DNA from: Microtetraspora sp. NBRC 16547
GTDB taxonomy: Bacteria > Actinomycetota > Actinomycetes > Streptosporangiales > Streptosporangiaceae
NCBI RefSeq assembly: GCF_030268965.1
Contig: NZ_BSSE01000004.1
Coordinates: 124,001 to 188,000 of the forward strand
Direction: 5' to 3'
Length of the DNA: 64,000 nucleotides
Shown here: positions 1 to 64,000 of the stretch, piece by piece
Numbering within the stretch: the stretch's first letter is position 1
Layout: each line of letters begins with the position of its first letter
Position numbers and translations under genes: made by a program
The notes under the pieces: model-generated
What the model was told of the DNA's origin: nothing
What the model saw: the letters and a program-made list of their open reading frames with translations, nothing else
The model's database searches: none

Positions 1-1663
1 CGTCCTCGGCCGGGATAGCGGTGCCGTCCTCCAGGAAGGCCGGCTCTTCCGATTGGCCGGTCAGGGTTTGCTCGGTGACTGATACGTGCATCACGGTGCG
101 CCGCCCGCCCTCTGATAGGCGGATGGCCAGGGCGTCGGCCATGCGGCGGGCGTGGCTGCGCATGTCAGTGCCGTCGGTCTTGACGGCCAGAGGCTCCAGC
201 CACGTCTTCAACTGCATCTTCAACTCCGGGTCGAGCAGCCCGCTGAGACGGCCCATCCCATCCGCGGTCTCGGCGATGGTCAGGTGCTGGCGTTCGGTCT
301 TGGCCGCCGCCCGCGCCAGCCTCCCCTCCGGGTCGATCGTCTCGATGATGGTCTGACCGGCGCGGGCCACGTCCTCGACCGTGGACGCCGACGCCCGCGC
401 GAGCTGCAGCAGGATCGGCTCGGCCAGCTCGGTCTCGGCGTCATCCAGATGCCGGGTGGTGGACGCGATCGTCGCCGCATACCCGAACGACAGCCGGCCG
501 GAGGCGAGCAGACAGGCGGTGTGCGGCAGGCGCGGCAGTTGCCGCGCGAGTGTGACGCGTTCTCCGGCGCGGGCCGTGCGTGAGCCGGTGGCCGCTGCCA
601 GCCATGCTCCGATCGACCGCCGCCCGAACAACTGGTGGCCCTTCCCGGCCTCGGCTATCTGGAGGCGAGCGGCGATCGCGGCTTCGGCCAGATCGATCGC
701 CCGGGCCAACGCGACGATCTCCGCCATCGCCACCTCGACCTCGGCACCGGCCCCAGTGCCAACACCGGCCCCAGCGCCAGTCTGAGTCTCAGCCTCGGCT
801 CCAGCCCCGGCCTTGGTCTCGCCCTGCACCTTCCCCGCAGCCGCAGCCAGCCGCTCGGCACGAGCCAGCAGGTCCATGACGTCGCGTCCGGCCAGGTTCA
901 GATCGGGCCAGTCCCCTACCCGGCAATCACCACCAGCAGCCGGGCCATCACCTTCGAAGCCCTGGCGGCCCTCACCGTCCCGGTGCCCGTCCTGCTGCCG
1001 ATCATCCCGACCGGCCCGCAGGGGACGGTTCACGAACGGCTCGCCGAGGGCGGGGCGGCGGCCTTGCCAGATCCCATCCCAGGCCGACAGGTCGTCACGG
1101 TTGTACCCGGGCCGCGGCTCGTCCCGACCGAAAAGAGCACCGCCATCGCTGCCGAGGCGCTGCGGCCCGCCCCCACCGTCGGCCTCTTCCCTTGGCTCGG
1201 CCGTCCGCTCGCCAGGGCAGGCGGGCCCTGTAAAAGCGGACGCGATCGGCGATCGTGCCGGACCCGAAGGCCGTCCACCGCCGTCAGGCTTCTGGTCTAC
1301 TGCCGCGTACGGAAGGCCGAGCAGCCGCCGAGCCCAAGACAGCGTCTCATCCGGCCCGCCACCTCGCTCACCTCGCCCGTCAGAGCACGCCGTGTCGCCC
1401 GGCTCGCGTCGTGCAGCTCGCCCCTCGGGGCGGGTTGTGTCGTGCGGGGCGGGATCAGGGGCTCCCCCACGACCGTCGGAACTGCGAGCGCGGTCGAGGA
1501 GCACCGCGCCGTAGGAGTCACCGGAGAAGCGATCGGACGCGATGAACCGCGTGCGCCGCCTGGACCCGCGCCGTCGCGGTGATGCGGCAGGCGCGTCGGA
1601 TGAGCGGGACGGAGGTATGTCCTCCGGTCGGCGTGACAGCAGCACGCCACCCGAAAGCATCAT
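1..1663 (-). CDS. DUF222/13E12-family HNH endonuclease-like protein, C-terminus cut by window edge
   Basis: This frame stays open from the ATG at 1663 to the left edge (554 residues visible, no stop), so the C-terminal part is outside the window. Residues 1 to about 290 are low-complexity Gly/Asp/Arg/Pro-rich sequence and probably disordered, ending in an Ala-Gly-Thr-rich stretch. From about residue 310 the helical DUF222 domain begins (AEIVALARAIDLAEAAIAAR, LPHTACLLASGRLSFGYA, TVMHVSVTEQTL). Members of this actinobacterial family usually end in an HNH nuclease domain, which cannot be seen here. A GGGGAGG ribosome site lies about 10 bases before the chosen ATGATG. Later in-frame ATGs, just before the folded domain, are alternative starts. 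The family is multicopy and often of unknown role. I am confident of the frame and domain, less so of the start. Confidence 0.75.
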   Translation of the reverse strand, partial: MMLSGGVLLSRRPEDIPPSRSSDAPAASPRRRGSRRRTRFIASDRFSGDSYGAVLLDRARSSDGRGGAPDPAPHDTTRPEGRAARREPGDTACSDGRGERGGGPDETLSWARRLLGLPYAAVDQKPDGGGRPSGPARSPIASAFTGPACPGERTAEPREEADGGGGPQRLGSDGGALFGRDEPRPGYNRDDLSAWDGIWQGRRPALGEPFVNRPLRAGRDDRQQDGHRDGEGRQGFEGDGPAAGGDCRVGDWPDLNLAGRDVMDLLARAERLAAAAGKVQGETKAGAGAEAETQTGAGAGVGTGAGAEVEVAMAEIVALARAIDLAEAAIAARLQIAEAGKGHQLFGRRSIGAWLAAATGSRTARAGERVTLARQLPRLPHTACLLASGRLSFGYAATIASTTRHLDDAETELAEPILLQLARASASTVEDVARAGQTIIETIDPEGRLARAAAKTERQHLTIAETADGMGRLSGLLDPELKMQLKTWLEPLAVKTDGTDMRSHARRMADALAIRLSEGGRRTVMHVSVTEQTLTGQSEEPAFLEDGTAIPAED

Positions 1664-1769
1664 CTCTTCGCGCCTCCCCTCCCGCTCTGATGGTTGACCC
1701 TCTGCGAGGATATCGTTCACACGTTCGATGAACAACTTTAAGTAATCACACATGCACTATTTGTGAGCA

Positions 1770-2867
1770 TCATGGATGGCATTCCGTTTGGTGGGCATTT
1801 ATGTGACGAGGCGGCTGCGTACGGGCGGTACGCGGGGCAGCCGTTGAGTGTCGCTCGGAGGCCTCTCGCTGTGTGAGAGATTGGGCCTGGCGAAGCCTGA
1901 TGGCCAGTTGGCGAAGTGCGTCACGGAGCTCGTCGGGCTCGATGTCGTACAGGTCGGAGTCGAAGGTGACGAACAGGCCGGCGACTCCCATCCAAGACCA
2001 GCCGCCGATGGTGAGCGTGCAACGTCGCTCGTCGATGTGTTCGACCACGGAGCCGCCAGGTGCCCAGCGGGCGACGACGCTGGCGGGCAGATCGATGGTC
2101 GCGCTGCCACGGCACGGCCACTGCGCGGCGGTGTCGCCGCGGTCGGGGTTCTGAATCACGAGTTGGGTGAGGTCCTCGTCGGTCAGGGGCAGGGGCGTGA
2201 ACAGCGCGCCGGCAGGGTTGCGTGGGGCGATCCTGTCGACGCGATAGGTGCCCCATTCACCGGTCCGTCGGTCGCGGGCGATGAGGTACCAGCGGCCGGC
2301 CCACACGACGAGATGGTGGGGCTCGACCTCCCGTGGCGGCGTGAAGTCCGGTTCACCGGGGTTCGGGATCAGTCCGTCGGGTGAGCGGTAGTCGAAGCGC
2401 AGCGTGCGGTGGGTGCGGATCGCTGCCCCCACGGCCTGCAGCGTCGCGATGCCAACGGGTGGGGCGGCGAACTCCCAGTAGTTGCGTAGGGCCGTGAGCT
2501 CGAACGCCTCGGACGCGGCCCGCAGTCGAGAGGGCATCACTTGCCGCAGCGTTGTCAATGCCCGGGTGACGGCGTCGTCGATGCCGGCGACGGTCGCGGG
2601 TGCGGTCTGCAGGGCGATCGCGATGGCGATCGCCTGGTCGTCGTCGAGGACCAGGGGCGGCAGCTTCCCGCCACCCCCGAGCCGGTAGCCACCGCCAGGC
2701 CCCTTGGCCGCTTCGACGGGATAACCAAGCTCGCGCAGAGTGTGGACATCCCTCCGCAAGGTGCGGGCGCTCACGCCCAGTCGCGTGGCGAGTTCGGCAC
2801 CGAGCCACTCGGTTCGCGCCTCGAGCAAGGACAGCAGTCGCAGGATCCGTGCGGACGTGTCAGCCAT
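1770..2867 (-). CDS. WYL-domain transcriptional regulator (HTH_11/DeoR-like)
   Basis: The 365-residue protein starts with a winged helix-turn-helix (residues 5-55, including LGVSARTLRRDVHTLRELGY and the wing GPGGGYRLG). A WYL sensor domain follows at about 140-220 (PHHLVVWAGRWYLIARD, YRVDRI) and a C-terminal WCX-like domain at about 240-330. WYL regulators sense small ligands or nucleic acid. This one-component architecture usually controls an adjacent gene. It diverges from the MFS exporter at 2929 across a 61-bp gap carrying a strong nested palindrome, so it probably represses itself and the transporter. The C-terminal 35 residues are Arg/Thr/His-rich and add to the usual family length of about 320. 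Confidence 0.85.
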   Translation of the reverse strand: MADTSARILRLLSLLEARTEWLGAELATRLGVSARTLRRDVHTLRELGYPVEAAKGPGGGYRLGGGGKLPPLVLDDDQAIAIAIALQTAPATVAGIDDAVTRALTTLRQVMPSRLRAASEAFELTALRNYWEFAAPPVGIATLQAVGAAIRTHRTLRFDYRSPDGLIPNPGEPDFTPPREVEPHHLVVWAGRWYLIARDRRTGEWGTYRVDRIAPRNPAGALFTPLPLTDEDLTQLVIQNPDRGDTAAQWPCRGSATIDLPASVVARWAPGGSVVEHIDERRCTLTIGGWSWMGVAGLFVTFDSDLYDIEPDELRDALRQLAIRLRQAQSLTQREASERHSTAAPRTARTQPPRHINAHQTECHP

Positions 2868-2877
2868 GCCGGCAGAC

Positions 2878-2918
2878 TGACACCAATAGCGGTCACTCGG
2901 TGACCGCCACTGGTGTCA
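2878..2918. promoter_or_regulatory. Nested palindromic operator between WYL regulator and MFS gene
   Basis: Two perfect inverted repeats share one centre: outer arms TGACACCA and TGGTGTCA, inner arms CGGTCAC and GTGACCG, separated by TCG. The element fills most of the divergent intergenic space, as expected for an operator controlling both genes. That the WYL protein binds it is inferred from position. Confidence 0.6.
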
Positions 2919-2928
2919 CGGTGCGGCC

Positions 2929-4389
2929 ATGAGCACTGAGAACTCCTCTGTGGCGCCGTCCCATGCGTCGCCGTCGACCGTGGCCGGCGGGCGCGCCGCC
3001 CTGCCGCTGCTCGTGGTCCTGTTCGCCTCGTTCATGGATCTGCTGGACGTCACGATCGTCACCGTCGCGGCGCCGTCCATCGCCGAGGATTTACACGCCA
3101 CCCAGGCCCAACTGCAGTGGATGCTCGCCGCGTACACCCTGGCCCTGGGGTCAGGGCTGATCACCGGCGGCCGGATCGGCGACGAGTACGGCCGCCGCAA
3201 GGTCTTCCTCGCCAGCCTGGCCGGGTTCGCGATCGCGTCTGCGGCGTGCGCGCTCGCACCGTCTGCGGGCGTGTTGATCGCGATGCGGGTCCTGCAAGGC
3301 CTCGCGGGCGGGTTCATGGTCCCGCAGGTGTTCGGGATCATCCGTTCCTCGTTCGACCCGGCCTCGATGGCGAAGGCCTTCGGTGCGTACGGCGCCGTCC
3401 AGGGCCTTGCCTCCGTCGCGGGGCCGCTGCTGGGTGGGGCACTGGTGGACACCGACCTGTGGGGCCTGGCCTGGCGCACGATCTTCTGGGTCAACGTGCC
3501 CGTCGCCGTCGTCGCACTGGTTCTCGGGGTGCGGGTACTGCCGGAGTCCACCGCCGAACGGCGTGCCCGCCTCGACGTGGCCGGGGCCATGCTGTCCGCC
3601 CTGGCGATCGCGCTGATCCTCCTGCCGCTGGTGCAGGGCCGGGACTGGGGCGGGCCTTGGTGGGGCTGGGTCCTGCTCGCCGCCGGCGTGGGCCTGTTGG
3701 GCGTGTTCGTCACCTATGAGCGTGGGCTCGCGTCCCGCGGCGGTCAGCCGGTGCTGGACCCCGGGCTGCTGCGCATCAAGACCTTCGCCGCAGGCCTGGC
3801 CGCGTCGGTGCTTTTCTTCGGCGCTCTCGGGTCGTTCTTCCTCATGCTGTCGTTGTACCTGCAGGCGGGCACTGGGCGGTCCGCGTGGGGCACCGGGCTG
3901 GTGATCTTGCCCTACGCGATCGGGTCGATGGTCACCTCCGGGCTCGGCGTCCAGCTCGCTGCCAAGGCCGGACGAGTCCTGCTCGTGACCGGCTCGCTGG
4001 TTCTCGCCGTCTCTCAGGCCGTGATCTGGGTTCTGGTCCGCGACGGGGGACAGCCGGGTTACTGGCCGCTGGCGGCCGCGTTGTTCCTCGGTGGGCTCGG
4101 CCTCGGGCTGGCCGCGCCGATCCTGGTGAACGTCGTCCTCGCCGGCGTCCCCGGCCGACACGCCGGTGCCGCCGGCGGAGTCCTGTCCACGGTCAATCAG
4201 ATCGGCGGCGCTGTCGGGGTCGCCGTCCTGGGCACCGTCTTCTTCACCGCGCTCGCCCCCGCCCCTTCCGCAGTGGACGTATTCGGGAGCGCCCTCGCCA
4301 CCGTCATGCCCTGGCAGGTCGTCGCCTACCTGGCCGCGGCCCTGCTGATGCTCGCCCTACCCAAGACCGCCGGCGCCCACCAGGCCTGA
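2929..4389 (+). CDS. MFS drug exporter, DHA2 (EmrB/QacA) type
   Basis: This 486-residue integral membrane protein has about 14 predicted hydrophobic segments, the number typical of the DHA2 family of proton-driven multidrug exporters. Visible signatures are a first helix with the acidic pair FMDLLDVTIVTVAAPSIAED, motif A in loop 2-3 (GGRIGDEYGRRKVF), and motif C-like GAVQGLASVAGPLLGGALVD in helix 5. The ATG at 2929 lies just past the operator it shares with the divergent WYL regulator. This points to a substrate-induced efflux switch. The substrate cannot be named from sequence. Confidence 0.88.
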   Translation: MSTENSSVAPSHASPSTVAGGRAALPLLVVLFASFMDLLDVTIVTVAAPSIAEDLHATQAQLQWMLAAYTLALGSGLITGGRIGDEYGRRKVFLASLAGFAIASAACALAPSAGVLIAMRVLQGLAGGFMVPQVFGIIRSSFDPASMAKAFGAYGAVQGLASVAGPLLGGALVDTDLWGLAWRTIFWVNVPVAVVALVLGVRVLPESTAERRARLDVAGAMLSALAIALILLPLVQGRDWGGPWWGWVLLAAGVGLLGVFVTYERGLASRGGQPVLDPGLLRIKTFAAGLAASVLFFGALGSFFLMLSLYLQAGTGRSAWGTGLVILPYAIGSMVTSGLGVQLAAKAGRVLLVTGSLVLAVSQAVIWVLVRDGGQPGYWPLAAALFLGGLGLGLAAPILVNVVLAGVPGRHAGAAGGVLSTVNQIGGAVGVAVLGTVFFTALAPAPSAVDVFGSALATVMPWQVVAYLAAALLMLALPKTAGAHQA

Positions 4390-4561
4390 CCCGCCCCAAG
4401 CTCTCGGCGTCCTGGCTATTGAGATCGAACTCGTCACCGAACCCACACCCTGACCCGGCCGCATCGGAACGGCCAGTGGCGGTATCCCGGGCCCCGCGTC
4501 GACCTCGGTCGTGGTCGTCGGAGTGTCAGGGCCGTATCGCATGGTGAGAGGCACTCTGGTC

Positions 4562-4623
4562 AACAGGGGAGTCTTTATGGTTCACTCAACGGACCATTTT
4601 CCCTTTCCGGAACTTCCCCTGTT
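4562..4623 (+). promoter_or_regulatory. Inverted repeat in the leader just before the pepA ribosome site
   Basis: Perfect 9-base arms AACAGGGGA (4562-4570) and TCCCCTGTT (4615-4623) flank a 44-base loop. The second arm abuts the TAGGAG ribosome site of pepA. It could be an RNA hairpin or a protein site; function is not evident. The remainder of 4390-4561 shows nothing recognisable. Confidence 0.3.
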
Positions 4624-4634
4624 AGGAGTGCCTC

Positions 4635-6017
4635 GTGGAGGTGTCCTTCTCCCCGCACGCGCCCACCGAGGTCGACGCCGACCTCCTCGTGCTGCCCGCG
4701 TCCGCCGGCGCGGACCTGGGTTTCGAGCTCGATCGCGCCGGGTTCGCCGGACGGCCGGGCGAGGAGCTCCTGGTGCCGCGCCGGGCGGGTGACCCGTTCC
4801 AGGCGGGAGCGGTCCTGCTGGTGGGCCTGGAGCCCGACGCCGACGAGCGGGCCGTACGGCGGGCGGTGGGGCACGCGGCGCCCAGGATGGCCGGGTTCGC
4901 CACGGTCGCGGTCGCGCTGCCGCACCCCGGAGCGGTCGTCGAGGGCGTCCGCCTCGGCGGCTACCGGTTCGACGGATACAAGAGCGCCCCCGAGGGCCGG
5001 GCCGTCGAACGCCTGATCCTGCTGGCCCCCGAGGACCTGGACGCGGTCGCGCGGGCCGAGGCGGTGGCCGACGCGGTGACGTTCACCCGCGATCTGGTGA
5101 ACACCCCCGCCGGCGACCTGGTCCCGATGACGCTCGCCCGGCGGGCCGTGGAGATGGCCGAGGAGTCGGGGCTGGAGGTACGCGTCCTCGCCGCCGATGA
5201 GCTGCGCGAGGGCGGCTTCGGCGGCATCCTCGGCGTCGGCGCGGCCAGCGCGAACCCGCCGTGCCTGATCGAGGTGAGCTACCCCGGCGACGGGAAGAGC
5301 GGGGTCGTCGGCCTGGCGGGCAAGGGCATCACCTTCGACGCGGGCGGCCTCGGGATCAAGAGCCAGAAGGCCATGGCGACGATGAAGAGCGACATGGCGG
5401 GCGGCGCCACGATGCTGGCGGTCGTCCGGGCCGCGGCCAGGCTCGGCCTGCGCACCGGCGTCGTCGCGGTGGTCCCCGCGGCCGAGAACATGGTCAGCGG
5501 GTCGGCCACGCGTCCCGGCGACGTCCTGCGGCACCGCAACGGCGTCACCACGGAGGTCGTCGACACCGACGCCGAGGGGCGGCTGGTCCTGGCCGACGCT
5601 CTGGCCTACCTGGCCGAGCGCCGGCCCGACGCGATCATCGACGCGGCCACCCTCACCTACTCGGTCATGCACGCGCTCGGCGAGGACATCACCGGCATCC
5701 TCGGCAACGACCGCGCGCTGCTCGGCGCGCTGACGGAGGCGGGAGAGGCGGCCGGAGAGCCGCTCTGGGAGATGCCGATGTGGCGTCCCTACCTGGAGCG
5801 GATCAAGTCGGACGTGGCCGACTTCAAGAACGACGGAGGCGCGCACGCCGACGTGATCCTGGCCGCCCTGTTCCTGGAGAACTTCACCGGCGGCGTCCCG
5901 TGGGCGCACCTGGACTTCGCGACCACGGCCTACCTCGACAAGGCCACCGACCTCGGCCCGGCGGGAGCCACCGGGGCGATGGTCAGGACCCTGATCGGCT
6001 ATCTCGAGAGTCGTTGA
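4635..6017 (+). CDS. pepA: Leucyl aminopeptidase (M17 family)
   Basis: Cytosolic dinuclear-metal exopeptidase that removes N-terminal residues from peptides. The 460 residues contain an N-terminal macro-like domain (1-150) and the M17 catalytic domain. Metal and active-site signatures are GKGITFDAGG, the lysine/aspartate segment MATMKSDMAGGA, the arginine-containing family signature VDTDAEGRLVLADAL, and PMWRPYLERIKSDVADFKN near the end. It starts at GTG 4635, six bases after TAGGAG. It is slightly shorter than the usual 480-500 residues. Its last 35 bases overlap the 3' end of the convergent GntR regulator gene. With the peptide transporter and hydrolase downstream it fits a local peptide-catabolism theme, although it has its own transcript. 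Confidence 0.92.
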   Translation: MEVSFSPHAPTEVDADLLVLPASAGADLGFELDRAGFAGRPGEELLVPRRAGDPFQAGAVLLVGLEPDADERAVRRAVGHAAPRMAGFATVAVALPHPGAVVEGVRLGGYRFDGYKSAPEGRAVERLILLAPEDLDAVARAEAVADAVTFTRDLVNTPAGDLVPMTLARRAVEMAEESGLEVRVLAADELREGGFGGILGVGAASANPPCLIEVSYPGDGKSGVVGLAGKGITFDAGGLGIKSQKAMATMKSDMAGGATMLAVVRAAARLGLRTGVVAVVPAAENMVSGSATRPGDVLRHRNGVTTEVVDTDAEGRLVLADALAYLAERRPDAIIDAATLTYSVMHALGEDITGILGNDRALLGALTEAGEAAGEPLWEMPMWRPYLERIKSDVADFKNDGGAHADVILAALFLENFTGGVPWAHLDFATTAYLDKATDLGPAGATGAMVRTLIGYLESR

Positions 6018-6936
6018 GTCCGCGCTCCAGCATCGCCCGCATCATGTCGGCGGTCAGCGTGAAGTGGCGCTCCGCGATGGACCCGGCCCGTTCGGCGTCC
6101 CTCGCGGAGATCGCCTCGTACATGGCGCGGTGCTCGCTCAGCGCCTGCCGGTAGGTCTCCGGGTCGTCCTCGCCGTACGGCTCGGTCGGGAAGCCGAGGC
6201 TGACCCGCATCAGCAGGTCGCGGGTGAGCGCGTTGATCTGGGGGTTGCCCGCGGCCGTGACCACGGCCGCGTGGAAGGCCGCGTCGGCCTCCTGCTCCTC
6301 GCGGAGGCTGGACGCCCCCGCGTAGGCGTCGAGCGCGCTCCGCATCGCGCTCAGGTCCTTGTCCGTACGGCGGAGCGCCGCGGCCCTGGCCGCCATGCCC
6401 TCGACGAGCCCGCGCAGGTCGAAGAGCTGCTCCAGCTCCGGCCAGCGCGGCACCAGCGTGCGCCGGACGGCCGCGGCGGTCGCCTCGGTCCAGCTCGTGC
6501 GGACGTAGGCGCCGCCGGTGCGGCCGCGCCTGATCTCGACGATGCCGACGGCCTGCAGCCGTCCGATCGCCTCGCGGATCGTGGCGCGGCTGACGTCGAG
6601 CAGGGTCGCCAGCTCCCGCTCGCCGGGTAGCCGATGGCCCGGAAGGTAGTCGCCGATCGCGATGGCGGTCATGAGGCGGTCGGCCACCTCGGTCGCCACG
6701 GACGGCACCCGGACCGGGCCGAGCACGCCCGTCGGCCGGCCGCCGTCGAGCACCTGGCCGAGGACACGGGTCAGATCGTCCGCCGGGGGAGCGGTGCCCG
6801 GCGCCGGCCGGGTGAGCTGCTGCGGCTGCTGCTGGTGCGTCGGCGGTGGTTCCTCGGCCGGGGTCCGGGAGCTCAGGGAAAGGTCCTCTCTGGGAGTGTG
6901 ACGTGAACCGCACCTTACCCAAGCGGCCGATTTCAA
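5983..6936 (-). CDS. GntR-family regulator, FadR subfamily
   Basis: The clear domains are a GntR winged helix (VPSVATEVADRLMTAIAIGD, LPGERELATLLDVSRATIRE, RRGRTGGAYV) followed by an all-helical FCD ligand-binding domain ending at LTADMMRAML, with the metal-binding-type His and Asp residues usual for FCD. The start is uncertain. The frame is open back to ATG 7050, but that would overlap the divergent hydrolase gene. No in-frame ATG, GTG or TTG nearer the helix-turn-helix has a good ribosome site. TTG 6936 is given as a compromise and adds a disordered Gln/Pro-rich lead. A CTG codon at about 6880 lies behind AGAGAGGA and is another possibility. The gene is divergent from the hydrolase/peptide transporter operon and is its likely regulator. 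Confidence 0.82.
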   Translation of the reverse strand: MKSAAWVRCGSRHTPREDLSLSSRTPAEEPPPTHQQQPQQLTRPAPGTAPPADDLTRVLGQVLDGGRPTGVLGPVRVPSVATEVADRLMTAIAIGDYLPGHRLPGERELATLLDVSRATIREAIGRLQAVGIVEIRRGRTGGAYVRTSWTEATAAAVRRTLVPRWPELEQLFDLRGLVEGMAARAAALRRTDKDLSAMRSALDAYAGASSLREEQEADAAFHAAVVTAAGNPQINALTRDLLMRVSLGFPTEPYGEDDPETYRQALSEHRAMYEAISARDAERAGSIAERHFTLTADMMRAMLERGLNDSRDSRSGS

Positions 6937-7042
6937 AAAAGGTCTTGTGTCCAGGCCATTTATCCATATGCTGTCCAGACAACGGACATCTGTCTCATCT
7001 GGCGACATCTCGTCTCCCCCGTATCCCCCTGGAGGTTGTGCG

Positions 7043-7945
7043 TTGGCCATTCCCGAACCGACCGCTCACGGGCTGGCTCCCTTCGGCGAGTGGCAGACCT
7101 GGTACCGCGTGACCGGCGACCTCGCCTCCCCGAAGGCGCCCCTCGTGGTGCTGCACGGAGGACCGGGCGCGGCCCACGACTACACCCTCCGGATCGCGCG
7201 CCTGGCCGAGCGGGATCGGGCCGTCGTCCACTACGACCAGATCGGCGTGGGCCTCTCCACCCACCTGCCGGAGAAGGGCGCCGACTTCTGGACCGTCCAG
7301 CTCTTCCTCGACGAGCTGGACAACCTGCTGGCCCACCTGGGCATCGCCGGGCGGTACCACGTGCTCGGCCAGTCCTGGGGCGGCATGCTGGCGGCGGAGC
7401 ACGCGGTGCGCGTGCCGTCCGGGCTGCGGAGCCTGGTCATCGCCAACTCGCCGGCCTCGATGGGGCTGTGGCGCGAGGAGTGCGACCGGCTGCGCTCCGA
7501 GCTGCCCGCCGACGTGGAGCGCGCGCTGCGCGAGCACGAGGCGGCCGGCACCACGGACAGCCCCGAGTACCGGGGGGCCGAGAAGGTCTTCAACGCGCGG
7601 CACGTCTGCACGATCGTGCCCAACCCGCCGGAGGTCCTCGCCAGCGACGCCAAGACCCTCGCCGACCCGACGGTGTACCACACCATGAACGGGCCCAGCG
7701 AGTTCCACGTCGTCGGCACCCTGAAGGACTGGTCGGTCATCGACCGGCTCGACAGGATCGCCGTTCCCACCCTGCTCGTCTCCGGTCGGCACGACGAGGC
7801 GACCCCTCGCACCGTCCAGCCCTTCGCGGACCACATCCCCGACGTCCGCTGGGAGCTGTTCGAGCACTCCAGTCACATGCCGCACATCGAAGAGGAAGAG
7901 CTCTACCTCCAGATCGTCGGCGACTTCCTCGACTCCACCGACTGA
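7043..7945 (+). CDS. Proline iminopeptidase-like alpha/beta hydrolase (S33)
   Basis: A 300-residue cytosolic hydrolase of the prolyl aminopeptidase/tricorn-interacting-factor F1 group. It has the oxyanion signature HGGPGAAHDY, the nucleophile elbow GQSWGG, a catalytic Asp in SGRHDEATP and a His in SSHMPHIEE. Family members cleave N-terminal proline or other residues from short peptides. I chose the TTG at 7043 because GGAGG sits seven bases ahead. An upstream in-frame ATG would run into the divergent regulator. It is the first gene of an operon with a five-gene oligopeptide ABC transporter (17-base gap to the next gene), so imported peptides are the likely substrate. Some relatives act on other amides or esters. 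Confidence 0.85.
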   Translation: MAIPEPTAHGLAPFGEWQTWYRVTGDLASPKAPLVVLHGGPGAAHDYTLRIARLAERDRAVVHYDQIGVGLSTHLPEKGADFWTVQLFLDELDNLLAHLGIAGRYHVLGQSWGGMLAAEHAVRVPSGLRSLVIANSPASMGLWREECDRLRSELPADVERALREHEAAGTTDSPEYRGAEKVFNARHVCTIVPNPPEVLASDAKTLADPTVYHTMNGPSEFHVVGTLKDWSVIDRLDRIAVPTLLVSGRHDEATPRTVQPFADHIPDVRWELFEHSSHMPHIEEEELYLQIVGDFLDSTD

Positions 7946-7962
7946 TCGTGAGGGATCCCCGT

Positions 7963-9666
7963 ATGAAGCGCATCACCGCCATCGCCGGAGCCGCACTGCT
8001 GGCCGTCGGCGTCGCCGCCTGCTCGGGAGGCGGCGCCGCCCCGGGCACGGACACAGCCGCGGGTCCGGACACGGCGTCGCAGCCGGCCCAGGCCGCCGCC
8101 GGATTCCAGGAGCAGCACAAGGGAGGCACGCTCCGCCTGCTGGCCAAGTCGGGTGACGGCACGCTCGACCCGCACATCAACTACAGCAACGGCAACTGGC
8201 AGGTCTTCCAGGCGGTCTACGACGGCCTGGTCTCCTTCCGGAAGGTCGGCGGGAAGTCGTCGTACGACATCGTCCCCGACCTCGCCGAGGAGATGCCGCA
8301 GGTCAGCGCGGACGGCAAGACGTACACCTTCAAGCTGCGTCAGGGCGTCAAGTTCGCCACCGGCGACCCGGTCACGGTCGACGACGTCGTGGCGTCGTTC
8401 CAGCGGATCTTCCGCGTCTCCGGCCCGACGTCCGGCACGTTCTACTCCGGGATCGCCGGGGGCGCCGACTGCGTGAAGAAGCCCGCGGGCTGCACCCTCG
8501 ACAAGGGCGTCGTGGCCGACGAGGCGGCGAACACGATCACGATCAACCTCGTCGAGGCGGACTCGGAGTTCCTGCAGAAGCTGGCCCTCCCGCACGCCGC
8601 CGTGCTGCCGAAGGGCACCCCCGACAAGGACCAGGGCACGACTCCGATCCCGGGCACCGGGCCGTACAAGGTGGAGTCCTACAACCCGAACAAGATGATG
8701 AAGCTGGTCCGCAACCCTCACTTCACCGAGTGGTCGCGTGACGCGCAGCCGCAGGGCTACCCCGACGAGATCGACTACAACTACGGCCTCACCCCGGAGG
8801 GCGCGGTCACCGCGGTCCAGAACGGCCAGGCCGACTGGATCTTCGACCCGCTGCCCGCGGACCGGCTCACCGAGATCGGCACCCAGTACGCGCAGCAGGC
8901 GCACGTCAACCCGCTCGCCGCCTTCTGGTACATCCCGCTCAACGTCAACATCGCGCCCTTCGACAAGCCGGAGGCCAGGGAGGCGCTCCAGTGGGCGTTC
9001 GACAAGAACGCCCTGGTGAAGATGTTCGGCGGCGCGAACGTGGCGCAGCCGGCCTGCACGATCCTGCCGCCGGCCTTCCCCGGCCACGCCGACTTCTGCG
9101 ACTTCCCCCAGCAGGACCTGGCCAAGGCCACCGAGCTGGTCCAGAAGTCGGGCACGGCGGGCCAGGAGGTCTCCGTCGTGGTCTCCGACGACGACGTGAG
9201 CAAGCAGATCGGCGAGTACGTCCGGAGCACGCTCGAGCAGATCGGCTACAACGCCAAGCTGAAGGTCATCTCCACCAACATCCACTTCACCTACATCCAG
9301 AACACCAAGAACAAGGTCCAGCTCAGCGTCTCCCAGTGGTACGCCGACTACCCGGCGGCCTCGAACTTCATCAACGTCCTGCTCTCCTGCGCCTCGTTCC
9401 GCGAGGGCAGCGACGCCAGCATCAACATCTCCGGCTTCTGCGACAAGGACGTCGACGCCAAGATCGCCGAAGCGATGAAGCTGGACCAGACCGACCCCGC
9501 CGCCGCGGGCAAGCTCTGGGGCGAGCTCGACAGGGAGCTCATGAAGCAGGGCCCGATCGTCCCGCTCTTCAACCCCAAGCAGATCGACTTCGTCTCCAAG
9601 AACGTCGGTAACTACCAGTTCCACGCGCAGTTCCACGCGCTGCTCGACCAGATGTGGGTCAAGTGA
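7963..9666 (+). CDS. Peptide ABC transporter substrate-binding lipoprotein
   Basis: A 567-residue solute receptor of the SBP_bac_5 (DppA/OppA) family. Residues 1-20 are a lipoprotein signal, MKRITAIAGAALLAVGVAAC, with Cys20 as the lipidation site. A Gly/Ala/Pro/Thr linker follows. The mature protein has the family landmarks GGTLRLLAKSGDGTLDPHIN, LAEEMPQVSADGKTYTFKLR and KFATGDPVTVDDVVASFQR. It should sit on the outer face of the membrane and hand peptides to the permeases encoded next. The ATG at 7963 is preceded by GAGGGATC. The reading frame is open further upstream through the hydrolase gene, but that part is out-of-frame shadow. The ligand (dipeptide, oligopeptide or other) is not determinable. 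Confidence 0.9.
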   Translation: MKRITAIAGAALLAVGVAACSGGGAAPGTDTAAGPDTASQPAQAAAGFQEQHKGGTLRLLAKSGDGTLDPHINYSNGNWQVFQAVYDGLVSFRKVGGKSSYDIVPDLAEEMPQVSADGKTYTFKLRQGVKFATGDPVTVDDVVASFQRIFRVSGPTSGTFYSGIAGGADCVKKPAGCTLDKGVVADEAANTITINLVEADSEFLQKLALPHAAVLPKGTPDKDQGTTPIPGTGPYKVESYNPNKMMKLVRNPHFTEWSRDAQPQGYPDEIDYNYGLTPEGAVTAVQNGQADWIFDPLPADRLTEIGTQYAQQAHVNPLAAFWYIPLNVNIAPFDKPEAREALQWAFDKNALVKMFGGANVAQPACTILPPAFPGHADFCDFPQQDLAKATELVQKSGTAGQEVSVVVSDDDVSKQIGEYVRSTLEQIGYNAKLKVISTNIHFTYIQNTKNKVQLSVSQWYADYPAASNFINVLLSCASFREGSDASINISGFCDKDVDAKIAEAMKLDQTDPAAAGKLWGELDRELMKQGPIVPLFNPKQIDFVSKNVGNYQFHAQFHALLDQMWVK

Positions 9667-10715
9667 CCAGCGCCGCCCCCACCACCGCTCCGGCCGCCGC
9701 CCCCCAGCCGGCCGTGCAGCCGGCCCGGCCGTCCGCCGGGCCGTGGCGGCGGGCCCTCGGCCGGCTGAGGCACAACCGGTCCGCGATGATCGCCGGAGCC
9801 GGTCTGCTGCTCATCGTGCTGGCCTGCCTGCTCGCCCCCGTCTACGCGAACGTGATCGCGCACACCGACCCCTTCACGTCCAACGCCTCGGGCACCGCGA
9901 TCGTGAACGGACAGCGGGTGCCGGTACTCGCCCAGAGCACGGAGGGCCTCGGCCTGGGCGTCACCCCGATCGGCCCCACCTGGGACCCGGGCAACTACCT
10001 GCTCGGCGCGGACAACCAGGGCCGCGACGTCATGGCCAGGCTCCTGTACGGCGGCCGCAACAGCCTGCTCATCGGCGTCTCCTCGGCGGTGCTGTGCTGC
10101 GGGCTCGCCACGGTGCTCGGCGTGCTCGCCGGATACTTCGGCGGCTGGATCGACGCGGTGCTCTCCCGCTTCTTCGACGTGATCTGGGCCTTCCCGGTCT
10201 ACCTGCTGGCGATCTGCCTGTCGGTGGTGCTGCTCACCAGCGGGCTGCACCTGGGCCCGATCCACATCGACGCGGGCAGCCTCGCGCTCCCCGTCGTCAT
10301 CATCGCGCTGATCTACGTGCCGTACGTGGCCAGGCCGCTACGCGGCCAGGTGATGGCGCTGCGGAACAAGGAGTTCCTGCACGCGGCGGTCGGCCTCGGC
10401 GCGTCCGACCTGCGCGTCATGCGCCGCGAGGTGCTGCCGAACGTGCTGCCCACGGTCGTGGTGTTCCTGCCGCTGATGACCGCGCTCAACATGCTGACGG
10501 AGTCGGCCCTGTCGTTCCTGTCGGTGGGCGTGCAGTCCCCGGACGCGAGCTGGGGGACGATCATCAACGACGGCCTCGCCCTGCTCTACACCCGGCCCAC
10601 GATCACGATCGCGGCCGGCCTGTGCGTCGGCCTGACCGCCGTCGCCCTCAACGTTCTCGGCGACGGCGTGCGCGACGCTCTCGACCCGAACGCCCGGCTG
10701 CGAGGAGGCGCCTGA
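9663..10715 (+). CDS. Peptide ABC transporter permease, DppC type
   Basis: Inner-membrane permease of 350 residues with an Ala/Pro-rich cytosolic N-terminus, one N-terminal helix (MIAGAGLLLIVLACLLAPVY), an extracytoplasmic loop, then the BPD_transp_1 domain. The cytoplasmic coupling motif typical of the family is ALRNKEFLHAAVGLGASDLR. The GTG at 9663 overlaps the stop of the binding-protein gene by four bases. GTG 9654 is also in frame but less well placed. In most Dpp operons the B-type permease gene comes before the C-type; here the order is reversed. Confidence 0.9.
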   Translation: MTSAAPTTAPAAAPQPAVQPARPSAGPWRRALGRLRHNRSAMIAGAGLLLIVLACLLAPVYANVIAHTDPFTSNASGTAIVNGQRVPVLAQSTEGLGLGVTPIGPTWDPGNYLLGADNQGRDVMARLLYGGRNSLLIGVSSAVLCCGLATVLGVLAGYFGGWIDAVLSRFFDVIWAFPVYLLAICLSVVLLTSGLHLGPIHIDAGSLALPVVIIALIYVPYVARPLRGQVMALRNKEFLHAAVGLGASDLRVMRREVLPNVLPTVVVFLPLMTALNMLTESALSFLSVGVQSPDASWGTIINDGLALLYTRPTITIAAGLCVGLTAVALNVLGDGVRDALDPNARLRGGA

Positions 10716-11683
10716 TGGTCGGCTACATCCTGCGCCGCTTCGGCGCCGCCGTGCTCGTCCTGTTCGCGATCAGCGTGCTGGTCTTCCTCATCTTCTTCGC
10801 CACCCCCGGCGTGGACCCCGCCGCCCGCATCGCGGGCAAGAACGCCGACCCCGCCACGCTGGCGCAGGTGCGGGCGTCCTTCGGGTTCGACCGGCCGCTG
10901 CCCGTGCAGTACGCGCTGATGATGAAGCACCTGTTCATCTCCCACGACCTGACCTCGTTCGTGAACCGCGGCACGCTCGTGATCCCGCAGATCATCGAGG
11001 CGATCCCGGTCACGCTCTCGCTCGTCGTGGGCGCGGCCGTGATCTGGATGGTCCTGGGCGTGGCCATGGGCACCCTCGCCGGCGCCATGCGCGGCACCCT
11101 GGTCGACCCGCTGGTCATGCTGCTGGGCGTCTTCGGCGTCTCCCTCCCAGTCTACTGGCTGGGTGAGGTCGTCAACCTGATCACCCAGAAGCAGCTGCAC
11201 GACTCGGTCTTCTCCTGGGTGCCGCCGCTGGGCTACGTGCCGCTGTCCGAGGGCGTCGGCCAGTGGGCGCTGCACCTGCTCTTCCCCTGGCTCACGCTGG
11301 CTCTGCTGTACGCCGGGATCTACGCCAGGCTGCTGCGCGGCGAGCTGATCAACGCGCTGAACGAGGACTACGTCCGTACGGCCCGGGCCAAGGGCCTGTC
11401 GGAGCGACGGGTCCTGATCAAGCATGCGCTGCGCTGCTCGCTGATCCCGATCGTGTCGCTGTTCGGCCTCGACTTCGGGGCGCTGGTCGGCGGGGCGGCG
11501 CTGCTGACCGAGGTGGTCTTCGGCCTGCCCGGGGTCGGCAAGCTCACCTACCAGGCGCTGCAGAACCTCGATCTGCCCGTGATCATGGGCACCGTCCTGT
11601 ACGCCGCCTTCTTCGTCGTGCTGGCCAACGCCGTGGTGGACGTCCTGTACGCCCGGCTCGACCCGAGGGTGCGCCGTGCCTGA
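10715..11683 (+). CDS. Peptide ABC transporter permease, DppB type
   Basis: Second membrane subunit (322 residues) of the peptide importer. It has the short N-terminal signature MVGYILRRFGAAVLVLFAIS of the DppB group, about six transmembrane segments, and the coupling-helix motif ALNEDYVRTARAKGLSERRV that docks on the ATPases. The ATG overlaps the previous stop codon (TGATG), so translation is coupled. The C-terminal [11 protein letters not shown] is also typical. Confidence 0.9.
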   Translation: MVGYILRRFGAAVLVLFAISVLVFLIFFATPGVDPAARIAGKNADPATLAQVRASFGFDRPLPVQYALMMKHLFISHDLTSFVNRGTLVIPQIIEAIPVTLSLVVGAAVIWMVLGVAMGTLAGAMRGTLVDPLVMLLGVFGVSLPVYWLGEVVNLITQKQLHDSVFSWVPPLGYVPLSEGVGQWALHLLFPWLTLALLYAGIYARLLRGELINALNEDYVRTARAKGLSERRVLIKHALRCSLIPIVSLFGLDFGALVGGAALLTEVVFGLPGVGKLTYQALQNLDLPVIMGTVLYAAFFVVLANAVVDVLYARLDPRVRRA

Positions 11684-12644
11684 ACCACTGCTTGAAGTCA
11701 GTGACCTGAGGATCCGCTTCGGCGACTTCACGGCCGTCGACGGACTGTCCTTCTCCGTGCGGCCCGGCGAGGTACTGGGCGTCGTGGGGGAGTCGGGTTC
11801 GGGCAAGAGCGTGTCGATGCTCGGCGTGCTCGGCCTGATCCGCACCCCGGGTGCGCGGATCACCGGAAACGTCGTCTTCCGCGGCCGGGACCTGCTCACG
11901 GTGAAGGACGCCGAGATGCGCGCCATCCGGGGACGGGAGATCGCCATGATCTTCCAGGACCCGATGACCGCGCTCACCCCCGTGTACACGATCGGCTGGC
12001 AGATCGCCGAGCAGATCCGCGCCCACGAGAAGGTCTCCAAACGCGCGGCGCGCGACCGCGCGATCACACTCCTGGGCGAGGTCGGCATCCCGGCCCCCGA
12101 GCAGCGGGTCGACGCCTACCCGCACGAGTTCTCCGGCGGCATGCGCCAGCGGGCCGTCATCGCGATGGCCCTGTCCTGCAACCCCGCCCTCCTCATCGCG
12201 GACGAGCCGACGACCGCGCTGGACGTCACCACGCAGGCGCAGATCCTCGACCTCATGCGCCGTCTGCGCACCGAGTACGGCTCCGCCGTCGTGATGATCA
12301 CCCATGACATGGGAGTGGTGTCGGAGATCGCCGACGAGGTCCTGGTCATGTACGGCGGGCGGGCCGTCGAACGCGGCACCCGCCGTCAGGTCTTCCACGC
12401 CCCCCGCCATCCCTACACCTGGGGCCTGCTCGACTCCGTACCCCGCGTCGGCGGTCCCCGCGCGCGCCGCCTCCCCACCATCCCCGGAACCCCGGGGGCG
12501 GCGGAGCGGGGCTGCCCGTTCGCCGACCGCTGCGTCCACCGCTTCGACGCCTGCGCCGAGGTCCCGCCGCTGACCGAGCCCTCGACCGGGGAGTCCGGTC
12601 ATCTCGACGCCTGCTGGCTGCCAGAAGAGAAGAGGTCGCGATGA
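11676..12644 (+). CDS. Peptide ABC transporter ATP-binding protein, DppD type
   Basis: Cytosolic ATPase (322 residues) energising peptide import. Walker [10 protein letters not shown]-loop [14 protein letters not shown] signature [15 protein letters not shown], Walker [13 protein letters not shown] and the switch His in MITHDMGVV are all intact. The C-terminal oligo_HPY extension carries cysteines ([17 protein letters not shown]), as in other DppD proteins where such cysteines can hold an iron-sulfur cluster. It starts at GTG 11676 inside the end of the permease gene. Confidence 0.92.
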
Positions 12645-13618
12645 GCACTCTGCTTTCGGCCACGGACGTGGTCAAACATTTCCGCGCGGGCGGCGGCCGT
12701 GCCGTACAGGCCGTCAACGGGGTCTCTTTGGAGGTCATGAGCGGCGAGACGCTCGGCGTGGTCGGCGAGTCCGGGTGCGGCAAGTCCACGCTCGGCCGCT
12801 GCCTGGTCAGGCTGACCGACCTCACCTCGGGCACGGTGGAGTTCCAGGGGCAGGACATCACGACCCTGTCGCGCCGCGGGCTCCGCCCGCTGCGGCCGGC
12901 CATGCAGCTCGTCTTCCAGGACCCCTACGCCTCGCTCAACCCCCGCCGCACGGCGGGCGACGCGGTCGCCGAGCCGCTGCGCATCCACAAGTACGGCGAC
13001 GCGGCGGCGATCAGGAACCGGGTCGCCGAGCTGTTCGACCTGGTGGGTCTGACACGGGCGCACCTGGACCGCTACCCCCACGAGTTCTCCGGCGGGCAGC
13101 GCCAGCGCATCGGCATCGCCCGCGCCATCGCGCTCAACCCGAAACTGGTCGTGGCCGACGAGCCCGTCTCCGCGCTGGACGTCTCGGTGCAGGCGCAGGT
13201 GCTCAACCTCTTCGCCGACCTTCAGGAGGAGCTGGGCCTCACCTACGTCTTCATCGCGCACGACCTCGGCGTGGTCCGGCACGTGTCCGACCGGATCGCG
13301 GTGATGTACCTGGGCGAGGTCGTGGAGGTGGCCGAGGCGGAGGAGCTCTACGCGGCGCCCGCCCACCCCTACACGAACGCCCTGCTGTCGGCCGTACCGG
13401 AGATCGACGACGGCTCGGGAGCGCCCCGCCGTGAGCGCGTCGTGCTCACCGGGGACGTCCCGAGCCCCATCGATCGGCCGAACGGCTGCTCGTTCCACCC
13501 GAGGTGCCCGGCGGCCCAGGCGCGCTGCCGTACCGAACGTCCGGCTCTGCGCTCCGTCGCGGGCCGCCAGGTGGCCTGTCACTTCCCGATCTCCCCGGGA
13601 GCGGTCGCCGGGGAGTGA
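12641..13618 (+). CDS. Peptide ABC transporter ATP-binding protein, DppF type
   Basis: Second ATPase (325 residues), expected to form a heterodimer with the preceding protein. It has Walker [11 protein letters not shown]-loop [13 protein letters not shown], signature [15 protein letters not shown], Walker [13 protein letters not shown] and the His-switch FIAHDLGVV. The oligo_HPY tail has [15 protein letters not shown]. The ATG overlaps the DppD-type stop. This is the last gene of the hydrolase-receptor-permease-ATPase operon. Only 40 bp, with a short GGTGGATGTTC-like repeat, separate it from the convergent symporter gene. Confidence 0.92.
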
Positions 13619-13658
13619 CCCGTCGGGCGGGTGTTCAGGTGGATGTTCGGGTGGATGT

Positions 13659-15068
13659 TCAGGCGGGGGTCAGCGCTCCTGAGGGCTGGGTCCCGGTCGG
13701 GGCGTCGCCGCCGTCCCCTCCGCCGCCGCCGTCGTCACCGTCGCGGTCCGGGCCCGTGCCGGTCTCCTCGTCCAGCAGGGTCGTCTCGTCGAACGGCACC
13801 TGGCCGGCCAGGACCCGCGCGGCCCGCTCGCGGTCGAACTCGCCGGTCCAGGTCCCGATCAGCACGGTGGCCACCGCGTTGCCCGCGAAGTTCGTCAGCG
13901 CGCGCGCCTCGGACATGAAGCGGTCGATGCCGACGATCAGGCCGACGCCGTCCACCAGGTCGGGCCGGTGCGACTGGAGGCCGCCGGCCAGCGTGGCCAG
14001 GCCCGCGCCGGTGACGCCCGCGGCGCCCTTCGACGCGATGATCATGAACACCAGCAGCGAGATCTGCTCGCCCAGCGACAGCGGCGCCCCGGTGGCGCTG
14101 GCCACGAACAGCGTGGCCATGGTCAGGTAGATGGCGGTCCCGTCGAGGTTGAACGAGTACCCCGTGGGCACGGTGATGCCGACCACCGGGCGGCTCACCC
14201 CCAGATGCTCCATCTTCGCGATCAGCCGGGGCAGGGCCGACTCCGAGGAGGACGTCGAGAGGATGAGCAGGAACTCCCGCCCGAGATACCGCAGCAGCGC
14301 GACGACGTTGACCCGCGCGACCACCCAGAGCAGCGGCCCCAGCACGATGAAGACGAACAGCACGCAGGTCGCGTAGAACCCGGTCATGATGACGGCGAGG
14401 CTCGTCAGCGCGTCCACGCCGGTCGCCCCGACCACCGCCGCCATCGCGCCGAAGGCGCCCACCGGCGCGGCCCACATGATCATGGCGAGGATGCGGAAGA
14501 CCAGCCGCTGGATGTGCGTGATCCCGGCCAGGATCGGCGCGGCCCGCCCGCCCATGGCCTGCAGCGCGAAGCCCGCGAGCAGCGCGACGAGCAGCGTCTG
14601 CAGCACCTGCCCCTCGGTGAACGCCGACACGAGCGTGGTCGGGATGATCCCCAGGAGGAACGACGTGGTATCGCTCTCGCCGCCCTTGGCCGCCTCGGTC
14701 TCGGCGGCCTTGCGCAGGTCGTCGGTCAGCGCGAGGCCCTCACCCGGATGCAGCACGTTGCCGACGAGCAGGCCGATGGCCAACGCGACCGTGGACATCA
14801 CCAGGAAGTAGCCGACGGCGAGCCCGCCGACCTTGCCGACCCGGGCCGCCTGGGTGACGGAGCCGACCCCGAGCACGATCGTGCAGAAGATGATGGGGCT
14901 GATCATCATCTTGATCAGGCCCACGAAGGCCGTGCCGAGCGGTTTCAGCTCCTTGCCCAGCTCGGGCGCGAGAAGGCCTACGGCGATCCCGGCCAGCACG
15001 GCGACGATGACGGCGACATACAGGTACCGGGTGCGGTCCCGGCTCACCTGCGGCGTGGATGCGGCCAC
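13659..15068 (-). CDS. dctA: C4-dicarboxylate/amino acid:cation symporter (DAACS, DctA-like)
   Basis: A 469-residue secondary transporter with the glutamate-transporter fold. Diagnostic segments are the serine-rich hairpin STSSSESALP, GYSFNLDGTAIY in TM7, the second hairpin GAAGVTGAGLATLAGG, and the TM8 substrate site RALTNFAGNAVATVLIG. The arginine in SEARALTNFAGN matches transporters of acidic substrates. The C-terminal 40 residues are an Asp/Gly-rich disordered tail. It starts at GTG 15068 behind AAAGGGGG. It is divergent from a CitA/DcuS-type sensor kinase and response regulator that probably control it. Succinate, malate and fumarate are the expected substrates; aspartate or glutamate remain possible. 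Confidence 0.87.
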   Translation of the reverse strand: MAASTPQVSRDRTRYLYVAVIVAVLAGIAVGLLAPELGKELKPLGTAFVGLIKMMISPIIFCTIVLGVGSVTQAARVGKVGGLAVGYFLVMSTVALAIGLLVGNVLHPGEGLALTDDLRKAAETEAAKGGESDTTSFLLGIIPTTLVSAFTEGQVLQTLLVALLAGFALQAMGGRAAPILAGITHIQRLVFRILAMIMWAAPVGAFGAMAAVVGATGVDALTSLAVIMTGFYATCVLFVFIVLGPLLWVVARVNVVALLRYLGREFLLILSTSSSESALPRLIAKMEHLGVSRPVVGITVPTGYSFNLDGTAIYLTMATLFVASATGAPLSLGEQISLLVFMIIASKGAAGVTGAGLATLAGGLQSHRPDLVDGVGLIVGIDRFMSEARALTNFAGNAVATVLIGTWTGEFDRERAARVLAGQVPFDETTLLDEETGTGPDRDGDDGGGGGDGGDAPTGTQPSGALTPA

Positions 15069-15134
15069 GCGACCCCCTTTGTGCGGGAAGAGGTCCAGAA
15101 AAGACTTTCGGTGGCGTGACTATGCGCCGGGGGT

Positions 15135-15177
15135 GTGACGTCGGTCACTATTGCGTACATTTCGTTCATTACCGAAA
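15135..15177. promoter_or_regulatory. Two inverted repeats in the dctA / sensor-kinase divergent promoter region
   Basis: GTGAC-GTCG-GTCAC (15135-15148) and TTTCG-N8-CGAAA (15160-15177) lie in the 136-bp gap between the symporter and the two-component genes. Either could bind the encoded response regulator. This is a positional inference only. Confidence 0.35.
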
Positions 15178-15204
15178 CGACCTCGCAGGAGTGAGACGAG
15201 ACCG

Positions 15205-16800
15205 ATGACGAGGACATCGCCCCGCAAACGATGGAGCCTCGCCCGGCAGATGCTGCTGCTCCAGACCGTGGTCGTCGGCGTCACGGTGGCGGCGGGCACC
15301 GCCTTCGTCTTCGCCCACACCCGCGACCTGCTCACCGACGAGGCGACGCGGGTCGCCCGCTCGGTCGCGATCAGCGTCGCCGACTCGCCGTCAGTCCTGT
15401 CCGCCGTCGGCGGTCAGGATCCCTCCGGCGCGCTCCAGCCGTACGCCGAGCAGGTCAGGCAGGAGGCCGGCGTCGACTTCATCACGATCATGGACACCTC
15501 CGGCCGCCGGTACACCCACCCCAACCCGAGCCGGATCGGTGGCACCTTCCTCGGCACCATCGGCCCCGCGCTGGCCGGCCGGACTTTCACCGAGACCTAC
15601 ACAGGCACGCTCGGCCCCTCGGTCCGCGCCGTCACGCCGGTACGGGACGCCGACGGCGAGGTCCGGGCGCTGGTCAGCGCCGGGATCACGCTCGACAAGA
15701 TCAGCGACCGGTTCCGCGACCAGGTCACCGTGGCGGGACTGACCGTCCTCCTCGGCATGTCCGTCGGAGGGGCGGGCACGGCCCTGGTGGGCGCCCGGCT
15801 GCGCAGGCAGACCCGGGGACTGGCCTCGGACGAGCTGAGCCGCATCTACGAGCACCACACCGCGATCCTGCACGCCGTACGCGAGGGCCTGCTGCTGGTC
15901 GACGACGACCGCACGCTGACCCTCTGCAACGACGGCGCGCGGACGCTCCTCGACCTTCCCGCCGATGCCGAGGGCCGCGAGGTGACCGAACTCGGCCTCG
16001 ACCCGGCCTTCACCGCGATGCTGCGGGCGGGGGAGCGCCGCACCGACGAGATCCACCTGACCCGGGACCGGGTGCTCGTGGTGAACGCGGCGCCGGTGCG
16101 GTCCGGCCGGAAGTCGCTCGGCATGGTCGTCACCCTGCGGGACCACACGGAGCTCCAGGCGCTCAGCGGCCAGCTCGACGCCGTCCGCGGCTTCGCCGAG
16201 TCGCTGCGCTCGGCGGCGCACGAGTCGGCCAACCGGCTGCACACCGTGGTCACGCTCGTCGAGCTGGGCCGGGCCGAGCAGGCCGTCGAGTTCGCCACCG
16301 CGGAGCTGCGCGCCGCCCAGCAGCTCGCCGACCGCGTGGTCGGGTCCGTACGGGAGCCCGTGCTCGCGGCACTCCTCCTCGGCAAGACCGCGGAGGCGGC
16401 CGAACGCGGCGTCGAGCTGTCCATCAGCCCGGACAGCGAGCTGGACGACGTCGACCTGGACGGCCGCGACCTGGTGACGATCCTCGGCAACCTCATGGAC
16501 AACGCGGTGGAGGCCGCGATGACCGGCGCCCCGCCCGCCCGCGTACGGGTGAGCCTGACCATGGACGACGGCGACTGCGTGCTGCGCGTCGCCGACAGCG
16601 GTCCCGGCCTCGGAGCCGAGGACGCGGCGGCCGCGTTCCGGCGCGGATGGACCACCAAAGGGAACGGGCGCGGCCTCGGCCTCGGCCTCGCCATGGTGGG
16701 CCAGGCCGTCCACCGCCTCGGCGGCACGATCGACGTCGCCCACGAGGGCGGAGCCGTCTTCACCGTACGGATCCCGCTGCCGGAAGGGGGCGGAGCGTGA
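15205..16800 (+). CDS. CitA/DcuS-family sensor histidine kinase
   Basis: Membrane sensor kinase of 531 residues. Helix 1 (about 14-38) and helix 2 (about 175-200) bracket an extracytoplasmic PAS/Cache-type carboxylate-sensing domain (FITIMDTSGRRYTHPNPSRIGG). A cytoplasmic PAS follows (EGLLLVDDDRTLTLCNDGA), then the SPOB-like H-box AAHESANRLHTVVTLVELG with His339 as the phosphorylation site. The ATPase has an N-box NLMDNAVEAA, G1 DSGPGLG and G2 GRGLGLGLAMV. The ATG at 15205 was chosen; the frame is open 18 codons further up without a good ribosome site. It is coupled to the response regulator by a GTGA overlap and divergent from the DctA-like symporter. Confidence 0.88.
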   Translation: MTRTSPRKRWSLARQMLLLQTVVVGVTVAAGTAFVFAHTRDLLTDEATRVARSVAISVADSPSVLSAVGGQDPSGALQPYAEQVRQEAGVDFITIMDTSGRRYTHPNPSRIGGTFLGTIGPALAGRTFTETYTGTLGPSVRAVTPVRDADGEVRALVSAGITLDKISDRFRDQVTVAGLTVLLGMSVGGAGTALVGARLRRQTRGLASDELSRIYEHHTAILHAVREGLLLVDDDRTLTLCNDGARTLLDLPADAEGREVTELGLDPAFTAMLRAGERRTDEIHLTRDRVLVVNAAPVRSGRKSLGMVVTLRDHTELQALSGQLDAVRGFAESLRSAAHESANRLHTVVTLVELGRAEQAVEFATAELRAAQQLADRVVGSVREPVLAALLLGKTAEAAERGVELSISPDSELDDVDLDGRDLVTILGNLMDNAVEAAMTGAPPARVRVSLTMDDGDCVLRVADSGPGLGAEDAAAAFRRGWTTKGNGRGLGLGLAMVGQAVHRLGGTIDVAHEGGAVFTVRIPLPEGGGA

Positions 16801-17489
16801 TCTCGGTGCTGGTCGTCGAGGACGAGGAGGTCGCCGCGGAGGCGAACCGCCTCTACGTGGAACGGGTGCCCGGGTTCCGGGTCGCGGGCGTGGCCCGCTC
16901 GGGAGGGGACGCGCTGCGGTTCCTCCGCCGCGAGCGCGTGGACCTGCTGCTGCTCGATCTGCATCTGCCCGACATGCACGGTCTGGAGGTCTGCCGGCTG
17001 CTCCGCGCGGCCGGGGTCTCCTGTGACGTCATCGCCGTGACCTCGGCCAGGGACCTGTCCGTGGTCAGGTCGGCCGTCTCGATCGGCGTGGTGCAGTACC
17101 TCCTGAAGCCGTTCACGTTCGCCCTGCTGCGCGAGAAGCTCCAGCAGTACGCGCTGTTCCGTTCGTCCGTCGAGGGAGGCGGCGAGGTGAGCGCGCAGAG
17201 CGAGGTCGACCGGGCGCTGGCCACGCTGCGGGGCACCGCACGATCCGCGCTCCCCAAGGGGATGTCCCACGCGACCCTGGAGGCCGTCGCGGGCGAGCTC
17301 AGGAAGGCGCGCGCGGGGCTGTCGGCGAACGCCGTCGGCGAGGCGATCGGCGTGTCCAGGGTGACCGCCCGACGCTATCTGGAGCATCTCACCGAGACCG
17401 GGATCGTCCGGCGCGTCCCGCAGTACGGAGGGGTGGGACGCCCCGAGTGGCTCTACCGGATGACCGAGAAGCCGACAACGTGCTACTAA
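16797..17489 (+). CDS. CitB/DcuR-family response regulator
   Basis: A 230-residue DNA-binding regulator. The receiver domain occupies residues 1-120 with acidic pocket E8/D9, phospho-acceptor Asp54 (LLLLDLHLPD), the conserved Thr in AVTSARD and Lys in YLLKPF. The C-terminal half carries a helix-turn-helix, GLSANAVGEAIGVSRVTARR, plus a wing ending GRPEWLYR, the arrangement of CitB-type regulators of carboxylate transport. The GTG at 16797 overlaps the kinase stop. Its probable target is the divergent dctA promoter. Confidence 0.9.
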   Translation: MISVLVVEDEEVAAEANRLYVERVPGFRVAGVARSGGDALRFLRRERVDLLLLDLHLPDMHGLEVCRLLRAAGVSCDVIAVTSARDLSVVRSAVSIGVVQYLLKPFTFALLREKLQQYALFRSSVEGGGEVSAQSEVDRALATLRGTARSALPKGMSHATLEAVAGELRKARAGLSANAVGEAIGVSRVTARRYLEHLTETGIVRRVPQYGGVGRPEWLYRMTEKPTTCY

Positions 17490-17573
17490 ACGGGACGCGC
17501 CGGGCGGTACATAGAGATACCGCCGCCGTGAAACTCGTCGGAAACGCGGTCAGCCCGGACCCGCGTCCCGCTG

Positions 17574-18917
17574 TCAGCCCATCCCGGCGTACTGGCGAGG
17601 CCGCAGCGCCTGGGCGCGCAGCGCGGCCAGCGCGGCGGCCCGCCCCACGGCGGTGAGCTGCCACGGTGAGCGCCACGAGCAGCCGGTGCGCAGGTCGAGG
17701 GCGTCCAGGCGGCGCTGGAGCTCGCCCAGCGGGGCGGACAGGTCGAGCGGCACCACCCGCGCCCCCGCCGCCGACCGCCAGCCCTCGCCGTTGACGACCT
17801 CCAGGATCCGGTCCCGCAGCTCCTCGTACGGCAGGGCGGCGCCGTCGGCGAGCAGCATCAGCGCCGCCTCGCGCACGGAGATCTCGAAATCGTGCTCGCC
17901 CTTGGCCGGCGCGAGCAGCGCGTTCGTCGCCGCCGTCCACAGGCTCTCCGGCTGCCGGGCCAGGCCGCGCCCGGCCGGGGTCAGCACCAGCTTCCGGCCC
18001 GTACGGCGCAGCGCCCGCAGATCGTGGACGGCGATCTCCCTGAGCGTGGTCAGCGTGGGCACGTCGGCCTCGCCGCGGATGGAACCGGTCGTCATGGCGT
18101 CCCACCCGAACCGGTCGACGGACTCCGTCACCATGGCGCGGGAGACGTTGAACTTCTCGGTCAGCTTCACACCCTCGACGGCCATGCCGAGCAGCCACCA
18201 CAGCGGCTCCAGGTGCGGCTCCGCCGGGGCGGGGATGGGCGCGTGCAGCCGCACCTCGAACGGCTGGGCCAGCTCCCGGCGGGCGTTGCCGCGGCCGAGG
18301 ACCCAGCGGTTCAGCCGCTCCCCGTGGACGCGGTTCAGCCAGCAGTCGCCGCCGAGCTCGGGCCGGGGAGAGGTGAGCCAGCGCCGGGTCAGCGCCTCAC
18401 GGTCGCCCGGCTCGCCGGACATGATCGCCAGCTCCAGCGCGGCGGCGCACGCGACGTGCGCCCCCAGCTCCTCCGGCCCCATGATCGAGCTCCAGGCGAG
18501 CTCGGCGATGTCCGGCGGCAGCACGCCGGTGGCCTCCAGCGCCTGCTGGTAGGCCGCGGACCCGGCCTCCTCGCCGTCCCGGGCGTACGCCCGCAGGATC
18601 TGGGCGGTCGTCTGCGAGTCGCACAGCGCGGCGTAGCGGTCCATGCCGCCCAGCCGGAGCAACTGCCCGAGCGCCCGCGCGATCACCTGGCGGTCGCCCG
18701 TCACCTTGACCGGCAGCGTGTACCACAGGAACTCGCACACGTCGAGCTGGCTGATCGTCTCCAGCGCCTCACCGCCCGTCAGCCACTCGACGGCGACACG
18801 GGCCGGTTCTGCGGCCTGCGGCTCGGAGCGCTCCAGCTCGGCGAGAAGCGCGGCCACGTCAGGTGCGGGCATGACTCGCAGTCTGCCGTATTGCGCCCAT
18901 CGTCCGCGACGACCCAT
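17574..18917 (-). CDS. Conserved hypothetical protein (about 447 residues)
   Basis: Not recognised. The sequence looks soluble and globular. An N-terminal helical region (APDVAALLAELERSEPQAA) is followed by a long middle with a WWLLGMAVEGVKLTEKFNVS segment that could hold a helix-turn-helix. The LVLTPAGRGLARQPESLW stretch recalls the 'L-T-xx-G' wing seen in some pRiA4b ORF-3-type and winged-helix proteins. The C-terminus is Ala/Arg-rich. No signal peptide or membrane helix is visible. The start is ambiguous between ATG 18917 (behind GGTGGTGGCG) and ATG 18872. It follows the O-mannosyltransferase gene on the same strand with a gap of about 40 bp and may be co-transcribed, without implying a shared function. 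Confidence 0.6.
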   Translation of the reverse strand: MGRRGRWAQYGRLRVMPAPDVAALLAELERSEPQAAEPARVAVEWLTGGEALETISQLDVCEFLWYTLPVKVTGDRQVIARALGQLLRLGGMDRYAALCDSQTTAQILRAYARDGEEAGSAAYQQALEATGVLPPDIAELAWSSIMGPEELGAHVACAAALELAIMSGEPGDREALTRRWLTSPRPELGGDCWLNRVHGERLNRWVLGRGNARRELAQPFEVRLHAPIPAPAEPHLEPLWWLLGMAVEGVKLTEKFNVSRAMVTESVDRFGWDAMTTGSIRGEADVPTLTTLREIAVHDLRALRRTGRKLVLTPAGRGLARQPESLWTAATNALLAPAKGEHDFEISVREAALMLLADGAALPYEELRDRILEVVNGEGWRSAAGARVVPLDLSAPLGELQRRLDALDLRTGCSWRSPWQLTAVGRAAALAALRAQALRPRQYAGMG

Positions 18918-18958
18918 GGTCACGCGCCACCACCCCCTGGGACCAACCATACGAGGGC

Positions 18959-20572
18959 CTAGATCCAGCCCTTCGCGCCGCCGAAGAGCATGCGGGCGAG
19001 CCAGTCCGGGTACGGGATGACTTCGGCGGCGATGACGGGGTAGAGCCAGGCGAAGTTCGCCAGCGCGAGCAGCGCGAAGACGCCGACGCCCACCGCCCCG
19101 GCCAGCCGCCGCCGTTGCGGCGCGTCCGCGGGCCCCAAGATCAGGCCGCAGGCCAGCACGATCGCGAGGATCATGAACGGCAGCAGCGGGATCGCGTAGT
19201 ACAGGAACATCGTCCGGTTGTCGACGATCGCGTAGTAGAACCACGGCAGCCAGCCCGCGGCGTACGCCAGCAGCACCGCGCCGGCTCGCCAGTCACGGGT
19301 CGCCACGTACCACGCGATCATGCCGATCAGCGCGGCCAGGGCGCCGTACCAGATCACCGGAGTGCCGGTGCCGAGAATCGCCTGCGAGCAGCTGGCGGCG
19401 CCGCAGCTCGTGGGCGTCTCGTAGAAGAACGCCACCGGCCGCAGCAGCAGGGGCCAACTCCACGGTTCCGACTGGTAGTTGTGCGGGGTCGACAGGTTGG
19501 TGTGGGAGCCCAGCATCTGCAGCTGGTAGCCCACCCAGGAGCGCATCGAGTCCACGATGAAGAAGACCGGCCCCTGCGAGGTGGCCTGGTCCCAGTGCCG
19601 GTCCCACCCCTTGTCGGTGAAGAACCAGCCGCCGAACGAGACCACGTAGGTCACGAGCGGCACCAGGCCCATCCACACCGCCGCCAGCGGCAGCTCCAGC
19701 CGGAAGGTCTCGCGGTACGGCCGGCGCAGGCCCGTGGCACGCCGGGCGCCCGCGTCCCAGACCAGCGACATGATCGCGAAGGCGGCGATGAAGAAGATCG
19801 CCGTCCACTTGGTCGCCAGGCCCGCGCCCAGGCACAGCCCGGCCGCGAGCCGCCACGGACGCCACCCGAGCCGGGGGCCGGCGTCGAGCGAGGCGGCGGA
19901 CTCGCGCCACTCGACCAGGGCCTGCCGCGTCCGGTCCCGGTCGACGACCAGGCAGGCGAAGCCGGCCAGGACCCAGAACATCAGGAAGATGTCCAGCAGC
20001 GCCGATCGGGACAGCACGAAGTGCAGCGCGTCCAGGGAGAGAAGGAGGCCGGCGAGACAGCCGAGCAGGGTGGAGCGGGTCATCCTGCGGGCCACCCGGG
20101 CGAGGATGAGGATCGACAGCGACCCGATCACCGCGGCGGCGAACCGCCAGCCGAAGGGGTTCAGCCCGAAGAGCGACTCGCCGATCCCGATCATCCACTT
20201 GCCGAGCGGCGGGTGCACCACGTACGCGGCGCAATCGCTGACCTGCTCACATGTCTTGAAGATGTCGGTGCTGCCGGAGATCATCAGCTTGTCGGCGTTC
20301 TCGACGAACTGCCGCTCCGCGCCGTACTTGATGGTCGCGAAGGCGTCCTTGGCGTAGTACGTCTCGTCGAAGACGACCGCCTTGGGAGTGGCCAGGTGAT
20401 AAAAGCGCAGGAACGCGCCGAACACTGTCACGATCAGCGGGCCGAGCCAGCCCCACAGGACGCTGCCGGGCATCGGAGGCACCAGCCGTTCACGCAAGGA
20501 CATCCGCGAAGCGTCGTCATGCGCCCCGTCGGCATGCTCGAACGCCTGCTGGGAGAAGTCTGTCACGGCCAC
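18959..20572 (-). CDS. Protein O-mannosyltransferase (PMT, GT39)
   Basis: A 537-residue multi-spanning enzyme that transfers mannose from polyprenyl-phosphate-mannose to Ser/Thr of proteins during Sec export. The first extracytoplasmic loop has the catalytic acidic pair VVFDETYYAKDA. Further family landmarks are AYVVHPPLGKWMIGIGESLF, LDALHFVLSRSALLDIFLMFW, SWVGYQLQMLGSHTN and the C-terminal PMT_4TMC helices (TMFLYYAIPLLPFMILA). It starts at GTG 20572. The position divergent from rsmI is conserved in many Actinomycetota. The mannosyl donor would be made by a Ppm1-type GT2; the GT2 at 23097 is a membrane-anchored candidate for a related step. The secreted S/T/P-rich protein at 32596 is a plausible client. 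Confidence 0.92.
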   Translation of the reverse strand: MAVTDFSQQAFEHADGAHDDASRMSLRERLVPPMPGSVLWGWLGPLIVTVFGAFLRFYHLATPKAVVFDETYYAKDAFATIKYGAERQFVENADKLMISGSTDIFKTCEQVSDCAAYVVHPPLGKWMIGIGESLFGLNPFGWRFAAAVIGSLSILILARVARRMTRSTLLGCLAGLLLSLDALHFVLSRSALLDIFLMFWVLAGFACLVVDRDRTRQALVEWRESAASLDAGPRLGWRPWRLAAGLCLGAGLATKWTAIFFIAAFAIMSLVWDAGARRATGLRRPYRETFRLELPLAAVWMGLVPLVTYVVSFGGWFFTDKGWDRHWDQATSQGPVFFIVDSMRSWVGYQLQMLGSHTNLSTPHNYQSEPWSWPLLLRPVAFFYETPTSCGAASCSQAILGTGTPVIWYGALAALIGMIAWYVATRDWRAGAVLLAYAAGWLPWFYYAIVDNRTMFLYYAIPLLPFMILAIVLACGLILGPADAPQRRRLAGAVGVGVFALLALANFAWLYPVIAAEVIPYPDWLARMLFGGAKGWI

Positions 20573-20659
20573 CTGGACAGACTACTGTCGAGTCTCTGTC
20601 GCGACCATGAAGTTCAGGTCGATTAGCGGCATCCAAGTCTTCAATGATGAACGTTTCAT

Positions 20660-21493
20660 ATGGTGGGATACGTGCTAATTCTGGCGGGAGCTCCGATCGG
20701 CCAGGTGGGGGACGCCTCTCCGCGACTGCGGGAGGCGTTGGAGACGGCCGGTGTGATCGCGGCGGAGGACACGCGGCGGCTCAGACGCCTCGCCTCCGAT
20801 CTCGGCGTGACCGTGACCGGACGGGTGGTCTCCTACTACGACGCCAACGAGGCCGCGCGCTCCAAGGAACTCCTGGAGGAGCTGCTCCAGGGTGAGACCG
20901 TGCTCGTGATCACCGACGCCGGGATGCCGGGGGTCTCCGACCCGGGATACCGGCTTACCCGGCTCGCCGTGGACGCGGGCGTCCGCGTCACCGCGCTGCC
21001 CGGCCCGTCCGCCGTCACCACCGCTCTGGCGATCTCGGGCCTGCCCAGCGACCGGTTCTGCTTCGAGGGCTTCCCGCCGCGCAAGCCCGGCGAGCGGTCC
21101 CGGCGGCTGGCCGGCCTGGCCCGCGAGGAGCGCACCATGGTGTTCTTCGAGGCGCCGCACCGCCTGCACTCCTGCCTGTCCGCCATGGCCGAGGCGTTCG
21201 GCGCCGACCGCCAGGCCGCCGTCTGCCGCGAGCTCACCAAGACCTACGAGGAGGTACGGCGCGGCACCCTGGCCGAGCTGACCGAATGGGCCGCGGGCGA
21301 GGTCAGGGGAGAGATCACCCTCGTCGTCGCCGGACACGCCCCCGAAGCCGTCGAGCCGGACCTCGACGACCTCGCCGACGAGGTCGCCCGGCGCGAGGCC
21401 ACGGGCGTTCCCCGCAAGCAGGCCATCGTCGACGTCGCGAAATCCGCCGGGATCTCCAAGCGCGACCTCTACAACCACATCCACGGCGCCTGA
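20660..21493 (+). CDS. rsmI: 16S rRNA (cytidine-1402-2'-O)-methyltransferase
   Basis: SAM-dependent tetrapyrrole-methylase-fold enzyme that 2'-O-methylates C1402 in the decoding centre. The 277 residues carry the family motifs LILAGAPIGQVGDASPRL (usually 'TPIGN'), AAEDTRRLRRLASDLG, VITDAGMPGVSDPGYRL, ALPGPSAVTTALAISGLP and FFEAPHRL. A C-terminal helical domain ends in KQAIVDVAKSAGISKRDLYN. The ATG at 20660 has only a weak ribosome site. It is transcribed away from the O-mannosyltransferase gene. Confidence 0.93.
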   Translation: MVGYVLILAGAPIGQVGDASPRLREALETAGVIAAEDTRRLRRLASDLGVTVTGRVVSYYDANEAARSKELLEELLQGETVLVITDAGMPGVSDPGYRLTRLAVDAGVRVTALPGPSAVTTALAISGLPSDRFCFEGFPPRKPGERSRRLAGLAREERTMVFFEAPHRLHSCLSAMAEAFGADRQAAVCRELTKTYEEVRRGTLAELTEWAAGEVRGEITLVVAGHAPEAVEPDLDDLADEVARREATGVPRKQAIVDVAKSAGISKRDLYNHIHGA

Positions 21494-21515
21494 TCGCCGG
21501 GCCTCCGCCCGCCGG

Positions 21516-22988
21516 CTACGCGGCGGGCGTGGACTTCCCGCGCGGCAGTCGTACGTGCCTGAGGGAGATGGCGGCGGCGATGCAGGCGAGGGGGACGGCG
21601 GGGAGCAGGTAGCGGTAGTCGAACTCCGCCGTCGCCGCCGGGGCCAGGATGAGTCCCACCGCGCCGAGCCAGGGCAGCAGCACCGGGCCGCCCAGCTTGC
21701 GCCAGCGGACCGCCACGCCGTAGAGGCCGGCCAGCAGGAGCAGGCCGAGCACGGTGCCCGGCAGCCGCACGACCTTCTGGTAACCGATCATGATGTCGGA
21801 CCACGGCTTCACCTCGCGCGTGGCGGCCGGGCCGTTCTCGTACCGCTCGGCGTCCCGGTCCGTCTGGCCGAGATAGGACGTCCAGGAAGGCAGCTTCTGC
21901 GTGTAGTAGTTGCCGAACTGGTACTGCAGGTACGTCTTGGCGTCCGGGAACAGCGGGCGCCCCCAGCCGAAGGCGCGGAAGAAGTCCTTGGCCACGGCGG
22001 CGAGGTAGTCCCCGGGCTGCGAGAGGATCGCCTTCTTCGCGAACGCGCTCGCGTTGGCGTTGATCTCCGGGGTGAACTTCATGCCCGAGCCGAACACGTG
22101 GAGCTGGTTCTGGTCGTCCCACCACAGGTACGCCTGTGCCGTACGGCCCCGCTCGGCCGGCGGCGTGTTGATGCACAGGAGGGCGAGCTCCAGCTCCTCG
22201 CGCTTGTCGAGGTTCATCTTGTGGCAGTCGGCGAAGAGCGCGGTCCGCATGTAGAGGATCACGCCGTCGCTGTTGGTCATCGCGAACTGCCCGTTGACCG
22301 CCTTGAACCACCCCATGTACGCCAGGACGGGCAGCGCACAGGCTGCGATCATCGCGAAGATCGGCTTCCACCCGGCCCGCTTGACCAGCAGGTAGACCAC
22401 GACCAGGGCGAGGATCGGCAGGCCGATGCTGCGCGTCAGCGCCGTCAGCGCGAGCAGCGCCCCGATGACGGCTCCCATCCGCCAGGACATCGTCCTGTGC
22501 CACAGGACGAGCGTGATGACGGCCACGACCAGCAGGGTGAACATCGAGTCCGACATGATGAGCTGTTCGAGCTGGATCTGGTACGCGTCGAACAGCACCG
22601 GCGCGGCCGCGAGGGTCGCCCCCCAGCCGGGCAGACCGAATTTCCTGGTCAGCAACACGTAGATCAGCACGCCCGCGGCCAGGCCCATCAGGTGCTGGGT
22701 GAACACGACGAACGCGAAGCTGTGCACCGGCTTGAGCAGCAGGAGCCAGAAGCCGTAGCCGTCCGGGCGGATCGGATGCGGCCGCGGGTGCAACGCCACG
22801 GAGACGTAGTCGTAGGAGTCGTTGAACCACATGGCGGGGCCGAAACCGAGCATGGTGACGACCCGCAGGAGTGCCCCGAGTCCCAAGGCCACCGCGAACA
22901 CCCGGTGGCGGGCGAGCACCGCCAGAAGGCGCTTCCACCTGCCAGCAGGGGGGGCGTCTAATGCCGAAGGCTCCGCAACCGCGACCAT
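21516..22988 (-). CDS. Integral membrane glycosyltransferase-like protein (GT-C fold, ArnT/PMT-like)
   Basis: About 490 residues with 10-11 hydrophobic helices in two clusters separated by a large soluble loop (about 250-390). The first loop carries an acidic NDSYDYVSVAL motif in the place where GT-C enzymes keep their catalytic acid. A segment DAYQIQLEQLIMSDSMFTLL follows that resembles PMT/ArnT proteins. These use polyprenyl-phosphate sugars on the outer face of the membrane. ATG 22988 (MVAVAEPSALD) is preferred over an in-frame ATG 14 codons upstream. The gene converges on rsmI (23-bp gap) and diverges from the membrane GT2 at 23097, which could supply its lipid-linked donor. Sugar and acceptor are unknown. 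Confidence 0.7.
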   Translation of the reverse strand: MVAVAEPSALDAPPAGRWKRLLAVLARHRVFAVALGLGALLRVVTMLGFGPAMWFNDSYDYVSVALHPRPHPIRPDGYGFWLLLLKPVHSFAFVVFTQHLMGLAAGVLIYVLLTRKFGLPGWGATLAAAPVLFDAYQIQLEQLIMSDSMFTLLVVAVITLVLWHRTMSWRMGAVIGALLALTALTRSIGLPILALVVVYLLVKRAGWKPIFAMIAACALPVLAYMGWFKAVNGQFAMTNSDGVILYMRTALFADCHKMNLDKREELELALLCINTPPAERGRTAQAYLWWDDQNQLHVFGSGMKFTPEINANASAFAKKAILSQPGDYLAAVAKDFFRAFGWGRPLFPDAKTYLQYQFGNYYTQKLPSWTSYLGQTDRDAERYENGPAATREVKPWSDIMIGYQKVVRLPGTVLGLLLLAGLYGVAVRWRKLGGPVLLPWLGAVGLILAPAATAEFDYRYLLPAVPLACIAAAISLRHVRLPRGKSTPAA

Positions 22989-23096
22989 GGTTACAGAATG
23001 CCAGCCGTTTCGGTGACTTGCCCCGGGCACCTCCGGACAGAGGGCATCATGGTTGACTACTTAGGGCGATCACAAATGTAGACGAAGGGTTGCGAC

Positions 23097-24371
23097 ATGG
23101 AACTGACCGTAGTCATGCCCTGCCTCAATGAGGCCGAGACCGTCGAGACATGTGTCCGCAAAGCACTTGCCTGCATGCGTGAGAACGGCATCGACGGTGA
23201 AGTCGTGATCGCCGACAACGGAAGCACCGACGGGTCGCAGCAGCTCGCCCGCGACGCGGGCGCGCGCGTGGTCCACATCGACGCCAAGGGGTACGGCAAC
23301 GCCCTCATAGGCGGCATCCGGGCCGCCCGCGGCAAGTACGTGATCATGGGCGACGCGGACGACTCGTACGATTTCACCAATTTAATGCCGTTTGTTGAGG
23401 AGTTGCGGGCCGGCGGTGAGCTGGTCATGGGCAACCGGTTCAGGGGTGGGATCGCCCCCGGCGCGATGCCCCCGCTGCACCGCTACCTCGGCAACCCGGT
23501 CCTGTCGTTCATCGGCCGGCTGTTCTTCCCCAGCGCCATCGGCGACTTCCACTGCGGGCTGCGCGGCTTCCGCCGGGACTCGATCCTCCGGCTCGGCCTG
23601 CAGACCGGTGGCATGGAGTTCGCCTCCGAGATGGTGGTCAAGGCCACCCTGCAGGGGCTCGACGTCCGCGAGGTGCCCACGACGCTCTCGCCCGACGGCC
23701 GCTCCCGCCCGCCGCACCTGCGCTCCTGGCGGGACGGCTGGCGCCACCTGCGCTTCCTCATGCTGTACAGCCCGCGGTGGCTGTTCTTCATCCCCGGCAT
23801 GGCGCTCATGGCCATCGGCCTGATCATGGGCGCGGCGCTGACTTTCGGCCCCGTCTACATCGGCAAGCTCGCCTTCGACGTCGACACCCTGGTCGGGGCG
23901 TCCGCCATGGTGGTGATCGGCTTCCAGGCGGTGCTGTTCGCCCTGTTCACCAAGGTGTACGCCGCCGAGGAGGGCTTCCTCCCCGAGGACAGACGCGTAC
24001 GCAAGCTGGTGGACATCGTCAGCCTGGAGAAGGGCCTCGTCGCGGGCGGCCTGCTCGCCCTCGGCGGTCTCGTCGGCCTGGTCGCGTCGCTGGCCCACTG
24101 GGGAGGCAGGGGCTTCGGCGAGCTGATCCCGGCCGAGTCGCTGCGCCTCGTCGTGCCGTCGGCGACCGCGTTCGTCATGAGCTTCCAGACCATCTTCGCG
24201 TCGCTGTTCATCAGCATCCTCGGCATCCGCCGTTCGAAGGAGACCCCGGCCGACATCGCCGCCTCCGCCGCCGAGGAGGCGGCCGAGGCCGTCACCCGCG
24301 CGTCCGCCGCGGAGCAGGCCGCTGGCTCCGCCGAGATCGACACCCGCGAGTCCGCCCGGCCCGGCGCCTAG
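23097..24371 (+). CDS. Membrane-anchored family 2 glycosyltransferase (polyprenyl-phosphate type)
   Basis: The N-terminal 230 residues form a GT-A domain: VVMPCLNEAETVETCV, IADNGSTDGSQQLA, metal-binding DADDSYDF and acceptor-side IGDFHCGLRGFRRDS. About four membrane helices follow (WLFFIPGMALMAIGLIMG onward), then a hydrophilic Ala/Glu-rich tail. This is the dolichyl/undecaprenyl-phosphate glucose or mannose synthase architecture, loading a sugar onto a lipid carrier on the cytosolic face. It lies divergently from a GT-C membrane protein that would use such a donor. ATG 23097 is preceded by a weak site. A strong hairpin closes the transcript. Confidence 0.85.
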   Translation: MELTVVMPCLNEAETVETCVRKALACMRENGIDGEVVIADNGSTDGSQQLARDAGARVVHIDAKGYGNALIGGIRAARGKYVIMGDADDSYDFTNLMPFVEELRAGGELVMGNRFRGGIAPGAMPPLHRYLGNPVLSFIGRLFFPSAIGDFHCGLRGFRRDSILRLGLQTGGMEFASEMVVKATLQGLDVREVPTTLSPDGRSRPPHLRSWRDGWRHLRFLMLYSPRWLFFIPGMALMAIGLIMGAALTFGPVYIGKLAFDVDTLVGASAMVVIGFQAVLFALFTKVYAAEEGFLPEDRRVRKLVDIVSLEKGLVAGGLLALGGLVGLVASLAHWGGRGFGELIPAESLRLVVPSATAFVMSFQTIFASLFISILGIRRSKETPADIAASAAEEAAEAVTRASAAEQAAGSAEIDTRESARPGA

Positions 24372-24386
24372 CCACCGCGCCCCCCG

Positions 24387-24410
24387 CCCGGCCGATCAGG
24401 ATCGGCCGGG
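24387..24410 (+). terminator. Hairpin terminator after the GT2 gene
   Basis: Perfect 11-bp stem, CCCGGCCGATC and GATCGGCCGGG, with a 2-base loop, 16 bp after the stop codon. There is no T-tract, which is common for high-GC actinobacterial terminators. Confidence 0.65.
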
Positions 24411-24436
24411 CCCGCGATCGGCGGCCCTGTAATCGG

Positions 24437-24466
24437 TTCGAGACGCTGCGCCGAGGGCTCTAGTCT
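24437..24466 (+). promoter_or_regulatory. Predicted housekeeping promoter of metG
   Basis: TTCGAG, 18 bases, then TAGTCT fits the actinobacterial principal sigma pattern (-10 TAgnnT). The -10 ends seven bases before the metG ATG, so the message would be leaderless or nearly so. Confidence 0.4.
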
Positions 24467-24473
24467 TGGAGCC

Positions 24474-26258
24474 ATGTCCCAGCACATCTTGACCGCCGTC
24501 GCGTGGCCCTACGCCAACGGCCCTCGCCACATCGGGCACGTCTCAGGGTTCGGCGTGCCGTCCGACGTCTTCAGCCGCTACCAGCGGATGGCGGGCAACA
24601 AGGTGCTGATGGTCTCCGGGACGGACGAGCACGGCACGCCCATCCAGGTCCAGGCCGACAAGGAGGGGCTGACCGCCCGCCAGCTCGCCGACCGCTACAA
24701 CCGGGTGATCGCCGAGGACCTGACCGGCCTCGGCCTTTCGTACGACCTGTTCACCCGGACCACCACCGGCAATCACTACGCCGTGGCGCAGGAGATCTTT
24801 CTCGGGCTGTACAAAAACGGCTACATCTTCCCCAAGACCACGATGGGTGCCATCTCCCCGTCCACCGGGCGCACCCTCCCCGACCGCTATATCGAGGGCA
24901 CCTGCCCGATCTGCGGATACGACGGGGCACGCGGTGACCAGTGTGACAACTGCGGCAACCAGCTCGACCCGATCGACCTGATCAACCCGAAGTCCCGCAT
25001 CAACGGCGAGTCCCCGGCGTTCGTCGAGACCGAGCACTTCATGCTCGACCTGCCCGCGTTCTCCGAGGCGCTCGGCACCTGGCTGCAGTCCAAGCAGGGC
25101 GAGTGGCGGCCCAACGTGCTGAAGTTCTCGCTCAACCTCCTCGGCGACCTCCAGCCGCGCGCGATCAGCCGCGACCTCGACTGGGGCGTGCCGATCCCGC
25201 TGGACGGCTGGCGCGACCGGGGCGACAAGCGGCTCTACGTCTGGTTCGACGCCGTCATCGGCTATCTCTCCGCCTCCATCGAGTGGGCCAAGCGCAGCGG
25301 CGACCCGGACGCCTGGCGTCAGTGGTGGCAGAACCCCGACGCCCGCGGTTACTACTTCATGGGCAAGGACAACATCGTCTTCCACTCCGAGATCTGGCCG
25401 GCGATGCTCCTCGGCTACAACGGCGAGGGCGCGCGGGGCGGCGCGGTCGGCTCCCTCGGCAAGCTCTCCCTGCCGTCCGAGGTGGTGTCGAGCGAGTTCC
25501 TGACGATGGAGGGCCGCAAGTTCTCCTCCTCCCGCCAGATCGTGATCTACGTCCGCGACTTCCTGGCCCGATACTCCGCCGACGCGCTGCGCTACTACAT
25601 CGCGGTCGCCGGCCCGGAGAACCAGGACACCGACTTCACCTGGTCCGAGTTCGTCAACCGCAACAACGGCGAGTTGGTGGCGGCCTGGGGCAACCTGGTC
25701 AACCGGTCGATCTCGATGGCGGCGAAGAACTTCGGTGCGATCCCGGAGGCGGGCGACCTCACCGACGCCGACCGCGCCATGCTGGAGCTGTCCAGGAACG
25801 CCTTCCCCAAGGTCGGCGCCGAGCTCGGCCGGTCCCGGTTCAAGAACGCCGTGACCGAGGCGTTCGACGTGGTCCGCGAGGCCAACAAGTACCTCGCTGA
25901 GCAGGAGCCCTGGAAGATCAAGGACGACCCGGAGCGGCAGAAATCGATCCTGCACGTCGCGCTCCAGGTCGTGGACGACGCCAAGACGATGCTCACGCCG
26001 TTCCTGCCCACCTCGTCCAACAAGATCTTCCAGATGCTCGGCGGCGAGGGCGTCTGGACCGGCATGCCGGAGATCCGCGAGGTCAACGAGGACGGCGGCC
26101 CCGACTACCCCGTGATCACCGGTGCGTACGACGAGGGCGCCGCGCGCTGGGAGCACAGGCCGATCCAGGCGGGTGTCCCGCTCGCGCCCCCGACCCCGTT
26201 GTTCGCCAAGCTCGACCCCAAGATCGTCGATGAAGAGCTCGCCCGGCTTGGCGACTGA
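24474..26258 (+). CDS. metG: Methionyl-tRNA synthetase
   Basis: Class I aminoacyl-tRNA synthetase charging tRNA-Met. The 594 residues show the HIGH motif at 19-22 ([12 protein letters not shown]). A four-cysteine zinc knuckle [19 protein letters not shown] identifies the MetRS1 type. The KMSKS loop appears as KFSSS at about residue 349. The helical anticodon-binding domain follows. There is no C-terminal tRNA-binding (EMAP) domain, as usual for this subgroup. tatD begins 22 bp downstream, forming the conserved metG-tatD-rsmA run. Confidence 0.96.
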
Positions 26259-26280
26259 TCAGGTAGGAGATCCACGCCCG

Positions 26281-27138
26281 ATGTCCCGGGAAGCGCCCGC
26301 GATGCCCGAGCCGCTGGCCGCGGAGGTGTTCGACAGCCACTGTCACCTCGACATCATGGTGGGCGACCGCACGGCGTCCTCCGGCGATCCGGTCGCGCTC
26401 GCCGCGCAGGCCGCGGGCGCGTCGGTCGAGGCCATCCTGGCGGACGCCCGCCAGGTCGGCGTGACCCGACTGGTGACGATCGGATACGACCTGCGCTCGT
26501 CCCGCTGGGGCGCCGAGGTCGCCCGGGAGCACGACGGCGTCTACGCGGGCGTGGCCATCCACCCCAACGAGGCCCACGCCGCCACGCCGGAGGCGCTGGC
26601 CGAGATCGAGGAGCTGGCGCGGCTGCCGCACGTGCGGGCCGTGGGGGAGACCGGGCTCGACTACTTCCGCGACTGGGCCTCCCGCGACGACCAGCACGCG
26701 AGCTTCCGGGCGCACATCGAGATCGCCAAGCGGACCGGCAAGGCGCTGGTCATCCACGACCGTGACGCCCACGACGACGTGCTCGGCGTCCTCGCTGACC
26801 AGGGGGCGCCGGACATCGTGGTCTTCCACAGCTTCTCCGGCGACGGCGAGATGGCCAAGAAGTGCTCCGACGCCGGATATTTCATGTCTTTTTCCGGTCC
26901 GGTGACGTACAAGAACGCCGGATATCTCCGCGAGGCGGCACGGGTGGCTCCCGCCGAGCTCATCCTCGTGGAGACCGACGCGCCCTACCTCCCGCCGACC
27001 CCGCACCGGGGCAAGCCGAACGCGCCCTACCTGATCCCGCTGACCCTGCGCTGCCTGGCCGAGGTCAGAGGTACGGACGTCGCCGACCTCGCCGGGACCA
27101 TCATGACCAACGGTGAGACCGCCTTCGGCGCGTGGTGA
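26281..27138 (+). CDS. tatD: TatD-family metal-dependent deoxyribonuclease
   Basis: TIM-barrel hydrolase of 285 residues. Metal ligands are visible in order: [39 protein letters not shown] and [11 protein letters not shown]. TatD enzymes are 3'-5' exonucleases implicated in DNA repair and fragment turnover. ATG 26281 was chosen because GTAGGAG precedes it; the frame opens further upstream inside metG. In many related actinobacteria a resuscitation-promoting-factor gene lies between tatD and rsmA. Here only 82 bp separate them. Confidence 0.93.
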
Positions 27139-27220
27139 GCCCGCTCCGCCATCCCATGAGCCCGTGCGCGGGCGAGCCGGACGGCAAGAGGACATGCTCC
27201 GATGCCGGACACTGGATGCC

Positions 27221-28069
27221 ATGAGTTTGCTCGGGCCTGTCGAAGTACGCGCGCTGGCGGAGAAGCTGGGCATCCGGCCGACCAAGAAGCTCGGGCAGAA
27301 CTTCGTGATCGACGGCGGCACCGTCCGCCGCATCGTCAGGGTCGCCGAGGTGACCCCGGACGACGTGGCCATCGAGATCGGGCCGGGGCTCGGATCGCTC
27401 ACCCTCGCCCTCCTCCCCGAGGTCGCCCGGGTCGTGGCGGTCGAGATCGACCCAGTGCTCGCGGACCAACTCCCCGCCACCGTCGCGGACATGGACCCCG
27501 AGCACGCGGACCGGCTGTCCGTCGTCCACGCCGACGCGCTCAAGGTGGGCGCGGACGACCTGCCCGCGCTGCCCACCGCGCTCGTGGCCAACCTGCCCTA
27601 CAACGTCTCCGTGCCCGTGGTGCTGCACCTGCTGGAAACCCTCCCGTCCCTGCGCCGGGGGCTCGTCATGGTCCAGTCCGAGGTCGCCGACCGGCTCGCC
27701 GCGACCCCCGGATCGCGGATCTACGGCATCCCCTCGGTCAAGGCCGCCTGGTATGCCGACGTGCGCCGCGCCGGACCGGTCGGCCGCAACGTCTTCTGGC
27801 CCGCGCCCAACGTCGACTCCGGCTTGGTCTCCCTCGTCCGCCGCGACCCCCCGGAGACGTCGGCGACCCGCGAGGAGGTCTTCGCGGTCGTGGACGCCGC
27901 CTTCGCGCAGCGCCGCAAGACCCTGCGCGCCGCCCTGGCCTCTTGGGCCGGTACGGCCGCCGCCGCCGAAGAGGCCCTGCTCCGGGCCGGCGTCCAGCCG
28001 TCCGCGAGGGGTGAGCAACTCGGCGTCGTCGACTTCGCCCGCATCGCCGAGAACCGCCCCGGCCGGTAG
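27221..28069 (+). CDS. rsmA: 16S rRNA (A1518/A1519-N6) dimethyltransferase
   Basis: KsgA-type enzyme that dimethylates two adjacent adenines in helix 45 during small-subunit maturation. The 282 residues include [13 protein letters not shown] motif [15 protein letters not shown], the acidic [11 protein letters not shown], and the catalytic N6-adenine motif [12 protein letters not shown]. The C-terminal helical domain contains [13 protein letters not shown] 27221 ([17 protein letters not shown]) matches the usual N-terminus better than an in-frame ATG nine codons upstream. Confidence 0.95.
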
Positions 28070-28216
28070 TGTCCTGCGCCTGAATTCGTCGGCAATATCG
28101 GGCGAGGGTTCGAGGATCTCCTGTTTCACACGAACGGCCGGGGTTTGCGGCCGAAGTCCCGCCAGATCCGCCCGGTCGTGGACGTGGACAAGCCGCTGCG
28201 CCGGGAGCGAGGTAAT

Positions 28217-28252
28217 CTGGCAAACGGCCAGAATAATCTGGCCGTTTGCCAG
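28217..28252. promoter_or_regulatory. Perfect 16-bp inverted repeat upstream of the HTH-nucleotidyltransferase gene
   Basis: Arms CTGGCAAACGGCCAGA and TCTGGCCGTTTGCCAG match without error around a 4-base ATAA centre, 55 bp before the chosen start. It is too symmetrical to be chance and there is no T-tract after it. It is best read as the operator of the winged-helix domain in the next gene. The rest of 28070-28307 shows nothing else. Confidence 0.65.
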
Positions 28253-28307
28253 TAGTGTACGCAGCGTGATCACGATGTCACGCATGCCCCTGTTGAAGGA
28301 TTCCGGC

Positions 28308-28898
28308 ATGCAGCAACCGCCGCCCCCGATTTTCCCCGTCTTCCGATCGCGGATCATGTGCGCGGTCTTGACCCGGACGTACGTGGGTAACGGGGAGTAC
28401 TCTGTAGGTGATCTTGCCACGGCAGCCGGTACCGACAGCGGCACCATGGCCCGTGAAGTCGCTCGGCTGGAGCAGGCGGGGGTCCTGGCCAGTCGCAATG
28501 TGGGGCGTACCAAGTTGGTTCGAGCCAACGACAGAGCCCCCTTTCACGGTCCGCTGCGCGATCTCATCACGATCACCCTCGGGCCTGTCCAGGTACTCGC
28601 CGAAGAGTTGGCCGATCTCGCGGGAGTCGAGGAAGCCGCTGTATTCGGCTCTTGGGCGGCACGCATGCTCGGAGAGACCGGCCCCGCGCCGATTGACATC
28701 GACCTTCTCGTCATCGGCCGTCCGGATCGTGACGACCTCCATGAGGCCGCGGCACGTGCCGGTTCGCGGCTGGGGCGTGAGGTCAACACCGTGGTAATCG
28801 CTCCCTTACGGTGGGAGGCGGACGAGGACGGATTCATCCGGGAGCTTCGCGCCCGCCCACAGGTTGCGGTACCGATTCATGGTGGGGATGTCGGGTGA
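28308..28898 (+). CDS. Winged-helix/MNT-type nucleotidyltransferase fusion (probable antitoxin)
   Basis: The 196-residue protein joins two domains. Residues about 10-75 form a winged helix (YSVGDLATAAGTDSGTMARE, wing NVGRTKLVRAN). Residues 90-190 form a minimal nucleotidyltransferase with FGSWAAR (G114-S115) and the acidic pair D130/D132 in IDIDLLVIG, the GS...DxD signature of MNT proteins. MNT proteins pair with HEPN toxins and can neutralise them by adding AMP units to the toxin. The fused DNA-binding domain suggests autoregulation at the palindrome at 28217. ATG 28308 has GAAGGA seven bases ahead; ATGs at 28275 and 28284 and a GTG at 28266 are also in frame. The HEPN gene overlaps its stop by four bases. 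Confidence 0.78.
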   Translation: MQQPPPPIFPVFRSRIMCAVLTRTYVGNGEYSVGDLATAAGTDSGTMAREVARLEQAGVLASRNVGRTKLVRANDRAPFHGPLRDLITITLGPVQVLAEELADLAGVEEAAVFGSWAARMLGETGPAPIDIDLLVIGRPDRDDLHEAAARAGSRLGREVNTVVIAPLRWEADEDGFIRELRARPQVAVPIHGGDVG

Positions 28899-29365
28899 CG
28901 AGCTGGGCACGTGGGCGGGACGAGATCGTCGGCATGCTTCAGCGTCGCGAACTCACCCAGGTGGTGGCGGATCCCGAGCTCGCCGGACGGTTGATCTCCA
29001 CTGCTCGGCAGCATCTGGTCAGCGCCGAGACGCTCGCCGGAACGGACCCGTATCTCGCTTATGCGGCTTTACATGACGCGGTTCGAAAGGCGCTGGCGGC
29101 GCTTCTCCAGGTCCAGGGCCTGCGGGCGACGACGACCGGCGGACATCTGGCAGTCCAGCATGCTGCGCGCGCGCAGTTCGGCGCGACCATGGGATCCATC
29201 CTCCGGCCGGTTGACCGGATCCGCACGACTCGTCACGAGGGCGAATATCCGACTCCGACGACTTGGATCGATGAGGACACCGTACGGGACGATCTCTCTG
29301 CGGCAGCCGCCATCGTGGACGCAGCCGACAAAGTGCTGCCACATCTCCCGGTATTCATCGCTTAA
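28895..29365 (+). CDS. HEPN-domain protein (probable RNase toxin)
   Basis: A 156-residue, all-helical protein beginning at GTG 28895, coupled to the nucleotidyltransferase gene by a GTGA overlap. HEPN features are the helical LISTARQHLVSAETLAG and YLAYAALHDAVRKALAALLQ segments and an R-x5-H element, R108 to H114 (RIRTTRHEGEY). The R-x4-6-H motif is the metal-independent RNase site of HEPN toxins. Tyr118 lies four residues after the His, near where canonical HEPN toxins carry the tyrosine that MNT partners modify, though the canonical spacing is H-x-Y. The pair most likely forms a type VII-like toxin-antitoxin module inserted between rsmA and ispE. A non-toxin regulatory role is possible. Confidence 0.75.
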   Translation: MTSWARGRDEIVGMLQRRELTQVVADPELAGRLISTARQHLVSAETLAGTDPYLAYAALHDAVRKALAALLQVQGLRATTTGGHLAVQHAARAQFGATMGSILRPVDRIRTTRHEGEYPTPTTWIDEDTVRDDLSAAAAIVDAADKVLPHLPVFIA

Positions 29366-29462
29366 GCCGCTTTCTCGCCATTTATCGCCTGGCAAGGTCG
29401 ACGGGAGGGGCACGTGCCGTGAGCGGTGAAGGCCGACGGGAAGGGCATTAGGCTCGGGGGTC

Positions 29463-30425
29463 GTGAGCGCATCCCCAAAGGTTTCCGGGCGCGTGACCGT
29501 GCGCGTCCCGGCAAAGGTCAACCTGCAACTGGCCGTCGGACCGCTGCGCGACGACGGTTACCACGACCTGGTGAACGTGTTCCACGCCGTCTCCCTCTTC
29601 GACGAGGTCACCGCGACCGAGCCCGGCACGCCCGGAACGTTCACCGTCCGGATCGAGGGCGAGTCCGCCGATCACGTGCCCGCCGACGGCACCAACCTCG
29701 CCGTCCGCGCCGCCGAGGCCCTCGCCAAGCACGCCGGGCAGACCGGCCCGGCCGGACACCCGTACGGCGCGGATCTGCTGATCCGCAAGGCGATCCCGGT
29801 CGCGGGCGGCATGGCCGGCGGCAGCGCCGACGCGGCGGCTGCCCTCGTCGCCTGCGACGCGCTCTGGGGCCTCGGGCTGTCCCGCGCGGACCTCATGGAG
29901 ATCGGCGCCGGCATCGGCAGCGACGTGCCGTTCGCCCTCCTCGGCGGCACAGCCGTCGGCACCGGCCGCGGTGAGCGGCTGACCCCGGTCCCGGCCACCG
30001 GCGCCTTCCACTGGGTGTTCGCCCTCGCCGACGGCGGCCTGTCCACCCCCCAGGTGTACGGCGAGTGCGACCGCCTGCGCGCCGACGCGGGCGAGGAGGT
30101 CGCCTGGCCGTCCGCGAGCGAGCCCCTGATGGCCGCCCTACGCGACGGCGACGCCCCGGCGCTCGGCGCCGCCCTCGCCAACGATCTGCAACCCGCCGCG
30201 CTCGCGCTGCGCCCCTCGCTGGCGCGGACGCTCGACGCGGGCCGGGACGCCGGGGCCCTCGGCGCGATCGTCTCCGGCTCCGGCCCCACGTGCGCCTTCC
30301 TGGCCGCGTCCGCCGACCATGCCCGCGAGCTGTCCGCCGCGCTGGCCGCTACGGGCGTCTGCCGTACCGCCGTCACGGCCCAGGGCCCCGTCCCCGGCGC
30401 CGAGATCGTCCAGTATGAGGAATAG
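29463..30425 (+). CDS. ispE: 4-diphosphocytidyl-2-C-methyl-D-erythritol kinase
   Basis: GHMP-family kinase of the MEP isoprenoid pathway; it phosphorylates CDP-methylerythritol using ATP. The 320 residues show the N-terminal VRVPAKVNLQLAVGPLRDDG, the ATP-binding glycine/serine loop PVAGGMAGGSADAAAALVA, and the C-terminal loop SGSGPTCAFLAAS. It supplies precursors of the polyprenyl carriers used by the membrane glycosyltransferases in this window. It starts at GTG 29463 in a region where rsmA and ispE are usually adjacent; here the HTH-MNT/HEPN pair separates them. Confidence 0.94.
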   Translation: MSASPKVSGRVTVRVPAKVNLQLAVGPLRDDGYHDLVNVFHAVSLFDEVTATEPGTPGTFTVRIEGESADHVPADGTNLAVRAAEALAKHAGQTGPAGHPYGADLLIRKAIPVAGGMAGGSADAAAALVACDALWGLGLSRADLMEIGAGIGSDVPFALLGGTAVGTGRGERLTPVPATGAFHWVFALADGGLSTPQVYGECDRLRADAGEEVAWPSASEPLMAALRDGDAPALGAALANDLQPAALALRPSLARTLDAGRDAGALGAIVSGSGPTCAFLAASADHARELSAALAATGVCRTAVTAQGPVPGAEIVQYEE

Positions 30426-30515
30426 CGAGCTCAATATCGGCGACGCGTCCTCGCTCCCGCCCGCTCCGCTCAGGCGTACTCCACCCTTTACAGGTGTCGG
30501 TAGGCTGGGCAGGCG

Positions 30516-32390
30516 ATGAATCTGGTCAACCTTGAATCCGTGTCCCACGCCTTCGGGCCCAAGCCGTTGCTTACCGGCGTCTCCCTCGGGGTCGAGCAGG
30601 GCGACCGGATCGGCGTCGTCGGGCGCAACGGCGGCGGCAAGTCCACGCTGATCTCGATCATCGCCGGAGAGCTGAAACCCGACAGCGGGCGCGTCACACA
30701 CAACCGCGGCCTGCGGGTCGGCCTCCTGTCCCAGCGAGACGACTTCGACCCCGCGACCGCCGTACGCGACCTGGTGCTGTCGGGCCGGGCCGAGCACGAG
30801 TGGGCCGGCGACGCGACGATCAGGGAGATCCTCGCCAACCTGATCGGCGACATCGACCTGTCCGCCCAGGCGGGCGCGCTGTCCGGTGGCGAGCGGCGGC
30901 GCACCGCGCTCGCCAGGCTGCTCATCGACGAGCACGACCTGATCATCCTCGACGAGCCGACGAACCACCTGGACATCGAGGCCATCGCCTGGCTCGCCGA
31001 GCACCTCGCGCAGCGCAAGACCGCCCTGCTCGTGGTCACCCACGACCGGTGGTTCCTCGACGCGGTCTCCACCCGGACGTGGGAGGTCGTGGACTCCTCC
31101 GTCGAGCGCTACGAAGGCGGGTACGCCGCGTACGTCCTGGCCAAGGCCGAGCGGGCGCGCATCGCCCAGGTCGCCGAGGAACGCCGGCAGAACCTCATGC
31201 GCAAGGAGATCGCCTGGCTGCGGCGCGGGCCACCCGCCCGGACCTCCAAGCCCAAGTTCCGCATCAACGCCGCCGAGGCGCTGATCGCCAACGAGCCGCC
31301 GGCCCGGGAGACCGTGGAGCTGCTGAAGTTCGCCTCCGCGCGGCTCGGGAAGACGGTCTACGACCTGGAGGACGTGACCCTGCACGCCGGAGGACCCGGC
31401 GCCGGCCCGGTCGTGCTCGACCACGCCACCTTCCAGTTCGGTCCCGGCGACCGGATCGGCCTGATCGGCGTCAACGGCTCGGGCAAGTCGTCGGTGCTCC
31501 GCCTGCTGTCCGGCACCGTCGCGCCCGACTCCGGTCGTGTGGTGCGCGGCAGGACGGTACGGCTCGCGCACCTCTCCCAGGAGCTGGCCGAGCTCGACCC
31601 GTCCCGGCGGGTGCTGGAGACGATCGAAGAGGTCCGCAAGTACATCCAGGTCGGCAAGAAGGAGTGGTCGGCCTCCCAGCTCCTGGAGCGTCTCGGCTTC
31701 AAGGGCGAGGCCCAGTGGAAGGTCATCGGCGATCTGTCCGGTGGCGAGCGCCGCCGGCTCCAGCTGCTGCGGCTGATCATGGACGAGCCAAACGTGCTGC
31801 TCCTCGACGAGCCGACCAACGACCTCGACATCGAGACGCTCACCGAGCTGGAGGATCTGCTCGACGGGTGGCCGGGCACGCTGGTCGTGGTCAGCCACGA
31901 CCGCTACTTCCTGGAAAGGGTGTCCGACCGCTGCGTCGCTCTCCTCGGTGACGGCAGGCTCTCCATGCTGCCCGGCGGCGTCGACGAGTACCTGTCGCGC
32001 CGCGCGGCCGGTGGCGCCCTGTCCGCCCGGGCCGCATCCGCCGGTGCGGCCTCCGCCGCCGACGGCCGGGCCGTACCGTCCGGGCAGAGCGGCTCGAACG
32101 GGCAGGCCACGCAACCGGGACGGCCTGAGACGGGGACGGAGGCGGGGCAGGGCGCACCGAGCGGCCTGTCGGCCAAGGAGCAGCGGGAGCTGCAGAAGGA
32201 GCTGAGCCGGCTGGAGCGGCAGCTCGACCGGCTGGGGGAGCGCGAGGCGAAGCTGCACGCGCAGATGGCCGACGCCGCCAGTGACTTCGAACGTCTCGGC
32301 ACGCTGGACGCCGAGCTCCGCGAGGTCACCGCACAGAAGGAGTCGATCGAGGTCGAATGGCTCGACCTCGCCGCCCGCCTCGACGCCTGA
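30516..32390 (+). CDS. ABC-F family ATPase (Uup/EttA-like)
   Basis: A 624-residue soluble protein with two ABC cassettes and no membrane helices. The first has Walker A GRNGGGKST, signature LSGGERRRTALA and LIILDEPTNHLDIEA. The second has GVNGSGKSS, LSGGERRRLQLLRL and LLLDEPTNDLDIET. The inter-domain linker (ARIAQVAEERRQNLMRKEIA) is basic and helical. The C-terminus is a Uup-type coiled coil (about 555-624, KEQRELQKELSRLERQLDRL), preceded by a Gly/Ser/Ala-rich spacer. ABC-F proteins bind the ribosomal E site and rescue or tune translation; some give antibiotic resistance. Placement after ispE is conserved in Actinomycetota and points to a housekeeping member. Confidence 0.9.
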   Translation: MNLVNLESVSHAFGPKPLLTGVSLGVEQGDRIGVVGRNGGGKSTLISIIAGELKPDSGRVTHNRGLRVGLLSQRDDFDPATAVRDLVLSGRAEHEWAGDATIREILANLIGDIDLSAQAGALSGGERRRTALARLLIDEHDLIILDEPTNHLDIEAIAWLAEHLAQRKTALLVVTHDRWFLDAVSTRTWEVVDSSVERYEGGYAAYVLAKAERARIAQVAEERRQNLMRKEIAWLRRGPPARTSKPKFRINAAEALIANEPPARETVELLKFASARLGKTVYDLEDVTLHAGGPGAGPVVLDHATFQFGPGDRIGLIGVNGSGKSSVLRLLSGTVAPDSGRVVRGRTVRLAHLSQELAELDPSRRVLETIEEVRKYIQVGKKEWSASQLLERLGFKGEAQWKVIGDLSGGERRRLQLLRLIMDEPNVLLLDEPTNDLDIETLTELEDLLDGWPGTLVVVSHDRYFLERVSDRCVALLGDGRLSMLPGGVDEYLSRRAAGGALSARAASAGAASAADGRAVPSGQSGSNGQATQPGRPETGTEAGQGAPSGLSAKEQRELQKELSRLERQLDRLGEREAKLHAQMADAASDFERLGTLDAELREVTAQKESIEVEWLDLAARLDA

Positions 32391-32513
32391 CAGGATGCAG
32401 CCCGGGATTGACAGGGGCGCAGCCCAAGGTGAGGGCAGCTCCGCTCACTCGCCCAAACCACGAAGGCCGCGGATCGTCCGTTGTGCACGTGCCGCGGCTC
32501 CGGGGACGCGAAA

Positions 32514-32542
32514 AAGGGACCCGGCTGGATGCCGGGCCCCTT
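32514..32542 (-). terminator. Terminator of the first trypsin-like gene
   Basis: Read on the minus strand, a 12-bp stem with one mismatch (AAGGGGCCCGGC / GCCGGGTCCCTT) and a 5-base loop is followed by TTTTT, a classical intrinsic terminator. A near-copy exists at 35223-35251. Confidence 0.7.
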
Positions 32543-32595
32543 CTCCGTCGCGGATGGGGCTGAGTGTTACCTCAGCTCAGATCGCTGATCGGTGA

Positions 32596-34308
32596 TCAGA
32601 CGATCTTGCCGGACCAGAGGCCGGCCGCGGCCTTGTAGACGCCGTACAGCTCACCGTCGAAGTACGGGGAGACGCTGGTGTCGATGCGGCCGTTCTTGTC
32701 GACGTCGGCCAGGCCGATGGTGACACCGTTCAGGTAGCCGATACGACGGTTGCTCTGGTAGTTGAGCAGCCAGGAGGAGCCGATCGAGCCCTCACCGGTG
32801 AAGGGGGACTTGACGCCCACGAGCTCCTCGGCCTTGATCTCCTTGGCGGAGGCGGCGAAGGTCTTGCCGTAGCTCCACTTGAGCGTGTGGCCGGTGAAGG
32901 CGTAGTTGCCGTCGGGGTGCGAGCCGCTCGGGTAGCCGAACACGAAGACCGGCTTGCCGATCTTCTGGTTGTAGGCCAGGCCCTGCCCGCCGACGTTGTC
33001 GCCGAGGCGACCGACGTCCTTCAGTCCGACCGACACACGCTTGCCGACGACCTGGTACCCACGGATGTAGGTCGCGGAGAAGGTGCGCTTGTAGTACGTG
33101 TACTCCCTGCCCTCACCGTGGTGGCCGCCGCCGTGGTGGCCGCCGCCGTAGCCGCCGCCGTGCTCCTTGCCGTCCTTGCCACCCTTGTCGTCCTTGGAGG
33201 GCTTGCTGTCGGTCGGCGTGGTGCTGCCGGGCGTGCTGCCCGTCGGCGTGGTGCCGGCCGGGTCGGACGACGTGCTGTCCGTCGGCGTGGTGCCGGCCGG
33301 CTCGGACGGCGTGCTCTCGGTCGGCGTGTCGCTGGCGGGCTTCGGCTTGCGCCAGTACAGGGTCTTCCCGTCCAGGCTGACGTAGGCGTCCTTGTCGAGC
33401 TTGTAGTCGCCCTTGTCGATCGCCACCGGGTCGCTGGCGCTGGTGCCCTTGGCCCAGGGGCCGTTGCCGGTGAGGTTCTTGCCCTTGTTCAGGCTCTCGA
33501 ACTCGGACACCGTGATGGCACCGGTCTGCGCGCCGGGGGTGCCTTCCTCGACCGGCCGCTTAACCTCGATGATCTTGAGGTCCGACCAGTCCGTGTTGCG
33601 CTCGAGCTTCCGCTTGGCCCACTCGGCCTCCCTGCGGGTCTCGTAGACCTTCGACTCGTAGGTGCGGTCGGACGTCACAGGCGCGGGCAGCACGCCGTTG
33701 TAGACGGTGACGAAGGCGTAGTCGCGGTCGCCGTCCTCGTAGACGTCGTAGTCGTAGTGGGTGAAGGCCTGCTTACCCACGTAGATGCCCCACGGGGTCC
33801 TGCCCTTGTAGTAGCCGGGGACGAAGACCCACTTGTCGAGGGTGGTCTTGTTCGACCCGGTGTCGTAGACGCAGTGACCGGCCGTGGCGACCAGGTTGCG
33901 GTAGCCCGACTGCACGGAGGTGGCGGTGCACCAGTGCGGCTCGTTGTCGGCGCCGATGAAGAACACCTTGCCCGTGGTCTTGGGCAGGTTGACGTTCTTG
34001 GACCTGGCGGTCGACTTCTTCTCGTCGCCGATGGCGGGAACGAGGCCGGGCTTCGTGTCAGTCGCCGGACCGCCGGTCGACACGTGCTTGGCGACGACCT
34101 TGGTCTCCACGCCGTACGGCGTCGCGTTGAGGAAGTAGGCCTTGGCCTCGCCGTACCAGAACGCGGCCACCTCCTGGGCGGCCAGGTCGGTGTTGGCCAT
34201 GTTGACGGAGGGGACGGAGTCCCGGGGGGCGGCGTTGGCCGGGGCGGTGACAACGGCGGAGGCCAGCAGGCCCGCAGCGGCGCCACCAACCGCAAGAATT
34301 CGCTTCAA
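32596..34308 (-). CDS. Secreted trypsin-like protein with Ser/Thr/Pro and His/Gly-rich insert
   Basis: A 570-residue exported protein. Residues 1-26 are a signal peptide (MKRILAVGGAAAGLLASAVV, cleavage after ANA). The chymotrypsin-fold first half is clear: C127 and C146 bracket catalytic His145 (NLVATAGHCVYD), and Asp196 (DRDYAFVTVYNG) fits the second triad member. The nucleophile region reads FTGEGSIGSSWLLNY rather than GDSGGP, so activity is uncertain. Between them an insert has repeats of the type EPAGTTPTDSTSSDPAGTTP, then Lys/Asp-rich and GGGHHGGGHHGEG segments. It starts at TTG 34308 with AAGGAG spaced as in its paralogue at 35304. The tandem paralogue shares signal, first half, C-terminal 150 residues and flanks. 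Confidence 0.75.
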   Translation of the reverse strand: MKRILAVGGAAAGLLASAVVTAPANAAPRDSVPSVNMANTDLAAQEVAAFWYGEAKAYFLNATPYGVETKVVAKHVSTGGPATDTKPGLVPAIGDEKKSTARSKNVNLPKTTGKVFFIGADNEPHWCTATSVQSGYRNLVATAGHCVYDTGSNKTTLDKWVFVPGYYKGRTPWGIYVGKQAFTHYDYDVYEDGDRDYAFVTVYNGVLPAPVTSDRTYESKVYETRREAEWAKRKLERNTDWSDLKIIEVKRPVEEGTPGAQTGAITVSEFESLNKGKNLTGNGPWAKGTSASDPVAIDKGDYKLDKDAYVSLDGKTLYWRKPKPASDTPTESTPSEPAGTTPTDSTSSDPAGTTPTGSTPGSTTPTDSKPSKDDKGGKDGKEHGGGYGGGHHGGGHHGEGREYTYYKRTFSATYIRGYQVVGKRVSVGLKDVGRLGDNVGGQGLAYNQKIGKPVFVFGYPSGSHPDGNYAFTGHTLKWSYGKTFAASAKEIKAEELVGVKSPFTGEGSIGSSWLLNYQSNRRIGYLNGVTIGLADVDKNGRIDTSVSPYFDGELYGVYKAAAGLWSGKIV

Positions 34309-35222
34309 GGGATACTCCTTGGTCTGTCGTGGGACGTCTTCTGCATCCCATACGTCAGTAAAGGCTTGGTAATGACGCTACCTAAGGGGTTGCTGTGAGG
34401 GAAGCTGAATGAAAGGGCGCGAGTCAATGGAACCGATAGCGGCGGTTGTGACGTCCTAGATATCCGACGTGTCATTCGGCCTTGTTTTTCCTGATCAAGA
34501 CATGAGTCGCCGGCCGGCCGGTATGCCCACGTGGCGGACCGGTCCAACGGTTCGATGTGAGATGAATCACAGTTTGAACGAGATGCCCTGGGTCCGAGAT
34601 CATCTCGCATGAGCGATTCGTCGGTTTTAATCGGATATGCGATGAAATCCGATGGAAAGTTGGCCAGAATGCCGCGCAGGGTCGGTTTGCACTGCGGTTC
34701 TGCCCGCTGAGCGCCTGGCCGTACGGTCCAGTTGGCGCCGTGCGCCGCAGGGTGGGCACCTCGGGCCGTACGCCGCACGATCCCCGCTGGGCGTTCGCTC
34801 TCGCGCTTCACGCCCGCCATCCCGGGCATCTGCGTCTATGTATATGGCGCGGGGCCTTCGATGTGAGATCCGCGCTTTGGCCGGGTTTTGTCCGCTCCGT
34901 GCTCTTCCACGGCTCTTGCTGACGCCCGCTCCAATTCAGGGTTCGTCCGCCGGCGCGATATCTCTATATATCGCGTGGGGTGCGTCACTGCGGCCCTGCT
35001 CGCACCGGACTGCTCCGGTTTCCGCCTCGCGTCGGCTGTTCCCATGGAATTTCGGTCTAATCGGCACATTGCCCACCAATAACCGCGTTTCTATAGAGAA
35101 GCCACCATTACGGCTATAGCGCCCCATTTTGCGGGCGCTGGTTAAGCGAGGGCCTCGGTCGCGTGGCCGGTCGCGTCGCGCTAGGGAGTGCCAGACACGA
35201 CCTAACGGGTGGAAACGCGAAG
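34309..35222. other. Intergenic region upstream of the first trypsin-like gene
   Basis: About 0.9 kb without a supportable gene. Its first 330 bp resemble the region upstream of the second copy: CCTTGGTCTGTCGTG, CAGTAAAGG and AAGGGGTTGCTGTG blocks, then a CRP-type box and a shared GCGATTCGTC. The remainder is locally AT-richer, with an 8-bp inverted repeat CGCGATAT-N6-ATATCGCG (34955-34976). Short open frames here have no recognisable domain and unlikely codon use. Confidence 0.5.
34556..34571. promoter_or_regulatory. CRP-type box upstream of first trypsin-like gene
   Basis: TGTGAGATGAATCACA is a perfect TGTGA-N6-TCACA palindrome, the consensus of CRP/FNR-family regulators including actinobacterial Crp and GlxR. 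It lies 248 bp from the start codon. The other copy of the gene has an equivalent site at 239 bp. Confidence 0.6.
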
Positions 35223-35251
35223 AAGGGACCCGGCTGGATGCCGGATCCCTT
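35223..35251 (-). terminator. Terminator-like hairpin after the second trypsin-like gene
   Basis: On the minus strand AAGGGATCCGGC and GCCGGGTCCCTT form a 12-bp stem with one mismatch. It is a near-copy of the hairpin at 32514-32542, but the T-tract has decayed to CTTCTTCG. The roughly 100 bp between it and the stop codon are almost identical in the two copies. Confidence 0.55.
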
Positions 35252-35303
35252 CTCCGTCGCGGATGGGCTGAGTGTTACCTCAGCTCAGATCGCTGATCGG
35301 TGA

Positions 35304-36836
35304 TCAGACGATCTTGCCGGACCAGAGGCCCTTGGCCGCGGAGTAGACGCCGAACAGCTCACCGTCGAAGTACGGCGAGTAGCTGGTGTCGTAACGGTTG
35401 TTGCCGTCGGTGTCGGAGACGCCGATGGTCACACCGTTCAGGTAGCCCAGACGACGGTTGTTGTTGTAGTTCACCAGCCAGGAGGAGCCGAGGGCGCCCT
35501 CACCGGTGAACGACGACTTGGTGCCGACGAGCTCCTCGCCCTTGATGGCCGGGGCCTGGACCGCGAAGGTCTTGCCGTAGGTCCACTTGAGCGTGTGGCC
35601 GGTGAAGGCGTAGTTGCCGTCGGGGTGCGACCCGCTCGGGTAACCGAACACGAAGACCGGCTTGCCGACCTTCTGGTTGTAGGCCAGACCCTGACCACCG
35701 ACGTTGTCACCGAGGCGACCGACGTCCTTGAGGCCGATGGAGACCATGACCTTGGCGGTCACCTTGTAGTCAACGTCGTAGTTGATCCAGAAGGTGCGCT
35801 TGGTGTAGACCTTGCCGCGCTTCAGGAAGAGGGTCTTCTGGTCGGCGTCCCACGCCCAGCCGTTCTCGGCGACGCTCGGGTCCTTGTCGGAGCTGGCGTC
35901 GTAGCCGACGTAGAAGGCGGCCCTGTCGATGTCCACCGAGTCGAAGCCGGTGTCGGCCTTGAAGTCCGTCGGCTTCGCGTCGCCGAGCTTGGCGTCCGCG
36001 ACACCGCTGTTGGCGATGATCGTGGCGCGGTTGACGGCGGTCTTCTCGACCTCGGAGCCGACCGGGTCGGCGCCGATCTTGCCGGTGACGACCCGCTCGA
36101 TCTTGGCGTCGCGGTAGTAACCGGTGGTCTTGTCCTTCAGCTTGGCCTCGGCCTCGGCCTTGGTCTTGAAGGTCTCCTCGTAGTCCTTCTTGGCCGAGGT
36201 GCCCTCGACCGTGGGCAGGACGCCGTTGTAGACGGTCACGAACGCGTAGTCGCGGTCGGCGTCCTCGTAGACGTCGAAGTCGTAGTGGGTGAAGGCCTGC
36301 TTACCCACGTAGATGCCCCACGGGGCCTTGGCCTTGTAGTAGCCGGGGATGAAGACCCACTTGTCGAGGGTGTGGGCGTTCTTGCCGGTGTCGTACACGC
36401 AGTGGCCGGCCGTGGCGACCAGGTTGCGGTAGCCCGACTGCACGGAGGTGGCGGAGCACCAGTGCGGCTTGTCGTCGGCGCCGATGAAGAACACCTTGCC
36501 CGTGGTCTTGGGCAGGTTGACGTTCTTCGACTTGCCGGTCGTCTTCTTCTCGTCGCCGATCGCGGGAACGACGCCGGGCTTGCTGTCCGGAGCCGGGCCG
36601 CCCTTGGAGACGAGCTTGGCGGTGACCGGCTTGGTCTCCACGGCGTACGGCGTGGCGCCGATCAGGTTGGCGGCGCGCTCGCCGTACCAGAACTTGGCGA
36701 TCTGCTGAGCGGCCATGTTGCTCTTGGCCAGCGGGTCGGCGGCGACGTCAGGGGCGGCCTGGGCCGGAGCGGCCAGACCAGCGGCCAGGAGGCCGGCGGT
36801 GGCGACGAGGCCACCAAAAGCCAGAGTGCGCTTCAT
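35304..36836 (-). CDS. Secreted trypsin-like protein, tandem paralogue
   Basis: A 510-residue exported protein with signal peptide MKRTLAFGGLVATAGLLAAG ending AQA. The first half is nearly the same as its neighbour's: WCSATSVQSGYRNLVATAGH, cysteines around the His, and DRDYAFVTVYNGVLP for the Asp. The middle differs completely. It lacks the Ser/Thr/Pro and His-rich stretch and instead has an Asp/Lys/Ala-rich soluble segment. The C-terminal portion (SIGLKDVGRLGDNVGGQGLA, VFVFGYPSGSHPDGNYAFTG) is shared. The expected nucleophile loop reads FTGEGALGSSWLVNY; GSSW is common to both paralogues while the residue three before it is Ala here and Ser in the other. ATG 36836 follows AAGGAG. Confidence 0.75.
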   Translation of the reverse strand: MKRTLAFGGLVATAGLLAAGLAAPAQAAPDVAADPLAKSNMAAQQIAKFWYGERAANLIGATPYAVETKPVTAKLVSKGGPAPDSKPGVVPAIGDEKKTTGKSKNVNLPKTTGKVFFIGADDKPHWCSATSVQSGYRNLVATAGHCVYDTGKNAHTLDKWVFIPGYYKAKAPWGIYVGKQAFTHYDFDVYEDADRDYAFVTVYNGVLPTVEGTSAKKDYEETFKTKAEAEAKLKDKTTGYYRDAKIERVVTGKIGADPVGSEVEKTAVNRATIIANSGVADAKLGDAKPTDFKADTGFDSVDIDRAAFYVGYDASSDKDPSVAENGWAWDADQKTLFLKRGKVYTKRTFWINYDVDYKVTAKVMVSIGLKDVGRLGDNVGGQGLAYNQKVGKPVFVFGYPSGSHPDGNYAFTGHTLKWTYGKTFAVQAPAIKGEELVGTKSSFTGEGALGSSWLVNYNNNRRLGYLNGVTIGVSDTDGNNRYDTSYSPYFDGELFGVYSAAKGLWSGKIV

Positions 36837-37185
36837 GGGGGAACTCCTTGGTCTGTCGTGAGACGTCAATTTGCGTCCCATCCGTCAGTAAAGGGATGAC
36901 GAGGACATTACCGAAGGGGTTGCTGTGGGGGAAGTCGTAAGAAAACCCGCGAAACGGTGGAACCGGATGGGCGGCTGGGTCCGTCAGAGGTGAAAGGAGC
37001 GGTATTTCCGCTGATCAACTTGTCGTTTCTCCGGTCTCCGATGCCCGGGCGAGGGCTGGCCGACCCGTCTGCCGTGTGAGCTAAATCACATTTTCATCGG
37101 GACAAATCGACATCATTTACCGCATGACAAATGGGCGATTCGTCCACTTTGTCCTAATAAATGACGATTTAAAAGACGCGCAAAT
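36837..37185. other. Upstream region of the second trypsin-like gene
   Basis: No gene is visible. It carries the same blocks as 34309-34640 (AAGGAGTTCCCCC leader, TTTACTGACG, CAACCCCTTCGG on the minus strand), the CRP-type box at 37075 and an AT-rich stretch (AAATGACGATTTAAAAGACG) before the MarR stop. Confidence 0.5.
37075..37090. promoter_or_regulatory. CRP-type box upstream of second trypsin-like gene
   Basis: TGTGAGCTAAATCACA is a second perfect TGTGA-N6-TCACA site, 239 bp before the start codon. The two boxes differ only in three spacer bases, so both copies are probably under the same cAMP-receptor-type control. Confidence 0.6.
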
Positions 37186-37710
37186 CTAGTGAGATCCGCC
37201 ATTTGAGGCGTCGAACGGGGCGAGCAGGGTGTGGAGCAGTGCGGCGAGCGTCCGCTGCTCCCGTTCGCCCAGGCCGGCGAGTAGTTCCCGCTCGCGGCGC
37301 AGGAGCCCGGCGAAGGCGGCGTCCACCCGCTCGACTCCCTGGGCGGTCAGGCGGACGAGGACGCCGCGCCGGTCCTCCGGGTCGGGGTGCCGGGTGACCA
37401 GTCCGGAGGCGGCCAGCCGGTCGATGCGGTTCGTCATCGTTCCCGACGTGACGAGGGTCGCGCGCAGCAGCGCGCCCGGGCTCAGCTCGTACGGCCGACC
37501 GGAGCGCCGCAGCGCGGTGAGCACGTCGAACTCCCATGATTCGAGATCGTGTTCGGCGAAGGCCGCACGTCGCGCGCGATCCAGGTGGCGGCTGAGCCGT
37601 GACACTCGGCTGAGCACTTCGAGGGGAGTGACGTCCAGGTCCGGGCGCTCCTGCTGCCAGGCCGCGACGAGGCGATCCACCTCGTCTTCGGTGGCCCTGG
37701 AATGCGACAT
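37186..37710 (-). CDS. MarR-family transcriptional regulator
   Basis: A 174-residue winged-helix repressor: SWEFDVLTALRRSGRPYELS, recognition segment LLRATLVTSGTMTNRIDRLA, and the wing HPDPEDRRGVLVRLTAQGVE with the DxRxxxLxLT pattern of MarR proteins. Flanking helices form the dimer interface. The N-terminal 25 residues are hydrophilic. It is divergent from tam with an 80-bp gap carrying a 13-bp inverted repeat, so it probably represses tam and itself. The effector is unknown; trans-aconitate or a related acid is an attractive guess only. Confidence 0.88.
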   Translation of the reverse strand: MSHSRATEDEVDRLVAAWQQERPDLDVTPLEVLSRVSRLSRHLDRARRAAFAEHDLESWEFDVLTALRRSGRPYELSPGALLRATLVTSGTMTNRIDRLAASGLVTRHPDPEDRRGVLVRLTAQGVERVDAAFAGLLRRERELLAGLGEREQRTLAALLHTLLAPFDASNGGSH

Positions 37711-37728
37711 GGTGCCGATTTTAGCTCT

Positions 37729-37772
37729 CTTGACATCGAGAGACCTAGGTCGTGGACTATCTCGATATCAAG
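37729..37772. promoter_or_regulatory. Inverted-repeat operator between marR-type gene and tam
   Basis: Arms CTTGACATCGAGA (37729-37741) and TCTCGATATCAAG (37760-37772) match at 12 of 13 positions around an 18-base centre that itself contains GACCTAGGTC. The left arm includes TTGACA, a possible -35 for tam. A bound repressor would cover the promoter. Confidence 0.55.
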
Positions 37773-37790
37773 GTTAATTGGAGGATCTTC

Positions 37791-38573
37791 ATGGCTCCCG
37801 ACATCTGGGATCCTACGGTCTACCGGACGTACACCGACGAGCGAGCCCGGCCCTTCTTCGACCTGATCAGCCGCGTGACCGCCGACAACCCCGAGTACGT
37901 CGTCGATCTCGGCTGCGGCACCGGCGAGCTGACCGCCGAACTCGCCAGGCGCTGGCCGGCCGCGACCGTCCACGGCGTCGACTCGTCCGCGGCGATGATC
38001 GAGAAGGCTCCTCGCGGAGAGCGTCTCGGCTTCGAGGTCGCCGACATACGAGACTGGCGTCCGCGACGGCCCGTTGACGTCATCGTGTCCAACGCGGTGC
38101 TCCAGTGGGTGCCGGAGCACCGTGAGCTGCTCGCCCGCTGGGTGGAGGACCTGTCCTGCGGCGGCTGGCTGGCGTTCCAGGTGCCCGGCAACTTCGACGC
38201 GCCCAGCCATGCTCTGATCCGCCGGCTGTGCCGTACGACCTGGCGTGACGAACTGGGCGATCTGGTGCGGGACGCGCCGGTCGGCGAGCCCGTCGACTAT
38301 CTGGACCTGCTCGCGGGCCTCGGCTGCGTCGTGGACGCCTGGGAGACCACGTACATCCACGTGCTTCCCGGAGATGACGCGGTGCTCGACTGGGTCAGGG
38401 GCACCGCACTGCGGCCCATGCTCACCCGGCTCGGCCCGGACCGCCAGGCCGCCTTCCTGGCCGACTGCGCGCGGCTGCTCGGCGAGGCCTACCCGCGCCG
38501 CCCGTACGGCACGGCTTTCCCGTTCCGGCGGATCTTCGTCGTCGCGCGGAAGCAGAAGGATGTCGCACAGTAG
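37791..38573 (+). CDS. tam: Trans-aconitate 2-methyltransferase
   Basis: SAM-dependent methyltransferase of 260 residues. Tam esterifies trans-aconitate, a spontaneous inhibitory isomer of the TCA intermediate cis-aconitate. Recognition comes from the start MAPDIWDPTVYRTYTDERAR, SAM motif I VVDLGCGTGELTAEL, the acidic HGVDSSAAMI, and LQWVPEHRELLARW followed by GWLAFQVPGNFDAPSH, all characteristic of Tam. ATG 37791 lies six bases after GGAGG; the frame is open 13 codons further without a site. Expression is probably controlled by the divergent MarR protein. Confidence 0.9.
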   Translation: MAPDIWDPTVYRTYTDERARPFFDLISRVTADNPEYVVDLGCGTGELTAELARRWPAATVHGVDSSAAMIEKAPRGERLGFEVADIRDWRPRRPVDVIVSNAVLQWVPEHRELLARWVEDLSCGGWLAFQVPGNFDAPSHALIRRLCRTTWRDELGDLVRDAPVGEPVDYLDLLAGLGCVVDAWETTYIHVLPGDDAVLDWVRGTALRPMLTRLGPDRQAAFLADCARLLGEAYPRRPYGTAFPFRRIFVVARKQKDVAQ

Positions 38574-38668
38574 CGACGGCTCGCACAGCGGCGAGTGCTA
38601 GGCATAAGTACGTTGTGCGGAGGCAGGCCGTTCAAGGGGCCGGCGAGAAAGCGGGCGCTGCGCGAGAA

Positions 38669-39718
38669 TCAGGACGGGCTCGTCTTGTCCATCTCGGCAC
38701 CGGCCTTGCTCGCCCGGCGGGCCTGCCGCTCCAGCGCCTTCTGCTGTTCGCGCTGGGCCTTCTCCTGTTCCTTGAGTTCGCGTTCGCGTGTTTTTTCCTG
38801 TTCTTTCACCTCGCGTTCGCGGGCTTTCTCCTGGTCCCGCTGGGCCCTCTGCTGTTCGCGCTGGAGCTTCTCCTGTTCCTTGAGTTCGCGTTCGCGTGCT
38901 TTTTCCTGTTCTTTCACCTCGCGATCGCGGGCTTTCTCCTGGTCCCGCTGGGCCCTCTGCTGTTCGCGCTGGGCCTTCTCGTGCTCCTTGAGTTCGCGTT
39001 CCCGCGCCTTCTCGTGCTCCTTGAGCTCACGCTCCGTCGGCCGTGCCGTACGGGCGTCCGCGGGCGGGGCCAGCACCAGACCGCGGGTGGCCGCCGTGAG
39101 CTGCGGGTTCGGATCCAGACCGGTCAGGCCGTTCCACGAGAGGTTGACCAGATGCGCGGCCACCTCCTCGCGCCGCGGCTTGCGCACATCCAGCCACCAC
39201 TGGCCGGTCAGCGCCGTCATCCCGACCAGCATCTGCGCGTACATCGGCGCGAGCTTCGGGTCGTAGCCGCGTTCCTTGAACTCGTCGGCCAGCACGTCCT
39301 CGACCTGGCTGGCGATGTCGCTGATCAGGCTCGCGAACGTGCCCGTCCCGGACGCGGCGTGCGAGTCACGCACCAGGATGCGGAAGCCCTCGCTGCTCTC
39401 CTCGATGTACTGGAGGAGGGCCAGAGCCGCGCGCTCCAGCTTCGCCAGCGCGTGCGATGCCGACAACGCCTGCGTGACCAGGGTCAGCAGCCGCTGCATC
39501 TCCCGGTCGATGACGACCGCGTAGATGCCCTCCTTGCCGCCGAAGTGCTCGTAGACGACAGGCTTGGAGACCTTGGCGCTCGCCGCGATCTCCTCGACAG
39601 AGGTGCCGTCGAAGCCCTTCTCGGCGAAGAGCGCGCGACCGATCTGAATCAACTGCTCGCGTCGCTCCGCGCCCGTCATACGTCGTCGTGATCGGGAGGA
39701 GTCGTTCACACGTCCCAT
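38669..39718 (-). CDS. TetR-family regulator with long repetitive charged C-terminal tail
   Basis: Residues 1-210 are a normal TetR protein: GAERREQLIQIGRALFAEKG, recognition helix VEEIAASAKVSKPVVYEHFG, then a helical ligand domain. Beyond about residue 235 comes an unusual tail of roughly 110 residues made almost only of Glu, Lys, Arg and Gln. It is built of 36-residue units (RERELKEQEKxQREQQ type) and is predicted to be a single helix or coiled coil. ATG 39718 is preferred; the frame continues upstream to 39925, overlapping the desaturase end. It lies downstream of the acyl-CoA desaturase on the same strand with a gap of about 150 bp and is the likely regulator of that gene. Confidence 0.85.
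   Translation of the reverse strand: MGRVNDSSRSRRRMTGAERREQLIQIGRALFAEKGFDGTSVEEIAASAKVSKPVVYEHFGGKEGIYAVVIDREMQRLLTLVTQALSASHALAKLERAALALLQYIEESSEGFRILVRDSHAASGTGTFASLISDIASQVEDVLADEFKERGYDPKLAPMYAQMLVGMTALTGQWWLDVRKPRREEVAAHLVNLSWNGLTGLDPNPQLTAATRGLVLAPPADARTARPTERELKEHEKARERELKEHEKAQREQQRAQRDQEKARDREVKEQEKARERELKEQEKLQREQQRAQRDQEKAREREVKEQEKTRERELKEQEKAQREQQKALERQARRASKAGAEMDKTSPS
38744..39035. repeat. 108-bp tandem repeat inside the TetR-type gene
   Basis: Units begin at 38744, 38852 and 38960 with CTGTTCGCGCTGG; the third is partial. They differ by scattered substitutions. The period is a multiple of three, so gain or loss of units would change tail length without breaking the frame. 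Confidence 0.8.
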
Positions 39719-39872
39719 GATGGCCTGTTTGGGTGCGTCGGCGGATTGCGGCGCCGCCGCCGTCTGATCGTTCGGCGGGTCCAGACGCGTGTGCACGGCT
39801 GTCGCCGGTGCCCCCGTGGAAGAGAGGGGCACGACGACAGCCGGTCGGCGCCGAGAAGAGGTATCGGCGGGA

Positions 39873-40811
39873 TCACCCAAGTCGCTTCGCCGCCAGTCGT
39901 TCGGCGTTGGGCCAGCGCACGTCATGGGCCCAGCCTGCCTTCTCGAACCAGCGGATCAGGCCCGCGCTGAGGTCGATCTGGCCCTTGAGCACCCCGTGCC
40001 TGGCGCAGGTCGGGTCGGAGTGGTGCAGGTTGTGCCACGACTCGCCGAACGACGGGATCGCCAGCCACCACACGTTGCGCGACTTGTCGCGGACCTCGAA
40101 GGCCTCGTCGCCGAAGACGTGGCAGATCGAGTTGATCGACCAGGTGACGTGGTGGAGCAGGCCGATGCGGATCACGGTGCCCCAGAAGAACGCGGTGACC
40201 GCCCCCTGCCAGGACCAGGTGACCAGCCCGCCGAGCAGCGGCGGCAGCAGCATCGACGCGGCGGCGAGCGCGGGGAACCAGCGGTGCAGCTTCATGATGT
40301 CCGGGTCCTTGGTCAGGTCCGGAGCGTACTTCTCGCGGTTGGTGCGCTCGGATTCGAACAGCCAGCCCATGTGCGCGTAGAGCAGTCCCTTGGACATGGA
40401 CTTGAAGCCGGGGCCGAACCGCCACGGCGAGTGCGGGTCGCCCTCCTTGTCGGAGAACTTGTGGTGCTTGCGGTGGGTGGCGACCCAGTCGAGCACGGAC
40501 ATTTCGAGGGAGAGGCTGCCGGCGATCCCCAGGATGAGCTTCATCGGCCGCGTGGCCTTGAACGAGCCGTGCGTGAAGTAGCGGTGGTAGCCCACCGTGA
40601 CCCCGAGGCCGGACACGATGTAGAAGAGCGCGAAGATCACGACATCGCTCCAGCCCAGACCCCATCCCCAGGCGAACGGCACGGCGGCGATTACGGCGAG
40701 GATGGGAGCTCCGACGACGATGCCGAAGGTGATCAGTTCGCCTCTGGATTTCGGCTCCGGCTCGAACTCCGGCTTGGGCTGCCGTGCAGGACGTTCGGTG
40801 AGGACAGTCAT
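39873..40811 (-). CDS. Acyl-CoA delta-9-type desaturase
   Basis: Membrane di-iron desaturase (312 residues) that introduces a cis double bond into fatty acyl chains. The three histidine boxes are intact: GYHRYFTH (76-81), THRKHHKF (113-117) and SWHNLHHSD (about 260). Hydrophobic hairpins lie between them. The N-terminus is hydrophilic (RPARQPKPEFEPEPKSRG). It starts at ATG 40811 and is followed by the TetR-type gene, with twin TACG-N4-CGTA operators ahead. This implies control of membrane fluidity by an acyl-CoA-responsive repressor, as known for other bacterial desaturase regulons. Electron donors are not encoded nearby. Confidence 0.93.
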   Translation of the reverse strand: MTVLTERPARQPKPEFEPEPKSRGELITFGIVVGAPILAVIAAVPFAWGWGLGWSDVVIFALFYIVSGLGVTVGYHRYFTHGSFKATRPMKLILGIAGSLSLEMSVLDWVATHRKHHKFSDKEGDPHSPWRFGPGFKSMSKGLLYAHMGWLFESERTNREKYAPDLTKDPDIMKLHRWFPALAAASMLLPPLLGGLVTWSWQGAVTAFFWGTVIRIGLLHHVTWSINSICHVFGDEAFEVRDKSRNVWWLAIPSFGESWHNLHHSDPTCARHGVLKGQIDLSAGLIRWFEKAGWAHDVRWPNAERLAAKRLG

Positions 40812-41135
40812 GGGCTACCTCGCGAAGATGTGGGGAAGATTGTCCGGCTACGGAACCGTAACCTACGCCATCGTAAGTTAGGAATTCCAAAGCGGCGAAT
40901 GTAGGGAAGCTGACTCATTCCGACCCCATCTCGTGGCGCATCCATGCCTTGTGGAAGTGTCACTCGATCTGCTAAAAGCCTGGTCTCTCGGTGGCCGCGA
41001 AACCAGGGTGCCGGGACAACCTTTGTCGCGCGTTGGCCACCCCCTGGCGGTCTCCCCTTCCCGGCGACGGGCTGGCCTTGTGCGCATTGAGTAATTTGAT
41101 TGCTACGCTAAGTTATTCAAACTAGTGTTCCATGT
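40812..41135. other. Divergent intergenic region, desaturase and HTH/LAGLIDADG-like gene
   Basis: 324 bp. The desaturase-proximal part holds the twin operator at 40849-40875. The last 60 bp are AT-rich (ATTGAGTAATTTGATTGCTA) and probably contain the promoter of the gene at 41136. No gene is supportable in between. Confidence 0.5.
40849..40875. promoter_or_regulatory. Twin TACG-N4-CGTA operators of the desaturase gene
   Basis: TACGGAACCGTA (40849-40860) and TACGCCATCGTA (40864-40875) are two palindromes with identical arms, centres 15 bp apart, 38 bp upstream of the desaturase start. Two closely spaced half-overlapping sites suit cooperative binding of two TetR dimers. Confidence 0.6.
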
Positions 41136-42059
41136 ATGACGAGAACTCCTCAGCAACTCGCCCGTTTTGAGGCGCTCCGCACCGAGGCTGTCGCCCTCCG
41201 CGCCGCCGGCAAGTCCCGCTCCCAAATCAAGGACCTCCTCGGCATCGGCAGCAACGCCTTGTTGAGTGAGGTGCTTCAAGGGACGGTTCCGTCGGCCGCG
41301 TTGTACCGGCCCAACGCCAAGGACGGTGTCCGTCGGCAGGCTCGGGAACTGCGGGCTCAAGGCCATACCTATCTGGAGATCGCCCAGAAGTTGGGCGTGT
41401 CCAAGTCGTCGGTGTCGCTGTGGGTCCGAGATCTTCCTCGTGAGGGCAGGCTGAGTTATGAAGAATCGCGGAAGAGGAACGACGAAGGCAGGCGCCGCTA
41501 CTGGGAGCGTGAGCGGCCCATTCGAGAGGCTCGGCGGCAGGCCGAGATCGATGCGGCAGCTCGCGAGATCGAAGCGCTGAGCAACCGGGAGATCCTGATG
41601 CTGGGGGCGATGGCCTACTGGTGCGAGGGCTCCAAGAACAAGCCGCACTATCGCTACGACCGCGTCGCCTTCATCAACAGCGACCCTGGCCTGATCAAGT
41701 TTTATCTGCGATTCCTGCAGGTCGCGGGGGTGAGACAGGAAGATCTCATCTTCCGCGTGATGATCCACGAGACCGCCGATGTCGAGGCCGCTCACGAGTT
41801 CTGGAGGGAGGTCTCCGGCGCTGATACGCGGTTGTTCGGGAAGCCGACGCTGAAGCGGCACAACCCCAAGACGGTTCGCCACAATGTGGGCGACGACTAT
41901 CACGGCTGCCTCCGCGTAGACGTGCGGAAATCGGCCCCGCTCTACCGGCAGATCGAGGGGTGGATGAAAGGCATGGTCGAGGAGGCGATGCGCGGGGCTT
42001 CACATGATCGGGAGACGTGCCTGGTTTCTCGATCGGCGCACGACCGCCTTCGCCGGTAA
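41136..42059 (+). CDS. HTH protein with LAGLIDADG-like domain (possible homing-type endonuclease)
   Basis: A 307-residue protein. Two helix-turn-helix-like units come first: SRSQIKDLLGIGSNALLSEV (about 28-47) and YLEIAQKLGVSKSSVSLWVR (about 78-98). A basic helix (RRYWERERPIREARRQAEID) follows. The C-terminal part has LMLGAMAYWCEGSKNKPHYR and FINSDPGLIKFYLRFLQVAG, which resemble one LAGLIDADG-type repeat (the 'LGxYWAEGsK...sNSDPxxIxxFxxFL' pattern) and its following strands. One such repeat would act as a dimer. There is no surrounding intein or intron. It ends 56 bp before tRNA-Gln, and its base composition is slightly less GC-rich than its neighbours, both consistent with acquisition. The exact function is unknown. 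Confidence 0.6.
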   Translation: MTRTPQQLARFEALRTEAVALRAAGKSRSQIKDLLGIGSNALLSEVLQGTVPSAALYRPNAKDGVRRQARELRAQGHTYLEIAQKLGVSKSSVSLWVRDLPREGRLSYEESRKRNDEGRRRYWERERPIREARRQAEIDAAAREIEALSNREILMLGAMAYWCEGSKNKPHYRYDRVAFINSDPGLIKFYLRFLQVAGVRQEDLIFRVMIHETADVEAAHEFWREVSGADTRLFGKPTLKRHNPKTVRHNVGDDYHGCLRVDVRKSAPLYRQIEGWMKGMVEEAMRGASHDRETCLVSRSAHDRLRR

Positions 42060-42115
42060 GGTAGAGGACGACTGGTGTCGGCAGATCCCTGATTTGTCCG
42101 ATTTGAGCCAGTCTT

Positions 42116-42188
42116 TCCGGCGTAGGGTAATTGGCAGCCCCCGGCACTTTGGATGCCGTATGTCCTGGTTCGAGTCCAGGCGCCGGAA
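42116..42188 (+). tRNA. tRNA-Gln (anticodon TTG)
   Basis: A full cloverleaf can be folded by eye. Acceptor TCCGGCG/CGCCGGA; D-arm GGGTAATTGGCAGCCC; anticodon stem CGGCA/TGCCG with loop CTTTGGA (anticodon TTG); T-arm CCTGG-TTCGAGT-CCAGG; discriminator A. The 3' CCA is not encoded. It lies before glmU, a placement common in actinobacteria. Confidence 0.93.
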
Positions 42189-42625
42189 CTGTTCGGGTTC
42201 GAAGCCTGGTCGGGTGGTGAGACCGGCCGGGCTTCGCCGTTGTACGGCCCCTATCAGCGGTGTCGTGCCGTGGCGGGCTGGGGTGTGACCTGGCGGCGGT
42301 CGTCGACCGTGCGTCGCCCGCCCGCGGATTTCCGCCGGCTTCTTCGACCGATCAAGCACCCCGCGCGGCTCATCTTCCGGAGTGCACCAGATGGCGGGTT
42401 CGTGTGGAGCCGCGCGGCCTTCCGGGCCGCGGAAGATGGTGCGCCACGGTCACATTGCGTGACCTCCTGGTGAGGGTGGCGTTCCAGGTGGGGGCTGGAT
42501 TCCGCCTCGGGGGCGGCAGGTAAGCTCACCTTGTCGAGTGGGTGACCGTGCGACGCCTTGGCGGTAGCCGTACGTGATCCTCAAGCTGAACCGTTTCAAT
42601 CGCGGATCCGAGGGAGCCCCCGCAA
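42189..42625. other. Intergenic region between tRNA-Gln and glmU
   Basis: 437 bp with no supportable gene. A GC-rich hairpin around CGCGGCC-TTCC-GGGCCGCG (about 42409-42430) could terminate tRNA read-through. GGTAAGCTCACC near 42520 may belong to the glmU promoter. A second tRNA was looked for and not found. Confidence 0.45.
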
Positions 42626-44074
42626 GTGAGTGTGCCGCGCCCTGCCGCCGTCATCGTCCTCGCCGCAGGCGAGGGCACCCGGATGAAGTCGAGAACCCCC
42701 AAAGTCCTTCATGAGCTCTGCGGTCGCGCCCTGGTCGATCACATGCTCGGCGCGGCGCGCGGGCTGGAGCCCGAGCGGCTGATCGTCGTGATCGGCCACG
42801 CCCGCGAGCAGCTCGAGGCCCATCTGGCCGAGAGCGCGCCGGACGCGCGGATCGTCGTCCAGACCCGGCAGAGCGGTACCGGCCATGCCGTGCGCACCGC
42901 CCTCGAGGCGGTCGGCACGATCAACGGCACGGTCCTCGTCACGTACGGCGACACGCCGCTGCTGCGCGCTGAGACGTTGCGCGCCTTGGTGGAGCGGCAC
43001 GCCGAGGACGGCAACGCCGTGACCGTGCTGACCGCGGTGGTGCCCGACCCGACGGGGTACGGCCGGATCATCCGGGACGACGGCGGAGCCGTCCTGGAGA
43101 TCGTCGAGGAGAAGGACGCCACGCCCGAGCAGCGGGCGATCGCCGAGATGAACTCGGGCGTCTACGCGTTCGACGGGCTGTTGCTCGCGGACGCGGTCAA
43201 GCGGGTGGGGGCGGCCAACGCCCAGGGCGAGGAGTACCTCACCGACGTGCTGTCCATCCTGCGCGAGGACGGTCACCGCGTGGGCGCGCACGTCGCGGCC
43301 GACTACGTCGAGGTCGAAGGCGTCAACGACCGGGTTCAGCTCGCCTTCGCCCGGCAGGTGCTCAACGACCGCATTCTCAAGGCCCACATGCGGGCCGGCG
43401 TCACGATCATCGACCCGTCCAGCACGTGGATCGACGCCGGGGTGGTCCTGGAACCCGACGTCGTGATCCACCCGGGCACGCAGCTTCACGGCGCGACGAA
43501 GGTGGCGAGCGGCGCGAGCGTCGGCCCTGCGTCCACGCTGACCGACACCGTGGTGGGCGAAGACGCCGTGGTGCGCAACGCGGTCTGCGAAGGAGCCGAG
43601 ATCTGCGCGGAGGCGTCCGTCGGCCCGTACGCCTACCTGCGCTCCGGCACCCGTCTCGGTCGCAAGGGGAGGATCGGGGCGTACGTCGAGACCAAGAACG
43701 CCTCGATCGGCGAGGGTTCCAAGGTGCCGCATCTGACCTATGTCGGGGACGCGACCATCGGGATCGGCTCCAACATCGGCGCGGCCTGCGTCTTCGCGAA
43801 CTACGACGGCGTCGACAAGCACCACACGGTCGTGGGCGACCACGTCAAGATCGGCAGCGACAACATGCTGGTCGCTCCGGTGCGGGTGGGTGACGGCGCA
43901 TACACGGCGGCCGGCTCGGTGATCACCAATGATGTTCCGCCAGGGGCGATGGCGGTGGCCCGGGGCAGGCAGCGCAACATTGAAGGGTGGGTCACGCGCC
44001 GTCGTGCCGGGACCTCCTCGGCCGAGGCCGCCCGGCTCGCTCTGGCGGCTCAGGAAGAGGCCGCCCAGGAATAG
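42626..44074 (+). CDS. glmU: Bifunctional UDP-GlcNAc pyrophosphorylase / GlcN-1-P acetyltransferase
   Basis: The 482-residue enzyme makes UDP-N-acetylglucosamine for peptidoglycan and other glycans. The N-terminal Rossmann-type domain has VIVLAAGEGTRMKS, QSGTGHAVRTAL, YGDTPLL and EMNSGVYAFDG. The C-terminal left-handed beta-helix has the hexapeptide repeats (VVIHPGTQLHGATKVASGAS, GSNIGAACVFANYDGVDKH) and the acetyl-CoA end AAGSVITNDVPPGAMAVARG. It starts at GTG 42626 after GAGGGAG. UDP-GlcNAc or a derivative may also feed the GT26/EPS genes downstream. Confidence 0.95.
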   Translation: MSVPRPAAVIVLAAGEGTRMKSRTPKVLHELCGRALVDHMLGAARGLEPERLIVVIGHAREQLEAHLAESAPDARIVVQTRQSGTGHAVRTALEAVGTINGTVLVTYGDTPLLRAETLRALVERHAEDGNAVTVLTAVVPDPTGYGRIIRDDGGAVLEIVEEKDATPEQRAIAEMNSGVYAFDGLLLADAVKRVGAANAQGEEYLTDVLSILREDGHRVGAHVAADYVEVEGVNDRVQLAFARQVLNDRILKAHMRAGVTIIDPSSTWIDAGVVLEPDVVIHPGTQLHGATKVASGASVGPASTLTDTVVGEDAVVRNAVCEGAEICAEASVGPYAYLRSGTRLGRKGRIGAYVETKNASIGEGSKVPHLTYVGDATIGIGSNIGAACVFANYDGVDKHHTVVGDHVKIGSDNMLVAPVRVGDGAYTAAGSVITNDVPPGAMAVARGRQRNIEGWVTRRRAGTSSAEAARLALAAQEEAAQE

Positions 44075-44268
44075 CGACCACATACAGCGGCGCGAGGCCG
44101 TACGCAGTCAGCAAGGAGAGATCGAGGCGCGGGAGACCGCGTAACTTCCCGAGGGGAAACAGCCGCCGTGGGCGTGCACAGCGAGCGAGCAAGGGGGCAC
44201 AGCGAGGTGCCGCGGGTAGGGATGACGAGTTGCCGGATGAGGGCCGCGTGTTCGGCGAGGAGTGCGTC

Positions 44269-45246
44269 GTGAGTGGAATCAAGGCGGCGGGCGAGCGGAA
44301 CCTGATGTTCTTCTCGGGTCGGGCGTTCCCCGAGCTGGCCGAGGAGGTGGCGTCGAATCTCGGCGTGGAGATCACTCCGACGACTCTGCGTGACTTCGCG
44401 AACGGCGAGATCTACGTGCGCTACCTGGAGTCCGTCCGGGGCTGCGACGCGTTCGTGATGCAGTGCCACACCGCCCCGATCAACAAGTGGATCATGGAGC
44501 AGCTGATCATGGTCGACGCCCTCAAGCGGGCCTCGGCCAAGCGGATCACCGTGATCATGCCGTTCTTCGGGTACGCCCGGCAGGACAAGAAGGGCCGCGG
44601 CCGCGAGCCGATCACGGCCCGGCTGATGGCCGACCTGTTCAAGCAGGCGGGCGCCGACCGGCTGATGTCGATCGATCTGCACACCTCGCAGATCCAGGGC
44701 TTCTTTGACGGTCCGGTGGACCACCTGTTCGCGTCGCCGGTGCTGATCGACTACCTCCGGGACAAGCTCGACCCGGCGACCACGACGATCGTCTCGCCCG
44801 ACACCGGCCGGGTACGCCTGGCCGAGCGGTGGTCGGACGCGCTGGGCACCCAGGTGGCGTTCATCCACAAGCGGCGGGACCTGGACGTGGCGAACCAGGT
44901 CAAGGTGCACGAGGTGGTCGGCCGGGTCAAGGGTCGCACCTGCGTGCTCATCGACGACATGATCGACACGGGCGGCTCGATCTGCAAGGCGGCCGACGCG
45001 CTGTACGAGCACGGCGCGACCGACGTGATCGTCGCGGCGACGCACGCGGTGTTCTCCGACCCGGCGGTGGACCGGCTGAAGAACTCGCGGATCTCCGAGG
45101 TGGTCGTCACGAACACGCTGCCGCTGGCGGAGGACAAGCGGTTCGACAGCCTGACCGTGCTGTCGATCGCGCCGCTGATCGCCCGGGCCATCGAGCAGGT
45201 CTTCACCGACGGTTCGGTGACCAGCCTCTTCGAGGGCGAAAGCTGA
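44269..45246 (+). CDS. prs: Ribose-phosphate pyrophosphokinase
   Basis: Class I PRPP synthase (325 residues) converting ribose-5-phosphate and ATP to PRPP for nucleotide, His and Trp synthesis. Visible are FSGRAFPELAEEVASNLGV, RDFANGEIYVRYLESVRGCD, the flexible loop FGYARQDKKGRGREPI, the Mg-binding DRLMSIDLHTSQIQGFFD, and the PRPP loop VLIDDMIDTGGS. GTG 44269 follows GAGGAG by six bases; the open frame upstream is not conserved-looking. The 194-bp gap after glmU holds no recognised riboswitch or gene. Confidence 0.95.
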   Translation: MSGIKAAGERNLMFFSGRAFPELAEEVASNLGVEITPTTLRDFANGEIYVRYLESVRGCDAFVMQCHTAPINKWIMEQLIMVDALKRASAKRITVIMPFFGYARQDKKGRGREPITARLMADLFKQAGADRLMSIDLHTSQIQGFFDGPVDHLFASPVLIDYLRDKLDPATTTIVSPDTGRVRLAERWSDALGTQVAFIHKRRDLDVANQVKVHEVVGRVKGRTCVLIDDMIDTGGSICKAADALYEHGATDVIVAATHAVFSDPAVDRLKNSRISEVVVTNTLPLAEDKRFDSLTVLSIAPLIARAIEQVFTDGSVTSLFEGES

Positions 45247-45393
45247 TCGCTAGGGACCTGCGGGCCCTCGCCACGTGGAGTGTCGGGGGCCCTGGTTCGG
45301 GTAGGCTGCTCAAGTTGCGCTCGTAACGCCTTCCGCTAGGGCGGGTGAGGGGGAGCGCGCCATCCATCGACGATCATCCCTAGGAGATGTGCC

Positions 45394-45996
45394 GTGTCTG
45401 AGGTTCGCATCGCCGCTGAGCTCCGTTCGGAGTTCGGCAAGGGCGCCGCTCGCAAGATCCGCCGCGCCAACAAGGTTCCCGCCGTCCTGTACGGCCACGG
45501 CACCGACCCGCGCCACCTGACGCTGCCGGGCCACGCGCTCCTGCTGGCGCTGCGCACGGCCAACGTGCTGATCCACGTGCAGGGCGACGGCGTCGACGAG
45601 CTGGCGCTGCCCAAGGGCGTCCAGCGTGACCCGATCAGGGGCTTCGTCGAGCACGTCGACCTGCTGCTGGTCAAGCGCGGCGAGAAGGTCACCGTCGAGA
45701 TCCCGATCACGGTCACCGGCGAGGTGATCGGCGGGGCCCTCGTCGACCAGCAGCTCGTCACGCTCGCTGTGGAGGCCGAGGCGACCAACATCCCGTCCGG
45801 CGTCGAGGTCGACGTCGACGGCAAGGACGTCGGTTTCGTCGTGAACGCGGGTGACCTGGAGCTGCCGGCCGGCGCGACCCTCGTGGACGCCTCGGACGCG
45901 CTGGTGCTGCACGTCGTCCCGGTCCAGGCGGCGGAGCTGCCGGCCGAGGGCGAGGAGGCCGCCGAGGGCGAGGCTCCCGCCGAGGCCGCCGAGTAG
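45394..45996 (+). CDS. rplY: 50S ribosomal protein L25 (general stress protein Ctc form)
   Basis: A 200-residue two-domain L25. The N-terminal 5S rRNA-binding beta-barrel begins [20 protein letters not shown] with [24 protein letters not shown]-type C-terminal beta domain follows ([20 protein letters not shown]) and an acidic Ala/Glu/Pro tail. The long form is standard in Actinomycetota. It starts at GTG 45394 after TAGGAG. The promoter region 45247-45393 has GGTAGGCT as a likely -10. Confidence 0.94.
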
Positions 45997-46016
45997 GAAA
46001 CGTTTCGCGAGAGAGG

Positions 46017-46044
46017 GTCCTCCACAGGATGTCCTGTGGAGGAC
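46017..46044. terminator. Perfect hairpin between rplY and pth
   Basis: GTCCTCCACAGGA and TCCTGTGGAGGAC form a 13-bp perfect stem with a 2-base loop, 20 bp after the rplY stop and 22 bp before pth. It probably terminates or attenuates rplY read-through into pth. Confidence 0.55.
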
Positions 46045-46066
46045 TTCTCCATATGAGGAGACGGTG

Positions 46067-46669
46067 ATGGAGGATCAGCGCTGGCTGGTGGTCGGTCTGG
46101 GCAACCCCGGGCCGGAGTACGCCGGGAACCGGCACAACGCGGGTTTCATGGTGCTGGATGAGCTGGCGGCGCGGGTCGGCGGCCGGTTCAAGGTGCACAG
46201 GTCGCGGGCGGAGATCGTCGAGGGGCGGCTGGCCGGCGCTCCGGCGGTGTTGGCGAAGCCGCTGTCGTTCATGAACCTGTCCGGCGGCCCGGTGAAGGCG
46301 CTCGCGGACTTCTACAAGGTGGCCCCGGCGAACGTCGTCGTGATCCATGACGAGCTGGACATCCCGTACGGCGCCCTGCGGGCGAAGCTGGGCGGCGGCG
46401 ACAACGGGCACAACGGCCTGAAGTCGATCACGAAGTCCCTGGCGACGCGGGATTACCTGCGGATCAGGTTCGGGATCGGCCGGCCGCCCGGCCGGATGGA
46501 CGCGGCGGCCTTCGTGCTGAAGGACTTCGCCACCGTGGAGCGCAAGGACCTGCCGTTCCTGGTGGACCGGGCGGCGGACATGGTGGAGTCGCTGATCAGG
46601 GCGGGGCTGGAGGCCACGCAGAACGCGTTTCACGCGGCCGATCTGAGCCCCGTCAAGCCTCCTCGTTGA
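46067..46669 (+). CDS. pth: Peptidyl-tRNA hydrolase
   Basis: A 200-residue esterase that recycles peptidyl-tRNAs dropped from ribosomes. The signature is complete: [20 protein letters not shown] (catalytic His20 region), [40 protein letters not shown] and [11 protein letters not shown] 46067 is six bases after GAGGAG. The last 17 bases overlap the convergent exonuclease gene. Confidence 0.95.
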
Positions 46670-47267
46670 CGGTCTCCGCGATGGCGGGGTGGTCGCCGCT
46701 CCGCCAGAGCATGAGGTTCTGGAAGAGCTCGGCCTGCTCGATGGCGTCGTCGAGGGCGTGGTGGGTGTGCCGGCGGGTGGATTTCACCTCGCGTGGCATC
46801 TGCCGTTTCGTGGACCAGGCCACGGGGACGCCGGCCTTCGCCGCGTAGAGCGTTTTTATATCGATGCACCGGGAATGTCCGAACGGAGATTGTCCGGTGA
46901 AGTTCATGAAATACCAGTAAATCCACATCCAGTCGTAGGAAAGCGGGAAAGCGGCCAGGACGGGCAGCGTTTCCCCGCAGACCTCGCCAACCCAGGCCGC
47001 GGCGGCGCGCATGGCCTCGGCCGGGTGCCGCCCCTCCCTGAGTAGCACGTCGCGGTCGAGGCCGCTGACCGCGAGGGCGGCGGGCACGTAGTCGTCACTG
47101 ATCGGGCGCAGCTCGGCGTAGAAGGTCGCCGACGCCGGATCGCGTTTCTCGAACGTCCTCCCCTCCATCCGCCCGGCGACCGCCATGCCGAAACTCACCA
47201 TGGAATAAGGGCCGGGAATGGGCCCGTCTGCTTCGATGTCGACGGATATGTACGTTTCGGCTTTCAC
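46653..47267 (-). CDS. DEDDh-type 3'-5' exonuclease
   Basis: A 204-residue DnaQ-fold nuclease. ExoI carries the acid pair in [14 protein letters not shown], ExoII is in the [13 protein letters not shown] region, and ExoIII contains the His and Asp in [15 protein letters not shown]. It is a stand-alone domain with no polymerase or helicase part. Related proteins act on RNA or DNA 3' ends; the substrate cannot be assigned. It is transcribed towards pth and away from the exopolysaccharide locus. Confidence 0.82.
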
Positions 47268-47360
47268 GGATTCTCCTCAAGCGTGGCCATACGGCCGCTA
47301 GCATTCCGTCACTGTCGGTATGCGTTCGATGACAAATCGGCATAGGCGGGGAGGCGGGAC

Positions 47361-48818
47361 GTGCAGGAGGGCGAGCTGGCGGCGGCGGCCGTGGGCGTGC
47401 CGGGGGGAGTGTCCGCGTCACCCGTCGCCCGGCCGCCGAGATGGGCCTCGCGGTACCGGTTCCACGCGGCCGTCGTCGACATCGCCTGCGCTCTCCTCGC
47501 TGGGACCGCCGCGGTCGCGGCCCGGTTCGGTGAGGTTACTCCGTACGTCGCCCCCTATGTCGTGCTGAGCGCGACGCTGCCGCTCCTGTGGGTGTGCTCG
47601 GTGGGGATCAACCGGGCGTACGAGCCGCGCCTGATCGGGGTGGGCTCGGAGGAGTTCCGGCGGATCGCGCAGTCCGGCTTCACGCTGACCGCCGCCGTCG
47701 CGATCGCCGCCTACGTGACGAAGACCGATGTGGCCCGCGGTTACGTGGTGCTCGCCCTCCCGGTGATGACGGTGCTCACCCTCTGCGGCAGGTACGGCCT
47801 GCGCCGCAGGCTGCACCGGCGCTGGGCGCGGGGCGGCTGCATGCGCAGGGTCGTCGCGGTCGGCCACCGGGCCGCGATCACGGACCTGACGCGGAGGTTC
47901 CGGCGCGAGCGCTACCACGGCATGGAGATCGTCGCCGCCTGCCTGCCGTACGACGCGTCGGGAGAGGTGGAGGGCGTGCCGGTGCTCGGCGACTTCACCG
48001 ATGTCCCTCTGGTGGTCGAGCAGGCGGGGGCGGACACGGTGGCGGTGCTGGCGTGTCCCGAGCTGGACGGCACGGCGCTGCGGCGGCTGGCGTGGCGGCT
48101 CGAGCGGAGCCGGACGGACCTGGTCGTCGCGCCCGCGTTGATGGAGGTGGCCGGGCCGCGGACCACGATCCGGCCGGTGGCGGGGCTGCCGTTGCTTCAC
48201 GTGGAACATCCGGAGCTGGCCGGTATCCGCCAGCTCATCAAGAACGTCTTCGACCGGGTGGTGGCGGGGGTGGCGCTCATCGCGCTGTCCCCGCTGCTCG
48301 CCGTCCTGGCGGTGGCCGTACGCGTGTCGAGCCCGGGGCCGGCGCTGTTCCGGCAGACGCGGGTCGGCAAGGACGGCGCGGAGTTCACCATCCTCAAGTT
48401 CCGCACGATGTGGCAGGACGCGGAGGCGCGGAAGGTCGATCTCGTCAGCGACGCGGGAGGGGTGCTGTTCAAGATCCGCCAGGATCCGCGGGTCACGCCG
48501 ATGGGAAGCTGGCTGCGCCGCCGCTCCCTTGACGAGCTGCCCCAATTGATCAACGTTGTGAAGGGGCACATGTCGCTCGTGGGGCCGCGTCCGCCGTTGC
48601 CGGAGGAGGTCGCGCGGTACCGTGACGACGTCCGCAGGCGGCTCGTGGTCCGCCCGGGCATGACAGGCCTGTGGCAGGTGAACGGGCGATCGGACCTGTC
48701 GTGGGAGGAATCGGTGCGGCTTGACCTGCGTTACGTCGAGAGCTGGTCTCTCATGCTGGATCTGCAGATCCTGTGGAAGACGTGGTCGGCCGTGATACGC
48801 GGGGCGGGAGCTTACTGA
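47361..48818 (+). CDS. Polyprenyl-phosphate sugar-1-phosphate transferase (EPS priming enzyme)
   Basis: A 485-residue WbaP/CpsE-type initiator that moves a sugar-1-phosphate from a nucleotide sugar onto undecaprenyl phosphate, the first step of a repeat unit. Four N-terminal helices and a CoA-binding-like middle domain (RRVVAVGHRAAITDLTRRFR) precede the membrane hairpin (VVAGVALIALSPLLAVLAVA). The catalytic domain has RQTRVGKDGAEFTILKFRTM, SWLRRRSLDELPQLINVVKG, SLVGPRPPLPEEV and RPGMTGLWQVNGRSDLSWEE. It starts at GTG 47361 after GGGAGG. It opens the locus and abuts cysQ, whose ATG follows its stop directly. Confidence 0.92.
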   Translation: MQEGELAAAAVGVPGGVSASPVARPPRWASRYRFHAAVVDIACALLAGTAAVAARFGEVTPYVAPYVVLSATLPLLWVCSVGINRAYEPRLIGVGSEEFRRIAQSGFTLTAAVAIAAYVTKTDVARGYVVLALPVMTVLTLCGRYGLRRRLHRRWARGGCMRRVVAVGHRAAITDLTRRFRRERYHGMEIVAACLPYDASGEVEGVPVLGDFTDVPLVVEQAGADTVAVLACPELDGTALRRLAWRLERSRTDLVVAPALMEVAGPRTTIRPVAGLPLLHVEHPELAGIRQLIKNVFDRVVAGVALIALSPLLAVLAVAVRVSSPGPALFRQTRVGKDGAEFTILKFRTMWQDAEARKVDLVSDAGGVLFKIRQDPRVTPMGSWLRRRSLDELPQLINVVKGHMSLVGPRPPLPEEVARYRDDVRRRLVVRPGMTGLWQVNGRSDLSWEESVRLDLRYVESWSLMLDLQILWKTWSAVIRGAGAY

Positions 48819-49580
48819 ATGGCGATGCGGGACGACCACACCCTGGCGGGCGAGCTGGCGACGGAGGCGGGCGAGCTGCTGCTGCGGCTCCGCGCCGAGC
48901 GCGGTTTCGCCGATCCGAAGGCGTTGAAGGACGCGGGAGACCGCGGGTCGCATGACCAGTTGATGGAGGCGCTCAGGCGGTTCCGGCCGGACGACAGCGT
49001 GCTGTCGGAGGAGGCCACGCGCGAGGAGCGGATGGATCCCCGGAGGCTGTCGGCCGAGCGGGTCTGGATCGTCGATCCCCTGGACGGCACCCGCGAGTTC
49101 GCCGAGGAGGGCAGGTCCGACTGGGCGGTCCACGTGGCCCTGTGGGAGCGCGGCGCGCTGACGGCGGGCGCCGTGGCGCTGCCGGCCCAGGGCAGGACGC
49201 TCACCACCGCCGAGCCGCCGCCGCTGCCCGACGCGCGAGGGCGCCTCCGGATCGCGGTCAGCCGGACCCGCCCGCCGGAGTTCGTGGAGAAGCTGGCACA
49301 GGAGCTGGGCGCCGAGCTGGTGCCGATCGGCTCGGCGGGCGCCAAGATCGCCGCGGTGCTGACGGGTGAGGTCGAGGCGTACGTTCACGCGGGTGGCCAG
49401 TACGAATGGGATTCCGCGGCTCCGGTCGCCGTGGCGCTCGCGGCGGGCGCTCACGCGAGCAGAATCGACGGCTCGCGGCTCGTGTACAACCAAGCCGACC
49501 CGTCACTGCCGGATATCCTGGTCTCCCTACCGGATCTGGCGACAAAGCTACTCGCCGGCATCCGTGACCTGCACCGTTAG
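48819..49580 (+). CDS. cysQ: 3'(2'),5'-bisphosphate nucleotidase, CysQ type
   Basis: Mg-dependent phosphatase (253 residues) of the inositol-monophosphatase superfamily. Motifs are DSVLSEEATREE, the metal site WIVDPLDGTREFAEEG (DPxDGT) and AYVHAGGQYEWDSAAPVAVA (WD). CysQ hydrolyses 3'-phosphoadenosine 5'-phosphate, the inhibitory by-product of PAPS-dependent sulfotransferases. Its ATG immediately follows the stop of the priming transferase and cysD starts 18 bp later. Position among cysDN and three sulfotransferases supports PAP rather than inositol phosphate as substrate. Confidence 0.85.
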   Translation: MAMRDDHTLAGELATEAGELLLRLRAERGFADPKALKDAGDRGSHDQLMEALRRFRPDDSVLSEEATREERMDPRRLSAERVWIVDPLDGTREFAEEGRSDWAVHVALWERGALTAGAVALPAQGRTLTTAEPPPLPDARGRLRIAVSRTRPPEFVEKLAQELGAELVPIGSAGAKIAAVLTGEVEAYVHAGGQYEWDSAAPVAVALAAGAHASRIDGSRLVYNQADPSLPDILVSLPDLATKLLAGIRDLHR

Positions 49581-49598
49581 CCCGTCGAAGGAATCCCT

Positions 49599-50513
49599 AT
49601 GCTTCAGCGCGACTATACGACGTCGCAGCTCGACGTCCTGGAGGCCGAGGCGATCCACATCATGCGTGAGGTCGCGGCGGAGTTCGAGCGCCCCTGTCTG
49701 CTGTTCTCCGGTGGTAAGGACTCCATCGTCATGCTCCGCATCGCGGAGAAGGCGTTCTGGCCGGCACCGATCCCGTTTCCCCTGATGCACGTGGACACGG
49801 GGCACAACTTCCCCGAGGTCATCGAGTTCCGCGACCGGCGGGCCGTCGAGCTGAACGCCCGGCTCGTGGTGGCCAGCGTGCAGGCCTCGATCGACTCGGG
49901 GCGCGTCGCTGAGGAGACCGGGCGGCGCGCTTCGCGTAACCGGCTGCAGACCACGACCCTGCTGGACGCCATCGAGGAGCACGAGTTCGACGCCGTGTTC
50001 GGCGGAGCCCGGCGGGACGAGGAGAAGGCCCGGGCCAAGGAGCGGGTCTTCTCCTTCCGTGACGACTTCGGCCAGTGGGATCCGAAGAACCAGCGCCCCG
50101 AGCTGTGGAACCTGTACAACTCGAAGATCCGCAAGGGTGAGCACATCCGCGTGTTCCCGCTGTCCAACTGGACCGAGCTGGACATCTGGGACTACATCCG
50201 GCGTGAGGGCATCGAGATCCCGTCCATCTACTTCGCGCACACCCGCAGCGTGTTCGAGCGGGACGGCATGCTGCTCCCGGACGACGAAGTGGTGCAGCGC
50301 GACGAGGACGAGCCGCTGTTCGAGGCCGTCGTCCGCTACCGCACGGTCGGTGACGTGACGTGCACCGGTGCCGTGGTGTCGAACGCCGTGACGGTCGAGC
50401 AGATCATCGAGGAGATCGCGGTGACGCGGCTCACCGAGCGCGGCGCGACGCGTGCCGACGACCGCGCCTCGGAGGCCGCGATGGAGGACCGCAAGAAGGA
50501 GGGCTACTTCTAA
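49599..50513 (+). CDS. cysD: Sulfate adenylyltransferase subunit 2
   Basis: A 304-residue ATP-pyrophosphatase-fold catalytic subunit forming adenosine 5'-phosphosulfate from sulfate and ATP. The PP-loop FSGGKDSIVMLRIA is intact, with LMHVDTGHNFPEVIEFRDRR, VFGGARRDEEKARAKERVFS and the C-terminal ENDP-type region GYF. The stop overlaps the cysN ATG (TAATG). AAGGAAT precedes the ATG at 49599. It feeds sulfate activation either for cysteine synthesis or, in this setting, for PAPS. Confidence 0.95.
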   Translation: MLQRDYTTSQLDVLEAEAIHIMREVAAEFERPCLLFSGGKDSIVMLRIAEKAFWPAPIPFPLMHVDTGHNFPEVIEFRDRRAVELNARLVVASVQASIDSGRVAEETGRRASRNRLQTTTLLDAIEEHEFDAVFGGARRDEEKARAKERVFSFRDDFGQWDPKNQRPELWNLYNSKIRKGEHIRVFPLSNWTELDIWDYIRREGIEIPSIYFAHTRSVFERDGMLLPDDEVVQRDEDEPLFEAVVRYRTVGDVTCTGAVVSNAVTVEQIIEEIAVTRLTERGATRADDRASEAAMEDRKKEGYF

Positions 50514-51775
50514 TGGACATCCTTCGTTTCGCCACCGCGGGCTCGGTCGACGACGGCAAGTCCACCCTGATCGGGCGGCTGCTGTTCGACTCCAAAGCCA
50601 TCTTCGAGGACCAGCTTGAGGCGGTCGAGCGGACGTCGCGCGACCGCGGCACCGAGTACACCGACCTGTCGCTGCTCACCGACGGCCTGCGCGCCGAGCG
50701 GGAGCAGGGCATCACGATCGACGTGGCGTACCGCTACTTCGCGACGCCCAAGCGGAAGTTCATCATCGCCGACACCCCGGGGCACATCCAGTACACCCGG
50801 AACATGGTCACCGGCGCGTCCACCGCCGACCTGGCGATCATCCTGATCGACGCGCGCAAGGGCGTTCTGGAGCAGTCGAGGCGGCACGCCTTCCTGACCA
50901 CGCTGCTGCGCGTGCCGCACCTGGTCCTCGCCGTGAACAAGATGGACCTGGTCGACTACGCCGAGGAGCGGTTCGAGGAGATCCGCGAGGAGTTCACCGC
51001 GTTCGCGTCGAAGCTGAACGCGGCGGACCTCACGTTCATCCCGATCTCGGCGCTGCACGGCGACAACGTGGTCTCCCGTTCGGAGAACATGCCGTGGTAC
51101 CACGGAACGTCGCTGCTGCACCACCTGGAGAACGTGCACATCGCCTCCGACCGGAACCTGGTCGACGTGCGCTTCCCCGTGCAGTACGTGATCAGGCCGC
51201 ACAACGCGACCAGCCAGGAGCTGCACGACTACCGCGGATACGCCGGCCAGGTGGCCGGTGGCGTGCTCAAGCCGGGCGACGAGGTCACGCACCTGCCGTC
51301 GGGGTTGAACACGCGGATCGCGGCGATCGACACGTTCGACGGCCCGGTCGAGGAGGCCTTCCCGCCCATGTCGGTCACCCTCCGGCTGGAGGACGACATC
51401 GACATCTCGCGAGGCGACCTGATCTGCCGGCCGAACAACCAGCCGAGCGTCGCGCAGGAACTCGACGCGATGGTCTGCTGGATGGCCGACTCGGTGAAGC
51501 TCCAGCCCCGGTCCAAGCTGATCATCAAGCACACGACGCGTACGGCACGGGCCTTGGTCAGGGACCTGCAGTACCGGCTGGACGTCAACACGCTGCACCG
51601 GGACGAGGCGGCGACGTCGCTGGGTCTGAACGAGATCGGCCGGGTGTCCCTGCGGATCACTCAGCCGTTGTTCGTCGACGACTATTCACGTAACCGGCTC
51701 ACCGGCGGGTTCATCCTCATCGACGAGGCGACGAACGGCACGGTCGGCGCCGGGATGATCGTCGACGCGAGGTAG
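50513..51775 (+). CDS. cysN: Sulfate adenylyltransferase subunit 1 (GTPase)
   Basis: EF-Tu-like GTPase (420 residues) that powers APS formation by CysD. G1 is GSVDDGKST, G3 DTPGHIQYTRNM and G4 NKMDLV. Beta-barrel domains II and III follow. It ends at GMIVDAR without a fused APS kinase; a separate cysC lies at the right edge of the window. Its start overlaps the cysD stop, and the frame upstream of ATG 50513 is shadow. Confidence 0.95.
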   Translation: MDILRFATAGSVDDGKSTLIGRLLFDSKAIFEDQLEAVERTSRDRGTEYTDLSLLTDGLRAEREQGITIDVAYRYFATPKRKFIIADTPGHIQYTRNMVTGASTADLAIILIDARKGVLEQSRRHAFLTTLLRVPHLVLAVNKMDLVDYAEERFEEIREEFTAFASKLNAADLTFIPISALHGDNVVSRSENMPWYHGTSLLHHLENVHIASDRNLVDVRFPVQYVIRPHNATSQELHDYRGYAGQVAGGVLKPGDEVTHLPSGLNTRIAAIDTFDGPVEEAFPPMSVTLRLEDDIDISRGDLICRPNNQPSVAQELDAMVCWMADSVKLQPRSKLIIKHTTRTARALVRDLQYRLDVNTLHRDEAATSLGLNEIGRVSLRITQPLFVDDYSRNRLTGGFILIDEATNGTVGAGMIVDAR

Positions 51776-51854
51776 ATCGTTGGTCGTTCCATGAGCGACT
51801 GATTACTTAGCGCGATAAAGTCGTCACGTTTCGCATCCACACGGTGGAGGGCTC

Positions 51855-52811
51855 GTGACTGACGCTCATCCGGTGATCTTCGTGGGTGGGCTCGGCCGCA
51901 GTGGCACCACATTGCTGGAGCGGCTGCTGGGCGAGCTCCCAGGAGTCGTGCCGCTCGGAGAGGTCGTCCATCTCTGGGCGCGCGGCATCCATGCCGACGA
52001 GCCGTGCGGATGCGGGGAGGCCTTCTCGCGGTGCCCTTTCTGGGGCAAGGTGGGCAATCTGGCCTTCGGGCGCTGGCAGGCGAGTGAGGCCGACCGCCTG
52101 CTCCGCCTGCGCGCCCGGGTGGACCGCACCCGCCGCGTCCCGCTCCTCGCCTTCGGCGGCGCGGGAGGCCCTGGGAGCGGCCGGCGCGCCGCCGACCTCG
52201 GCGCGTACGTCTCGACCTACGCCTCCGTCTACGCCGCGGCGGCCGAGGTGGCCGACGGGCACTGGGTGATCGACTCCAGCAAGCACGCCTCCCTGGCGCA
52301 CTGCCTGGCGGCGGTCGAGGGGACCCGGGAGCGCCTGCGGGTCGTGCATGTCGTCCGCGATCCGAGAGCGGTCGCCGCGTCCTGGCGCAGCGACGTGACC
52401 CGGCCGGAGGACGGTCGGCCGATGGCCCGCTGGGCGCCCGGACGGACGGCCGTCCACTGGCTCGTCCAGAACCTCGCCTTCGAGCTGCTGCGCAGGCGGG
52501 GCGTGTCCGTGGTCCGGATCCGGTACGAGGATCTGCTGCACAGCCCGGCCGAGACGCTGCGGGAGCTGGCCGCCGAGCTGCGGCTGCCGCGGGCGCGTGA
52601 CGCGCTGCTGTTCCTGGACGATCAGGAGGCGCTGCTCGGCGTGGCGCACACCGTGTCCGGCAATCCGATGCGGTTCGCCGTCGGGCGGGTGCGATTCAGC
52701 GAGCGCCGGCCCCCGCTGCCGCTCGTCCACCGGCTGCTGGTCACCGCGCTCACCTGGCCGCTGCTCCACCGGTACGGCTACCGCGTGGTGCCGCGGCCGG
52801 AGGCCCTGTGA
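51855..52811 (+). CDS. Sulfotransferase (first of three)
   Basis: PAPS-dependent transferase-like protein of 318 residues. The 5'-phosphosulfate loop is VIFVGGLGRSGTTLLERLLG and the 3'-phosphate element is RVVHVVRDPRAVAASWRSDV, as in the Sulfotransfer_3 group. CGCGEAFSRCPFWG gives a small cysteine cluster. No signal peptide is seen, so it should act in the cytosol on a lipid-linked or nucleotide-linked sugar before export. It starts at GTG 51855 after GGTGGAGG, 79 bp behind cysN, and overlaps the next glycosyltransferase start. The acceptor sugar is unknown. Confidence 0.87.
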   Translation: MTDAHPVIFVGGLGRSGTTLLERLLGELPGVVPLGEVVHLWARGIHADEPCGCGEAFSRCPFWGKVGNLAFGRWQASEADRLLRLRARVDRTRRVPLLAFGGAGGPGSGRRAADLGAYVSTYASVYAAAAEVADGHWVIDSSKHASLAHCLAAVEGTRERLRVVHVVRDPRAVAASWRSDVTRPEDGRPMARWAPGRTAVHWLVQNLAFELLRRRGVSVVRIRYEDLLHSPAETLRELAAELRLPRARDALLFLDDQEALLGVAHTVSGNPMRFAVGRVRFSERRPPLPLVHRLLVTALTWPLLHRYGYRVVPRPEAL

Positions 52812-53728
52812 TGAAGCCGTCCATGGGCATCGTGATCCCCACTCGGGGGGACCGGCCCGAGCTGCTCGCGGCGGCGGTGGCGGGCGCGCTCGATCAGGAG
52901 TACGGCCGGCGGATCCAGGTCGTCGTGGTGGTCGACGGCGGCGACGATGTCACCGGACCGGCCGAGCAGATCGCCGACGTGGTGGCGGCGACGCGGGGGA
53001 GCGTCCGGGTGATCCCCAACCGGGGCACGCCCGGGCTGCCGGGCGCCCGTAACACCGGCATCGATGAGCTGGACACCGATCTGGTGGCGTTCTGCGACGA
53101 CGACGACCTGTGGCTGCCCGGCAAGCTCGCCGCCCAGGTGGAGGCGCTGGCCGAGGAGCCGGAGGCCGACTTCGCGAGCTGCTCGATCGAGGTGGAGTAC
53201 GGCTCCCGCCGGGTGGCCCGGCTGGCCGGGGTCGAGCGGGTGACCCGAGCCGACCTCACCAGGTCGCGGATGGTGATGGTGCACTCCTCGACCTTCCTCT
53301 TCCGTACGGCCGCGGCCTACCGCGTTGACGAGAGCGCTCCGGGCGGGCAGAACGAGGACTGGGATCTCGCGCTGCGCGCGGCGGGGCGGCATCCGATCGT
53401 GCACGTCGACCGGCCGCTCGTCCGAGTGCGCTGGGGCGGCTCCGGATACGCCACGAGGTGGGCGGACCGGATCGCCGGGCTGGAGTGGATGCTGGCCAGG
53501 CACGCCGACCTGGAGACGGACCCGCGCGGCGCCGCCCGGATCTACGGCCAGATGGCGTTCCACCACGCCGCCCTCGGACACCGCAGGGACGCCGGCCGGT
53601 GGGCGTGGAAGGCGTTCTCCGCGCACCGTGGCGAGCCGCGCGCCGCCGTGGCGCTCGCGGTCGCCACCGGCCTCGTGTCCGCGCACACGGTGCTCGGCCT
53701 GCTGCACACGCGCGGCCGGGGCATCTGA
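52808..53728 (+). CDS. Family 2 glycosyltransferase
   Basis: About 306 residues. A GT-A domain begins with GIVIPTRGDRPELLAAAVAG and VVVVDGGDDVTG. The metal-binding triad FCDDDDLWLPGKLAAQV and the catalytic-base region QNEDWDLALRAAGRHPIVHV (ED) mark the GT2 family. There is no membrane segment until a weak C-terminal hydrophobic stretch. It probably adds a sugar to the lipid-linked repeat. GTG 52808 overlaps the sulfotransferase stop; ATG 52811 is an equally plausible start. The stop overlaps the GT26 ATG. Confidence 0.88.
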   Translation: MMKPSMGIVIPTRGDRPELLAAAVAGALDQEYGRRIQVVVVVDGGDDVTGPAEQIADVVAATRGSVRVIPNRGTPGLPGARNTGIDELDTDLVAFCDDDDLWLPGKLAAQVEALAEEPEADFASCSIEVEYGSRRVARLAGVERVTRADLTRSRMVMVHSSTFLFRTAAAYRVDESAPGGQNEDWDLALRAAGRHPIVHVDRPLVRVRWGGSGYATRWADRIAGLEWMLARHADLETDPRGAARIYGQMAFHHAALGHRRDAGRWAWKAFSAHRGEPRAAVALAVATGLVSAHTVLGLLHTRGRGI

Positions 53729-54624
53729 TGCGGCCGGGGCAGGCGACGCGGCCAGTGCGGGTGACGCGGCCGGTGCAGGTGACGCGGCCAGGGCAGGTGA
53801 CGCGGCCAGGGCAGGCGACGCGGGCCCGGGTTCCGGTCGCCGGAGTCGAGCTGGATCCGCTCACCGAGGACGAGGTCGTGACGCGGGTGTTCGAGGCCCT
53901 GCGCCGTGGCCGGGGCGGCCATGTGCTCACCCCGAACGTCGACATCTGCCGGTTGGCCGTGCGCGACGCCGAACTGCGCGCACTGGTACGGCGGGCCGAC
54001 GTCGCCGTGGCGGACGGCATGCCGCTCGTATGGGCGGCGCGGATGCTCGGCACGCCCCTCCCCGGGAGGGTGACCGGCGCCGATCTGATCTGGGCGCTGT
54101 CGGAGGCGGCGGCGCGCCACGGCGTGCCGGTCTACCTGCTTGGCGGCCCAGCCGGGGTGGCCGACGCGGCCGCGGTGACGCTGTGCGCGCGCTATCCGCG
54201 CCTCGTGGTGGCCGGGACGCACAGCCCACCCTACGGGTTCGAGTCCTCCCCCGACGGGGTGGCCGCGATCAGGGACGCCCTGCTCGCCGCGATGCCCGGG
54301 CTGGTCTTCGTCGGGCTGGGCTTCCCCAAGCAGGACCGCCTGATCGAGGTCCTGCGCGCCGACCTGCCCGGGACGTGGTTCGTCGGCTGCGGCTCCGCCA
54401 TCGCCTTCGCCGCCGGTGCCGTACGGCGTGCGCCGGAATGGATGCGCGGCGTGGGCCTGGAGTGGCTGTTCCGGCTGCTGTCCGAGCCGGGCCGGTTGGG
54501 GCGCCGCTATCTCGTGGACGATCTGCCCTTCGCCCTACGGCTGCTCGCCGGTGGCCTGTTCAGGCGCGGGGTCAGCGCGGAGCCGACGTCAGCTCGCGTA
54601 TCCGAGACACCTCGCCAGGGGTGA
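53728..54624 (+). CDS. WecB/TagA/CpsF-family glycosyltransferase (GT26)
   Basis: The folded part (about 35-280) shows GT26 signatures: GHVLTPNVDICRLAVRDAEL, DVAVADGMPLVWAARMLG, RVTGADLIWALSEAAARHG, VYLLGGPAGVADAAA and VFVGLGFPKQDRLIEVL. These enzymes transfer N-acetylmannosamine, mannosaminuronate or glucuronate to lipid-linked acceptors. The first 32 residues are five copies of a six-residue repeat (RPGQAT, RPVRVT and variants) encoded by an 18-bp tandem repeat, absent from usual family members. The true start might be a GTG within the repeat. The 3' end overlaps the convergent sulfotransferase gene by 53 bp. Confidence 0.88.
   Translation: MRPGQATRPVRVTRPVQVTRPGQVTRPGQATRARVPVAGVELDPLTEDEVVTRVFEALRRGRGGHVLTPNVDICRLAVRDAELRALVRRADVAVADGMPLVWAARMLGTPLPGRVTGADLIWALSEAAARHGVPVYLLGGPAGVADAAAVTLCARYPRLVVAGTHSPPYGFESSPDGVAAIRDALLAAMPGLVFVGLGFPKQDRLIEVLRADLPGTWFVGCGSAIAFAAGAVRRAPEWMRGVGLEWLFRLLSEPGRLGRRYLVDDLPFALRLLAGGLFRRGVSAEPTSARVSETPRQG
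53731..53820. repeat. Five tandem 18-bp repeats at the start of the GT26 gene
   Basis: Units of the form CGGCCAGGGCAGGTGACG run head to tail directly after the ATG with only a few substitutions. The period keeps the frame, so copy-number changes would alter the length of the N-terminal extension. Confidence 0.85.
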
Positions 54625-55585
54625 GCCGCTCCCGGTAGGTCCCGAGCGCCGCCCGCGAGTCCATGGGCCGGAACGCCGTCCTGGACAGGCCGGTCCGGGT
54701 GAACCCCGATGCCGGTGCGCCGGTGGCCGCAGTGCAGGCGGCGCGGATCCGGCGGGCCGCGCGCTCCGACCACGGCAGGCCGCACCAGGCGTAGAGGTCG
54801 CGGAAGCCGTCCAACGGTGCGGAGGCGAGCGACTCGTAGCCGACGATCCGGATGCCGGGATCGGCGGCAGCGAGGTCGTCCGTCACCCGCCGCGCGACCC
54901 GCCACAGCGCCGCTGCCTTGGCGATGCGGTCCTGCGAGCCGATGAGCGGGCGCAGCTCCTCCACACAGGGGTGGTCGCGGACGAGGAGCGGCTGTTCGAG
55001 TAGCTCGTGGAAGTAGACCGTCCAGCCGAGCCGTTGCCAGCTTCCGACGAACGACACCGGGTCCCGGACGAGGACGACCACGCGGCAGCCGAGCCGCCGG
55101 GAGAACCACGCGGCGGAGAACAGCGCGAACGGGTCGTCCAGGAGGGCGTGCCGTCCGAGGAGCCGGCCGAGCCGGAACGCCGTGCCGTACTTCGCCATGC
55201 GGGCGAGGTCGCGCGGGCGGCGGTTGCGGCGAAGCTCGGCGAGGTGTCCGTAGCGCAGCCCGACGGTGCGCGAGAACGCCTCCAGCCAGGGCGACTCGTC
55301 GTCGGGGCAGATGTACTGGAAGCGGTGGGTCACGGACGCGTCGAGCACGCCGGGGCAGCGTCCGGGCGGGTGCTCCGGATTGAGCGGCTCGTTGACGTAG
55401 ACCAGGCGGCCGCTCGCCGCGAGCATCTTCCCGGCCCAGCTTGTCCCGCTGCGCGGCAGTCCCGTCACCAGCAGCGGCGCGCCGTCCGCATTCGCGCGGC
55501 CGTCGCGCACGCGGTCGCCGGTCGCGCGGTCTCCGCCCGGACGGCCGTCGCGCACGCGGTCGCCGGTCACGTGTTCGCCGGTCAC
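54572..55585 (-). CDS. Sulfotransferase (second of three)
   Basis: 337 residues. The 5'-PSB loop is LLVTGLPRSGTSWAGKMLAA and the 3' element is VVVLVRDPVSFVGSWQRLGW. A GYESLASAPLDGFRDLYAWC segment is typical of Sulfotransfer_1/3 proteins. The first 40 residues are repetitive (VTGEHVTGDRVRDGR, then ATGDRVRDGR) from 15-bp DNA units of GTGACCGGCGACCGC type and are probably disordered. GTG 55585 overlaps the flippase stop by four bases (GTGA). It is the last gene of the minus-strand EPS operon that begins with the Wzz-type gene. Confidence 0.85.
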   Translation of the reverse strand: MTGEHVTGDRVRDGRPGGDRATGDRVRDGRANADGAPLLVTGLPRSGTSWAGKMLAASGRLVYVNEPLNPEHPPGRCPGVLDASVTHRFQYICPDDESPWLEAFSRTVGLRYGHLAELRRNRRPRDLARMAKYGTAFRLGRLLGRHALLDDPFALFSAAWFSRRLGCRVVVLVRDPVSFVGSWQRLGWTVYFHELLEQPLLVRDHPCVEELRPLIGSQDRIAKAAALWRVARRVTDDLAAADPGIRIVGYESLASAPLDGFRDLYAWCGLPWSERAARRIRAACTAATGAPASGFTRTGLSRTAFRPMDSRAALGTYRERLTPGEVSRIRELTSAPR

Positions 55586-56868
55586 GCAGCCACCCTGAGA
55601 CCGAAGGCCGCCATGCTGTGCCGGCCGAAGGGGCGCAGGCCGTAGCGGCGGGAGATCTGGACGAGCGGTAGCAGGTTCTTCAGCAGGACGCCGCCCGACC
55701 AGCCCAGGGCGGCTCCCAGAGCGCCGTGGACGGGAACGAGGAGCACATCCAGGACGATGGTCACGGCGACCGCGCAGGCGGCGTTGACGAGGCTCGCCGT
55801 CGTGTGCCCGGAGGCGATCAGCAGGACGTCGACCATGCCGCAGGCGCTGGCGACCATCATCGTCGCGGACAGGACGAGCGCCACGGACGTCCCCCGGGAG
55901 TACGACGCGCCGAAGATCTGCAGCAGCCACGGAGCGAGCGCGGCGTAGCCGAGCCAGACCGGCCAGGTGACCATGACCAGCCACATGGTCGCCGTCTGGT
56001 AGAGCTCCCTCGCCCGGCCGAGGTCGCCCCGGGCGAGCGCCCGGACAAGCCCCGGCTGTACGGCCTGCGCGAGCCCCTGACCGGCGAGCTGCCCCACCAC
56101 CTTGAAGCGGGTGGCCGCCGTGTAGACGGCGGCGGGCGCGGGCCCGGCCAGCGCGGCGACGATCACGATGTCGAGCCGCTGGAAGACCGCCTGGATCGCG
56201 GCCGCGGCCGACCGCGGCGCGGTGTACCGCCAGAACCGCCCCCAGTGCACGGTCGGGGTGCGGCCCCTGAGCCAGCGGGCGGCCACGGCGCCGACCGGAA
56301 GGGCCGGTAGCGCCCACGCGGCGGTCAGGACCGGGACGGGCGCTCCGGCGAGCAGGCCGGTCGAGAGCAGCGCCACCTGGCCGAGCGGCTGCGCGACACC
56401 GGTCAGGAAGAGGGTGGGGCGCATGGAGCCGAGGCCGCGCGTGGCCGCGATCAGGACGTCGGCGATCGCCACCGCGGGCAGCGCCGCCGCGAGCACCGGC
56501 CAGACGCTCGCGGGGACGCCGATCACCGGGGCGAGCCGGTGGCCGAAGACGGCGACGGCCGCGGCGATGACGAGCGAGAGCGCCGTGACAGGGGCCAGCG
56601 CGACCAGCAGCACCGGCCGGCCCGCGGGTTCGGGCTCGCGGGGCGCTCCGGCCAGGAAGTAGACCAGGCCGTTCCCGGTGTCGAGCCGGATGATCCCGGC
56701 CAGCATCAGGCACAGCGCGGTGGCCGCGAAGAACGCCCCGGCGTGGGCCGGGGCGAGGGACCGGGTCACCACCAGGACGACCAGGAACTGGGCCCCCGCG
56801 CCCGTCGCGGCGCACAGCAGCCCGGCCGCGCTCTTGCGGGCCAGCGGGAGATCCCGCCGCCGGGTCAC
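55582..56868 (-). CDS. Wzx-type polysaccharide flippase
   Basis: A 428-residue MOP-superfamily membrane protein with about 12-14 helices. It starts RRRDLPLARKSAAGLLCAAT and continues with VVTRSLAPAHAGAFFAATAL, the characteristic first two helices of polysaccharide exporters. It has LDIVIVAALAGPAPAAVYTA in the middle and LVPVHGALGAALGWSGGVLL near the end. It would flip the undecaprenyl-linked repeat unit outward for Wzy. GTG 56868 forms a GTGA overlap with the upstream sulfotransferase, and its own stop overlaps the next sulfotransferase. Confidence 0.87.
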   Translation of the reverse strand: MTRRRDLPLARKSAAGLLCAATGAGAQFLVVLVVTRSLAPAHAGAFFAATALCLMLAGIIRLDTGNGLVYFLAGAPREPEPAGRPVLLVALAPVTALSLVIAAAVAVFGHRLAPVIGVPASVWPVLAAALPAVAIADVLIAATRGLGSMRPTLFLTGVAQPLGQVALLSTGLLAGAPVPVLTAAWALPALPVGAVAARWLRGRTPTVHWGRFWRYTAPRSAAAAIQAVFQRLDIVIVAALAGPAPAAVYTAATRFKVVGQLAGQGLAQAVQPGLVRALARGDLGRARELYQTATMWLVMVTWPVWLGYAALAPWLLQIFGASYSRGTSVALVLSATMMVASACGMVDVLLIASGHTTASLVNAACAVAVTIVLDVLLVPVHGALGAALGWSGGVLLKNLLPLVQISRRYGLRPFGRHSMAAFGLRVAA

Positions 56869-57746
56869 CGGCGTGCGTCCTGGCCGCCGCCCGACCGCCA
56901 GGACGGCTCGGCGCCCAGCCACGGCGTGAGCAGGGCGTCCCAGGGGGCGAAGTGCTCGGCCAGGCGGCGCCGTACCGAGACGGGCATGTCCGCGGTGCGC
57001 GGCTGGGCGTTGTGCCGCTCGAAGACGGGGTTCCCGAGCCTGGGCAGGCCGAGGAACTCGAGGACCCGATCGTAGGCGGGCCGCGGGTCGCGGAAGAACG
57101 CGCCGCTGTCCAGCACGAGCACGTGGTCGCGCCCGACGAGCAGTTCGAGGCGGGCGAGCTGCTCGGCGTACCGGCCCCGCGCGACGTAGGCGTGGTGCCG
57201 ATGGGCGTGGCTGGCCGAGTGGGGGGAGACCCGCAGGCGGTGCGCCTCACCGGCGAGGCGCTCCTCCTCCAGCTCCAGGGCGCGTTCGAACGACTGCTCG
57301 GTCTCGAAGCCGCGGGCCAGCTCGTGCGCGTGGGCGGAGTAGGCGCGCTCCACCGGGTCCCTGACCAGCACGATCAGCTTGGCCCCGGGCAGGTCCCACG
57401 CGATCCGCGCCGGGGCGAGCGGGTGGAACAGGTAGTACGGCGACGACTCGAACGCCTGCGCCTGGTGGCCGTGCCGGCGTTCCAGCCGCCGGGCCGCGGC
57501 CTTTCGGGGAAAGTGCGCCTGGTACCAGGTCAGACCCTTCGCGTACGCCATGTCGAAGTAGTGCACGCCCTTGTGCAGCACCGGCTTCATGATCAGCGGA
57601 TGCTGGGAGAGCGCGCGGTACAGCGACGTGGTGCCGCACCGCTGCGCGCCGATGATGAGGAACGACGGCAGCATCCTGCCCCCCACGGTGAGCCTGCCCG
57701 TGGTCAAGGAGACGGCGTGCGCCGAGCGCTTGAGGGTGGACTTCAC
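56865..57746 (-). CDS. Sulfotransferase (third of three, heparan-type)
   Basis: 293 residues resembling the N- and O-sulfotransferases of glycosaminoglycans (Sulfotransfer_1). PAPS sites: LPSFLIIGAQRCGTTSLYRA and AKLIVLVRDPVERAYSAHAH. A substrate-side segment HKGVHYFDMAYAKGLTWYQA follows the common 'KExhyF' pattern, with the catalytic-type basic residue before HYFD. LDSGAFFRDPRPAYDRVLEF and a PMPxxxRxxLxxxF-like C-terminal signature (SVRRRLAEHFAPWDALL) complete the family. It starts at GTG 57746, overlapping the kinase stop. Of the three it is the most clearly a polysaccharide sulfotransferase. Confidence 0.9.
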   Translation of the reverse strand: MKSTLKRSAHAVSLTTGRLTVGGRMLPSFLIIGAQRCGTTSLYRALSQHPLIMKPVLHKGVHYFDMAYAKGLTWYQAHFPRKAAARRLERRHGHQAQAFESSPYYLFHPLAPARIAWDLPGAKLIVLVRDPVERAYSAHAHELARGFETEQSFERALELEEERLAGEAHRLRVSPHSASHAHRHHAYVARGRYAEQLARLELLVGRDHVLVLDSGAFFRDPRPAYDRVLEFLGLPRLGNPVFERHNAQPRTADMPVSVRRRLAEHFAPWDALLTPWLGAEPSWRSGGGQDARR

Positions 57747-58648
57747 AGCAGGGGCTCCAGGTGGTCGACGAGTGGGTTGAGCCAGGTCGAGGCTGGTCCG
57801 AGCGGTTCGTGGCCGTCTCGGTCGTGCCGGTCGGCGAGCGTGATCAGGTACTGCGCGGCGGTGCGCCTGGCCTCCGCGGCCGAGAGCCCGAACGGCGCCA
57901 GTAGCGGGACGGCCTGGGCCAGGCAGGCGCGCGTGGCGCTCACCGGGCCCATGCGCTTGAGGACCCGGTGCAGGAAGTGGTGCAGCGCGTCGAAGCCGAG
58001 GGGAACGCCGGTGCCGAACCGTTCCCAGTCCCAGACGAGGAGCCGCCCGTCCGCACCGGGTGCGATGTTCCACGGCGCGAAGTCTCCGTGCCAGGCGCAT
58101 GCGCCGAGGGAGGCGATCTCGGCTACGGCGGCGGTGAGCAGGCCGGACGGGACCGCCGCCGAGGTGGTCGGCAGCGGTGACACGACCAGCACGTCCAGGT
58201 CGTGCCAGAGGCCGTGGTGCAGCACGACGGGCACCGAGATCGTCTTCAGCGTCCGGTCGGCCAGCATGCGCAGGGTGGCGCTCTCATGCCGGACCAGCTC
58301 GCGGGCCCGCGCCGAATCCCCGATCTTGACGAAGCCGAGCAGGCCGTCCGTGCCGTGCGCGGACAGGATCGGCTTGCGGTTGGCCCGGCGGGCGGGCCGT
58401 ACGTGCAGCACCGTGCGGACGTGCCGGCCGAACACCTCGCTGAGGTACGTCTCGATGGTGTCGGGGCCGTCGGGCACCAGGAGCCGCCCGCCGCGCCCGA
58501 GAACGGAGTGCCAGCGGGTACGCGGCACGAGCCGCCGGGGGACGAGGCGATGCGGGAGCACCGTCCTCGGCCTCGTGGTCGCGGACGGCGGGTAGAGCAG
58601 GCCGATCACCTCGTGGAGGTAGCGCAGCCGGGCCCTGGCGTCACCCAT
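57743..58648 (-). CDS. Aminoglycoside-phosphotransferase-like kinase in EPS operon
   Basis: 301 residues with an APH/choline-kinase-like fold: catalytic loop ACAWHGDFAPWNIAPGADGR and metal-binding LLVWDWERFGTG. The N-lobe is divergent (LLGFVKIGDSARARELVRHE). APH-type kinases phosphorylate hydroxyls of sugars, aminoglycosides or choline. Within an exopolysaccharide operon, phosphorylation of a sugar or precursor is more likely than antibiotic resistance. The ATG overlaps the end of the polymerase gene by eight bases, and its stop overlaps the third sulfotransferase start. It is the most enigmatic member of the operon. Confidence 0.78.
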   Translation of the reverse strand: MGDARARLRYLHEVIGLLYPPSATTRPRTVLPHRLVPRRLVPRTRWHSVLGRGGRLLVPDGPDTIETYLSEVFGRHVRTVLHVRPARRANRKPILSAHGTDGLLGFVKIGDSARARELVRHESATLRMLADRTLKTISVPVVLHHGLWHDLDVLVVSPLPTTSAAVPSGLLTAAVAEIASLGACAWHGDFAPWNIAPGADGRLLVWDWERFGTGVPLGFDALHHFLHRVLKRMGPVSATRACLAQAVPLLAPFGLSAAEARRTAAQYLITLADRHDRDGHEPLGPASTWLNPLVDHLEPLL

Positions 58649-60131
58649 GCGCCCACCTCGCGTTTCCGGGTGCCTGGTTCCGCGCCGAATGCTGTGCCGG
58701 ATGCGGTGCCGGATGCGGCGCTGAATGCGGTGCCGGATGCGGCGCTGAATGCGGCGCTGAATGCGGTGCAGGATGCGGTGCCGGATACCGGGCCGAATGC
58801 CGGGCCGAATGCTGTGCCGAATGCCGGGCCGGACGCGGTGCCTGCCGCCGTGCCGGCTGCCGGTCCGGGAACTGGGCCGAGTTGCGCCAGAGCAGGGCGA
58901 AGGAGATCAGGTAGAGGCTCAGCGCGCTCACCAGGCCGTCGTAGATGAACATGTAGAAGAGCACGAGGATCATGACGAGCGTCCCGGCCTTCCCGATCGG
59001 CGACCGGTCGTGCCAGTAGCGCCGTAGGGCGCCCAGGAAGAACCCGACGTACAGCGCCGCGCCGGCGAAGCCCTGCGTGATGAGCGTCAGCCACAGCTGG
59101 CCGTCGCTGCCGAGCGGGGGGTGGCCGCAGGTCGGGCACCACTCGGTCTTGCCCGTCGTGATCGTGGAGTAGTTGCCGTACGCGTTGCGCGTGTTGCCGT
59201 AGCCGATGACCGGCGATGAGGTGGTGGCCTGGATGGTGGACGTCATGGTGAAGGCCCGGATGTTGTTGCTGTGCGGATTGTCCAGCCGCTGGCCCACGAT
59301 CCCGCTGAGCGGGGACAGCAGCAGCGCCGTGCCGGCGAGGACGACGGCCGTGCCGACCACGAGGGGCCGGCCGCGGAAGGCGAGGTACGCCGCGGACAGC
59401 CCGAGCCCGATCCACAGGCCGCGGTTGAGCGAGTACACGATGGGGATCGCCGCCACGGGGAGCAGCACGGCGACGGCCACGCGCCGCAACGGCCCGCCGT
59501 ACGTCCACCAGCCGACCACGAACCAGACGAGCAGCACGGAGATGTTGCTGCCCCAGGCGTTGGCCCACTCGAACGGCGCCTCGGGCCGCGGCGAGGCGTG
59601 CCCGAGCACGTGCTGCATCTGCGCCGCGGTCGGGTGGATGAGGTTCTTGACGAAGGAGTTCCCGCCGAGCCAGTCCGGAAGCAGCATCTCGACCGGCGCG
59701 GTGAACTGGAATCCGGGGGCGAGCACGCCGAGCAGCCCGCCCGCCACGGTGGTGATGAAGAGCACGCCGAGGAGGCGGACGAGGGTCAGCTGCGGAAGCT
59801 CGTCGAGGGTGAGGTTGCCCAGGTAGAGCACCATGACGGCGAGCGCGGCGTAGACGGCGAACCGCATCAGATAGCCGAGGACCCGGCCCGTGGACAGGTC
59901 GCCGTACGTGCCGGGAGGGTTCTCGGCCAGCATCAGCGCGCTGATCGCGTATCCGGCGAGGAGCAGCACCCACAACCCCATGCCCGTCGGCACCTTGATC
60001 GGCCGCCTGCGCCACAGCACCACCGCCATCGGCACCGCGACGACGACGATCGAGAGCCCGCCCAGGCCGAGCGCCCACCAGATCGGATAGCCGGCGAGCA
60101 GGGCGGCGATGGGCCACACCGCGGGTCTCAT
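58641..60131 (-). CDS. Wzy-type O-antigen/EPS polymerase
   Basis: A 496-residue polytopic protein with about 11-12 helices and a large extracytoplasmic loop (about 270-345) containing NPHSNNIRAFTMTSTIQATT and GYGNTRNAYGNYST. The RGLWIGLGLSAAYLAFRGRP segment is typical of Wzy_C/O-antigen ligase proteins. It would polymerise repeat units on the outer face. Beyond residue 435 is a tail of about 12 four-residue units (HPAP, HSAP, HSAR), very rich in His, Ala and Pro, encoded by a 12-bp tandem repeat. The ATG overlaps the Wzz stop (ATGA). Confidence 0.85.
   Translation of the reverse strand: MRPAVWPIAALLAGYPIWWALGLGGLSIVVVAVPMAVVLWRRRPIKVPTGMGLWVLLLAGYAISALMLAENPPGTYGDLSTGRVLGYLMRFAVYAALAVMVLYLGNLTLDELPQLTLVRLLGVLFITTVAGGLLGVLAPGFQFTAPVEMLLPDWLGGNSFVKNLIHPTAAQMQHVLGHASPRPEAPFEWANAWGSNISVLLVWFVVGWWTYGGPLRRVAVAVLLPVAAIPIVYSLNRGLWIGLGLSAAYLAFRGRPLVVGTAVVLAGTALLLSPLSGIVGQRLDNPHSNNIRAFTMTSTIQATTSSPVIGYGNTRNAYGNYSTITTGKTEWCPTCGHPPLGSDGQLWLTLITQGFAGAALYVGFFLGALRRYWHDRSPIGKAGTLVMILVLFYMFIYDGLVSALSLYLISFALLWRNSAQFPDRQPARRQAPRPARHSAQHSARHSARYPAPHPAPHSAPHSAPHPAPHSAPHPAPHPAQHSARNQAPGNARWAHG
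58686..58845. repeat. 12-bp tandem repeat in the 3' end of the Wzy gene
   Basis: Degenerate units GCGGTGCCGGAT / GCGGCGCTGAAT run head to tail for about 13 copies. They encode a His-Ala-Pro/Ser tail on the minus strand. The period is in frame. Confidence 0.85.
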
Positions 60132-61345
60132 GCGGTCTGCTTCATCGAGCGCGTCGACATGGGGAGCGTGGGCGGCACGGTGACCGCGCCGAGCACGGTC
60201 GTGCCCTGCCGGGCAAGCCGGCGTACGGTCTGGGCCACCTCGGTGGAGGTGGTCCGGCGCAGGCCGAGGAGCAGGACGGCCGCGTCAGGGCGGTCCGCGG
60301 GGTCGGTGACGACGGCGACCGGCGCCAGGTGGGAGAGCGCGGCGCCGAGGCGTTCCGCGACCGGCCCGCCGGCGACCGTGCCGAGTTCGGCGACCAGCAG
60401 CCGGTGGTATCCCTCGCCGAGTGAGGCGACCACGCCGGCCGCCAGCCCGCGGAAGGCCGCGGGGTCGGCCCGGAGCGGGATGTCGGCGAGCAGCGGGAGC
60501 GTGGTGAGGCGCTCGACGTCCGCGGCGGCGCGCAGCCGGGTGTCCAGGCGGTCCCGGCTGAACGCGGCCCCCGCACCGGCGAGCAGGCCGAGGAAGAGGC
60601 CGCTGCCGAGGTACATCGGGACGCTCGGCGCGCTGGGGGCCGACGGGGGACGCGCCTGGCTGATGACGGAGCCGGGAACGATCGCGATGGTCTTGAGCGC
60701 GTTGTACTTGAGGCTGAGGCTGTACACCTGCCGGCCGAGCACGGACTGCTGGTGCTCGGCGACCATGCGCGCCGCGGTGCCGCGCGCGAGCGTGGCGACG
60801 TTCTCGGTCGCCTTGCCGAGCTCGCCGTCCACCTCGTGCAGCTGGGCGGACAGCACCTTCATCTGTACGGCGAGGGTTCGGGTCGCCGACAGCGAGCGGT
60901 TCTGGAGGTACGCCTCGGCGAACGCCTGGGCTCCTGCCGCGGCCGAAATGGGGTCGCCGGCGGTGAACCAGATGGAGAGGACCGCGGAATTCGGCGGCAC
61001 GTCCACGATGGCGTGTTCCCGCAATTCCTCCGAGTCGGGCTTTTTCAAAATTTCGGCGGCTTTGGAGGCGACTGTCGCGGAGTGGGCGATTTGCGCCTCT
61101 GTATCAAGATTGAGGGGTTCGCGCTGCCGCGAGGTGACCTGGTTGGCCTGATCCTGAATGCCGGTCGGGAAAACCTGTACCTGCGCGACCGCCGCGTATT
61201 CCTTGGGTGTCACCACCAGCAGTGCGACGCCGCCCGCGATGCCAATGAGCAGGCATGACGCGACGAGCAGCCGACGGCGGCGGAGAACCGAACCGTAGTC
61301 GGCGAGATCCCTGGTGTGCGGTGGCGGAAAAGAAGATCTCACCAT
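60128..61345 (-). CDS. Wzz/YveK-type polysaccharide co-polymerase
   Basis: 405 residues. Helix 1 (about 27-46, LVASCLLIGIAGGVALLVVT) and helix 2 (about 235-255) bracket a helical extracytoplasmic domain, the Wzz arrangement that sets chain length. The C-terminal cytosolic domain (RLRAAADVERLTTLPLLADI) resembles the BY-kinase domain usually fused to or partnered with YveK proteins, but no Walker A is visible. It is therefore probably a degenerate kinase-like regulatory domain. It is the first gene of the minus-strand EPS operon; the AT-rich stretch upstream (61346-61534) is shared with the divergent GH26-like gene and probably holds both promoters. Confidence 0.85.
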   Translation of the reverse strand: MVRSSFPPPHTRDLADYGSVLRRRRLLVASCLLIGIAGGVALLVVTPKEYAAVAQVQVFPTGIQDQANQVTSRQREPLNLDTEAQIAHSATVASKAAEILKKPDSEELREHAIVDVPPNSAVLSIWFTAGDPISAAAGAQAFAEAYLQNRSLSATRTLAVQMKVLSAQLHEVDGELGKATENVATLARGTAARMVAEHQQSVLGRQVYSLSLKYNALKTIAIVPGSVISQARPPSAPSAPSVPMYLGSGLFLGLLAGAGAAFSRDRLDTRLRAAADVERLTTLPLLADIPLRADPAAFRGLAAGVVASLGEGYHRLLVAELGTVAGGPVAERLGAALSHLAPVAVVTDPADRPDAAVLLLGLRRTTSTEVAQTVRRLARQGTTVLGAVTVPPTLPMSTRSMKQTA

Positions 61346-61534
61346 GTACCCGAACTATAGGCGGGGTTGTGGTTTTCCCCATCGGATATTGAAAGATTTT
61401 CTTCCGCCGAATCGCGCCGCAATAGCGATCATTAATGCGAAATGTCCGATGGTGCGATATCACAAAGTTCCGCTCGGTCTTCCCTTGAGTAATGGCAAGG
61501 TTGCCCCCAAGGTCGTTCAAACAAAGGGGGAAAC

Positions 61535-62575
61535 GTGCGGCGAACAGCGCTGATCGGACTGGCGGGACTGCTGGCGGGGTGCGCTCCCGCGCCGAGCACT
61601 CCGATGCAGGGCGTACGGACCGACCTGGAGAGCAGGCTCGGCACGCGTGGCGCGATGTCCTGCACGGTCACCGCCAAACTCATCCCGAGCTGCGGGGCGT
61701 GGTGGGGCATCGCCCCCGACATCTTCACGGGCCGGCGCGTGGACGAGGCCACCGTGCGCGCCGAGCGACGGATGGGGCGCCGGGCCGACATCGTGCACGT
61801 CTACCACCGGGGCGAAGAGCTGTTCCCCACGCCCACGGAGCGTCGGGTCGCCGACGGACGACGGCTGTTACTGATCAACTGGAAGCCGTCCATGACCGTG
61901 AGCTGGGCCGACGTCGCGAACGGTGCGGTCGACCAGCGCATCGACACTCTCGCCGCGTACATCAAGCGGACCTTCCCCAGCCGGTTCTTCCTCACGATCC
62001 ACCACGAGCCGGAGAACGACGTCCGGCTGGACGGCGGCTACTCCGCGGAGGACTACGTCGCGATGTTCCGCCACGTGGTCACCCGGCTGCGCGGCAGGGG
62101 AGTGACCAACGCCGTCACCGTGATGACGTACATGGGGGCGCCCAACTGGGCCACCAAGCCGTGGTTCGACAAGCTCTATCCCGGCGACGACGTGGTCGAC
62201 TGGATCGGGATCGATCCGTACGCCGACGGGCGGGTGCACGACTTCGCCAGCCTGGTCAACAAGACCCGGCCCGACCACCCGCAGTGGCCGGGGTTCTACC
62301 GGTGGATGCAGTCGCGCTTCCCCGGAAAGCCGATCATGCTCTCCGAGTGGGGCGCCTTCGAACGGCCGCAGATGCCGCAGTTCAAGCCGGAGTTCTACGC
62401 CTCGGTCGCGCGCCAGATCAGCGAGTTCCCGCAGATCAAAGCCCTGGTGTACTTCGACTCCCCGGCGGCCCCGCGCGGCGACACGCGGTTCGACTCCACC
62501 GCCGCGGCGGACCGGGCGTTCTCCAGCCTGGCCGGCGGGCCGTACTTCAGCGGGACGCAGGTTCCCACGAGCTGA
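61535..62575 (+). CDS. GH26-like glycoside hydrolase lipoprotein
   Basis: 346 residues beginning with a lipoprotein signal, MRRTALIGLAGLLAGC, Cys16 lipidated. The (beta/alpha)8 catalytic domain shows clan GH-A landmarks: FFLTIHHEPENDVR (acid/base Glu158 or Glu160) and PIMLSEWGAFERPQ (nucleophile Glu), with VVDWIGIDPYADGR between. Mannanase-type GH26 enzymes share this layout, but the exact family is not certain. It would be tethered outside the membrane, suited to trimming or releasing the polysaccharide. GTG 61535 follows AAAGGGGG. It is divergent from the Wzz gene; its end overlaps the convergent exporter gene by 29 bp. Confidence 0.78.
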   Translation: MRRTALIGLAGLLAGCAPAPSTPMQGVRTDLESRLGTRGAMSCTVTAKLIPSCGAWWGIAPDIFTGRRVDEATVRAERRMGRRADIVHVYHRGEELFPTPTERRVADGRRLLLINWKPSMTVSWADVANGAVDQRIDTLAAYIKRTFPSRFFLTIHHEPENDVRLDGGYSAEDYVAMFRHVVTRLRGRGVTNAVTVMTYMGAPNWATKPWFDKLYPGDDVVDWIGIDPYADGRVHDFASLVNKTRPDHPQWPGFYRWMQSRFPGKPIMLSEWGAFERPQMPQFKPEFYASVARQISEFPQIKALVYFDSPAAPRGDTRFDSTAAADRAFSSLAGGPYFSGTQVPTS

Positions 62576-63449
62576 CCGGTCCGTCCTCTTCGGCGCGCGC
62601 CTTGGCCATCCGCCATCCGAAGGCGGCGGCGACGCCGAAGCAGGCGACGACGACCAGCAGGGCCACGTTGCCCACCCCGAGCAGCTTGAGGGCCGAGGCG
62701 AGGAGCGCGACGGCCAGTGCGAGCCGGATCACCTGGTCCGGCGCCCAGGTCGAGATCCGCGACCCGAGGTAGACCCCGGGAACCGACCCGAGCAGCAACG
62801 ACGCGGTGAGATCGAGCTTGAAGTCGCCGAACAGGATGTGTCCCACGGCCGCCGAGGCGACGAGCGGCACCGCCTGGACGAGGTCCGTGCCGACGAGCTG
62901 GTTGGCGCGCAGCGCGGGATACACCATGACCAGCGCGACGACGATGAGGGAACCGGACCCGACCGAGGTCACCCCCACGACCAGGCCGCCGACCATACCG
63001 ATCAGTACAGTCGGTATTGGGCGCACGGCGACATGCCGCGCGGAGATCGCGCCCTCCCCCTGGCGCAGGCTCAGCAGCGACTTCGCCAGCAGGCCGGCCA
63101 GCGCGAGCAGCAACGCGACTCCGAGCGCGTACTTGACGACCTGCTGCATCCGCTCGCCCTCGCCGAACAGTCGGGCGGCGAACACCCCGGCGAAGGCCAT
63201 GGGAACCGAGCCCACACACAGCCAGCCCACCATGCGCAGGTTCACCGTCCCCTTGCGCAGGTGCACCATGCCGCCGACCGGCTTCATGACCGCCGACGCC
63301 ACGAGATCGCTGGAGACCGCGGCGAGCGGCGGCACGTTGAAGAACAACATCATCATCGGCGTCATCAGGGCGCCGCCGCCCATTCCGGTCAGCCCGACGA
63401 TGATCGCCACCAGGAACGAACCCGTCACCAGGGCCGGATCGATCTCCAT
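62547..63449 (-). CDS. TauE/SafE-family sulfite/organosulfonate exporter
   Basis: A 300-residue membrane protein with eight to nine helices in two repeats. The family glycine motifs are AIIVGLTGMGGGALMTPMMM and MVGGLVVGVTSVGSGSLIVV. Family members export sulfite, sulfoacetate or related anions, or act in sulfur uptake. Its placement directly after the APS kinase gene on the same strand suggests handling of sulfur anions linked to PAPS metabolism. ATG 63449 lies 121 bp downstream of cysC across a repeat-containing spacer. Confidence 0.85.
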   Translation of the reverse strand: MEIDPALVTGSFLVAIIVGLTGMGGGALMTPMMMLFFNVPPLAAVSSDLVASAVMKPVGGMVHLRKGTVNLRMVGWLCVGSVPMAFAGVFAARLFGEGERMQQVVKYALGVALLLALAGLLAKSLLSLRQGEGAISARHVAVRPIPTVLIGMVGGLVVGVTSVGSGSLIVVALVMVYPALRANQLVGTDLVQAVPLVASAAVGHILFGDFKLDLTASLLLGSVPGVYLGSRISTWAPDQVIRLALAVALLASALKLLGVGNVALLVVVACFGVAAAFGWRMAKARAEEDGPVSSWEPASR

Positions 63450-63569
63450 TGGTCGCTCACCGCTCCTCGTTCACTGCGCGGATGACCTCGTTCCTCGGTC
63501 TTCCACTGCGTTCACTGTGTCGGGTTCGCTCCGGCTCCACTGGTCGCTCACCGCTCCTCGTTCACTGCG
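63450..63569. repeat. 29-bp direct repeat between cysC and the TauE-type gene
   Basis: TGGTCGCTCACCGCTCCTCG plus TTCACTGCG occurs identically at 63450-63478 and 63541-63569, 91 bp apart, with shorter related pieces between. Function is unknown. It may reflect slippage or duplication in the intercistronic spacer. Confidence 0.7.
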
Positions 63570-63570
63570 A

Positions 63571-64000
63571 TCAACGGATCCACCCTCCGGACGTCAGCAG
63601 GTTCAGAACGGCGGACACCGCCCGGTCCACGGACATGCCGGTGGTGTCCAGCGTCAGGTCGGCGTCCTCCGGTACCTCGTACGGGTCGGAGACGCCGGTG
63701 AACTCCGGGATGAGCCCGGCTCGGGCCCTGGCGTACAGGCCCTTGCGGTCGCGGCGTTCGCACTCCTCCAGCGGCGTGGAGACGTGGACGAGAAGGAAGT
63801 CGGCGCCGACCTCCTCGGCCATCGCACGCACCTCCTCCCGCGTCTCGGCGTACGGCGCGATGGGCGCGCAGATGGCGAGACCGCCGTGCCTGGCGACCTC
63901 GGCGGCGACGAAGCCGATCCGCCGGATGTTGTGGTCGCGGTCCTCGCGGGAGAACGTCAGCCCGGCGGACAGGAGCCGGCGCACGACGTCGCCGTCCAGG
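63571..64000 (-). CDS. cysC: Adenylylsulfate kinase, N-terminus beyond window
   Basis: 143 residues are visible and the frame is open to the right edge. The N-terminal Walker A loop is outside. APS-kinase signatures are LDGDVVRRLLSAGLTFSRED, NIRRIGFVAAEVARHGG, ICAPIAPYAETREEVRAM, FLLVHVSTPLEECERRDRKG and FTGVSDPYEVPEDADLTLDT. It phosphorylates APS to PAPS, the sulfate donor for sulfotransferases. Separate cysDN and cysC at opposite ends of the EPS genes bracket the three sulfotransferases. The stop is at 63571. Confidence 0.92.
   Translation of the reverse strand, partial: LDGDVVRRLLSAGLTFSREDRDHNIRRIGFVAAEVARHGGLAICAPIAPYAETREEVRAMAEEVGADFLLVHVSTPLEECERRDRKGLYARARAGLIPEFTGVSDPYEVPEDADLTLDTTGMSVDRAVSAVLNLLTSGGWIR

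Follow-up and report, generated by a model that had tools for sequence, protein, structure and literature searches.

A predicted sulfated-polysaccharide locus in Microtetraspora resembling the wps-1 cluster of Actinoplanes missouriensis

Results

Gene content of the locus

Positions 47361-64000 of the analysed window, the whole stretch of 64,000 nucleotides from Microtetraspora sp. NBRC 16547, carry a candidate gene set for a sulfated polysaccharide, arranged as two convergent operons flanked by pth and mfd. We consider it probable (about 80%) that these genes direct the synthesis of a surface or extracellular polysaccharide with a sulfated repeat unit via a Wzx/Wzy pathway, as the Streptosporangiaceae form of the wps-1 system of Actinoplanes missouriensis. 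Sulfate-decorated sugar polymers are uncommon among bacteria, yet such a polymer is strongly predicted here from the encoded proteins. Gene content, gene order, conservation and the loss of sulfurylase motifs were observed directly, whereas we infer the individual catalytic steps, the sulfation of the product and its function on the surface of spores or aerial hyphae. The genes are as follows.

47361-48818, + strand: pgt, polyprenyl-phosphate sugar-phosphate transferase (priming enzyme), 485 aa; Pfam Bac_transf, 9.4e-68; TIGR03025, 416.7 bits (cut-off 295.55)
48819-49580, + strand: cysQ-like gene for a putative PAP phosphatase, 253 aa; Inositol_P, 2.1e-32; PDB 5djf, E 1e-70
49599-50513, + strand: cysD, ATP sulfurylase small subunit; TIGR02039, 454.5 bits (cut-off 396.6)
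50513-51775, + strand: cysN, ATP sulfurylase GTPase subunit; TIGR02034, 584.6 bits (cut-off 336.1); start overlaps the cysD end
51855-52811, + strand: ST1, sulfotransferase, in the WpsB place of the f37 layout; Sulfotransfer_3, 2.7e-16; conserved GRSG loop and RDP motif
52808-53728, + strand: GT2 glycosyltransferase; Glycos_transf_2, 2.4e-19
53728-54624, + strand: GT26 (WecG/TagA/CpsF) glycosyltransferase; Glyco_tran_WecG, 4.6e-54; start probable
54572-55585, - strand: ST2, sulfotransferase, convergent, its 3' end overlapping the GT26 gene; Sulfotransfer_3, 1.1e-08; start probable
55582-56868, - strand: wzx, MATE-like flippase; MatE, 4.3e-06, 26.9 bits, barely over the cut-off of 24.9; start probable
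56865-57746, - strand: ST3, sulfotransferase, tracking Wzy across families; Sulfotransfer_1, 2.7e-13; Sulfotransfer_3, 3.6e-12
57743-58648, - strand: kinase-fold gene, 301 aa; motif HGDFAPWN...VWDWER; fold prediction (pLDDT 87) like fructosamine-3-kinase/APH
58641-60131, - strand: wzy, putative polymerase, C-terminal tail rich in His/Pro/Ala/Ser; alignment of relatives, ST3 vicinity
60128-61345, - strand: wzz, chain-length protein; Pfam Wzz, 1.6e-08
61535-62575, + strand: GH26-fold lipoprotein, lipobox LAGC; Pfam score at the cut-off; predicted fold (pLDDT 85.7) with GH26 lichenases as top matches
62547-63449, - strand: TauE/SafE family exporter; TauE, 2.7e-40
63571-64000, - strand: APS kinase C-terminal part of a 424-aa fusion, the gene running to about 64845 beyond the window end; APS_kinase, 1.9e-56; PUA_2, 8.5e-18

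Most of these assignments are supported by Pfam and NCBIfam profile searches of the locus proteins. The domain matches agree with the sequence-only reading, which had placed the priming transferase, GT2, GT26, Wzx, Wzz, CysD, CysN and TauE at one locus, and each of its three proposed PAPS-type sulfotransferases exceeds a Pfam sulfotransferase cut-off. The tight gene overlaps it described are borne out by the coordinates at eight junctions (cysD/cysN, ST1/GT2, GT2/GT26, ST2/wzx, wzx/ST3, ST3/kinase, kinase/wzy and wzy/wzz), which depend on the chosen start codons, several of them probable and not proven. The kinase-fold gene between ST3 and wzy was absent from that gene list; its product matched no Pfam or NCBIfam model.

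The priming transferase, flippase, polymerase and chain-length protein that characterise a Wzx/Wzy pathway are encoded together, with Wzy assigned by context. Wzy matched no Pfam or NCBIfam model, and its putative identity follows from its hydrophobic sequence, its gene position and its relatives, one of which (locus L259) shows a Wzy_C match below the threshold. PAPS-dependent sulfotransferases are recognised by a 5'-phosphosulfate loop and a 3'-phosphate motif. Sequences fitting both were present in ST1 (GRSG...RDPR, from the alignment of its relatives), ST2 (LPRSGTS...RDPVSFVGS) and ST3 (QRCGTT...RDPVERAYS, from the alignment of its relatives), which marks all three as predicted members of this enzyme class. 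Many ST1 relatives had been flagged for a single TGA or TAG codon in frame, which raised the suspicion of selenocysteine. We dismissed it because 20 of the flagged loci showed either alignments overrunning the normal stop near the protein end or no internal stop.

The GH26-like lipoprotein, likewise part of the sequence-only reading, scored exactly at the Pfam cut-off (20.2 bits vs. 20.2), and in a Foldseek comparison of its predicted fold the six best matches among solved structures were all GH26 lichenases (E from 3.5e-20). GH26 enzymes use two catalytic Glu residues. In the alignment of the lipoprotein with its relatives, E271 is invariant and E158 nearly so, being replaced in locus L079, and fold and residues together suggest a putative GH26 enzyme. 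CysQ, proposed earlier for PAP removal, stands as a member of the Inositol_P family whose closest PDB relative is a 3'-phosphoadenosine 5'-phosphate phosphatase (5djf, E 1e-70); the protein does not reach the curated cut-off of the CysQ equivalog TIGR01331 (109.1 vs. 228.8 bits).

The APS kinase fusion protein

The gene previously read as cysC codes for a 424-aa protein that does contain the APS kinase domain, at its C-terminus, fused to a sulfurylase-like N-terminal part. The same domain order occurs in the bifunctional ATP sulfurylase-APS kinases of PDB entries 2gks and 3cr8, but in contrast to these the protein encoded here has lost the sulfurylase motif, and some 130 residues are missing. 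Neither QxRNPxHR nor GRDHA was present, both histidines of the sulfurylase motif are lost, with none at the first motif, and the score with NCBIfam PRK05537 was 358.3 bits vs. 669. Among the fusion relatives, of which 33 span the first sulfurylase motif (4 of the 37 aligned pieces being cut or frame-shifted), one histidine is kept in 25 and none in 8, including the locus protein. The exact first motif QxRNPxHR was found in 0/33, although this pattern is strict and bifunctional 3cr8 would fail it likewise.

The sulfurylase part is thus degenerate and probably inactive as an ATP sulfurylase, in which case CysDN should make APS and the fusion protein PAPS.

Sulfate activation is shared with the rest of the genome

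Searches of the genome returned one APS kinase, one CysD and one CysH, and no match to the Sat-type ATP sulfurylase PF01747, so the cysDN genes of the locus must also feed cysteine synthesis. The earlier idea that the polymer genes have their own PAPS supply therefore fails: the cys genes are the only sulfate-activation set of the genome and are kept by relatives without polymer genes. In relatives G040 and G086, no ST1, wzy or ST3 was found, whereas cysD-cysN and the APS kinase fusion are retained around mfd. The same genes are kept around mfd in G132, G111, G018 and G016, where no ST1 was found, the absence of polymer genes applying to the stretch taken. A private supply would be expected to disappear together with ST1, which is ruled out by the presence of an APS kinase in 149 of 150 genomes of the family, compared to ST1 in 103 of 150 (E<=1e-10). 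Because of this distribution and the persistence of the genes in several relatives without polymer genes, cysDN and the fusion gene are not diagnostic of the polymer locus.

In the 96 genomes of the family with ST1 at E<=1e-50 (a count that omits seven of the 103, with E above 1e-50), the APS kinase shares a contig with ST1 at a distance below 30 kb in 71, lies on a different contig in 22, and is given no place in 3. In two of those 22, G091 and G115, both genes are situated over 120 kb inside their contigs, and the two may not be linked.

The single CysH is encoded on contig 2 next to a NIR_SIR reductase and contains CC and CxxC cysteines, which we take to be a feature of APS reductases. Its assignment as a clear APS reductase was weakened by a score above the cut-off of the NCBIfam PAPS reductase model PRK02090 (262.1 vs. 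154 bits) and slightly below that of the APS reductase model TIGR02055 (231.4 vs. 235.3 bits). Judged from these scores, CysH may use PAPS, which would then also serve cysteine synthesis.

Conservation of the polymer genes

Among 394 genomes of the class, all 58 close relatives of Wzy (E<1e-80) are encoded no more than 15 kb from ST3, while ST3 is nearby in 8 of 23 weak relatives (E>=1e-80). The 58 pairs are distributed over 11 families, with 35 in the home family and 23 in ten others, and their co-location exceeds chance. Co-conservation, which the sequence-only reading had proposed as a check, was thus found. Within the Streptosporangiaceae, ST1 is the next searched gene after cysN in all 40 inspected loci, a non-random set chosen from ST1 matches.

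The family f37, which we take to be the Micromonosporaceae, has Wzy in 77 of 101 genomes, in 66 of them at E<1e-80. In 20 loci from 19 of its genomes, all selected for a strong Wzy match, wzx, ST3, kinase, wzy and wzz always occur together, and the APS kinase fusion falls inside the 20 kb stretch in 15. Nine of the 20 have the order GT2-ST1-GT26-...-GH26-...-wzx-ST3-kinase-wzy-wzz, with the fusion gene coming next. The other main layout (loci L049-L066) showed neither ST2 nor GT26. In family f4, examined as a candidate home of Actinoplanes and useful as a contrast only, ST3 was found in 0/101 genomes at E<=1e-30; the same query matched 96 of the 394 class genomes. Family f17 gave weak ST3-like matches in 11 loci; ten of these held none of the other genes searched for, and the eleventh, L230, has a pgt-like gene next to the match. 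In genus g129 of f17, only the APS kinase part of the fusion query aligned among the matches listed. Another f17 locus, L221, contains ST1, GT2 and Wzz.

Discussion

In the pathway we propose, CysDN would convert sulfate and ATP to APS, the fusion of degenerate sulfurylase and APS kinase would convert APS to PAPS, and the CysQ-like enzyme would clear the by-product PAP. The pgt sugar transferase would prime the lipid carrier with the first sugar phosphate, further sugars would be added by GT2 and GT26, and ST1, ST2 and ST3 would transfer sulfate from PAPS in the cytoplasm, while the kinase-fold protein would probably phosphorylate a sugar of the repeat unit or of its precursor. The repeat unit would then be flipped by Wzx and polymerised by Wzy to a length set by Wzz, and the GH26-like lipoprotein may trim or release the polymer outside.

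The best-surviving alternative concerns the fate of the product, which may stay in the wall as a capsule-like glycopolymer instead of being released as a matrix of spores or hyphae, and we regard this as a real though less likely possibility. No ligase or attachment gene was identified, and Wzz and Wzy are compatible with both fates. Microtetraspora forms short spore chains and is not known to form sporangia, so building a sporangium matrix cannot be what the system does in general. On the other hand, the authors of the A. missouriensis study assign wps-1 to sporangium matrix formation (text of PMC13390465).

It is improbable that the sulfotransferases have a glycolipid, wall polymer or small molecule as their substrate instead of the Wzx/Wzy polymer, even though rhizobial and mycobacterial lipo-oligosaccharide sulfotransferases are mentioned in the text of PMC8205485 and loci L250 and L251 retain the kinase and ST3 with no Wzy found in the stretch; both the overlapping genes ST2-wzx-ST3-kinase-wzy-wzz and the pairing of ST3 with Wzy in 58/58 strong relatives argue against it. 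We give equally little weight to plain sulfate assimilation beside an unrelated, unsulfated polysaccharide cluster, which would suit the finding that the genome showed no sulfate-activation genes other than these cys genes and that they lie near mfd in relatives without polymer genes, but leaves the sulfotransferases unaccounted for, with ST3 near all 58 strong Wzy relatives, also in stretches where no cysD or cysN was seen (most loci in two of the sets examined, f37 among them), and disagrees with the wps-1 type of defect described for the AMIS_7390 mutant in the text of PMC13390465.

Beyond the sulfated Wzx/Wzy polymer favoured for this locus, we tentatively suggest, at slightly less than even odds, that actinomycetes have long and widely made polysaccharides bearing sulfate, and perhaps phosphate as well, so that the trait is no preserve of cyanobacteria or marine bacteria. 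A single Wzx/Wzy-sulfotransferase-kinase module, which in Streptosporangiaceae is physically linked to the sole sulfate-activation genes of the genome, would coat spores or aerial hyphae with a glycosaminoglycan-like polymer in 11 families or more, some of their genera lacking sporangia, and the degenerate sulfurylase domain may regulate the enzyme that makes PAPS or help it to dock. Two findings lower our confidence in this and in the main reading, namely the possible use of PAPS by CysH and the retention of one motif histidine in most fusion proteins. The locus takes its place in a wide conserved family of such loci. It carries the wps-1 idea beyond one strain, as a rule that can be tested in many named genera, and makes soil bacteria candidate sources of heparin-like polymers.

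Comparison with known systems

Vibrio KMM 8419 and Cobetia marina KMM 1449 are marine Gammaproteobacteria. Their capsules, whose sulfated structures were established by NMR, share with our locus the presence of sulfotransferase and PAPS-synthesis genes in one cluster, but use an ABC-transporter route, the likeness resting on the published cluster descriptions (texts of PMC11641403 and PMC11766843). They contradict the statement, in the texts of both the synechan paper (2021, PMC8205485) and the wps-1 paper (2026, PMC13390465), that among bacteria only cyanobacteria are known to have sulfated polysaccharides. According to the text of PMC8205485, the synechan xss cluster of Synechocystis PCC 6803, for whose polymer sulfate was measured, likewise combines Wzx/Wzy/PCP with sulfotransferases, two in that case, and differs in its eight glycosyltransferases, megaplasmid location and own regulators; the terms 'PAPS' and 'cysC' are absent from the main text as accessible.

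Our literature search found no Streptosporangiaceae locus of this type, and by title or the start of the abstract only PMC13390465 concerned such a locus. This study of A. missouriensis (Tezuka & Ohnishi, June 2026) provides the actinobacterial precedent, with mutants, for a sulfated polymer as a prediction. As its text reports, deletion of the wps-1 cluster distorts sporangia, deletion of the sulfotransferase WpsH or of AMIS_7390 causes severe sporangium defects, and deletion of WpsB lowers spore release about tenfold in normal-looking sporangia. Its printed gene list shares with our locus GT2, a sulfotransferase, GT26, GH26, Wzx, a second sulfotransferase, a kinase-like protein, Wzy, Wzz and an adjoining gene of the sulfate adenylyltransferase/APS kinase family. 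Compared to wps-1 as described, our locus additionally contains pgt, cysQ, cysD, cysN, TauE and a third sulfotransferase, shows no DUF4262 match among the scanned genes and has a methyltransferase beyond the fusion gene.

The order wzx-sulfotransferase-kinase-wzy-wzz is common to our locus, the f37 loci and the wps-1 text, and the order in 9 of the 20 f37 loci corresponds to WpsA-C, E, G-K plus AMIS_7390 as printed (PMC13390465). Judged by gene order, the locus thus appears to be the Streptosporangiaceae form of wps-1, a tie to A. missouriensis that consists of the printed order and our placing of f37. The terms 'PAPS' and 'cysD' are absent from the main text of PMC13390465, which calls the sporangium defect of the AMIS_7390 mutant 'unexpected'. 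If CysDN makes APS and the fusion protein PAPS, PAPS starvation would explain this phenotype, a reason that the locus described here now offers.

Organization of the locus

The window represents positions 124001-188000 of contig 4 of a 7.8 Mb draft genome, and the closest ST1 matches among named genomes came from Microtetraspora species. The locus is preceded by glmU, prs, rplY and pth and followed, outside the window, by genes for a methyltransferase, Mfd, a SurA-like protein, MazG and enolase. The interval between pth and mfd contains two convergent operons, followed by further genes:

Plus-strand operon (+): pgt (priming sugar-phosphate transferase), cysQ, cysD, cysN, ST1 (PAPS-type sulfotransferase), GT2, GT26
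Minus-strand operon (-), from right to left: wzz, wzy, kinase-fold gene (57743-58648), ST3, wzx, ST2 (ST2 and ST3, further PAPS-type sulfotransferases)
After both operons (+): GH26-like lipoprotein
After the lipoprotein gene (-): TauE/SafE (62547-63449)
After TauE/SafE (-): APS kinase fusion

Most adjacent genes overlap by a few bases, and the ends of the GT26 and ST2 genes overlap by 53 bases. Wzy has a C-terminal tail (window 58641-58880, minus strand) of about 70 residues that is enriched in His, Pro, Ala and Ser, with repeats such as HSAPHPAP.

The sequence-only reading described the locus accurately, and its main idea of a sulfated polysaccharide locus is probably correct. Its gene list missed the gene for a 301-residue protein between ST3 and Wzy. 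This protein has no match in Pfam or NCBIfam, and its relatives share the motifs WHGD....N and WER. Its predicted fold (pLDDT 87) best matched fructosamine-3-kinase and aminoglycoside phosphotransferases, and the kinase part of WbdD was also listed among many protein kinases, with TM-scores of about 0.3 to 0.5. We read the protein as a putative sugar kinase.

Conservation of the locus

Of 150 Streptosporangiaceae genomes, 103 had an ST1 match at E<=1e-10, and 96 of these reached E<=1e-50. In all 40 family loci inspected, which were drawn from these matches, ST1 was the next searched gene after cysN, and pgt-cysQ-cysD-cysN-ST1 was the usual left part, with the pgt match limited to the last part of the gene in L073, L075, L077, L080 and L081. 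The right part followed at least two main layouts, and the stretches taken for several loci (e.g., L072, L080, L081) did not show it. We also analyzed 80 named loci, each taken with no more than 10 kb of flanking sequence per side, from Microtetraspora, Herbidospora, Microbispora, Planotetraspora, Acrocarpospora, Streptosporangium, Nonomuraea and others. These contained GT2 (78), cysN (75), cysD and cysQ (73 each), pgt and GT26 (72 each), ST2 (63), wzx (62), ST3 (60), wzy and the kinase gene (59 each), wzz (57), GH26 (43), TauE (17) and the APS kinase fusion (11); the limited length of the stretches explains at least some of the decrease with distance. An APS kinase gene lay within 30 kb of ST1 on the same contig in 71 of 96 genomes and on another contig in 22, with no position obtained for three.

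Among 394 genomes of the class, relatives of Wzy were present in 77 (E<=1e-20), of ST3 in 96 and of ST1 in 63 (both E<=1e-30). All 58 strong Wzy matches (E<1e-80, out of 81) had ST3 within 15 kb; 35 of these come from the home family and the remaining 23 from ten further families. ST1 was also within this distance for 40 of the 58, and ST3 was similarly close to 8 of the 23 weaker matches. One given gene would rarely be present by chance in a 30 kb neighbourhood of a genome of several Mb. ST3 was found in none of the 101 genomes of family f4. In another family, f17, where the other matches are weak and isolated, one locus (L221, G469 contig 69) carries an ST1 relative (E 3e-69) accompanied by matches to GT2 and Wzz.

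Sulfate activation

The gene noted as cysC extends past the window and codes for 424 residues in full, comprising a PUA-like domain, a stretch aligning to the ATP sulfurylase of solved fusion proteins and an intact APS kinase. In the alignment, the motif QTRNPMHR of PDB 2gks is replaced by TMRGPLDS, and about 130 residues ahead of the kinase domain are missing. Because of these losses, the protein is predicted to produce PAPS only, from APS that should be supplied by CysDN. The loci examined yielded 37 fusion relatives, 33 of which span the motif site, the other four being cut or frame-shifted. Neither the exact first sulfurylase motif nor GRDHA occurred in any of these 33; one histidine of the first motif was kept in 25, and the eight without any motif histidine were the window's own protein and close relatives. 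A relative from family f37 retains a partial PF01747 match. Sulfurylase activity has probably been lost in the fusion proteins of other lineages as well.

In the strain's own genome, we found no second APS kinase and no PF01747 match, and one gene each for CysD and CysH. The latter is located on contig 2, adjoining genes for an NIR_SIR reductase and a CbiX-type protein. CysH carries the CC and CxxC cysteines known from APS reductases, yet scores above the PAPS reductase cut-off and slightly below the APS reductase cut-off of NCBIfam; it may use either APS or PAPS.

The locus had been proposed to own its PAPS supply, which instead appears to be shared, as the cys and fusion genes persist in relatives where no polymer genes were seen. 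In the family genomes G040 and G086 (L245, L246), where none of ST1, wzy and ST3 was found, the fusion gene is still grouped with mfd and the cysD and cysN genes; four others (G132, G111, G018, G016; L248, L249, L252, L258) show the same grouping without ST1 being found and without a polymer gene within the stretch. In most of these loci, the fusion gene is located beyond mfd; L258 has the order pth-cysQ-cysD-cysN-TauE-fusion-methyltransferase-mfd. Because they are kept together in such genomes, the cys genes seem to form a sulfate-activation set of general use that has long occupied this site, with the polymer genes having been inserted there or lost. TauE/SafE seems to belong to this set because it stays beside the fusion gene where the stretch shows no polymer gene (L257, L258). 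In some stretches without Wzy, the kinase gene is kept near cysN, either alone (L253, L254), with GT2 (L244) or with ST3 (L250, L251).

Proposed pathway

From the domains and the single-copy status of the genes, CysDN would form APS, the fusion protein would convert it to PAPS, and the CysQ-like enzyme would remove PAP. Gene families and gene order suggest priming, two sugar additions and sulfation at up to three positions, followed by flipping, polymerization and length control. The polymer may then be trimmed by the GH26-like lipoprotein, whose GH26 fold is supported, with lichenases as closest matches and mannanases and the EPS hydrolase PslG lower in the list.

Two other regions of the genome carry sulfotransferase genes. 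On contig 12 (L014, 85000-99000), an ST3-like sulfotransferase gene (E 1e-74) adjoins genes of the GT4-type glycosyltransferase and Wzy_C families, next to a 427-aa gene without a Pfam match; this is perhaps a second sulfated polymer locus. A tandem pair of Sulfotransfer_3 genes (E 1.2e-45 and 1.9e-44) on contig 1 (L012, 362000-381000) accompanies two GT2-Glyphos_transf fusion genes of the teichoic-acid type and a CDP-alcohol phosphotransferase gene, making the region a candidate locus for a teichoic acid-like polymer that carries sulfate.

Comparison with the wps-1 cluster

In family f37 (sample of 44 genera, genomes of 3.5 to 14 Mb), Wzy was found in 77 of 101 genomes, 66 at E<1e-80. Twenty loci from 19 genomes, each chosen for a strong Wzy match, all contained wzx, ST3, kinase, wzy and wzz as neighbouring genes. 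Nine of them showed the order GT2-ST1-GT26-...-GH26-...-wzx-ST3-kinase-wzy-wzz followed by the fusion gene, which is the order of WpsA to WpsK and AMIS_7390 in cluster wps-1 of Actinoplanes missouriensis, as given by Tezuka and Ohnishi (PMC13390465). We infer, from the size of the family and from this gene order, that f37 represents the Micromonosporaceae.

In the same study, WpsI, which occupies the place of the window's kinase, was named protein-kinase-like by its authors; loss of WpsA, C, G, H, I, J or K leads to squashed sporangia and loss of WpsE or F to partly abnormal ones, while sporangia look normal without WpsD or WpsB, with about tenfold fewer released spores in the latter case (PMC13390465). 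Loss of AMIS_7390 caused "unexpectedly" severe defects; its authors describe it as belonging to an APS-forming family serving sulfur amino acids and were aware of no link to morphology (PMC13390465). If AMIS_7390 resembles the f37 fusion proteins, its loss may starve two sulfotransferases of PAPS, a possible explanation for this puzzle.

The location and role of the Microtetraspora polymer may, by analogy, correspond to those in A. missouriensis. A role restricted to sporangia is unlikely because the locus also occurs in Microtetraspora and Nonomuraea, genera that are not known to form sporangia. A system of this kind had already been predicted in another actinobacterium; the present analysis contributes the conservation of the gene set across 11 families of the class, together with the degenerate sulfurylase, the additional kinase and the possible reason for the AMIS_7390 phenotype.
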